DNA of 34,176 nucleotides from Endozoicomonas arenosclerae (lineage in GTDB: Bacteria; Pseudomonadota; Gammaproteobacteria; Pseudomonadales; Endozoicomonadaceae). The DNA lies in the NCBI RefSeq assembly GCF_001562015.1, contig NZ_LASA01000014.1, positions 1-34,176 on the forward strand. Reading direction: 5' to 3'. Position numbers and translations under genes: made by a program. Positions 1 to 34,176 of this stretch are shown piece after piece; positions within the stretch are counted from its first letter, which is position 1; every line of letters starts with the position of its first letter. The notes under the pieces were generated by a model. The model was not told the origin of the DNA and searched no databases. It was given only the letters and a program-made list of their open reading frames with translations.

Positions 1-155
1 TCCTCCATGTCTTGCCACTCGTCCGCTCCACATATGACTGCGCATACAGCAATGATAAGTATATCGAGCAGGTTGTGATCACACATGCCGGGGCAGCGAG
101 GATCAGGAACTTTGGCTAAAAAATCAGCTAGTGGCTGGTACTGCTTGGCTTCCAT
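1..155 (-). CDS. ISAs1-family transposase, N-terminal fragment
   Basis: The first 51 residues run from the ATG at 155 off the window edge. They contain the pattern F-L-A-x-V-P-D-P-R followed by H-N-L-L-D-I-L-I-I-A-V-C-A-V-I-C-G-A-D-E-W, typical of the transposase-associated N-terminal domain (DDE_Tnp_1-associated) of ISAs1/H-repeat transposases. The catalytic DDE part lies outside the window. The same N-terminus is encoded at the right end on the other strand. Confidence 0.8.
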   Translation of the reverse strand, partial: MEAKQYQPLADFLAKVPDPRCPGMCDHNLLDILIIAVCAVICGADEWQDME

Positions 156-247
156 GCGGATGAACTACTCTAGGAGACTCGAATAAACTGGATAGAGAGT
201 TTACAAGAAATTTATCTTCGAGTGTTCAGATTGATGCAATTGCCCTG
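1..247 (-). mobile_element. ISAs1-family insertion sequence, partial (left copy, reads leftward out of the window)
   Basis: This is the reverse complement of the sequence at 33934-34176; I see no difference over the shared length. The outer boundary starts with CAGGGCAATTGCATC (read on the minus strand from 247), and the two copies diverge right after it, which defines the element end. A 92-nt leader precedes the transposase ATG in both copies. Only the first part of the element is in the window. The family call rests on the encoded transposase N-terminus. Confidence 0.85.
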
Positions 248-364
248 GGATCACAGGGCGTTGCAATAGCAATGGCTGGAAAGCCAAACAGAACCAGTAA
301 AAAAAGAGAGCAAAGACGACTGGACATAAGTGACCTACACCTGCCGACGGATGGAATCAATTAA
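248..364 (+). pseudogene. Possible C-terminal tail of a gene interrupted by the left IS
   Basis: Directly after the IS boundary a frame stays open for 38 codons up to TAA at 362-364. It encodes a basic stretch (GKPNRTSKKREQRRLD) that looks more like a protein tail than random AT-rich sequence. I do not recognise a family and the frame is short, so this may be chance. If real, it is the 3' remnant of a gene the ISAs1-family element inserted into. It does not look like the missing C-terminus of the TonB receptor at the other end. Confidence 0.2.
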
Positions 365-774
365 ATTGGAAGTCAAAAAAAGACAGGCCCTGAATTTAAG
401 ACCGGGGCAATAAGAAACGACTATTCAAAATTCATGAACTCATAAGTTAGATCAGATTTTCAATACACTGAAGTGGATTTCAGTTTTTTATTAGACCATT
501 TTGTTTTACTCAAAATAAAGCTGATTCATTTACCGAAATTAATCACACTTAATAGCTTTCGATAAAAATATTAATTTATTTTCACCCTTTATTATATTCA
601 TCATCTGTAGCTTTATTTTCAAAAGCCACCATATCATCCGGGTAAAAACCAAATAGTAAAAAATTGATTTCATGCCCACAGGTATGAATATGAGGTTATT
701 ATTTGTAATTATAGAAATCATAACATTCGTTGATTTTCGATTAATTTGACCAATGCTACTCTCTGTCCAAAGAC
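365..774. other. AT-rich intergenic region, no gene seen
   Basis: About 410 bp lie between the possible gene tail and the stop of the leftward hydrolase gene. The sequence is AT-rich with homopolymer runs. A 60-codon leftward open frame at 539-721 has no recognisable domain and low-complexity AT-driven composition, so I do not call it. No convincing terminator hairpin was seen. Confidence 0.5.
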
Positions 775-2859
775 TTATTCGTTACAAGAACAATTGGTAG
801 AAACAGACTGACAACCTTCAGCCCCAACAGCAGGTGCCCGCCCTTCCTTTAAAGCCTTTAAAAAGTGGCCGTACTGCGCTCTTGCTGATGGCAGTTGAAA
901 AGCCACATGATGACCGGACAGGATACCGTCTTTGGGATACTGAATTACCCCATGGGTAAAACTTTTCCCGGTGAATACGTTCTTTCTGTTTTGACTGACA
1001 CACTTTTTATGCTGCCGACCATAGGTTTCTATTTCAGGCACTAACCTCTGACTGTCTGGCAAGTCTGCAGGCTCTGTTCCGGCCATATCAATTTCGAGCC
1101 CCTTCAATAAGGCTTTTTGCATGGTAGGTGACACCATTGAATCAAAAGTGCCTTCGATAACCAGCACATGCGTGTTCAGTTCACGGGAATGAATCCATCG
1201 ATTCAGGTGTAAGGCGACATTAGCCGTGGACAACCCATGCTCTGCCATAGCCCAGACAGGATGAAAAGGATTCCCGGTGATTTCTCCGGCTTGCGCCAGG
1301 AAAAGAAAGTTTTCCTGTAGTTGCCCCAGGTTACGTTTTGAAAATTCCAGCGCTAGACCCAATCCATAGTTACCCGCTCCAGACAGTATTATTCCCTGAT
1401 ATGGCTTTTCTTCTGTTGCGGCTGCGGCCCCCACTACCATGGCGCCAAGAGACTGGCCCATCATCACATGAAGGTCAGGATCAAAAGAAGCTTGTGTTGA
1501 TGCCACCTCACTGCATAGCTGATGGCTCTCCAGTGTAATCGACTGCACCATCCTGCGAAAAAGTATCCGCTCCAAAACCATTTGATAGAAAGAGGCCACT
1601 ACCGTAATGGGGGTCGCCGGGTTGTAGGCCACAAAAGGGCAAGTCTTTGCCGTAACTGGGTACGGTGCATCTTTCAGACAATATTCTGTCCCCATGTAAG
1701 TCGCCATAGCTGCCACAGCAAAACCTTGCTCTGCTGCTGTCTCAGCGACATTGCCAAGACGCGGGTGAGTGAGATAATCGGTTTTACCCTTTTCCAAGAC
1801 CTGACCACGGGTACGAAACTGTGTAGCCGACCCAGCTGTTCCCTGGTTATAAATCAGCAAAGGAAAGCCTTGTGTCGGCATTTCAGCTTTTTGAGGAATG
1901 GATAGATAGAAGTCGATGGATCTGATTTCCATTGCATCAACAAGACCATTCGGATCAAGATTCAACCCCCCTTCAGCATACAGCCTGGGTCCTTTATCAA
2001 GAAACAATGGCGCCTGCCAGGTTCCCTTGATGATACAAACCTCTTCCGTGCTCAGCTCTCCATCAACACCTTCTATTAAGTAGTCCCGGTACTTTTCACT
2101 GGTATTGATCACATGGGCTACCTGATCCCTGAGTGATTTTGTAGGTTCGCCGGTTGTCCATACCAATGCAGCCGCCACTGCTTTGGTATGAGCGGGATTT
2201 TTCTTCAGATATTGCCTTAAGGGTTGATAGCTCCTGTGTAAATCACTCTCTACTTCTGGCTCCTGTGCCGAAAGTAACTGTTTTAATACATCGGACGGCT
2301 GTAGTTGGAAAGGTGTTTTTAAGAAGTCTTCGTAAACTAGCAGTGCGTAGGTTTGCTTCTCTTTCAGAAGCACTCCTTCAGGCCTGACTTGCAGGACACT
2401 TTCAAATTCATCAAAGCCTACTTTGGAAAGAGTCGCGGTAACGGATCGGCTCTGACCGTAATCATCACTGCCTTCTGTCAGGTTAATCAATTCTATGGTT
2501 TTGCTTTTCGAGCAATCGGGCGGCATGCAGATTAAATCGTTTGAGATGGCTGGTTGATTAAAGCGAAGAAAGAGCGTTGTAGCCGGTGAAAATCCGCCTC
2601 CGTAGGTGTTTGCTGCATGAAAATAGCGACTTTCAAGTTGATTAAGAGGCCAGGCAAAACCGGGATAAAACCAGCTTTGCCAGTGGATTTCATTCTCTTT
2701 TCTAAGATGATCTGAGGGAAAACCCGCATCCAGCAGCCCCATGCTTTCTGGATTCAGCTGCATTTCGACGGGGATTGGTTCAACAAGCTTGCATTGAACA
2801 CTCAACGAGTAAAAACAGAGAAAAACAGACAGAGACATAAAATTTAGCAGAGTCTGCAT
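775..2859 (-). CDS. Secreted alpha/beta-hydrolase (lipase/esterase-like), about 694 aa
   Basis: A large exported serine hydrolase of unknown substrate. The N-terminus (MQTLLNFMSLSVFLCFYSLS) is a hydrophobic signal sequence; a Cys follows but the lipobox is poor, so secretion is likelier than lipidation. The nucleophile elbow G-Q-S-L-G places the serine near residue 470. A candidate acid is the Asp in GTFDSMVSP (about 573), and a candidate His is in SGHHVAF (about 650), giving the usual Ser-Asp-His order. Roughly 330 residues come before the hydrolase fold, as in large lipase-like bacterial exoenzymes with an N-terminal beta-rich part. I chose the ATG at 2859 because GGAG lies 6 nt upstream; an in-frame start at 2931 would put extra residues before the signal peptide. 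It is divergent from the acetyltransferase gene. Esterase, lipase and peptidase activities all remain possible. Confidence 0.7.
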   Translation of the reverse strand: MQTLLNFMSLSVFLCFYSLSVQCKLVEPIPVEMQLNPESMGLLDAGFPSDHLRKENEIHWQSWFYPGFAWPLNQLESRYFHAANTYGGGFSPATTLFLRFNQPAISNDLICMPPDCSKSKTIELINLTEGSDDYGQSRSVTATLSKVGFDEFESVLQVRPEGVLLKEKQTYALLVYEDFLKTPFQLQPSDVLKQLLSAQEPEVESDLHRSYQPLRQYLKKNPAHTKAVAAALVWTTGEPTKSLRDQVAHVINTSEKYRDYLIEGVDGELSTEEVCIIKGTWQAPLFLDKGPRLYAEGGLNLDPNGLVDAMEIRSIDFYLSIPQKAEMPTQGFPLLIYNQGTAGSATQFRTRGQVLEKGKTDYLTHPRLGNVAETAAEQGFAVAAMATYMGTEYCLKDAPYPVTAKTCPFVAYNPATPITVVASFYQMVLERILFRRMVQSITLESHQLCSEVASTQASFDPDLHVMMGQSLGAMVVGAAAATEEKPYQGIILSGAGNYGLGLALEFSKRNLGQLQENFLFLAQAGEITGNPFHPVWAMAEHGLSTANVALHLNRWIHSRELNTHVLVIEGTFDSMVSPTMQKALLKGLEIDMAGTEPADLPDSQRLVPEIETYGRQHKKCVSQNRKNVFTGKSFTHGVIQYPKDGILSGHHVAFQLPSARAQYGHFLKALKEGRAPAVGAEGCQSVSTNCSCNE

Positions 2860-3020
2860 ATCTGGCTCCATAATATAAAAGCGAGTCACACATTCTGGTT
2901 GCTCACTGTGAGTTTCGCCAACCTGGATCATTCAGTCAGGACTTGTTGTAATATCAGCATCGCATTAAATAGGAAATAGACTTGGGCCTGATTTCTAACT
3001 CAGCCCCTCCTGGTGGATAT

Positions 3021-3557
3021 ATGAATCTTTCGATATTTGAACAAGCACAGTCGCAAGCGGTTATCGAGCTCTTTAAGCAGGTTTTTTCTGATTCTGAAGG
3101 GAAAGACGAAGGTGAAACGATTGGCGCCCTGGTCTCAGAAATGATCGAGACTACTGATGCCAAAGATTTAATAGGCTTTGTCGTATCAGACGACGATCAT
3201 CTTACAGGTGCTATTTTCTTCAGCCGTTTTTCTCTTGAATCTGATACCGGTGCCTTCATCCTTTCGCCAGTAGCGGTCAGCACGGATCAACAGGGTAAAG
3301 GCATTGGCCAGAAACTGATTCGGTTTGGCCTGAACCATTTAAGAGAAAACGGTGTTGAACTGGCGCTGACCTATGGCGATCCCGGGTATTACTCAAAGGT
3401 TGGCTTTCAGGCCATTAGCGAAGAGACTATCAAAGCTCCACAGAAGCTCAGTCACCCTCATGGTTGGCTGGCTCAGTCCCTGACTGGCGATACCATTCCC
3501 CCGATTTCAGGTGAAACCCGATGTGTGGAAGCCCTGAACAAACCCGTTTACTGGTAA
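3021..3557 (+). CDS. GNAT-family N-acetyltransferase (YhbS-like), about 178 aa
   Basis: A single-domain GNAT acetyltransferase of the YhbS type, expected to move an acetyl group from acetyl-CoA to an unknown amine. The acetyl-CoA-binding motif A is visible as FILSPVAVSTDQQGKGIGQKLI (Q-Q-G-K-G-I-G, near residues 93-99), followed by the helix LNHLRENG and then the GDPGYYSKVGF segment typical of YhbS-like proteins. The ATG at 3021 has GGTGGA 5 nt upstream and is preferred over the in-frame ATG at 2982. It is a monocistronic gene, divergent from the hydrolase and followed by a strong hairpin. The substrate cannot be told from the sequence. Confidence 0.8.
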   Translation: MNLSIFEQAQSQAVIELFKQVFSDSEGKDEGETIGALVSEMIETTDAKDLIGFVVSDDDHLTGAIFFSRFSLESDTGAFILSPVAVSTDQQGKGIGQKLIRFGLNHLRENGVELALTYGDPGYYSKVGFQAISEETIKAPQKLSHPHGWLAQSLTGDTIPPISGETRCVEALNKPVYW

Positions 3558-3563
3558 AAGACT

Positions 3564-3599
3564 CTGGCTTTGTATTGAATATCAACAATACAAAGCCAG
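3564..3599 (+). terminator. Strong stem-loop after the GNAT gene
   Basis: A perfect 14-bp inverted repeat (CTGGCTTTGTATTG with its complement at 3586-3599) closes an 8-nt loop just after the acetyltransferase stop. There is no long T run, so it may be a weak intrinsic terminator or an mRNA 3'-end stabiliser. Confidence 0.5.
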
Positions 3600-3730
3600 A
3601 TCTTATCTCTAGGATCCTGTCATCCGACAGGAGTCTGAAACCTTTCCGATTACCCACTTCCACTGACTGTGTTAGTCTCTTTTGGCTACACCATAATAAT
3701 GTCGTTTCTTAGCACCGGGGTTAAGCCTCC

Positions 3731-4918
3731 ATGAGTAGAATAAAAGCCATATTCAAGTGGTTAATGTTAATCGCTGGCAGCCTGATTCTGATCCTTCTGG
3801 CCGGTATTTTCCTATTACCTTCTCCCTATGCGGTCAACATATCCCTGGGCGATATCATTGGTGGGGAAGCCCCCGATACCAGCGTCGTTGATTCACGCTT
3901 TTCTGTACCCGAAGGCTTCAGGATCAATATCTTTGCCAAGGATCTGACCCACCCGAGGGTGATTCGCCAGCTGAGCACAGGCGACTTTATTCTCAGCCAA
4001 CCCCGAAAAGGTGAAGTCACTTTCCTCGAGGCTGACAAGAATGGCGATGGCATCAGCGAGAGTCGCCATAACATCATTGATAATCTTGATAACCCTCACG
4101 GTCTGGCACTTTATAAAGACTGGCTTTACATTGCTGAACTGGGAGCCGTTGGTCGAGTCAAATTTGATCAGAAAACCGGACAGACAACCGGTGAGTATCA
4201 ACGCATCATTACCGGTTTGCCCACCGACGGTGGTCACTGGACGCGTACTATCCGATTCGGACCCGATGGTTTGTTATATCTGTCGGTAGGTTCCAGCTGC
4301 AATGTCTGTATCGAGAAAGACGAGCTTCGTTCCACCATCAGTCGTTACCAACCCGATGGCAGTGGCCGGGAAATACTGGCTACTGGTTTGAGAAACTCGG
4401 TAGATTTCGACTGGGATAACCAGGGTGAACTTTACGCTACAGACAATGGCAGAGACTTTCTGGGCGATGACTTCCCACCTGATGAACTGAACCACATCGT
4501 TTCCGGAGGCTTTTATGGCTGGCCCTTTGCCAATGGCGATAATGTACACGACCCGGATTTTGGCAAAGGTCATGAAGCCGAAATCGCAAAAGCCATTATC
4601 CCTTACCATAAATTTCGTGCCCACAATGCCCCTCTGGGTATTACCTTCTTTAAAGGTGATGACATTCCGGCATTAAAAGATGCCGCCATGGTTGCCCTTC
4701 ATGGCTCCTGGAACCGTTCCGTAAAAGATGGCTATAAAGTGGTCAGTCTGCACTGGGATAAAGACGGTAGAGTAGAAGAAAAAGATCTGGTCACCGGGTT
4801 TCTGAAAGACGGCAATGTCATCGGCAGACCCGCTTTTGTTGAACAGGGACAGAATGGCGAAATCTATATCACCGACGATTTCAGCAAGGTGGTTTATCGG
4901 TTAACGTATAAGCCCTGA
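3731..4918 (+). CDS. PQQ-type sugar (glucose/sorbosone) dehydrogenase family protein, 395 aa, membrane-anchored
   Basis: A six-bladed beta-propeller of the soluble-glucose/L-sorbosone dehydrogenase family (GSDH). Members oxidise sugars or aldoses in the periplasm, usually with PQQ. Residues about 8-30 form one hydrophobic segment (WLMLIAGSLILILLAGIFLL), likely a signal anchor with the propeller in the periplasm. Family hallmarks are NPHGLALY, GGHWTRTIRFGPDGLLYLSVGSSCNVC, GLRNSVDFDW, GGFYGWP, AHNAPLGITFF, HGSWNRS..GYKVV and a closing GEIYITDD blade. The actual substrate and PQQ dependence are inferred from the family only. No PQQ synthesis genes are in the window. It stands alone, between the hairpin after the acetyltransferase gene and two hairpins at 4931-5025, convergent with the next gene. 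Confidence 0.8.
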   Translation: MSRIKAIFKWLMLIAGSLILILLAGIFLLPSPYAVNISLGDIIGGEAPDTSVVDSRFSVPEGFRINIFAKDLTHPRVIRQLSTGDFILSQPRKGEVTFLEADKNGDGISESRHNIIDNLDNPHGLALYKDWLYIAELGAVGRVKFDQKTGQTTGEYQRIITGLPTDGGHWTRTIRFGPDGLLYLSVGSSCNVCIEKDELRSTISRYQPDGSGREILATGLRNSVDFDWDNQGELYATDNGRDFLGDDFPPDELNHIVSGGFYGWPFANGDNVHDPDFGKGHEAEIAKAIIPYHKFRAHNAPLGITFFKGDDIPALKDAAMVALHGSWNRSVKDGYKVVSLHWDKDGRVEEKDLVTGFLKDGNVIGRPAFVEQGQNGEIYITDDFSKVVYRLTYKP

Positions 4919-4930
4919 ATCAATAAATGT

Positions 4931-4962
4931 AACGAGTGCTGTTCTGAATATCAGTACTCGTT
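4931..4962 (+). terminator. Hairpin after the sugar dehydrogenase
   Basis: AACGAGTGCTG (4931-4941) pairs with CAGTACTCGTT (4952-4962) with one G-U, a 10-nt loop and a pyrimidine-rich tail. It starts 12 nt after the stop of the dehydrogenase gene and is a likely terminator. Confidence 0.45.
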
Positions 4963-4995
4963 CCACTCCTTTCCCTACTTAATATCTGATGAGTA

Positions 4996-5025
4996 CCCCC
5001 TTAACCGAATCAATCGGTCAGGGGG
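4996..5025 (-). terminator. GC-rich hairpin downstream of the cupin-like gene
   Basis: CCCCC at 4996-5000 pairs with GGGGG at 5021-5025. The stem extends inward through TTAACCGA/TCGGTCA with a small bulge. It lies between the convergent dehydrogenase and cupin-like genes and could stop transcription from either side. It has no clear T run. Confidence 0.4.
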
Positions 5026-5040
5026 ATTGCGCCACCCTGT

Positions 5041-6048
5041 TTATACCAGGTCTAACCATCGCTCAGTATTCAAGCCCAGCGGCCTCTGGTTCAATCTAAC
5101 CAGATGATCAGACTTGTCATGAATCAGAACAACATCCGCTTCAGACTCACCAATCGTTGCAATAATGTCACCTCTGGTGAATACATCAGCATGGATCGTA
5201 TTACCAGGAACCAGAATGCAAGTACCGTAGGGTACTTCAAAGTTCACCAGGGCAAACTGACCATTACCCAGATCTTTTCCGATCGTGACTATAATCTCGT
5301 CCTGTTTTGAAGGTGACGTATAGATATGGGGGAACGGATGGGTTTCAATAAAGAACCCATTGCCTTTTTCCATTCTGTATTGTTCATACTGCCCTCCTCT
5401 TCCCAGACAATATTGAGAGGTGTATAGCTCACCGTCCCACTTTACCGGAATCACATCGCCATCCTTGAACATCTGGACACCAAATGCACTGGCAACATCG
5501 CCGTAAATATCATCCGAACTTTTCACTAATGGAATTGAAATCGTATCAAGATCAACTTCCAGCAGCCCGCTTTCACCAAAGAGGTTACCTTCGGTCCGAA
5601 TATGCACTTTACTCGCATCATGCCAGGTTGCATCAATGACTGTATAAGCCTCTGATGGAACTGAGCTCAAAGGTATCGCGTTATCAGTTACTTGCGTATG
5701 GTTTGAACCTGTTGTTTCAACGGGCTCAGCCTCTCTGATAAAGGGAGGGCGTGCACTCATAACAACATCACTTTTAGCCCCAATGATGGAATGCAAAGCC
5801 TTTGTTGTCATGGCCAGATCGTCTGATTCAATCAATCTGTGTACGGAAACCAGATTGGCTTTTTCAAATCCCAGCTGCTCTGGAATATCCGCATTCACTT
5901 TAAGACTGATACCCAGATTCGGTAAGAAAACCTCTCTGTAGGCATCAAGGTTGTCACATCCTTTTGACTCTTTAGAATCGGTTTCAGCACGATTCAGACT
6001 GTTATTTACGAAGAAATCAAAGGTTTTGTTAGTAATTGGATTGCTCAT
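5041..6048 (-). CDS. Unknown protein with a cupin-like C-terminal half, 335 aa
   Basis: I do not recognise this as a named family. The C-terminal half is beta-rich. It carries ETHPFPHIYTSP (two His spaced as in cupin motif 1) and GTCILVPGNTIHADVF, which fits cupin motif 2 (G-x5-P-G-x2-H). The N-terminal third is hydrophilic with no signal peptide or membrane segment, so it is probably cytoplasmic. The start is well supported: AGGAGAG lies 6 nt before the ATG. It is monocistronic, with a long AT-rich region upstream and a GC-rich hairpin downstream. Cupins range from dioxygenases and isomerases to sugar-binding regulators, so no function is assigned. Confidence 0.6.
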   Translation of the reverse strand: MSNPITNKTFDFFVNNSLNRAETDSKESKGCDNLDAYREVFLPNLGISLKVNADIPEQLGFEKANLVSVHRLIESDDLAMTTKALHSIIGAKSDVVMSARPPFIREAEPVETTGSNHTQVTDNAIPLSSVPSEAYTVIDATWHDASKVHIRTEGNLFGESGLLEVDLDTISIPLVKSSDDIYGDVASAFGVQMFKDGDVIPVKWDGELYTSQYCLGRGGQYEQYRMEKGNGFFIETHPFPHIYTSPSKQDEIIVTIGKDLGNGQFALVNFEVPYGTCILVPGNTIHADVFTRGDIIATIGESEADVVLIHDKSDHLVRLNQRPLGLNTERWLDLV

Positions 6049-6993
6049 AGTTTCTCTCCTTCCATGGTGGTTTAAGCTTTATTCGTCAGCTGACTTGTTA
6101 TTGATTACAAGTCTTCAGGGCAAAACTTCCCCCTGACAAATTAATGCCATTATTTTCGATACTTAATAGAATCCCGTTGTCGTAAGAAAAGATTTTTCTT
6201 AAACAATGAATAGATTTTTCCGTTAAGCACTCTTAGATACGAAAGAAAAATAAAACAAGTTTCAAATAATTTTTAGATATTAAAATTAACTTAAGAAGGA
6301 TGTTAGCTGTCATCTAGACGACATTAAAAGAGTTTATTCAATGGCAGAATCAGAAAAGTAATATATGCAATTAGCATTAATAATCATGGAGATAGATTCC
6401 AGCAATCAATTTAATTTCTCCATAAAAAGAAAAATTCGATAAAAAACACTTCTGTGCCATAACTCACTATGGCATTAAAAAAAGTTTCAATTATTTACTG
6501 TTAAACATTTCATTACTGCTTTTCTTCTCAACATAATTTTTAACAGTTCCTCTTATTAAGTCTTAAAAACAAAGTAGTTGCAAAGAGATTACTGGCATGT
6601 CGATATTCAATATTCGTCCTTTCATTAGTGCTCTAATGCTTCAATTTCAGCACCTGATTTCTACTACTCTGTACGCCTATTAATACTAATTTTTTATAAA
6701 TCATTGTCGTTTATCGTCCGACAGCCATCTTCAATTTTTCGTGATACAAGTCTCAAAATCGGGATAAAAGCGTGTTTACATATTGTATACAATATAAATT
6801 AGCCAAAAAGAAGATACATAAAGTTCGTGGATTTTTAACAAGGATTGGGCTGTAGAAACGAATTTAAAAAAGGGGCTTATAACTGTTCCAGGTCGGGTGA
6901 CCGATGTGCTTCATAAAAAGCAGTGGAGATGACAGCAGTTTGTCAGCCAGGGGAATCAATAAAAACAATAACGTCTGAAAGGATTGAATCATA
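6049..6993. other. 945-bp AT-rich intergenic region holding one GntR-type operator
   Basis: This region separates the leftward cupin-like gene from the rightward metalloprotease gene. It is markedly AT-rich and has no supportable gene; a 65-codon leftward frame at 6864-7061 overlaps the protease start and is rejected. The only clear element is the perfect palindrome at 6780-6795, about 200 bp before the protease start, which implies a long 5' leader. The protease Shine-Dalgarno is AAAGGA, about 10 nt before its ATG. I could not fix a promoter with confidence. Confidence 0.6.
6780..6795. promoter_or_regulatory. Perfect 16-bp palindrome, putative GntR (FadR-type) operator upstream of the M43 protease
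   Basis: ATATTGTATACAATAT is a perfect dyad containing TTGTATACAA, which fits the FadR/GntR consensus T-N-G-T-x-A-C-N-A. The same core occurs at 20608-20623 beside the gntR gene and twice at 31417-31460. Assignment to the GntR encoded at 20846 is inference from sequence identity and position. Confidence 0.7.
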
Positions 6994-9900
6994 ATGCTCA
7001 AACAATTCCGGACAGGTGCAGCCATCACTGCCCTATCCCTGGTGACGGCTTTATCAGCCAATGCCGGGGAAAAGCCTCCGAGCAGTTCGACACTACAATC
7101 ATTTTCAACAGCCAGTGCCTCTACCTTATTAAAACAACTGACTGTTTCAGATCACCTGAAAACCGGAGGCCATGTTTGTGGCACCGATGAGAATGGTCAG
7201 CAATGGCAACCCAGCCCGAATGAAAAACAATTCTTTGAAGGCAGCAAGATCAGTCAGCAGTTCGGCAAGCTGAACATGGCTGTTTCGCCTACAGCCATTG
7301 GTAATGCAGATGAAGGTGAATACATTATTCCTGTCGTCTTCCATATTTATGGCTCTGAGCATAACTGCGATACCGGTGGTATCTGTGCCCCTGATTCCGT
7401 GATCAAGGATGCACTGCGCAAATCCAATGAAGACTTCCAGGGCCTGAATACCCAGGATGGTCCCATCGCAGCACAGTTTCAGGCCATTCGTGAGAATATG
7501 AACGTTGAGTTCGTACTGGCTCAGATTGACCCCAATGGAAACCCAACCACTGGTATTGTTCGTCATGGTGCTGCCTCTGGCTACGGTAACTATGATGCAC
7601 CCAATGATGCTGCCCGTGCCGCAAAAAATGCTGAGATCGCAGCTGATGCCTGGGACAACTATCGTTACATGAACATCTATATCATGAACGATCTCAGTGG
7701 CGATGGTCAGACCAATAACTCGGGGGTTGCCTGGTATCCTTCCACCAGCATGTCAGACGACGGACTGGCCCGTGTCGTATACAACGGTGCTTTTCTTGGC
7801 ACCAATACCAGCGAGAACTTCCGCTCGGTATTAACCCATGAATTCGGCCACTGGTTAAACCTGCCACACACTTTCGATGGCAACACCTGCAGCTCTGAGA
7901 ACCAGATCTTCTGTGCCCACAGCGGTGACCGTGTCTGTGATACTCCCCAGATGAGCAACAGTTCCATGGCCAACAACCAGGAAAACTGTCTGGGTGAGCC
8001 TACGAATACTGAAAACTTCATGCACTACACCGACAATTACGCCATGTTCACCCAGCAACAGGCTCAACGTATGTATGCTGCACTTCATCATCCAGCCCGC
8101 TCTTCGCTCTGGACTGATGAGAACCTGGTATCGGTGGGTCTGAGTCAATATGTAGCTGGCAGCCCTCACTCCTGGGATGGTTCAGGAGCTGATGCACCTC
8201 CCGAAGGTGAAATATTAATGGAAATTCCCGGCCTTGCTGCCGAGAAAGGCGACATTGACACTTACACTATTGATCTTGAAGCCGGTACTGAAGTGGTGGC
8301 TTTTTATCTGGACGGTTACGCAGAGGATCCAGACCTTTATGTTAGACATGGTCAGGCACCTTCTTTTGACGGTACTAACTGGACTTACGACTATCAGTCT
8401 TTCCTGGCAGCAGGAACACCTGAGTTCGTGGGTATTGTCAGCCCTAAAACGACAGGTACTTACTATGTTACCGTGCATGCATTTTCTGCATACTCCAATG
8501 CACGCCTGATGGCTGTAAAGATGGATGATCCTACTCTATGTGAAGGCTGTGAGCGGGTTGTACTCCATGAAGAAGAGAACATGTCAGCCAAGAAAGGCGA
8601 CACGCCCAAAAAGTATGCTTTCACAGTACCTGCGGATGCCACTCGTGTCATGGTTGAAATTCCAGGCGGTTACGGCAGCACTCTGGAAGGCGGTCCTGAT
8701 CCGGATCTTTATATCAGCCACAATTCAGTCCCCACTACCGACGAGTCTGACTGTGCTCCATTCAAGGCTCCAGGTTTGCGAGAAGTGTGTGAGTTTACCG
8801 GCAGCGACCTGGGCGGTACTTACAATGTCATGATCGTACCTTTCCTTGATTACAGTGATGTATCACTGCGTGTTGTATACGATCGACCTATTCCCACAGG
8901 TGGCGAAAACGTTGCCCCAACCGCTAATGCCAATGGCCCCTACTCTGCTGAGCTGGGAAGTTCCATTCTGTTCAGCAGTGCCGGATCTTCTGACTCCGAC
9001 GGTACCATCACCCGTTACAGCTGGAACTTTGGCGACGGTAACTCCAGTACTACAGCCAGTCCGAGCCATACCTACGCCAGTGCGGGTACTTACACGGTAT
9101 CACTGACTGTCACTGACGACGGTGGCAAAACAGCTACAGCCACGACCACCGCAGAAATTACTGAGGTTCCCAGCAACCAGCTGGAATCAGGTGTACCGGT
9201 AACGGGTCTTGGAGCTAATGCTGGCGAAGACGTCATCTACTTCATCGATATCCCTGCAAATGCTACCAATGTTGTCTTCAAGATCAGTGGCGGTAGCGGT
9301 GATGCTGACCTCTACACACAGTTTGGCTCTGAGCCCACTGACTCCAGTTATGCGTGCAGACCTTATATTAGTGGCAACGAAGAAACCTGTAGCCAGTCCA
9401 ACCCTTCTGCCGGTCGCTGGTACGTGAGAGTTAAAGGTTATCAGACGTTTGCGGATGTAACATTGACGGTGACTTATGATGTAGCCGGACCTAACTCAGC
9501 ACCTACAGCTAACGCCAATGGTCCATACAGTGGGAATGCCAATGCTGCCATCAGCTTCTCCAGTGCCGGATCCACCGACAGCGATGGCAGTATTGCCAGC
9601 TACGCCTGGAGTTTTGGTGATGGCGCGACCAGCACATCTGCTAACCCATCACACACCTACAGCACTGCAGGTACTTATCAGGCAACCTTGACGGTTACTG
9701 ACGACGACGGCGCTACAGCGTCCTCCACTGCAACCGTGACTGTTGGAGCCGCAGTGCCTGGCGGACTGGTTAATGCCTGCGCTTCGGAACCTGCAACCGA
9801 TTACGTCAATATGGAAAGTGGTAAGCCTTATTGTGTTACCAGCAGTACTGGCAACAAGGTTTACTTCTACTTCTATACCACCAGCGCCACCCGGGCCACA

Positions 9901-10101
9901 CTGAGAACCCAGCATGGCTCCGGAGACGCTACCCTGTACTACAGCAATACCACATGGCCAAGTGAAACCCAGTTCACTGCCCGCTCTAATAACAGCGGTA
10001 ATACAGAAAGCATCACAACCACCGACCTGGGCAATGGCTGGAACCATATCATGATTGAAGGCAGCCACAGTGGCATGACCATTCAACTTGATATTGAGTA
10101 A
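6994..10101 (+). CDS. Secreted M43 (cytophagalysin/pappalysin-type) metalloprotease with PPC and PKD domains, 1035 aa
   Basis: An extracellular zinc endopeptidase. A Sec signal peptide ends at about SANA (residue 24). The zinc site H-E-F-G-H-W-L-N-L-P-H gives His282, Glu283, His286 and His292, with the Met-turn NFMHY at Met343, as in M43 metzincins. After the catalytic domain come two PPC-type beta domains (about 405-510 and 515-625), a PKD domain (638-725), a third PPC domain (727-830), a second PKD (833-920) and a C-terminal PPC-like domain (925-1035). PKD/PPC modules often bind or loosen collagen-like and other insoluble substrates. The palindrome at 6780-6795 suggests co-regulation with the hydroxyproline genes, so hydroxyproline-rich protein is the inferred substrate. 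A bidirectional terminator follows. M43 family membership is firm; collagen as substrate is not shown. Confidence 0.88.
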   Translation: MLKQFRTGAAITALSLVTALSANAGEKPPSSSTLQSFSTASASTLLKQLTVSDHLKTGGHVCGTDENGQQWQPSPNEKQFFEGSKISQQFGKLNMAVSPTAIGNADEGEYIIPVVFHIYGSEHNCDTGGICAPDSVIKDALRKSNEDFQGLNTQDGPIAAQFQAIRENMNVEFVLAQIDPNGNPTTGIVRHGAASGYGNYDAPNDAARAAKNAEIAADAWDNYRYMNIYIMNDLSGDGQTNNSGVAWYPSTSMSDDGLARVVYNGAFLGTNTSENFRSVLTHEFGHWLNLPHTFDGNTCSSENQIFCAHSGDRVCDTPQMSNSSMANNQENCLGEPTNTENFMHYTDNYAMFTQQQAQRMYAALHHPARSSLWTDENLVSVGLSQYVAGSPHSWDGSGADAPPEGEILMEIPGLAAEKGDIDTYTIDLEAGTEVVAFYLDGYAEDPDLYVRHGQAPSFDGTNWTYDYQSFLAAGTPEFVGIVSPKTTGTYYVTVHAFSAYSNARLMAVKMDDPTLCEGCERVVLHEEENMSAKKGDTPKKYAFTVPADATRVMVEIPGGYGSTLEGGPDPDLYISHNSVPTTDESDCAPFKAPGLREVCEFTGSDLGGTYNVMIVPFLDYSDVSLRVVYDRPIPTGGENVAPTANANGPYSAELGSSILFSSAGSSDSDGTITRYSWNFGDGNSSTTASPSHTYASAGTYTVSLTVTDDGGKTATATTTAEITEVPSNQLESGVPVTGLGANAGEDVIYFIDIPANATNVVFKISGGSGDADLYTQFGSEPTDSSYACRPYISGNEETCSQSNPSAGRWYVRVKGYQTFADVTLTVTYDVAGPNSAPTANANGPYSGNANAAISFSSAGSTDSDGSIASYAWSFGDGATSTSANPSHTYSTAGTYQATLTVTDDDGATASSTATVTVGAAVPGGLVNACASEPATDYVNMESGKPYCVTSSTGNKVYFYFYTTSATRATLRTQHGSGDATLYYSNTTWPSETQFTARSNNSGNTESITTTDLGNGWNHIMIEGSHSGMTIQLDIE

Positions 10102-10123
10102 CCGGACTATATCCCTCTAACCC

Positions 10124-10150
10124 AAAAACCCCGGATTTTCCGGGGTTTTT
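10124..10150. terminator. Bidirectional intrinsic terminator
   Basis: A-run plus CCCCGG (10129-10134), a 5-nt loop, CCGGGG (10140-10145) and a T-run make a textbook terminator usable in both directions. It sits between the convergent metalloprotease and radical SAM genes. Confidence 0.9.
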
Positions 10151-10168
10151 ACGTTCAACAGGCATCAC

Positions 10169-11407
10169 TTAGATACTAAAAGTAGACGACACGCCTAGCT
10201 GACCTATCTGTCGTATTTTTCTTTTGATGTAGCGTCCCGGTGAATTGAACTGGTAGTAAAAATCATCCGCTCCTTTTTCCAGCTCCCTCGCACTCATAGC
10301 TTTAGGCTCATACACAGCATGACTGCCATCATACTGAGACCAGTCATGGGTCAGAATGCGCCCTTCTTTTTCCAGTTGTTCGTACACTCTTGAACCCGGA
10401 AAGGGAATCATGATGACGGGTACGCAAACATCCACACCTACCTCATCGAAAAATTCAGCGCTCTCCCTGAAGATTCGGGTATCGTGTTCATCAAAACCAA
10501 GAATGGCAGCAGAATCGACAATGATTCCATAATTATGCAGACGTTGAATCTGCTCCTTGATGTTTTCTGCTTTGACGAATCCTTTTCCGGAGTATTTCAG
10601 TGCCGCTTTGGAGGGGGTTTCAATACCAATCAGCAGATATCGCAAACCAGAACGTGCTGCAGCCTCCAGAAGCTCGGGATCATCAGCAATCTTGATGGTG
10701 GTCTCACCCACCCAGTTGATTTCCAGCGGCTCCAGAGCCTTGAACAGTTGCAGTGCATACTCCCGGTTATCGGTCAGATTATCGGCGTGGAGTTCAAGCC
10801 AGTCGGTGTCCAGCTGACTGATCTCATCGACAATATCCTGTACCGGACGGTATCGGGTATTTCCCAACATACCGGGTACCAGACAGAAGCTGCATTTATG
10901 ACGGCAGCCTCTGCTGACCAGCACGGACCAGATCCCGTCATAGTCAGAGTGATGAATCAGATCTGTGGGATAGGGATTGATCGTGGCCAGATCGACCTGA
11001 GTTCCCTGGTATAAAGGCTTCAACTGTCTTTTTTCGGCATCGGCCAGAATCTCCAGCCAGACGTTCTCACTCTCTCCGGTTAACACCGCATCAGCATATT
11101 GTGCAGCCTCATTCTTCATAAAAGTGGCATGCAAACCGGCAACAATGACCTGGATACCTTTATCACGAAAAACCTGTGCCAGCTCATAACTCCGAATGGC
11201 ATCAGGCGTTGAGAAAAACAGTACAACGAGGTCAGCCTTTATTTTGCCGGGTTTTACCGCTCTTATCGTTTCATCAAACATCTCAAGCTCATGATGATCG
11301 GGCGTTGCCGCAGCGGCGGAGAAGATTGACTGTGGAGGGCCTCCACGGGTCTTCTTGTATTCTTTGAATTCACTGGGCGCAGAAGCTTTGATAAGAACAA
11401 TTTTCAT
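10169..11407 (-). CDS. B12-binding-domain radical SAM protein, 412 aa
   Basis: A radical S-adenosylmethionine enzyme with an N-terminal cobalamin-binding-like Rossmann domain (about residues 1-140, with IQVIVAGLHATFM and DAVLTGESE) and a radical SAM barrel. The [4Fe-4S] ligands are in SRGCRHKCSFC (Cys168, Cys172, Cys175). This arrangement is shared by the BchE/HpnP/P-methylase-like class that methylates or rearranges unreactive carbons; the substrate is unknown. I chose the ATG at 11407 because GGGAG lies 9 nt upstream and MKIVLIKAS is the natural start of the Rossmann domain; a longer frame reaches 11461. It is convergent with the protease and shows no evident link to the hydroxyproline regulon. 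Confidence 0.82.
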   Translation of the reverse strand: MKIVLIKASAPSEFKEYKKTRGGPPQSIFSAAAATPDHHELEMFDETIRAVKPGKIKADLVVLFFSTPDAIRSYELAQVFRDKGIQVIVAGLHATFMKNEAAQYADAVLTGESENVWLEILADAEKRQLKPLYQGTQVDLATINPYPTDLIHHSDYDGIWSVLVSRGCRHKCSFCLVPGMLGNTRYRPVQDIVDEISQLDTDWLELHADNLTDNREYALQLFKALEPLEINWVGETTIKIADDPELLEAAARSGLRYLLIGIETPSKAALKYSGKGFVKAENIKEQIQRLHNYGIIVDSAAILGFDEHDTRIFRESAEFFDEVGVDVCVPVIMIPFPGSRVYEQLEKEGRILTHDWSQYDGSHAVYEPKAMSARELEKGADDFYYQFNSPGRYIKRKIRQIGQLGVSSTFSI

Positions 11408-11641
11408 GGCGGTATCTCCCATGCACTGGAGGTCTGGACTGCGTTGCCGGGAAGAAATCAATCAGCAACCTTTGACGGTTACTATCCTAGGGCTGATGAA
11501 TATATTAAACGTGTCTATTCTTGCGGACATTGAGCCTGATCACTGGAGCATGGTTAATGTCGTTTATGATGTATACACTTCAGTACCCTGGCAGACTTGC
11601 TTCTGCTTTCCCTCTCTCACTCATCAAATAAGGAGCTTTTG

Positions 11642-11824
11642 ATGTACTTCTGGAAAATAGAATCACTCAAAGACGATATAAGAAACCAGAAATTTACTGA
11701 AAAAGGCCGCTTCATCTATGCCCTGATCTCCGTTGCCGTGTCGGTAGCCGGTCTAGAGCTGATGACCCGTATACCACTGGACAATCCGAATATATGGGAC
11801 ACCCTCGATTCACTCTGTGCCGTA
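11642..11824 (+). pseudogene. Small membrane protein gene truncated by the IS1595-family element
   Basis: The ATG at 11642 is preceded by AAGGAG 7 nt upstream, a strong ribosome site, so this was a real gene. The peptide begins MYFWKIESLKDDIRNQKFTEKGRFIYALISVAVSVAGLEL, a charged N-terminus then a hydrophobic segment, and resembles a family of small uncharacterised inner-membrane proteins. After residue 61 the reading enters the IS inverted repeat, and the frame ends at 11851 with IS-derived residues. The 3' part is not found on the far side of the IS, so it has been lost or moved. Function unknown. Confidence 0.65.
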
Positions 11825-12862
11825 GGCTCATTATGGGTTTCAGGGAGTTAACTCAGAAGCATCTCCAGCAACCCAGAAATAGCGGCTTTCCCCCGTCGTC
11901 TGATATTGTGCAAACACTCAAAAAAACCAAGATACAAAGGCAGTTTTTCCTGTGAAATCCCTCTATGCGGTCGTAACCATGATCGCAACAAAGACCAGAA
12001 CCCTTCCATTGTGTTGACATGAACTTCATGAAATCCATCACCGTCTTCATCTCTTGCGTATTCGCCCTTTCCATGGCAGACAGACTTATGCCCATAGCCC
12101 CACTCTTCAAGCCTGTCGTAGATGCTGTACTCGTCTGTGAATACAAGGGTTCCTGGTGCTATCGTGGCTTCAACCAGTGGCTTGATCGTTTTTTGCTTTA
12201 CATTCTCAAGCATGCGTATAACAACCTGCCCTTTGCGCTGAATCATACCGAAAATCGGAGGCTTTTCCTTTTCCAGCGTACCCCTGCCACGAGCGCCCTT
12301 TAATCGGTTTCTGCGTCCTTTGCGGCCTTTTTTTTCACTGCATCCGGATTTCCTTTATGACCGGTTACAACGTACACTTCATCGCACTCTACCTCGCCTT
12401 CAAGCAAGACATCAGGGCTTTTTTCGCAGACAGCCTCTCTCAGCTGCTGAGTCATTTTCTGTACGTCATCCTTGTTCAGGTCGAGTTCGTGAGCTATCTG
12501 ACTGTTCGAAAGATTCAGGGACATCAAGTACAGGCAGTGCATCCAGATTTTCAACGGTTGATGATGCCCGGAAAACACTGATAATGTCAGGTCGTCGAAG
12601 TCACGCTGGCATTTCTTACACTCGTAGCGCTGCTTGTCAGGCTGAGCATTGTGCTTTCCCCGTCTTATGATGCTCTGACTGCCGCAGCGTGGGCAGCAAA
12701 CGCCTGAAGGCCAGCGTAACTGCCTTAACTGTTCGTAACATTTTGCATTATCGAGGAGGTCATGGAACTTCATCATCATGCCAGTATTTTTGCCTGGCAC
12801 GATGTGAGTTAACAGTCGGGAAAACCGAGTTTACTTCACCTCCCTGAAACCCATAATGAGCC
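11825..12862 (-). mobile_element. IS1595-family insertion sequence, 1038 bp, complete to both inverted repeats
   Basis: Two perfect 23-bp terminal inverted repeats, beginning GGCTCATTATGGG, lie at 11825-11847 and 12840-12862. They enclose one transposase gene read leftward. The flanking 8-mers (GTGCCGTA on the left, CTGTTTTT on the right) do not match, so there is no target-site duplication. Genes on both sides are cut at the repeats. Confidence 0.9.
11848..12779 (-). CDS. IS1595-family transposase with a -1 frameshift at an A8 run
   Basis: A DDE transposase with an N-terminal zinc ribbon (C-C-P-R-C then Y-E-C-K-K-C), a central GEVECDEVYV..GHKGNP segment and a C-terminal FTDEYSIYDRL..HVNTMEGFWSLL..R segment; these carry the family's catalytic acidic residues. 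The first frame stops at 12300 after AETD. The second half, starting KGRKGRRNRLKGARGRG, continues in the -1 frame. The switch maps to a run of eight A (minus strand, T8 at about 12328-12335), where nine A would restore one frame. It may be a programmed slip site or a decayed copy. The usual start is the ATG at 12779; an upstream GTG at 12800 is possible. Confidence 0.85.
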
Positions 12863-12950
12863 CTGTTTTTTTCTCGAAAATTTTCATCACCGACACAGCT
12901 CCGGCAACACAGAGCACAGGGATGGCGATCGCAGTCAGTCTTTTTCTCAT
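12831..12950 (-). pseudogene. Truncated small membrane-protein gene downstream of the peptide-binding protein
   Basis: The ATG at 12950 has AGGA 5 nt upstream. The native part encodes about 30 residues (start MRKRLTAIAIPVLCVAGAVS), a basic N-terminus plus a hydrophobic segment. At 12862 the frame runs into the IS1595-type inverted repeat and ends at 12831 with IS-derived residues. It follows the solute-binding protein on the same strand and would be the next gene of that operon. It is too short to tell whether it was a permease or an unrelated small membrane protein. Confidence 0.4.
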
Positions 12951-13006
12951 GGAATCCTTTCTTATTATTCACTGAGATTCTCTGAGTCTGATGCGATCAG
13001 AGTCCC

Positions 13007-15178
13007 TCAGTCATCTGTTTCAATGGTCAGTTTCTGTCGACGACGGAAAGCACCCATTACGGGAATCATCAGCCCGATCAGAGCTAATAATGTTCCCGCC
13101 AGAGGCACCAGATTGGGTTGGTTCCAAGCCTGCTGGTACTGTGACCTCATGGCAGGATCAACCCGGACATATTTTAATGTTGAGTAACTGATACCATGTC
13201 GCTTGGTATTCGACAACCATTGGTTCGCAAGAAAATAGTCTTTTACGTTATAGCCCCAGATCCAGGGCGCATCTTTCTGCACCATCGCCACCATGTCGTG
13301 AATGGCGGCCAGCCGCTCAGGACCATTCGTCAGTGTTTTCACCTTGTCATAAAGAGCGTCGTAATCTGCCCGATCATAATTGATGTAATTGGAGCCATCG
13401 CATTGGCACTTCAGGCTGCCCTGACGACTGTCCAGTAGAAACAGAAAGTTTTCCGGATCCGGATAATCCGCTAACCAGCCCCATTTGAAAATCTGGGTAT
13501 TGCCCTGCCTGATCTTTTCCTTGAATCGGGAAAAATCCGTCACTCGGAACTCCAGCTGAATGCCCAGCTTTTGCAACTGTCTGCGCATCCAGTCGGAGCT
13601 CGGGCTATTATCCCTGCTGGTAGTATCCAGATATAAGATCAGCGGTTCACCCGTCTCTTTATGACGCCCATTGGGATAACCGGCCTCAGACAACAGTCGT
13701 CTGGCATAGTCCAGTGATTTACGTTCGGCCCTGCCGGTTGTTTCGTTCCAGTCATAGACATAGGGATTCATCCCTGCCTGACCTTCCCGGTATCCATACA
13801 AACCAGGAGGTACTGGACCATGGGCGGCTTTACCCAGGCCATTTTCAAAGATATCGACGTACTCCTGATCGTCCCAGGCAATACTGATGGCCTGTCTCAA
13901 CTTCTGCCTGTCTTCTGTGTACCCACCCACCACAGGGTCTCTCATATTGAAAGCGGTGTAGTTAATGGAAGGTCGGATCTCTTCATCCACCTGGATATTG
14001 TTAGCGATCAGTTCCGGAGTCAGATCCAAGCCATCCGGGCCTACGGTAAATGCCTGATCAAAAGTGGCTGAGTTCACGTTGGAAGAGTCTTCACCCGAGC
14101 GGTCATAGTAACCCTGCATAAACTTGGCCCACTGGGGAGTGGCACTGTCCATACGATAGACAGCCCGATCAATAAAGGGCATCCGCTTGCCCGCATCTTT
14201 CAGGAACCCTCGAGCTCTGTCGTCTTCAGAACCCTCTGATGGGTAATAGTCTTCACGGTAATTAGGGTTCCGCTCCAGAATAATTTCCCGTTTCGGTTGA
14301 TTACTGACCATCATAAAAGGTCCGGTTCCCACCGGGTTCCAGTCCAGCACCAGATTCTTATCAATAAACCCGGGATTATGATAAAAACGGTCAGCCTCCC
14401 AGGGAATAGGAGCAAAAAAGCGCATAGCCAGCCAATAAACAAACTGCGGATAGATACCTTTAATACGAATGGTATAAGTTAACTCATCGATCCGCTCAAC
14501 GCCCTCCAGATTAAACTGCCGTAAATCCAACCACTCACCTTTCACTTTTGCCGCTTTGATCTCATCAGACAGCTCAGACATTCCGACGATGTAGTCGGAC
14601 ATCAAACCAAACAACGGAAACTTATTGGCAGAATCTGCCATGCGTTTCATCTGGTAGATATAATCATCGGATACCAGTTGGCGAGCATCTGTTTCAGGGA
14701 AATCCGACAGTAATAAATAATCTTTGCTCTGCTCAGCGGTATCAAACAGATATAAAGACTTTCCCTGGTCATTTCGGGCAAAGGCCGGATGAGGCTGAAA
14801 GAGAATATCCCGCTTCAATTTTATTGTGATCAGACTGAAGGCTGGATCTTTCGCATCTTCTTCCAGTGGCTGCAACTGTTCATCAAGATAGGTCACCGAA
14901 GGCATGGCTGAAGCCGTCATGGGCTCCAGCTCATAAGGGCGTTTCAGATAATGGTATTGAAGTGGCGGCTCATAGATTTGATCGGTAAACATGCCTTCAT
15001 CAGAACTGTAAGCCCGAACCGGATCCAGATGCTTGGGTTGGCTGACATAACTGGCGTTGTATGTAATCTTGTCTTGCTGCTCGGGTCCATTGGGATTATT
15101 CCAGGGTCCCGAACAGGCCGTAAGAAAGATCAGGGAAAAGCCCAACAGCCCTTTCCTGAAAGGATATGAAACGTTCAT
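13007..15178 (-). CDS. Peptide ABC transporter substrate-binding lipoprotein (family 5) with a C-terminal membrane segment, about 723 aa
   Basis: A family 5 (OppA/DppA-type) extracellular solute-binding protein, expected to capture peptides in the periplasm. The N-terminus ends in the lipobox L-T-A-C. The body has the family pattern YNASYVSQPKHLDPVRAYSSDEG, LKRDILFQPHPAF, WNPVGTGPFMM and the late GWLADYPDPENFLFLL segment. Residues near the C-terminus (LVPLAGTLLALIGLMIPVMGAFRRR) form a membrane helix with a basic end, so it may be anchored at both ends; some gamma-proteobacterial homologues share this. It is the sixth gene of the hydroxyproline operon, 45 nt after the reductase gene. No permease or ATPase genes follow; the next gene is cut by an IS. 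I prefer the ATG at 15178 to an in-frame TTG at 15193; neither has a strong ribosome site. Confidence 0.82.
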   Translation of the reverse strand: MNVSYPFRKGLLGFSLIFLTACSGPWNNPNGPEQQDKITYNASYVSQPKHLDPVRAYSSDEGMFTDQIYEPPLQYHYLKRPYELEPMTASAMPSVTYLDEQLQPLEEDAKDPAFSLITIKLKRDILFQPHPAFARNDQGKSLYLFDTAEQSKDYLLLSDFPETDARQLVSDDYIYQMKRMADSANKFPLFGLMSDYIVGMSELSDEIKAAKVKGEWLDLRQFNLEGVERIDELTYTIRIKGIYPQFVYWLAMRFFAPIPWEADRFYHNPGFIDKNLVLDWNPVGTGPFMMVSNQPKREIILERNPNYREDYYPSEGSEDDRARGFLKDAGKRMPFIDRAVYRMDSATPQWAKFMQGYYDRSGEDSSNVNSATFDQAFTVGPDGLDLTPELIANNIQVDEEIRPSINYTAFNMRDPVVGGYTEDRQKLRQAISIAWDDQEYVDIFENGLGKAAHGPVPPGLYGYREGQAGMNPYVYDWNETTGRAERKSLDYARRLLSEAGYPNGRHKETGEPLILYLDTTSRDNSPSSDWMRRQLQKLGIQLEFRVTDFSRFKEKIRQGNTQIFKWGWLADYPDPENFLFLLDSRQGSLKCQCDGSNYINYDRADYDALYDKVKTLTNGPERLAAIHDMVAMVQKDAPWIWGYNVKDYFLANQWLSNTKRHGISYSTLKYVRVDPAMRSQYQQAWNQPNLVPLAGTLLALIGLMIPVMGAFRRRQKLTIETDD

Positions 15179-15223
15179 CGAAGCAATGCCCAAGAAATAT
15201 TATTGTTATTTTTTTGACCGGAT

Positions 15224-16174
15224 TCAGAACCGTTGAAGGGAGTCGGCTACACGACAAATATATTTTGCTGTCATCAAATCAAGGTGAGCCCCACCGCCAT
15301 TCTTGAAAAGGGTTATCTCGGAATCCGAAGTTCTTCGTTCACTGCCATTGCAGAGATCATAGAAATCCCCCAGCACATCTTCCCGGCCAATCACCCCACT
15401 CTCCAGAGGAATCATCAGTTCACCAATGTCTTCCAGTGTCGTTTCCCTGGCGTCAACAAACAGTCGGGATTTACTCAGAAGATCATCATCCGCTTCACGC
15501 ATGTCTGGTCGAAAAGCACCAATCAAGTCGACATGAGTGCCTGGCTGAACCCAATCACCCTTGATCAAAGGCTCTCTGGACATAGTGGCGGATGATAAAA
15601 TATCCGCTTTTTCAACAGCTTCCTGCAAACTCAATACAGCATTGACCGGTAACTCCAGAGAGGTCAGACGATCTGCAAGGTTTTCTGCCCGGACATGGCT
15701 GCGATTCCAGATCAGCGCTTGCTCCAGTTTAGGAAATGCATCGGCATAGGCTGAGATCAGAGATTCCGCCACCACACCAGCCCCCAGTATCGTCAGGGTT
15801 TTACTGTCAGGTCTGGCCAGAAAGCGGCTACCCAGAATGGAATCTCCAGCCGTTTTCCACTTGGTAAGAAAATTGCCATCAATCAGGGAGTCCACTGTTC
15901 CGGTGCTTTCATTAAAGAGCAGAAACATTGAGTTCACAGAAGGCTGGGGAGGAAACAGCGACGGGTTTCCCGGAAAGATGCTCGCGCATTTCACTCCCAT
16001 GCCCAGCCCCTGGATGGCCGCAGCACGATTGAGCAGGGTATTGTCACTCTGCCGTAAAAACATGTCGTCTATCTGGGCTTTCTCGTGGCGATGGCCTTCA
16101 ATCATCGCCTCCATAACGCCATTCCATGATAAGAATGCTTCAACCTTGTCAGGAGTAATGTATGGAATGTCCAT
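15224..16174 (-). CDS. lhpI: Ornithine cyclodeaminase/mu-crystallin family protein, likely delta1-pyrroline-2-carboxylate reductase, 316 aa
   Basis: An NAD(P)H-dependent enzyme of the ornithine cyclodeaminase/mu-crystallin family. Next to a hydroxyproline dehydratase-like gene, the expected reaction is reduction of delta1-pyrroline-2-carboxylate to L-proline, the second step of trans-3-hydroxy-L-proline use. The family's lysine is in GMGVKCASIF (Lys62), the K-W-K-T-A-G-D-S motif follows at about 105-112, and the nucleotide-binding G-A-G-V-V-A at 131-136. VDLIGAFRPDMRE is typical of the reductase side of the family. Its start overlaps the previous stop by one base (TAATG), with GGGAG upstream, so translation is coupled. 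Ornithine cyclodeaminase or another imino-acid reductase is less likely from the context. Confidence 0.78.
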   Translation of the reverse strand: MDIPYITPDKVEAFLSWNGVMEAMIEGHRHEKAQIDDMFLRQSDNTLLNRAAAIQGLGMGVKCASIFPGNPSLFPPQPSVNSMFLLFNESTGTVDSLIDGNFLTKWKTAGDSILGSRFLARPDSKTLTILGAGVVAESLISAYADAFPKLEQALIWNRSHVRAENLADRLTSLELPVNAVLSLQEAVEKADILSSATMSREPLIKGDWVQPGTHVDLIGAFRPDMREADDDLLSKSRLFVDARETTLEDIGELMIPLESGVIGREDVLGDFYDLCNGSERRTSDSEITLFKNGGGAHLDLMTAKYICRVADSLQRF

Positions 16175-17217
16175 TATGGGTTATCTCCCTTTAAATCCGG
16201 CCAGGTATCACTGATCCGGTATCCTTCTGGCCAGGGATCGGAAGGGTCCAGCATGTGCTGGTGAATCCCAGTGATCCAGGCCCGCCCTGATATTTCTGGA
16301 GTAATAGCCGCCCTGGTTCCAACCTGAGTAGTAGAAAGAATCTGACCTTCAAAGCGAGAATCAATGATCGATTTCATCACCAGCTTTTCATTCACTGCCA
16401 TTTCACCCCGGGCATGGAGCACTGCAAGCCGTGCAGAAACCCCGGTGCCCGTTGGCGAACGATCCAGTTTGCCTGGTTGGATTACAACCGTATTCCTGAC
16501 CGTCTTGTGACCCTGTTCCATATAGACTGGCGTGTGTATCTGACAAAATGACAGATGTCGCCAATCTTTATTTTCAGGGTGGTGAAAGCCCAGCTGTTCA
16601 TTGGCCGCATTGGTAATGCGGATGCCTGTCTCAGCCAGATCGCGGGCCTCGTGAGCCTCCAGTTCAAAGCCCAGTTCACGGGCATTGACCATGACAAAAC
16701 TGTCACCGCCAAATGCCGTATCCACAGTAAGGGTGCCCAGGCCTTCCACTTCCAGAACCGCATTCATCCGGTCCACAAAAGAAGGCACATTAGCCACCTT
16801 GATTCGCTCAACTTTGCCATCACGACAATGGGCTTCTACTCGTACAAGCCCCCCTGGCGCTTCCAGTGTCAAATGCGTCACAGGCTCTTTCATAGGCAAA
16901 ATGCCGGTTTCCAGAAGCACCGTGGTGACACACATGGAATTGGAACCCGACATGGGAGGGGTATCTTCCGGCTCCATGATTATCCAGCCCATCTGGGCTT
17001 CAGGATGTTTTGCCGGTACCAACAGGTTCACATGTCTGAAGACGCCACCCCGGGGTTCATTGAGCACAAAATTTCGCAGACGGTTGTCTTCAGCAATAAA
17101 GCGAGACTGCTCCCACAATGTTTCTCCGGGAGGAGGCGCTACACCGCCAACAATGACATCTCCTACTTCCCCTTCTGCATGGCAACTGACAACATGCAGG
17201 GTTTGTCGGCTTCTCAT
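16174..17217 (-). CDS. Proline racemase family protein, likely trans-3-hydroxy-L-proline dehydratase type, 347 aa
   Basis: A proline racemase superfamily member, paralogous to the next upstream gene. The two catalytic positions differ from a racemase/epimerase. Where the neighbour has M-C-G-H-G-T this protein has M-S-G-S-N-S-M-C (Ser90), and where the neighbour has R-S-P-C-G-T-G it has R-S-P-T-G-T-G (Thr256). Loss of the second Cys in favour of Thr is the known mark of trans-3-hydroxy-L-proline dehydratases, which release water to form delta1-pyrroline-2-carboxylate. A Ser at the first position as well is less usual and leaves the reaction open. The reductase gene immediately downstream supports a dehydratase role. 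It begins 4 nt after the epimerase stop, with GAGG ahead of the ATG. Confidence 0.75.
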
Positions 17218-17221
17218 GGCA

Positions 17222-18223
17222 CTACCTCACAATGAATCCATGGGCAAAAGGATCACGATCATCAATGAAAATAGTGTTATTGCCGGTCACCCTGGCCCAA
17301 CCGGCAATGGAAGGAATAATGGCTTCAAACTCTCCCACTGTCGTTTTACTCTCTACACGGCCTTTGAACACCGATTTGATAAAGCTTTCGTGAATGAATT
17401 CATCGCCCACTGACAGTTTGCCCTGCCCGGCCCACTGCGCCATCCGAGAAGAGGTTCCAGTTCCACAGGGAGAACGATCAATTGCCTTGTCACCATAAAA
17501 CACTGCATTTCTGGCGGTCACACCTTCTGCTACCGGATTTCCTGTCCATAAGATATGGCTTAAGCCTCTGATATCCGGCTGTTCTGGATGCTGAAACTCA
17601 TACTTTTCATTGAGGGCTGCTCTCAGCAAGGGACTGAATCGGATCAGGTCAGCAGCGGTGTAGTCTTCGACATCCGAAAAATTCTTCTGAGGGTCAACAA
17701 TGGCGTAAAAGTTACCGCCATAGGCAACATCTACCGTAATCTCTCCCAGTCCCGGGCAGTCGGCAGTCAGGCCTTCACGGTATAAAAAAGACGGCACATT
17801 AGTGATTCGTACTTCTTCAACATAGCCATCCTTCATTGTGTACTCTGCTGTTACTACACCTGCAGGCGTATCCAACTTGAGTACTCCCGGCTCCCTGGGT
17901 GTAACCAAACCATTTTCAATGGCGATGGTCACTGTCCCGATGGTTCCGTGACCGCACATGGGCAAACAACCCGACGTTTCAATAAACAGAATGGCCACAT
18001 CGCAGTCAGGACGGGTCGGCTTCATCAGAATGGAACCGGACATCACGTCATGGCCTCTGGGTTCAAACATCAGGCCGGTTCTGATCCAGTCGTACGCTTC
18101 AAGAAAGTGAGCCCGCTTTTCCAGCATGGTTTTGCCCTGCAGTCTCGGTGCTCCACCAGCTACCACACGCACTGGGTTGCCGCAGGTATGTCCATCAATA
18201 CAGAAGAAAGTATGACGTGCCAT
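17222..18223 (-). CDS. lhpA: 4-hydroxyproline 2-epimerase (proline racemase family), 333 aa
   Basis: Converts trans-4-hydroxy-L-proline to cis-4-hydroxy-D-proline, the entry step of the pathway. Both catalytic cysteines are present: Cys90 in L-P-M-C-G-H-G-T and Cys253 in [28 protein letters not shown] at the N-terminus is typical of the epimerase group. The length fits the family. I use the ATG at 18223; an in-frame GTG at 18241 lies inside the upstream gene. It follows the FAD oxidase gene by 8 nt, in the order expected for this pathway. A true proline racemase is possible but unlikely beside the oxidase, deaminase and semialdehyde dehydrogenase. Confidence 0.9.
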
Positions 18224-18231
18224 AGTTATTA

Positions 18232-19506
18232 TTATCTCCACGCAAAACGTTTCACTTGTAATGGCTCGATATCAATGCTCGGTGTTTCCCTGAGCAGCAG
18301 CTCCGACACTAATTGTGCCGTAGCCGTTGACTGTGTCAGGCCAAGATGGCCATGACCAAACGCATAAACGATATTTCTGGATCGGGTCGAATAATCAATC
18401 ACAGGCAGGGTATCAGGGGTTGACGGTCTGGCTCCCATCCACTCTTTCCCCTCCTTGATTTCCAACCCAGGCAAAAACTGACTGGCTTTTTCCGCCATCA
18501 GTTTTGATCGACGGTAATTCGGGGCACGGTCCAGCCTGGCTATCTCTGAAGCTCCGCCAATGCGATAACCGTTCTCAAGAGGAGTGAACACAAAGCCATG
18601 ATCACTGAAGACCAGGGTGCGCTCAATCGGATTTAAAAGTGCAGCCTGGGGGAGTGTCGTGTTGTAGCCACGCTCCCCCACCATTGGAACCTTGTCGCCC
18701 AGTTGCTTGCTGAGTTCGGCAGACCAGGGTCCGGCGGCAATCACCACCTGTCTGGCTTCCAGCTGCTGACCGCTGTCAAGGATCACTTCTACAGTTCGGT
18801 CTTGTGATCCATTGCCTGGATCAATACTTTTGACTTCGCCATAGACGACAGATGCGCCACGGCGAATAAGATGTTTGTATAAGGCATGGCAGTAATCTGC
18901 CGGATCGGACACCGAGCTCCAGGCGGGCACAAAAACACCCGCCAGAAACCGGTCTGAAAGGCCGGACTGGAACTCATGCAACGCCTGACCTTCGTAGCAT
19001 GAGTAGTCCAGCCCGTGCCTGGCCCTGTATTGCCAGTTCGCCTGATCCCGGCGGTAGCTCTCCCGGCTCTGATAGAGATGCAGGGCGCCATTGTCCCTGA
19101 TCATACTTTTCAGTCCGGTTCGCTCCAGAACGGTCTGAAAGCTGGTTTGCCCAAGCTCCATCAGACTGGCCTGACCGACAATACTTTTTTCGAATTGAGA
19201 TGAACGGGATGCACGAAGAAAGCGCAGCAACCAGGTCATGGTAAAGGGCAGGTCACCGGGCACTACGGAAAAAGGCCCTAATGGATCCATCAGCCATTTG
19301 ATTGATTTTTTTACCATGCCCGGTGAAGCCAGAGGCATGATGTCTGAAAAAGCCAACCCTGCGGCATTGCCACGACTGGCCCCGGCGGCGACTTCTTCTT
19401 TTTCAATCAGAGTGACTTTCAGCCCCTGGTCCACCAGCTTTTCGGCCACACTCAGACCAATAATGCCGGCACCAATAACCAGAACGTCTACTGCTTTGTT
19501 ATTCAA
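18232..19506 (-). CDS. FAD-dependent D-hydroxyproline oxidase/dehydrogenase (DadA-like), about 424 aa
   Basis: A DadA-family flavoprotein. In this setting it should oxidise cis-4-hydroxy-D-proline to 1-pyrroline-4-hydroxy-2-carboxylate at the membrane or in the cytoplasm. The N-terminal FAD-binding motif is V-I-G-A-G-I-I-G-L-S (residues 11-20), then VTLIEKEEVAAGASRGNAAGL; the C-terminal part has WMGARPSTPDTLPVIDY and YAFGHGHLGLT, typical of DadA-like amine oxidases. I place the start at the TTG at 19506 because GGGAGGG lies 5 nt upstream and the FAD motif follows at the normal distance; the frame can be read from 19566 but that would run through an intercistronic hairpin. It is a single-subunit type, unlike the multi-subunit dehydrogenases of some pseudomonads. 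Confidence 0.87.
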   Translation of the reverse strand: MNNKAVDVLVIGAGIIGLSVAEKLVDQGLKVTLIEKEEVAAGASRGNAAGLAFSDIMPLASPGMVKKSIKWLMDPLGPFSVVPGDLPFTMTWLLRFLRASRSSQFEKSIVGQASLMELGQTSFQTVLERTGLKSMIRDNGALHLYQSRESYRRDQANWQYRARHGLDYSCYEGQALHEFQSGLSDRFLAGVFVPAWSSVSDPADYCHALYKHLIRRGASVVYGEVKSIDPGNGSQDRTVEVILDSGQQLEARQVVIAAGPWSAELSKQLGDKVPMVGERGYNTTLPQAALLNPIERTLVFSDHGFVFTPLENGYRIGGASEIARLDRAPNYRRSKLMAEKASQFLPGLEIKEGKEWMGARPSTPDTLPVIDYSTRSRNIVYAFGHGHLGLTQSTATAQLVSELLLRETPSIDIEPLQVKRFAWR

Positions 19507-19528
19507 GGTATCCCTCCCACCTTCTAAT

Positions 19529-19559
19529 ACTCTGGTCTGAGCAATTTTCAGACCAGAGT
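19529..19559 (-). promoter_or_regulatory. Intercistronic stem-loop between deaminase and oxidase genes
   Basis: ACTCTGGTCTGA (19529-19540) and its exact complement (19548-19559) form a 12-bp stem with a 7-nt loop in the roughly 100-nt gap after the deaminase gene. No T run follows on the minus strand, so it looks more like an mRNA processing or stability element than a full terminator. It could make the first gene more abundant than the rest. Confidence 0.5.
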
Positions 19560-19605
19560 CACGCAAACCCTTACAACCCTGTACTTCTTGCGTGCTTAAA
19601 CTTTT

Positions 19606-20502
19606 TTAACCCAGTTCTGGCAGAACGGGACGACAGGCGATGGCCTCCCGAACAACGGCTTCTACATGGGCTCTGCGCTCACCGACCAAAGGCAATCTTG
19701 GCGCACGAACATTCTCAGTGGATTCAATTTCAATGGCTTCTGCCAGTTTGATGTTTTGCACCAGATAGGTGGATACATCGAGATCCAACAAAGGGCGGAA
19801 CCAGCGATAAATGGCCCGCGCCTCGTCATGGCGCCCCTGCTGGATCAATTGATAGATGGCTACTGACTCTTTGGGGAATGCCACTACCAGACCGGCGACC
19901 CAACCCACTGCGCCTGCTGTTATTGCTTCAAAAGCAAGGTTATCTACGCCCGTAAGAATGTTGTATCGATCACCCAGCTCATTAATGATGTCTGTGGTTC
20001 GACGAATATCATCCGAGCTTTCCTTTATGGCAACAAAGCGAGAATCTTTGGCCAGTTCTTTCATCATCCCGGGAGTCACATCCACCCGATAGGCGACACG
20101 ATTAGAATATATCATAACAGGTAAATCACCCGCTTCTGCAACCGCTCTAAGGGCTGCAATGGTTTCGCGCTCATCGGTGTGATAGATGGGACTGGGTACG
20201 ATCATCAAACCATCAGCCCCTGCACGGCGGGCTTCTTCTGCCAGTGAGCAGGCATCTCTGGTTGAAGCTTCATTAATGGTTAACAGTGTTGGTTTATTCT
20301 GACTGGCTTCCTTTGCCAGCTTAAGAACAGTCAATTTCTCTTCAGTACTCAACATGGAGCCTTCACCCAGAGAGCCACCGACAATAAAGCCGTCACAGCC
20401 TGCAGCCATCATATAGTCAAAGCAACGTTTCATCTCCGGAAGATCCAGCTGGTCCCGGTCACTTAATTTAGTAGTGACTGCTGGAATAACACCTGACCAC
20501 AT
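19606..20502 (-). CDS. lhpC: 1-pyrroline-4-hydroxy-2-carboxylate deaminase (DapA/NAL family), 298 aa
   Basis: A class I aldolase-fold enzyme of the dihydrodipicolinate synthase family, expected to convert the oxidase product to 2-oxoglutarate semialdehyde and ammonia. The Schiff-base lysine is in F-V-A-I-K-E-S-S (Lys160), the catalytic tyrosine in V-M-I-Y-S-N (Tyr132), and the N-terminal GGSLGEGSMLS corresponds to the GTTGE loop. The pathway assignment comes from its place with the epimerase, oxidase and semialdehyde dehydrogenase. It is the first gene of the leftward operon, with AAGGAA about 9 nt before the ATG and the palindromic operator about 100-130 bp upstream. Dihydrodipicolinate synthase is much less likely here. 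Confidence 0.88.
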   Translation of the reverse strand: MWSGVIPAVTTKLSDRDQLDLPEMKRCFDYMMAAGCDGFIVGGSLGEGSMLSTEEKLTVLKLAKEASQNKPTLLTINEASTRDACSLAEEARRAGADGLMIVPSPIYHTDERETIAALRAVAEAGDLPVMIYSNRVAYRVDVTPGMMKELAKDSRFVAIKESSDDIRRTTDIINELGDRYNILTGVDNLAFEAITAGAVGWVAGLVVAFPKESVAIYQLIQQGRHDEARAIYRWFRPLLDLDVSTYLVQNIKLAEAIEIESTENVRAPRLPLVGERRAHVEAVVREAIACRPVLPELG

Positions 20503-20600
20503 TTTTCTTATTTCCTTATTGGTATCTATGAGCTTTCCATCAGAAAGAGGGAAAAGGATTTCGTTTTATTTTTATTGTTTTTAAATAATGTACTCATACG

Positions 20601-20630
20601 GTATTGCATATTGTATCCAATATGCAATAC
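20601..20630. promoter_or_regulatory. Long palindrome, putative GntR operator controlling the catabolic operon and gntR
   Basis: Two perfect 13-bp arms (GTATTGCATATTG at 20601-20613 and its complement at 20618-20630) flank TATC. The centre (20608-20623) differs by one base from the 16-bp palindrome before the M43 protease. A related half-site, GGATACAATG, lies at 20651-20660, where TACAAT could also be part of the gntR -10. It is placed between the divergent deaminase and gntR genes. Leftward, TTGGAT and TATGAG spaced 16 nt overlap the palindrome and could be the operon promoter, which would fit repression. Regulator identity is inferred. Confidence 0.75.
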
Positions 20631-20845
20631 TTTTTTTACTTCTGACTCTCGGATACAATGTAACGGTTGGACAAGAAGTCGAATTTGTTGACCAAGTCAC
20701 AGTATTTGAGAGTGTTCAGAATCAGTGTCGAGCGTTCTGAAAATACCTCTCATCAACAGCCAAGAGCGAAGAAAAATATTTTGTGCCAGCCTCAAACAGC
20801 AAAAATGGCCAGTCAGAATATTTTTCACGTACTAGAACAAGGAAC

Positions 20846-21532
20846 ATGATTGTGTATGAAGAAATAAAATCTCGCGCTGTAGATCTGACCAAGACCGCTT
20901 CGTCTTCAGAAATTATTTTTAATGCGCTCAGGGATGAAATCATCAGCGGTCGTCTACCGGCCGGAAAAGCGGTAAAGCAGGAACACGTTGCCAAACTGTT
21001 TAATGTTTCCCGTATTCCTGTCAGGGAAGCGCTGATGCGTCTCGAAAGCCAGGGGCTGGTGTTTAACCAACGCCACAAAGGGTATGTGGTGACGCCCCTG
21101 TCTACCGATATGGTGGCTGAAATTTATGAACTCAGAGCCAACCTTGAGCCGCTGATTATGGTCAAGGCCGTTGAGAATATGACCCAGGAAACACTGGAAG
21201 AAGCCCGCGCCTATTGCGACTCATTCGGTGAAGAAACCGATCCCTCAAGATGGGGAGAATGGAACCGGCTGTTCCATGAAACTCTGTACAGAGACTCCAA
21301 CCGGCCTTACCACCTCAAGGTGATTGACGGTGCCATCGACAGGGTTGACCCTTATCTGCGTGCCCAGCTGATCCTGACGGACGGAATGGACACAGCCAGA
21401 AAAGAGCACATGGGTATTTTCGAAGCCTGCGCCAAGGGCGATGCAGAACTGGCAGCCCAGTTAACCCGGGAACATATCCTGGAGTCGTACGACGCACTGG
21501 TGGGCTATCTGAAGCAAAATCAGTCTTCCTGA
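20846..21532 (+). CDS. GntR-family (FadR/FCD subfamily) transcriptional regulator, about 228 aa
   Basis: A one-component regulator with an N-terminal winged helix (about residues 20-85: IIFNALRDEIISGRLPAGKAVKQEHVAKLFNVSRIPVREALMRLESQGLV..GYVV) and an all-helical FCD ligand domain (about 90-215) with several His/Asp residues (LFHETLYRDSN, RKEHMGIFEA, REHI) that could bind metal and a carboxylic acid. It is divergent from the hydroxyproline operon with the palindrome between them, so autoregulation and control of the pathway are likely. The ligand is probably a hydroxyproline-pathway metabolite (inference). I use the ATG at 20846 (AAGGA just upstream); a GTG at 20852 has better spacing, and an upstream GTG at 20783 would add an unlikely N-terminus. 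Confidence 0.88.
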   Translation: MIVYEEIKSRAVDLTKTASSSEIIFNALRDEIISGRLPAGKAVKQEHVAKLFNVSRIPVREALMRLESQGLVFNQRHKGYVVTPLSTDMVAEIYELRANLEPLIMVKAVENMTQETLEEARAYCDSFGEETDPSRWGEWNRLFHETLYRDSNRPYHLKVIDGAIDRVDPYLRAQLILTDGMDTARKEHMGIFEACAKGDAELAAQLTREHILESYDALVGYLKQNQSS

Positions 21533-21727
21533 TTAAATCTGGAAAGTCTGTCATACAGTCGCCTGTGACCATAGACAAACAGAATCCGCTACACGACTGA
21601 AACTACCCATTCAGTCAGTAGCCGCTTCATTGCCATGGATCGTTCAGCTAACGGCCGTGGGAGAGGAAACCATTCTCGATGCCTTTGGGCAAAAAGAATG
21701 AACACAATAAAAAGAACGAGGAACCTC

Positions 21728-23308
21728 ATGTCAATCGCAGGAAAACTGTTACTGGGCCAGGATCAGGTCCAGGGACAAGGCAGCTCTTTTCAAGCCATCA
21801 ATCCGGCCACCCATACTGAAACAGGCCCGGTTTATGGCAGTGCCACCCAGGCTGATGTAAACAAAGCCTGCACGCTGGCATCCGAAGCTTTTGGAAGTTA
21901 CCGACGCACTTCACCGGAGCAACGCGCCCACTTTCTGGATCGTCTGGCTGACCGTATTGAGCAACTGGATGAGGAGCTCGTTACTGTCGCCTGTTCTGAA
22001 ACTGGACTGCCCGCTGCACGAATTCAAGGTGAAAAAGGCCGAACCATTGGCCAGATCCGGATGTTCGCTGAAGTGGTCAGAACCGGACTCTGGCAGTCTC
22101 CAACCCTTGATTCAGCTTTACCTGATCGTCAGCCTTTGCCCAGGCCGGATTTACGTCGCAGTTATGTCCCTCTTGGCCCTGTTGCTGTTTTTGGTGCCAG
22201 TAATTTCCCCCTAGCTTTTTCTGTAGCCGGTGGTGATACAGTTTCAGCCCTGGCAGCTGGAGCCCCTGTTGTAGTTAAAGCACACAGTGCACACCCTGGT
22301 ACGTCAGAGATCATGGGGCGCGCTCTTCAACAAGCCATTAAAGACTGCAATTTGCACCCAGGCACATTTTCACTTCTATTCGATAAAGGTTTGGAAGTGG
22401 CAGAACAACTGGTGACGAACCCTGCGATAAAGGCTGTTGGGTTCACCGGTTCGCAGGCCGGTGGTGAAGCCCTGATGAGACTCGCTGCAGCCAGACCGGA
22501 ACCCATCCCGGTGTTCGCAGAAATGGGCAGCACCAACCCGGTCTATCTTCTACCTGATGCACTGAACACCCGGGCTTCTGAATTTGCTGAAGGCTATAGT
22601 GCTTCTTTAACTATGGGCGCAGGCCAATTCTGTACCAACCCGGGATTACTGATTGCCATTGACAGTCCACAACTGAACTCTCTCATTGATGAAATAAGCC
22701 AGAAGCTTGATGTCACTGAGTCTCAAACCATGCTCACCCCTGGCATCTACAGAAATTATGTTCAGAAGGTCGATAAGCTGCTCAGTAAAAAAGACATAAC
22801 GGTTCATACCTCTTGCAAATCTGCCATAGCGGCAAACCAATGCCACCCCATGTTATTCAGCGTAACGTCTGAACTTTTTTTAAACGACAACAGCCTGGGT
22901 GAAGAAGTGTTTGGCCCTTCCGCCATGGTCGTGCGTTGCAAAAACCTGGATGAGATGCTGAATCTCACCCGAAACCTTGAAGGCCAGCTCACAGCCACCA
23001 TTCACTGCCAGCCAAAAGACCATGACAGCGCAGAAGCTTTACTCCATGAGTTGGAGCTGAAAGCTGGACGCATTCTGTTTAATGGTTTCCCAACCGGTGT
23101 TGAAGTGAGCCATGCCATGGTTCACGGCGGTCCTTATCCGGCAGCATCAGACAGTCGTGGCACATCAGTTGGTTCCTCTGCCATTCAGAGATTCCTCCGA
23201 CCGGTTTGTTACCAGAATACACCTGAAACATTATTACCCCAGACCATCGACAGTAAGAATTCCCTGAATCTCAGAAGACTGCAAGATGGCCGTTACAACG
23301 ACCAGTAA
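21728..23308 (+). CDS. 2-oxoglutarate semialdehyde (2,5-dioxovalerate) dehydrogenase, 526 aa
   Basis: An NAD(P)-dependent aldehyde dehydrogenase making 2-oxoglutarate from its semialdehyde, the last step of 4-hydroxyproline breakdown. Active-site residues are Cys302 in G-A-G-Q-F-C-T-N-P-G, Glu265 in F-A-E-M-G-S-T-N-P and Asn159 in G-A-S-N-F-P-L-A-F; Lys184 in VVVKAHSAHPGTS binds the cofactor. The roughly 525-residue length and the FCTNPGL motif match the ketoglutarate-semialdehyde group found in hydroxyproline clusters rather than general aldehyde dehydrogenases. The ATG at 21728 has GAGGA 6 nt upstream; the frame is open from 21635. It is downstream of gntR across about 195 nt, and a start for the aminopeptidase lies within its last codons, so the two are likely cotranscribed. 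Confidence 0.88.
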   Translation: MSIAGKLLLGQDQVQGQGSSFQAINPATHTETGPVYGSATQADVNKACTLASEAFGSYRRTSPEQRAHFLDRLADRIEQLDEELVTVACSETGLPAARIQGEKGRTIGQIRMFAEVVRTGLWQSPTLDSALPDRQPLPRPDLRRSYVPLGPVAVFGASNFPLAFSVAGGDTVSALAAGAPVVVKAHSAHPGTSEIMGRALQQAIKDCNLHPGTFSLLFDKGLEVAEQLVTNPAIKAVGFTGSQAGGEALMRLAAARPEPIPVFAEMGSTNPVYLLPDALNTRASEFAEGYSASLTMGAGQFCTNPGLLIAIDSPQLNSLIDEISQKLDVTESQTMLTPGIYRNYVQKVDKLLSKKDITVHTSCKSAIAANQCHPMLFSVTSELFLNDNSLGEEVFGPSAMVVRCKNLDEMLNLTRNLEGQLTATIHCQPKDHDSAEALLHELELKAGRILFNGFPTGVEVSHAMVHGGPYPAASDSRGTSVGSSAIQRFLRPVCYQNTPETLLPQTIDSKNSLNLRRLQDGRYNDQ

Positions 23309-23333
23309 GAGCACCTGTGGAACAAAAATAATT

Positions 23334-25115
23334 ATGGAAACCATCAAAGATCGTGTCAGTCAGTTCCAGGAACTGATGAGCAAGAAAAATATCGATGCCT
23401 GGATTCTTCCGAGCAGTGACGCACACAATAGCGAATACGTTGCTGATTACTGGAAAGGACGAGCCTGGCTGTCCGGATTTACCGGTTCTGCCGGTACTCT
23501 GGTTGTTACTCAGAAAGAAGCCGGTTTATGGACCGATGGGCGTTACTTTATCCAGGCCGAAAAAGAGCTGGAAGGCTCGGGCATCACACTGTTCAGAATG
23601 TTTAACCCAGGGGTTCCAAATCTGAATGAATGGCTGGCGGATACGCTGGCAGACAGTGCCGTCATTGGCTTCGACGGCACTGTCATCAGTCAGAATCAGG
23701 CCAAAGGCGTTTTAAAGGCTTTTTCGGATAAACCCGTTACCCTGAGTTCCGATGATGATCTGTTGTCTGCTATCTGGGAAGACCGCCCCGCCCTGCCTGT
23801 TGAATCCGTCTTTCGTCATGAAGACCGCTATGCAGGAAAAACTACGCAGGAAAAGTTGGCTGAAATCCGTACCAGCATGGCTGAAAGCAATGCCGATTAT
23901 CACTTGCTGACAACACTGGATGACATTGCCTGGACATTGAATCTGCGTGGCAGTGATGTGCCCATGAACCCTGTGTTTATCAGCTATCTAATGATCGGCC
24001 CCGAAAAAGCTACCGTCTTTGTTGATCCTGCCAAACTGGATGAAACTATCATTCAGTATCTGTCAGCATCCGGCGTTGAAGCCCAACTCTATTCTTGCGT
24101 CTGGGATCGTTTATCCACCCTGCCAGAAAACAGCTCTGTATTACTCGACCCAGCCAAAGCCAGCCGAGCCATCTTTGATGCATTACCTGAAAGTGTTTCG
24201 GCGGTTGAAGGTAAAAATCCCAGCACATTGATGAAAGCCATCAAAAACAGCACCGAAACAGAACATTTCAGACAGGCCCTGCGCAAAGACGGTGTTGCTA
24301 TGGTGCGTTTTATGAAGTGGCTGGAAGAGGAAGTGCCTTCGGGAACAGTAACTGAGCTGTCTGCCGAAACAAAACTCACTCAACTTCGTGCTGAAATGGA
24401 CGGCTATAAAGAAGACAGTTTCCGCACTATTGCTGGCTATCGGGAACACGGCGCCATGATGCACTATGCGGCATCTGAAGAGTCCGATGTAACCGTTCAG
24501 CCCGGAAGCTTTTTCCTTGTGGATTCCGGTGGTCAGTACCCGGACGGCACGACGGACATCACCCGAACCTTCTCTTATGGCGAGCTGACTGAACAGGAAA
24601 AGAAAGATTACACGCTGGTGCTTCAAGGTCATATTGACCTTTCCATGGCCGTTTTCAAGACAGGTTCCTGTGGGTGCAACCTTGATATTCTGGCCAGAGG
24701 ACCGCTTTGGAAAGAGGGTATTGATTACGGTTGTGGCACCGGACACGGAGTTGGCTTCTTCCTGAACGTTCACGAAGGGCCACAAGGATTCAGTCAGAAA
24801 CTGATTGATGAACCCCTGAAGCCCGGCATGGTCATCACCAATGAGCCCGGCATCTACCGTGAAGGCATTCATGGGGTGCGCATAGAAAACATCATGCTGA
24901 TCAAAGAGCATTCAGAAACCGAGTTTGGCTCATTCCTCAGCTTTGAAGCGATTACGCTCGCTCCTATCTGTACAAGAGCCATCAATGTTGAAGAACTAAG
25001 CCATGCTCAACGACAGTGGTTAAATGATTATCATCAGACGGTTTTTGAGGAGCTTGCTCCGATGATGTCGGAAGAAGAGCAGGTGTTTTTGAAACTGAAG
25101 ACTGCTGCGGTTTGA
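23334..25115 (+). CDS. Xaa-Pro aminopeptidase (M24B, aminopeptidase P1 type), about 593 aa
   Basis: A cytoplasmic metallopeptidase that removes the first residue from peptides with proline, or hydroxyproline, in second position. It has the long three-domain form (two creatinase-like N-terminal domains, then the pita-bread domain). Start features are DAWILPSSDAHNSEYVADYWKGRAWLSGFTGSAG. Metal ligands are visible in VDSGGQYPDGTTDITRTF (two Asp), GTGHGVG (His), TNEPGIY (Glu) and GVRIENIML (Glu). I prefer the ATG at 23334; an in-frame ATG at 23286 overlaps the dehydrogenase gene and has no better ribosome site. Position in a hydroxyproline locus fits a role in finishing collagen-type peptides. A bidirectional terminator follows. 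Confidence 0.88.
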   Translation: METIKDRVSQFQELMSKKNIDAWILPSSDAHNSEYVADYWKGRAWLSGFTGSAGTLVVTQKEAGLWTDGRYFIQAEKELEGSGITLFRMFNPGVPNLNEWLADTLADSAVIGFDGTVISQNQAKGVLKAFSDKPVTLSSDDDLLSAIWEDRPALPVESVFRHEDRYAGKTTQEKLAEIRTSMAESNADYHLLTTLDDIAWTLNLRGSDVPMNPVFISYLMIGPEKATVFVDPAKLDETIIQYLSASGVEAQLYSCVWDRLSTLPENSSVLLDPAKASRAIFDALPESVSAVEGKNPSTLMKAIKNSTETEHFRQALRKDGVAMVRFMKWLEEEVPSGTVTELSAETKLTQLRAEMDGYKEDSFRTIAGYREHGAMMHYAASEESDVTVQPGSFFLVDSGGQYPDGTTDITRTFSYGELTEQEKKDYTLVLQGHIDLSMAVFKTGSCGCNLDILARGPLWKEGIDYGCGTGHGVGFFLNVHEGPQGFSQKLIDEPLKPGMVITNEPGIYREGIHGVRIENIMLIKEHSETEFGSFLSFEAITLAPICTRAINVEELSHAQRQWLNDYHQTVFEELAPMMSEEEQVFLKLKTAAV

Positions 25116-25126
25116 CCTGGCTATGG

Positions 25127-25154
25127 AAAGGAAGCCCTTGAATGGGCTTCCTTT
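25127..25154. terminator. Bidirectional intrinsic terminator
   Basis: AAAGGAAGCCC (25127-25137) pairs perfectly with GGGCTTCCTTT (25144-25154) over a 6-nt loop, with A/T ends on both sides. It sits between the convergent aminopeptidase and M16 peptidase genes. Confidence 0.85.
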
Positions 25155-25159
25155 CTGAC

Positions 25160-28063
25160 TTACGTTTTCGGCACCCCTGTCATATCAATACAAGACAGCC
25201 CGATACAGGCAGTACTCTCTTCTGACTCTTCCTTTTTATCCTGATGGCGTGTGCCGTAGCTTTTAATTTCAATGGATAAGGCATCTGTGCTTAATAAAGC
25301 GGTATCATAGGCTCGGATCAATTCTTCTCGGCTGATTTTTCCTATCGCTTCTGCAAACTTGACGGTTTCGTTGAAGTCGATCTCATCACTGCTGATGTAA
25401 CGCCAGAACCGACTGGTTCTTTTGCTCAAGCTCAGATCTTTCTTTAGGAGATCATCCATCAGACCCTGCTTATAAGTCTCGAGCGTTTCTTCCTTGATGG
25501 TTTGAATCTCCTTTTGCTGATCATCAAAGAAGGCCAGCATTCTCCGCTTCAACTCGTCAGGATTCGTGTTTGGAGACTGAATCACAAAAGCCAGACCCGG
25601 ACGATCCTTGATACGATTAGCGCCTCCCCAAACAACATAGCCCAGCTGCTGGTTGGTTCTCAGCTCCCTGAAGAAATCAGAACCCAACATCTCACCCAGC
25701 AAGGCATACATTGCCCGACTCTGTACTGATTCATCCTTTGCCTGATAGTAAAGGACTGAAACAGAATCCGTATGCTCGATATCCAGCTGCAGGTTCAGGG
25801 TATCGACCGCTTTAAGGTCATAGATAGAACTTCGATAAGGCTGTGCAGGTTGCTTTACCAGTGACTTAACTTTCTCCGAGTACTCCAGGGCTTGCTGCTT
25901 TGAAACATTGCCGTGAACCAGTAAATCCAGGTGCGCTTGCTCAAACACCTTGCGGCGATAGGCTTTCAGATCTTCCAGAGTGACAGGCTCCAGATACTGC
26001 AATGACTCTTCAGAGCTGAATCGACCGACATTCACCAGATTCCACATGGCATAATAAGCCTGATCGTCCGGAGTGTTGAGCGACTGATTTTTCAGAATCA
26101 ATCTCAGGGCATCTTTAACGCTTTTAAACGACTTTTCATTAAAATCAACAGACTGAACCGTCTCCAGAGCTGAATATAATAATTCTGGCTGCTTATCGTG
26201 ATAGCCACTGAGGGACAACTCCAACCCCGATGAAGTGGGCTGAATAGAGAAATCCATTCCGGCCTCAGAGGCCTGATAAATCCTCTCATTGAGTGCCTTG
26301 AGATAGAGCCGGTTCAATAACCAGGATTTCACCATATCACTGGCGGTCTGACTTACGACAGTCGTCGAAAGAATCACTTTAAGGTCAGATTTCGGTTGCT
26401 GATAAGTCTGATCCTGCAGATGCCAGAGCCTTAAACCCGGCTGATCAATCACCAATGAAGGGACTTCCTGTTGGGTCTCTGCTGCGGACAGAACCGCAAA
26501 ATCCTCAGGAATATAGGGATTGGCAGTGGGTACCGATAAGCCGCTGATGGTTTCAGGGGATTCAAGACGTTTCAGAAACGCTTCGGAAAGAGGCTTAACG
26601 CCATAGCGGGTCAGGTAGAATGGCTCAACCTGATCCACTTCCACGTCTTTTGCAGACACCACCAGCCTCACACGATCCGCTGTCAATTGATCCAGATAAC
26701 CCTGAATTAACTCAGGTTCATAGGATTCATAACTGTACGGCAGAAACAATACATGACTGGAGGGATAGTTCTGCAACCTCTTAGCAACACTCATGGCATA
26801 GTCCACCGGGCGGGACTGTTCCTTGAATCGAAAATCGATAGACGCCAGGTTCGCCGTCTGTTGATACAACGTCTCTTTCACCCCTTCCTTTTGCAACAGT
26901 TCAAGGTATGAAAAAGTGGCTTCGGTAACCGATTCAAGCTGCTTATAACCCGACTCAGTCAATGACAGCACGACCTCTAACTCACTGAAAGCACCTGCAT
27001 AATCCCAGCTATAAGAGTAAAGGTTCTCAATCAATCCTTTTTCTTTGAGAACACTGTGCAGACTTCCGGGCCCTTCGCCTCCTATTAACTGAGAGATATA
27101 ATCCAGTGGTTTCACTTTATAGTCATCAAGGGTCGAAGGCAGCGAGAAAACCAGTTTCAGCTCATAGGTATCCGCCAGGGTTTCGATATTGATTCTTACT
27201 CCCTGCTGATCCTTCCTGAAAGGCTCTTTATAGGCATTCACTGAACGTTTTCCAGCTGCAATGCTGCTGAGCGAGGCATTGGCCCATGACTGCAGGGTAG
27301 AAAGCGGCTCCTTACCATAAACAACAACCGCCATATTGCTACCCACATAGAACTCTCGGTGCAGTGCTTTTAAGTCGTCCAGTAAAGATTTGCCATCGTC
27401 GTTGTTCAGTGTATCGAGATTCCCGGTACTGAATGCCGCATAAGGATGATCCGATTTACTGATCATCCCTTCCGTGATGTACTTTCGCCAACCGTCGTTT
27501 TTAAAGTTCAACCTGAATTCGGAATCTACGGCATTCCGCTCTCGATCCACATACTGTTTATCGAGAATGGGTTGAGACACTGAATAAGCCAGACGATCCA
27601 GAGCCGGTTGAAGATCATCGGCATTAATTTCAAAGTAATAGTTAGTGCTTTGAGCGTATGTGGTGGCATTGTTCGTCCCTCCACGGCTGCGAATGAACTC
27701 CCTGTAGCCGTCCAGTTCCGGATATTTTTCACTTTTCAGAAACAGCATGTGCTCAAGAAAATGCACCAACCCTTCACGCCCCTCGGGGTCAGACCAACTG
27801 CCTACATTTACATCTATAGACACCGCCGCTTTATCAGTATCCGGATCTGAAATCAAAAGAGTCCTGACACCATTTTCCAGTGTCAGATACTGATACTCTC
27901 TCTGATCGTTAACACTTTTTATAATGGTTTCTGCAGTAACTGCGGCACTGCGAGTTTCAGTATTATCGGTGAGCGGAGCACACCCCGTTGATAGCAGAAT
28001 GGGAATTGCGAAAAACGATGTTTTCAGCAGAGTAGACCAATCCCCTTTTCTTATTCTTCTCAT
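25160..28063 (-). CDS. M16 (insulinase/pitrilysin-type) zinc peptidase lipoprotein, about 967 aa
   Basis: A large M16 peptidase, a family that degrades peptides rather than folded proteins inside a clamshell. The inverted zinc motif H-F-L-E-H lies at residues 101-105, followed by the usual downstream acidic residue in NAVDSEFRLN. The length and the C-terminal catalytically inactive half (LLGEMLGSDFFRELRTNQQLGYVVWGG) match pitrilysin/insulysin. The N-terminus ends in the lipobox L-S-T-G-C, so it is probably a periplasm- or outer-membrane-attached lipoprotein. I use the ATG at 28063 (GGAAG 5 nt upstream); an in-frame ATG at 28075 is possible. It starts 15 nt after the beta-galactosidase stop, so the two form an operon probably under the operators at 31417-31460. 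It could trim protease-released peptides. Confidence 0.88.
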   Translation of the reverse strand: MRRIRKGDWSTLLKTSFFAIPILLSTGCAPLTDNTETRSAAVTAETIIKSVNDQREYQYLTLENGVRTLLISDPDTDKAAVSIDVNVGSWSDPEGREGLVHFLEHMLFLKSEKYPELDGYREFIRSRGGTNNATTYAQSTNYYFEINADDLQPALDRLAYSVSQPILDKQYVDRERNAVDSEFRLNFKNDGWRKYITEGMISKSDHPYAAFSTGNLDTLNNDDGKSLLDDLKALHREFYVGSNMAVVVYGKEPLSTLQSWANASLSSIAAGKRSVNAYKEPFRKDQQGVRINIETLADTYELKLVFSLPSTLDDYKVKPLDYISQLIGGEGPGSLHSVLKEKGLIENLYSYSWDYAGAFSELEVVLSLTESGYKQLESVTEATFSYLELLQKEGVKETLYQQTANLASIDFRFKEQSRPVDYAMSVAKRLQNYPSSHVLFLPYSYESYEPELIQGYLDQLTADRVRLVVSAKDVEVDQVEPFYLTRYGVKPLSEAFLKRLESPETISGLSVPTANPYIPEDFAVLSAAETQQEVPSLVIDQPGLRLWHLQDQTYQQPKSDLKVILSTTVVSQTASDMVKSWLLNRLYLKALNERIYQASEAGMDFSIQPTSSGLELSLSGYHDKQPELLYSALETVQSVDFNEKSFKSVKDALRLILKNQSLNTPDDQAYYAMWNLVNVGRFSSEESLQYLEPVTLEDLKAYRRKVFEQAHLDLLVHGNVSKQQALEYSEKVKSLVKQPAQPYRSSIYDLKAVDTLNLQLDIEHTDSVSVLYYQAKDESVQSRAMYALLGEMLGSDFFRELRTNQQLGYVVWGGANRIKDRPGLAFVIQSPNTNPDELKRRMLAFFDDQQKEIQTIKEETLETYKQGLMDDLLKKDLSLSKRTSRFWRYISSDEIDFNETVKFAEAIGKISREELIRAYDTALLSTDALSIEIKSYGTRHQDKKEESEESTACIGLSCIDMTGVPKT

Positions 28064-28078
28064 TTTCACTTCCATTGT

Positions 28079-31000
28079 TTACAGATTTCTTGTTGTTATC
28101 TCTTTTGTTCCGGACACTACAGCTTCCATCACAAACGAAAATTCATAGTCCCCTGCGGGCAGTCGGTAGTCAGAAAGTAAATCTGCCCCCCAAGAGTTCT
28201 GCCCACCCACTCCAGCCTGAGCCAGATCGATATTGACGGTCATGATGTCGGACACTTCAATATCCGAACCATGGCGACAGGTTAAGGGGGTTAAACCCGA
28301 AGCCCCCCATTCACCGGATGGATCAGGCGTAAAATCCAGCTCTGAACTTTCAAAAGGCCAGGCAGACACATTCAGTAGATCAGACTGCATCTTGAATCGA
28401 ATGCCGATTCCCATTTTGTTCAGCCATTGAGCCCAGCGGACATCCGTTTTATTCCCGGTTTCCTGGGGTCGTGGGTATCGATGAAATTGATCCCGGACTA
28501 ATCCGTCGTAAATGCCAACAGGCAAACCCTTGCGGTCAGAGTAACTCTCCCCTGGCCCTCTGCCATACCAGCTCATGTGTTCAAAAGCCTGATCCATTTG
28601 AAACTGCACACCCAATCTCAGCAGATCAGGTAAACCTTCCGGATCATCCAGTTTTAAACGAGCCGTCACTTCAATCTGACACCGGTCGTTTATTGAATAG
28701 TCCATTGTCAGTTGGCCCTTAACATCAGGCAGGAAGAAATGACTGCTTACCTGGACTTGTCCAGATTCCTTTCGTAGCAGTTCACAAGATTTCAGGCATT
28801 GATGATTTGAAGCCTGTTGCCAGATCCTGGCTTTTTCCTGGATGTTACAACCCAGATCATTGTCAGTCAGACCTCTGAAGAAATTCATGAACGGTCCGCT
28901 TTTCAGTAGGGACTCACCACTGACTTGATAACGTTTTATTGCTCCAGACTGGCGACAGAATTCAACCTCAACCTCTTTGCTGCTGATCCAGATGGATTTT
29001 GAAGTTTGAAAGCATTCAGGACTGCGATCATGTGAAAACACTTCTTCACTCACAGGAGACTGCAAAATAACCTGACCCCAGGCCACAGCATGGCCAGATT
29101 CAAGTAATGCAGAACTCATTGAATCAGGATGAGGGTCTCTGAGGAGAACGTTCAGTGTGAGAATCAGTTCATCATTGGCCGAGAGTTCACTACCATCCAG
29201 CAGCAATGACAATCTGGAAGACTCTTTTGCTGGTGTTGGTGGCAGATTACATTGATCCGATTGAACGGGATGACCGTTTCTCATTAACTCCCAATGCAGT
29301 TCCAGATGCTCCAGACTGATAAAATCATAGTGATTCTCAATGCTCAGTAATACAGTCAGATCATCTCTTAACTGGCATTCTTTCAGCTGGACTCTGACAG
29401 GTTGATAAACAAACCTTACCTCTTCTAAATGAGGGTGAGGTGTTCTGTCTGCGGCGAGCAACCCATCATTCAGAAAGTTGCCATCGGTTGGCAGATTGGG
29501 GTGATAGTCTTTGCCGTACCCCCAAAAGTGCTTTCCAGATTCATCCTTCAATTCAAGAGCATGATCACACCACTCCCAGATAAAGCCCCCTTGCAAGCCT
29601 GGATATTGATCCATCAAACGCCAGTAATCAGCAAGAATACCCACTGAATTACCCATAGCATGACTGTACTCAATCATGATCACCGCTCTTTCCTGCTGGG
29701 ACTCTGCCAGCAGCTTCAATTTATCCAGCGAGGGGTACATAGGGCAGATGATGTCGGTATAGTCATCCTGGCCTGCTGGCTCATACTGAACAACACGACT
29801 CGAATCAAATGACTTCAACCAGTAATAAAGACTTCTGAATACACTCCCGTGTCCTGCCTCATTGCCCAGTGACCAGATAATCACCGATGGATGATTTCGA
29901 TGTTCTATGACCATGGACTGCAAACGGTCATGATGAGCAGGCAACCAGGAAGGATCATTGCCAATCTGGGTTTCATCGGACAGAGCCAGGGGATGGGACT
30001 CTATATTCGCTTCACTGACCACATAAAGACCGTAGCGATCACACAGTTCATACCAATAAGGGTGGTTGGGGTAATGACTGGTACGGACAGCATTAATATT
30101 ATTGACCTTCATCAACCGGATATCGTGTTCCATAACTTCTCTGGGAACATAATGTCCATAGCGATGATCAGTTTCATGCCGGTTTACCCCTTTAATCGTT
30201 ACGGGTATGCCATTTACTTGAAGAAGACCATTAACAACTTCGACTCTCCTGAAGCCAACCGATTGATTTAAAACTTCAAGCTCCCTGCCCTCATGATCCT
30301 CAAGAGTAATCAACACCCTATATAAAGAAGGTGTTTCTGCACTCCATGGGTGCACGGCTTTTAAGCATTGCTCAAATGAGATGCACTGAAAAGCACTCTC
30401 AAGCTCCACTGTTTGCTGCATTGAGAACATCGGGAGATGCACATCCGGTGTATCACCCGGCAAATAACACTCTACTTTTACACGATACTCTGATGGGGCT
30501 TCGGTAAAACTGACAGGCTGTTGCCGGAGTTCGACATCCACCTTCAAATGCCCCTGGACACCGTCTTTATCCAATGATGCCTGACAATGCAGATCAAACA
30601 TTCGCACAGAATGAGTCCGATAGAGATAAACTTCACGCTCCAACCCAGACATGTCCAACATGTCCTGCTTTTCAAGGTAACTGCCGTTACTCCATCGATA
30701 AACTTGAAGGGCAATCAGATTATTGCCTTCTATAAGGAAAGGAGTTATTCGAAACTCAGCGGGACTTTTAGCATTCTGCGAATACCCAACGGGCAACCCA
30801 TTCACCCAGACAATTAAGGCTGAACGAGCTGCACCAATATGGAGATAGACTTCATCATCTGCCCACTCCAGGGGCAGCTCAAACTGTTTTCTGAAACTGC
30901 CTACCGGATTGTAATCCCTTGGAACCTTGGGCCAGCATGATTCAAAGGGATAACGCTCATCCAGATAAATAGCATGATCAAAGCCCTGCGTCTCCCAGTT

Positions 31001-31348
31001 ACCCGGCACCTTTATAGATGACCATTGACTGTCATCGAAGGAGTTTTCATAAAAACCATCAGGCTTTTCTCGTGGGCTAGTGACTAAATCAAACTTCCAG
31101 TGACCATTAAGATCAAAGTAGCGGTCTGACTGAGTTAGCTCATTGTTCAGAGCTTCTGTACGGGTTGGGAATGGAAATACAGAGGCTCTTGAGCTTTCTT
31201 TACCTAGACCGTTAATGGTGTGGTCTTCAAGGATTTCTGGAATGCCATCCTTATCAGACAACCTCTCCTTCAAGTGCAGTGACAAGTGTCTCTGCTGATC
31301 ATATACCGCTGCCATCCAGCTACTGTCGTTTTTATTTTTCTTATTCAT
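28079..31348 (-). CDS. lacZ: Glycoside hydrolase family 2 beta-galactosidase, about 1089 aa
   Basis: A five-domain GH2 beta-galactosidase. Sugar-binding and jelly-roll domains come first (FDLNGHWKFDL, VPGNWETQGFDHAIYLDERYPF), then the TIM barrel with acid/base Glu497 in W-S-L-G-N-E-A-G-H-G and nucleophile Glu560 in M-I-E-Y-S-H-A-M-G-N-S, then the C-terminal small-chain domain (WYGRGPGESYSDRK, PQETGNKTDVRW). No signal peptide is present, so it acts in the cytoplasm on imported galactosides. The start is uncertain: I use the ATG at 31348; in-frame ATGs at 31387 and 31408 lack ribosome sites. It leads an operon with the M16 peptidase gene and is divergent from the TonB receptor. Two GntR-type palindromes lie upstream, which ties it to hydroxyproline use; no lac repressor or lactose permease is seen here. 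Confidence 0.9.
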   Translation of the reverse strand: MNKKNKNDSSWMAAVYDQQRHLSLHLKERLSDKDGIPEILEDHTINGLGKESSRASVFPFPTRTEALNNELTQSDRYFDLNGHWKFDLVTSPREKPDGFYENSFDDSQWSSIKVPGNWETQGFDHAIYLDERYPFESCWPKVPRDYNPVGSFRKQFELPLEWADDEVYLHIGAARSALIVWVNGLPVGYSQNAKSPAEFRITPFLIEGNNLIALQVYRWSNGSYLEKQDMLDMSGLEREVYLYRTHSVRMFDLHCQASLDKDGVQGHLKVDVELRQQPVSFTEAPSEYRVKVECYLPGDTPDVHLPMFSMQQTVELESAFQCISFEQCLKAVHPWSAETPSLYRVLITLEDHEGRELEVLNQSVGFRRVEVVNGLLQVNGIPVTIKGVNRHETDHRYGHYVPREVMEHDIRLMKVNNINAVRTSHYPNHPYWYELCDRYGLYVVSEANIESHPLALSDETQIGNDPSWLPAHHDRLQSMVIEHRNHPSVIIWSLGNEAGHGSVFRSLYYWLKSFDSSRVVQYEPAGQDDYTDIICPMYPSLDKLKLLAESQQERAVIMIEYSHAMGNSVGILADYWRLMDQYPGLQGGFIWEWCDHALELKDESGKHFWGYGKDYHPNLPTDGNFLNDGLLAADRTPHPHLEEVRFVYQPVRVQLKECQLRDDLTVLLSIENHYDFISLEHLELHWELMRNGHPVQSDQCNLPPTPAKESSRLSLLLDGSELSANDELILTLNVLLRDPHPDSMSSALLESGHAVAWGQVILQSPVSEEVFSHDRSPECFQTSKSIWISSKEVEVEFCRQSGAIKRYQVSGESLLKSGPFMNFFRGLTDNDLGCNIQEKARIWQQASNHQCLKSCELLRKESGQVQVSSHFFLPDVKGQLTMDYSINDRCQIEVTARLKLDDPEGLPDLLRLGVQFQMDQAFEHMSWYGRGPGESYSDRKGLPVGIYDGLVRDQFHRYPRPQETGNKTDVRWAQWLNKMGIGIRFKMQSDLLNVSAWPFESSELDFTPDPSGEWGASGLTPLTCRHGSDIEVSDIMTVNIDLAQAGVGGQNSWGADLLSDYRLPAGDYEFSFVMEAVVSGTKEITTRNL

Positions 31349-31416
31349 TTTGACATTCACTTTACATAAATGTGACGCAGTTCCCATTTTATGGAATGTG
31401 AATTGCATTCAATAAT

Positions 31417-31430
31417 TATTGTATACAATA
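31417..31430. promoter_or_regulatory. Perfect 14-bp palindrome, putative GntR operator (beta-galactosidase side)
   Basis: TATTGTATACAATA has the same core as the palindromes near the protease and gntR. It lies about 70 bp upstream of the beta-galactosidase start chosen here. Its centre is 29 bp from that of the second copy at 31445-31460. Confidence 0.72.
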
Positions 31431-31444
31431 TTCTTTATACATGG

Positions 31445-31460
31445 ATATTGTATACAGTAT
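31445..31460. promoter_or_regulatory. Near-perfect palindrome, putative GntR operator overlapping the TonB receptor promoter
   Basis: ATATTGTATACAGTAT keeps the core with one mismatched pair. TTGTAT inside it, 18 nt before TTTAAT, would make a -35/-10 pair for the rightward TonB receptor gene. Binding here would therefore block that promoter (inference). Confidence 0.68.
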
Positions 31461-31525
31461 TCGCTTTGTAGTTTAATAGAAACGTAAAAAAAAAATAACA
31501 ACAAAAGTTACAGGTACGCACACAC

Positions 31526-33933
31526 ATGGAAACTCCAAGGAAGACGTTGCTCGCTACAGCCATCACAGCAGTGATGGCTGGCTACAGCTTCCCCGCCCTC
31601 GCTGCCGATACCAATGACAGTTCTCAGGAAGTAGAAAAAATTGAAAAGGTGACGGTCACGGGCTCTCGAATCGCCCGGATAGATGTTGAAGGCGCCACAC
31701 CTTTAACGGTCATTGACCGGGAATATATTGAAGACAGTGGTTTTATGACCGTTGCTGATGTCCTTCAAGGTACCCCCTACAATACCGCAGGCTCCTATTC
31801 AGCCCAGGGCAACAACTCCTGGGGCAGTCAGGCTACTATAAACCTGCGTGGTCTTGGTTCTCAGAATACCCTGGTTCTTATAGACGGCCGTCGCGTTCCA
31901 TGGTCTGGCGTTATGTACGGTGGCAGTGTCGATGTTAACTCCATCCCTGCAGCAGCTGTGGAGCGCATTGAAATCATGCCTGACGGTGCATCGGCTATAT
32001 ACGGTTCCGATGCGGTGGCCGGTGTAGTTAACATCATCATGCGTAAAGACTATGACGGCGCACAAATCTCCGTCAGAGGGTCTCGTCCGGATGATGAAGG
32101 TGCAGATGAGAATGGTCTATCCCTGCTCTGGGGTACATCATTTGATCAAGGTAATGTGCTCGTCAGCCTGGAGCATGACCGGACTGAAAACATCATCATG
32201 AAGGACAGGGAATACGCTAAGGCTGACAAACTTAATTCCAAGTACATCCAGGACGTTGAAAACGTATCCCAGACAGCCAGAACAACCTATCAACATGGTG
32301 ACTGGACCTATAAGCCCATTGCTGGCTCCTGTAACAAAGCCAACTTTTACGGCCCTTACGACGACAGTGCTTATCCGGGTGACAAAGTCTGTGCCTATGA
32401 CTACACCGCAGAAGCAGATCTGACCCCTGAAATTAACAGAAGCATTTTGAATATCATGGGTAACTATGATCTGGATAACGGTATTCAGGTTACTGGTGGC
32501 ATCACTCTTAGTCATCGCGATGTTGCCAATACTGCGGCTCCAGTACCCGCATGGTTTAACGTAGACGGCACCACGGTGGGTGGCGCCCAGTTCTTTGCTG
32601 ATAACGGCATGGATCCCAACACTAACTCTACTGCCACTGTCGGTTACCGTTTCGATGTTCTGGGTAACCGTGTCTATGAAATTGATGGATTGGATATCAG
32701 CGGACATATTGGTTTGTCAGGCGATATGGAACTCAATTTTGTCGATGACTTCCAGTGGAACGTCACTTATATGGAAAGCAAGAGTGACTACACCTCCGAC
32801 GGTACCAATATGCTGTTGAAAGATAAAGTTGAAGAATTGGTGAATGCCAACGCTGACTTTTTCCTTGAGAACGGCGACATCAACTCGAAATACCATTCCC
32901 AGATTAGCCACACCTGGGAAGATCAGGTGGATGTAACCAGCCGGGATGTTAATGGCGGATTTGGATTCAGCTTAGGCGAACTTGCTGGAGGCCCCATTGG
33001 TTTCTACTTTGGCGGCCAATACATGTACTATGACATGGAACGTAAGTTTGACCCGCTATCCACTTCCGGAGCCGTAACCGGTGTATTTGGCGGAACTTAT
33101 GGCGGCGAACGCACTGTGAAAGCGGTCTATGGTGAGACGTTGCTGCCAATCACTGATAAGTTCGAAGTCAGCATGGCTCTTCGTCATGATAAGTATGATG
33201 ATTTCGGCGATACCACGAACCCTAAGGTGTCTTTCCGCTATCAGCCCATGGACGAACTGTTGATCCGTGGTAGCTGGGGCACCAGTTTTAAAGCGCCTAA
33301 TTTCCAGCAACTTTATACACCTGCTAACACGGGCTACTACACAGTTACTGATTACAAGACATGTGCCGACCAGGGTATCTCTGTTGGAAACTGTAACATC
33401 GAGGCCTCCAGTGTGGCAGTCACTAACCAGGGTAACAAAGATCTGGGTCCTGAAGAGAGTCAGATGGCCACACTGGGCGTAGTTATACAACCCAATGATG
33501 CCCTGACAATCCGTGGCGACCTTTATCAGATCAAAACTGAAGACCTGATTACTCAGATCAGTAGTGACTATATTCTTCAGGCTGAAGCCCAAGCGGGCAG
33601 CTCTGCTGCTGTAAGACGTGATGGCCAGGGAAGAATTCAGGAAATTTTCACTTCTAATGTCAATATTGCTGAACAGGAACAGTCAGGAATAGATCTTTCT
33701 CTAACCTATGACCATGAACTGGGCAGTGCAGGCACTATGGACTTCTCTGTAGCCGGTACTTATATATTCAAATATGAATATGCTGATGAGCCCGGACTGG
33801 AAGCTTATGATCATATAGGTAACGATGGTCTTCCCCGCTATCGTGTGAATTCCACTATCGGATACAACACTCCTGATGATATGCATCGTATCGCTCTGAC
33901 GGCTTATCATATTGCCTCTCAATATGATTACTT
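31526..33933 (+). pseudogene. TonB-dependent outer-membrane receptor, 3' end cut off by an ISAs1-family element
   Basis: A TonB-dependent transporter for an unknown ligand. A signal peptide ends at FPALA. It is followed by a TonB-box-like segment (EKIEKVTVTGSRI) and a plug domain (TPLTVIDREYIEDSGFMTVADVLQGTP, INLRGLGSQNTLVLIDGRRVP, VERIEIMPDGASAIYGSDAVAGVVNIIMRKDY). The barrel then runs through SFRYQPMDELLIRGSWGTSFKAPNFQQLY. Native coding stops at 33933, where the IS begins; a TGA inside the IS at 33953 ends the frame. Barrels of this type normally continue several dozen residues to a terminal strand with an aromatic end, and that strand, needed for outer-membrane assembly, is missing. The gene is divergent from the beta-galactosidase with shared operators, so the intact form was probably the uptake receptor for the locus substrate. 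Confidence 0.85.
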
Positions 33934-34176
33934 CAGGGCAATTGCATCAATCTGAACACTCGAAGATAAATTTCTTGTAAACTCTCTATCCAGTTTATTC
34001 GAGTCTCCTAGAGTAGTTCATCCGCATGGAAGCCAAGCAGTACCAGCCACTAGCTGATTTTTTAGCCAAAGTTCCTGATCCTCGCTGCCCCGGCATGTGT
34101 GATCACAACCTGCTCGATATACTTATCATTGCTGTATGCGCAGTCATATGTGGAGCGGACGAGTGGCAAGACATGG
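33934..34176 (+). mobile_element. ISAs1-family insertion sequence, partial (right copy)
   Basis: Begins with CAGGGCAATTGCATC directly inside the TonB receptor coding frame and runs to the window edge. It is the inverted copy of 1-247. The element interrupts the receptor gene. Only the first 243 bases are present. Confidence 0.87.
34026..34176 (+). CDS. ISAs1-family transposase, N-terminal fragment
   Basis: The first 50 residues start at the ATG at 34026 and are the same as those encoded at 1-155 on the other strand. The V-P-D-P-R and L-L-D-I-L-I-I-A-V-C-A-V segments are typical of ISAs1-family transposases. The rest of the gene is outside the window. Confidence 0.8.
   Translation, partial: MEAKQYQPLADFLAKVPDPRCPGMCDHNLLDILIIAVCAVICGADEWQDM

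What the first reader, a model, noticed from the sequence alone, without database searches (positions are those of the whole stretch)
6780..31460. One GntR-type palindrome repeated at four places links protease, hydroxyproline catabolism, beta-galactosidase and TonB receptor
The core ATTGTATACAAT (one base changed at 20608-20623) appears as perfect or near-perfect dyads at 6780-6795, 20601-20630, 31417-31430 and 31445-31460. All four lie upstream of a gene or a divergent pair. One is beside a FadR-type gntR gene, and the core fits the known FadR/GntR consensus T-N-G-T-x-A-C-N-A. The inference is a single local regulon that senses a hydroxyproline-pathway metabolite and also controls an extracellular protease, an M16 peptidase, a GH2 galactosidase and an outer-membrane receptor.
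Basis: partly seen in the sequence, partly recalled or inferred. Interest (0 to 1): 0.8.

Follow-up and report, generated by a model that had tools for sequence, protein, structure and literature searches.

The report
HypR-type collagen-use regulon with galactosidase
Four copies of one DNA switch appear to tie a regulator of hydroxyproline use to genes that would cut, import and digest collagen in a marine bacterium, and also, unusually, to a galactosidase that may strip sugar from collagen.

Summary
A matrix built from promoters of the GntR's relatives in other bacteria, window and sister genus left out, ranks exactly these four first in the window. An operator model run over the 6.45 Mb genome lists four places at E<=10: three in this window, one on contig C78 before a secreted PKD-domain protein (150 of 2118 candidates scored). 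Parendozoicomonas haliclonae, another genus, keeps the palindrome at the gntR divergon, M16/TonB receptor and Xaa-Pro peptidase; its galactosidase has moved but follows the receptor.

The regulator is HypR-like. Published HypR regulons already include collagenases, proline peptidases and TonB receptors (PMC5343134), so the kind is known. Added here: a GH2 beta-galactosidase, an M16 peptidase and an M43 protease with collagenase-like PKD domains. My bold guess is that GH2, with GH63 in P. haliclonae, removes the collagen sugar Glc-alpha1,2-Gal-beta-hydroxylysine. Binding, repression, effector and enzyme activities are untested.

The parts
6780..6795 (.). Operator 1, perfect 16-bp palindrome upstream of the M43 protease gene
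   Evidence: matrix score 24.7
6994..10101 (+). Secreted M43 metalloprotease with PKD and PPC domains (1035 aa)
   Evidence: Pfam; catalytic part nearest ulilysin and mirolysin, PKD stretches nearest ColH and other collagenases; signal peptide judged by eye
13007..15193 (-). Family 5 peptide-type substrate-binding protein, probable lipoprotein; last gene of the leftward string
   Evidence: Pfam; lipobox judged by eye
15224..16174 (-). Ornithine cyclodeaminase/mu-crystallin family, probable Delta1-pyrroline-2-carboxylate reductase
   Evidence: Pfam; best NCBIfam model 265.8 bits, below its cut-off of 322
16174..17217 (-). trans-3-hydroxy-L-proline dehydratase
   Evidence: NCBIfam NF047722 638.9 bits, cut-off 550
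17222..18241 (-). 4-hydroxyproline epimerase
   Evidence: NCBIfam NF010578 593.5 bits, cut-off 376
18232..19566 (-). FAD-dependent oxidoreductase, probable D-hydroxyproline dehydrogenase (HypO-like)
   Evidence: Pfam DAO; no NCBIfam cut-off passed in the rows shown
19606..20502 (-). [quoted passage not shown]
   Evidence: Pfam; no NCBIfam cut-off passed; role from pathway context
20601..20630 (.). Operator 2, 30-bp dyad in the gntR/hypD-like divergent region
   Evidence: 14 of 15 pairs; matrix score 32.2, best in window; conserved in P. haliclonae
20846..21532 (+). HypR-like GntR regulator, FadR subfamily with FCD domain (228 aa; searches used the frame from 20849)
   Evidence: Pfam GntR and FCD above cut-off; start codon; relatives; tree
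21635..23308 (+). Aldehyde dehydrogenase, probable alpha-ketoglutaric semialdehyde dehydrogenase (HypH-like)
   Evidence: Pfam; no NCBIfam cut-off passed in the rows shown
23286..25115 (+). M24 Xaa-Pro aminopeptidase-type enzyme
   Evidence: Pfam; P. haliclonae homologue (67%) has its own palindrome upstream
25160..28075 (-). M16 (pitrilysin-like) peptidase, probable lipoprotein; second gene after GH2
   Evidence: Pfam; NCBIfam pitrilysin 579.2 bits, below cut-off 765; lipobox by eye
28079..31408 (-). GH2 LacZ-type beta-galactosidase, no signal peptide seen
   Evidence: Pfam; NCBIfam LacZ-type 929.2 bits, below cut-off 999; N-terminus read by eye
31416..31431 (.). Operator 3 between GH2 and the TonB receptor (perfect over 31417-31430)
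   Evidence: matrix score 19.1
31445..31460 (.). Operator 4, imperfect copy
   Evidence: 7 of 8 pairs; matrix score 16.6, below the lowest training site 18.8
31526..33955 (+). TonB-dependent outer-membrane receptor
   Evidence: Pfam plug and barrel; 67% identical to the P. haliclonae receptor

Best explanation
The palindromes are operators of the neighbouring GntR, a HypR-type regulator. By analogy with studied HypR proteins it most likely binds them as a dimer and represses until a hydroxyproline-pathway metabolite releases it. The genes form a collagen-use system: a secreted M43 protease with PKD domains cuts the substrate, a TonB receptor takes up fragments, an M16 lipoprotein and a peptide-binding protein handle them in the periplasm, an Xaa-Pro aminopeptidase frees imino acids, and enzymes for 4-hydroxyproline and 3-hydroxyproline degrade them. 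A GH2 beta-galactosidase is in the same regulon; the likely reason is removal of galactose from collagen hydroxylysine. Shown by computation: the sites, their tie to this regulator clade, their conservation in a second genus, the enzyme families. Inferred: binding, repression, effector, operon membership, collagen as substrate, the GH2 substrate.
For: Palindromes above chance. Core upstream of 56 of 80 relatives unaltered (control 2) and 65 of 80 refined (control 0). Matrix from 51 distinct outside sites ranks the four sites first: 32.2, 24.7, 19.1, 16.6, next 8.0. Genome scan at E<=10 lists only three window places and C78. P. haliclonae (GntR 64%) has exactly three 16-mer places at <=2 mismatches, each in its homologous cluster (its reversed control is 1). 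Variants of the site stand at hydroxyproline genes beside GntRs of 34-40% identity in G001, G018 and G117. 3-Hyp dehydratase and 4-Hyp epimerase pass NCBIfam cut-offs. PKD domains nearest collagenases. Published HypR regulons with collagenases, proline peptidases and TonB transporters (PMC5343134 section 11) and an M9 collagenase with PKD and PPC domains under Streptomyces HypR (PMC6608401 passages).
Against: 15 of 80 relatives show no refined-core site within 300 bp upstream. Ten relatives without a close GntR match hold 21 places at <=2 mismatches to the 16-mer, two at 1 mismatch, and exact 12-mers occur in relatives with no listed GntR match (G017 four, G012 two, G011, G015 and G019 one each). 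Operators 3 and 4 would be expected 2.2 and 4.3 times per genome by score alone, and operator 4 is below the training range. No sigma-70-type promoter match at 20500-20860 or 31380-31560. No NCBIfam HypR model matched the regulator. M43 was not looked for outside this genome beyond the P. haliclonae cluster stretches, where BLAST labelled none. GH2 relatives elsewhere stand beside a LacI-like gene (by eye) and sugar or amino-acid transporters, so an ordinary galactoside role is possible.
Confidence: 0.82

Rival explanations
1. The sites belong to another FadR-type regulator, for example the GntR on contig C79 beside a 2-methylisocitrate lyase-like gene (by eye), whose own site ATTGTAAACAAT is similar.
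For: That GntR has such a site immediately upstream; similar sites stand in G007, one beside its GntR; their matrix scores of 10.0, 13.8 and 14.3 come near operator 4. Cross-talk is possible.
Against: The four window sites score higher (16.6-32.2). Nine congeners have no exact ATTGTATACAAT although several have GntR paralogues. The refined core tracks the HypR-like clade.
Confidence: 0.05
2. HypR controls the hydroxyproline divergon, but the palindromes at M43 and at GH2/TonB receptor are chance or decayed sites without function, so the linkage is only neighbourhood.
For: Operators 3 and 4 are weaker (19.1, 16.6); exact cores occur by chance in AT-rich relatives.
Against: P. haliclonae keeps a palindrome between M16 and the TonB receptor despite rearrangement; operator 1 scores 24.7 with a background near 0 per genome; 4 of 7 genome places fall in this contig.
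Confidence: 0.09
3. The regulon is real but GH2 serves ordinary galactosides or host glycans and not collagen sugars.
For: LacZ-type family; relatives stand with LacI-like and transporter genes; no signal peptide seen, so glycopeptides would have to enter the cell; no GH63 homologue at E<=1e-30 in this genome.
Against: In both genera it lies beside or behind a hydroxyproline-operator receptor gene; in P. haliclonae a YgjK-like GH63 follows it.
Confidence: 0.5
4. The dyad at 20601-20630 is a transcription terminator.
For: The terminator scan flags 20600-20631 followed by a T run (1 found, shuffles mean 0.1).
Against: The region is divergent and no plus-strand gene ends there among the ORFs listed; only 4 G-C pairs; the core recurs upstream of gntR relatives.
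Confidence: 0.02

Closest known systems
HypR regulon of Proteobacteria (PMC5343134, section 11 read in full; S. meliloti HypR of White et al. 2012 known only as cited there)
   Same: GntR regulator, autoregulatory site, epimerase, dehydrogenase, deaminase and semialdehyde dehydrogenase as targets; in Alteromonadales also collagenases, proline peptidases and TonB transporters.
   Different: GH2, M16 and M43 PKD/PPC protease are not named there; the Fig. 2 and RegPrecise motifs could not be compared.
HypR of Streptomyces coelicolor (PMC6608401, passages)
   Same: FadR-type with metal-site histidines; represses hydroxyproline genes and an M9 collagenase with PKD and PPC domains.
   Different: Binds TACAATGTCAC-like sites with unclear symmetry, not this palindrome; M9, not M43.
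Collagen cluster of marine Colwellia (PMC7883544, passages)
   Same: Secreted collagenase, TonB receptor, proline peptidases and hydroxyproline enzymes together.
   Different: M9 collagenase and a PutR regulator; the passages name no galactosidase in the cluster.

Membership tests
HypR regulon | Regulator is GntR, FadR subfamily (GntR HTH plus FCD) | tested here: met
   PF00392 and PF07729 above cut-off
HypR regulon | Orthologue of the S. meliloti / RegPrecise HypR group | tested here: inconclusive
   Tree places it in a clade with alphaproteobacterial GntRs, Ensifer and Sinorhizobium among the wider set; S. meliloti HypR itself was not compared and no NCBIfam HypR model exists among the hits
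HypR regulon | Autoregulation: operator upstream of hypR | tested here: met
   Site 20601-20630; 65 of 80 relatives
HypR regulon | Core targets hypE, hypO, hypD, hypH | tested here: met
   Epimerase passes its NCBIfam cut-off; the other three by Pfam family and position only
HypR regulon | Hydroxyproline or a product acts as inducer; protein represses | not testable with these tools
   Needs gel shift and expression tests
Collagenase | Catalytic domain of a known collagenase family (M9) | tested here: not met
   Catalytic domain is M43, no M9 hit; only its PKD domains match collagenases best
Collagenase | Activity on native collagen | not testable with these tools
   Needs the purified protein
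Collagen galactosyl-hydroxylysine galactosidase | Beta-galactosidase fold and family | tested here: met
   GH2/LacZ domains above Pfam cut-offs
Collagen galactosyl-hydroxylysine galactosidase | Activity on Gal-beta-hydroxylysine | not testable with these tools

The most novel reading that the evidence does not exclude
In these Endozoicomonadaceae HypR runs a whole collagen-glycopeptide programme: besides 4-Hyp and 3-Hyp enzymes it switches on a beta-galactosidase for Gal-beta-hydroxylysine, joined in P. haliclonae by a GH63 glucosidase for Glc-alpha1,2-Gal. That would be a bacterial, hydroxyproline-controlled route for stripping the collagen disaccharide.
Probability: 0.33. Interest if true: 0.72.

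Novelty: new variant of a known kind. Interest (0 to 1): 0.52.

Why it matters
Collagen is an abundant animal protein and this family of bacteria lives with marine invertebrates (recalled). A hydroxyproline switch that also commands glycosidases would give a directly testable bacterial route for removing the hydroxylysine-linked sugars of collagen, with a short gene list. It also shows a regulator and its operator type shared across Alpha- and Gammaproteobacteria.

Tried and rejected
Chance palindromes: rejected. Terminator reading of 20600-20631: rejected. C79 paralogue as main binder: thought unlikely. Hydroxylysine breakdown inside the regulon: the site at C282:79071 between an APH/aminotransferase-III fusion and saccharopine dehydrogenase-type genes looked promising, but it scores 12.7, below all training sites, is not listed in the genome scan, and the fusion is found in 1 of 37 family genomes, the own one, at E<=1e-80, so not in P. 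haliclonae. I leave it out. The nearest solved relative of its aminotransferase half is ethanolamine-phosphate phospho-lyase, so hydroxylysine is only one option. The identical 16-mer at G016:C45:41961 lies before other genes. C235:4044 lies inside a frame and is taken as chance. GH63 in the own genome: 0 matches at E<=1e-30; 6 of 37 family genomes have one.

Literature searches made. The lists for HypR with galactosidase (12 of 126 rows seen) and galactosylhydroxylysine with galactosidase (12 of 621 rows seen) showed, by title and abstract start, nothing that joins the two in a bacterium. RegPrecise was not on hand, so I do not claim that GH2 in a HypR regulon is absent from print.

The core ATTGKATMCAAT was refined after looking at those sites; the unaltered core is counted. 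In the genome scan 150 of 2118 first-look candidates were scored. The matrix was trained on 64 sites, 51 distinct; L115 (P. haliclonae) and the 15 loci without a site were left out of the training. The cluster span used for the P. haliclonae binomial (1.2e-7) was chosen after seeing the sites.
Full report
1. Observation. The four palindromes are present as described: exact cores at 6782 and 31418, cores one base off at 20610 and 31447, all intergenic. In the 6.45 Mb genome the exact core occurs three times, twice in this contig, reversed pattern 0. At <=1 mismatch there are 11 places against 3 reversed. The 16-mer at <=2 mismatches gives 7 places, 4 here, reversed 0.

2. Genes. Leftwards from the 20601 dyad run a DHDPS-family gene, a FAD oxidoreductase, 4-hydroxyproline epimerase, trans-3-hydroxy-L-proline dehydratase, an ornithine-cyclodeaminase-family gene and a peptide-type binding protein; rightwards gntR, an aldehyde dehydrogenase and an M24 Xaa-Pro aminopeptidase-type gene. 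Among the window proteins scanned against NCBIfam only the epimerase and the 3-Hyp dehydratase pass a cut-off in the rows shown. From the 31416/31445 pair GH2 and M16 run left, the TonB receptor right. That each string is one operon is inferred from strand and spacing. The 6780 site precedes the M43 protease, whose PKD stretches match ColH and other collagenases best and whose catalytic part matches ulilysin and mirolysin.

3. Is the palindrome this regulator's operator? Relatives were collected by GntR similarity only (the best 80 of 578). At 0 mismatches it is 4 of 80, none elsewhere. With the core refined to ATTGKATMCAAT after seeing the sites, 65 of 80 have it at <=1 mismatch, 13 hits elsewhere, reversed 0 and 0. 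Of those 13, 8 lie outside the frames I called; two stand by a gene for a protein starting like a DHDPS-family lyase, and the neighbours were otherwise not scanned against families. A sequence-only model from 54 sites (three of them from P. haliclonae, none from the window) lists at E<=10 in the whole genome the places 20605, 6779, 31416 and C78:10066 only. The 31445 site is listed when the window alone is searched (9.7 bits).

4. Conservation. It has exactly three 16-mer places at <=2 mismatches (reversed control 1): before the Xaa-Pro peptidase, between M16 and the TonB receptor, and beside gntR. At the gntR site a 28-base core differs by one base between the two genomes while the flanks differ much more. 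In P. haliclonae GH2 (56% identical) follows the receptor and is followed by a GH63 protein whose nearest solved relative is E. coli YgjK. In the window GH2 is divergent from the receptor. So the order changed while the palindrome stayed at the receptor promoter. At E<=1e-100 the receptor is found in 4 of 390 order genomes; the P. haliclonae copy is 67% identical, the two in other genomes (G002, G381) 37%. That a YgjK mutant makes Glc-alpha1,2-Gal is recalled, not read. In three further genomes (GntR 34-40% identical) variants of the site stand in hydroxyproline clusters: G001 2 of 3 places, G018 2 of 4, G117 3 of 6.

5. Controls against. Ten relatives with no close GntR match hold 21 places at <=2 mismatches (reversed 1 in all), two of them at 1 mismatch, both in G007, one beside a GntR paralogue. 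Exact 12-mers occur in 7 of 27 relatives, the own genome included. Operators 3 and 4 are of modest score.

6. Origin. In a tree of 89 GntR proteins the window and P. haliclonae sequences group with four Kiloniella sequences (99/95) inside a set of ten that otherwise holds Sneathiella and Terasakiella (100/99); the fork joining the window to Kiloniella is weak (98/57) and the window branch is long. The four Kiloniella loci carry exact ATTGTATACAAT upstream of gntR. Horizontal transfer is the simplest reading.

7. Known work. HypR regulons with collagenases, AmpP and other proline peptidases and TonB transporters are described in PMC5343134 (section 11 read; passages). Streptomyces HypR controls an M9 collagenase with PKD and PPC domains (PMC6608401, passages). 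GntR sites of the FadR kind are reviewed in PMC4494728 (passages). Shewanella HypR is listed in PMC3223726 (passages). A Colwellia collagen cluster has much the same set (PMC7883544, passages). PMC8626586 (passages) states that collagen hydroxylysine bears Glc-alpha1,2-Gal and that animals have a glucosidase for it. The regulon is thus a variant of a known kind; GH2, M16, M43 and the C78 protein are the additions.

8. Judgement. The regulon is well supported by computation and untested at the bench. The collagen-sugar role of GH2 is a hypothesis at about one in three.

Noticed in passing
G000:C78:10069-10084 and L088:10107-12113: A further good operator (matrix score 24.4) stands before a secreted 668-aa protein with a PKD domain, a weak PPC match and a CxxCH haem-type motif (by eye); its N-terminal two thirds matched no Pfam or NCBIfam family.
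   Followed up: partly
G000:C282:76717-79086 (L229:4715-7087): An APH/aminotransferase-III fusion gene stands divergent from two saccharopine dehydrogenase-type genes with a weak palindrome between; it may break down hydroxylysine. Found in 1 of 37 family genomes at E<=1e-80.
   Followed up: partly
window 11848-12800: Two short frames with IS1595-type transposase domains, apparently a split element, lie just behind the peptide-binding gene; in P. haliclonae the homologous binding protein is followed by permease-like genes and an ABC ATPase.
   Followed up: no
window 775-2931 and 5041-6048: Predicted proteins of 718 and 335 aa with no Pfam or NCBIfam match.
   Followed up: no
L073:4281-6539: In P. 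haliclonae a YgjK-like GH63 gene follows GH2 behind the TonB receptor; absent from the own genome at E<=1e-30.
   Followed up: partly
L075:10412-12556: A lipoprotein-like prolyl oligopeptidase (S9) gene stands in the P. haliclonae cluster just before the operator of the Xaa-Pro peptidase.
   Followed up: no
window 31402-31413: A third, weak palindrome (score 8.0) 16 bp from operator 3, at the GH2 start.
   Followed up: no
G000:C79:2960-2971 (L006): Another FadR-type GntR beside a 2-methylisocitrate lyase-like gene has the related site ATTGTAAACAAT just upstream.
   Followed up: partly
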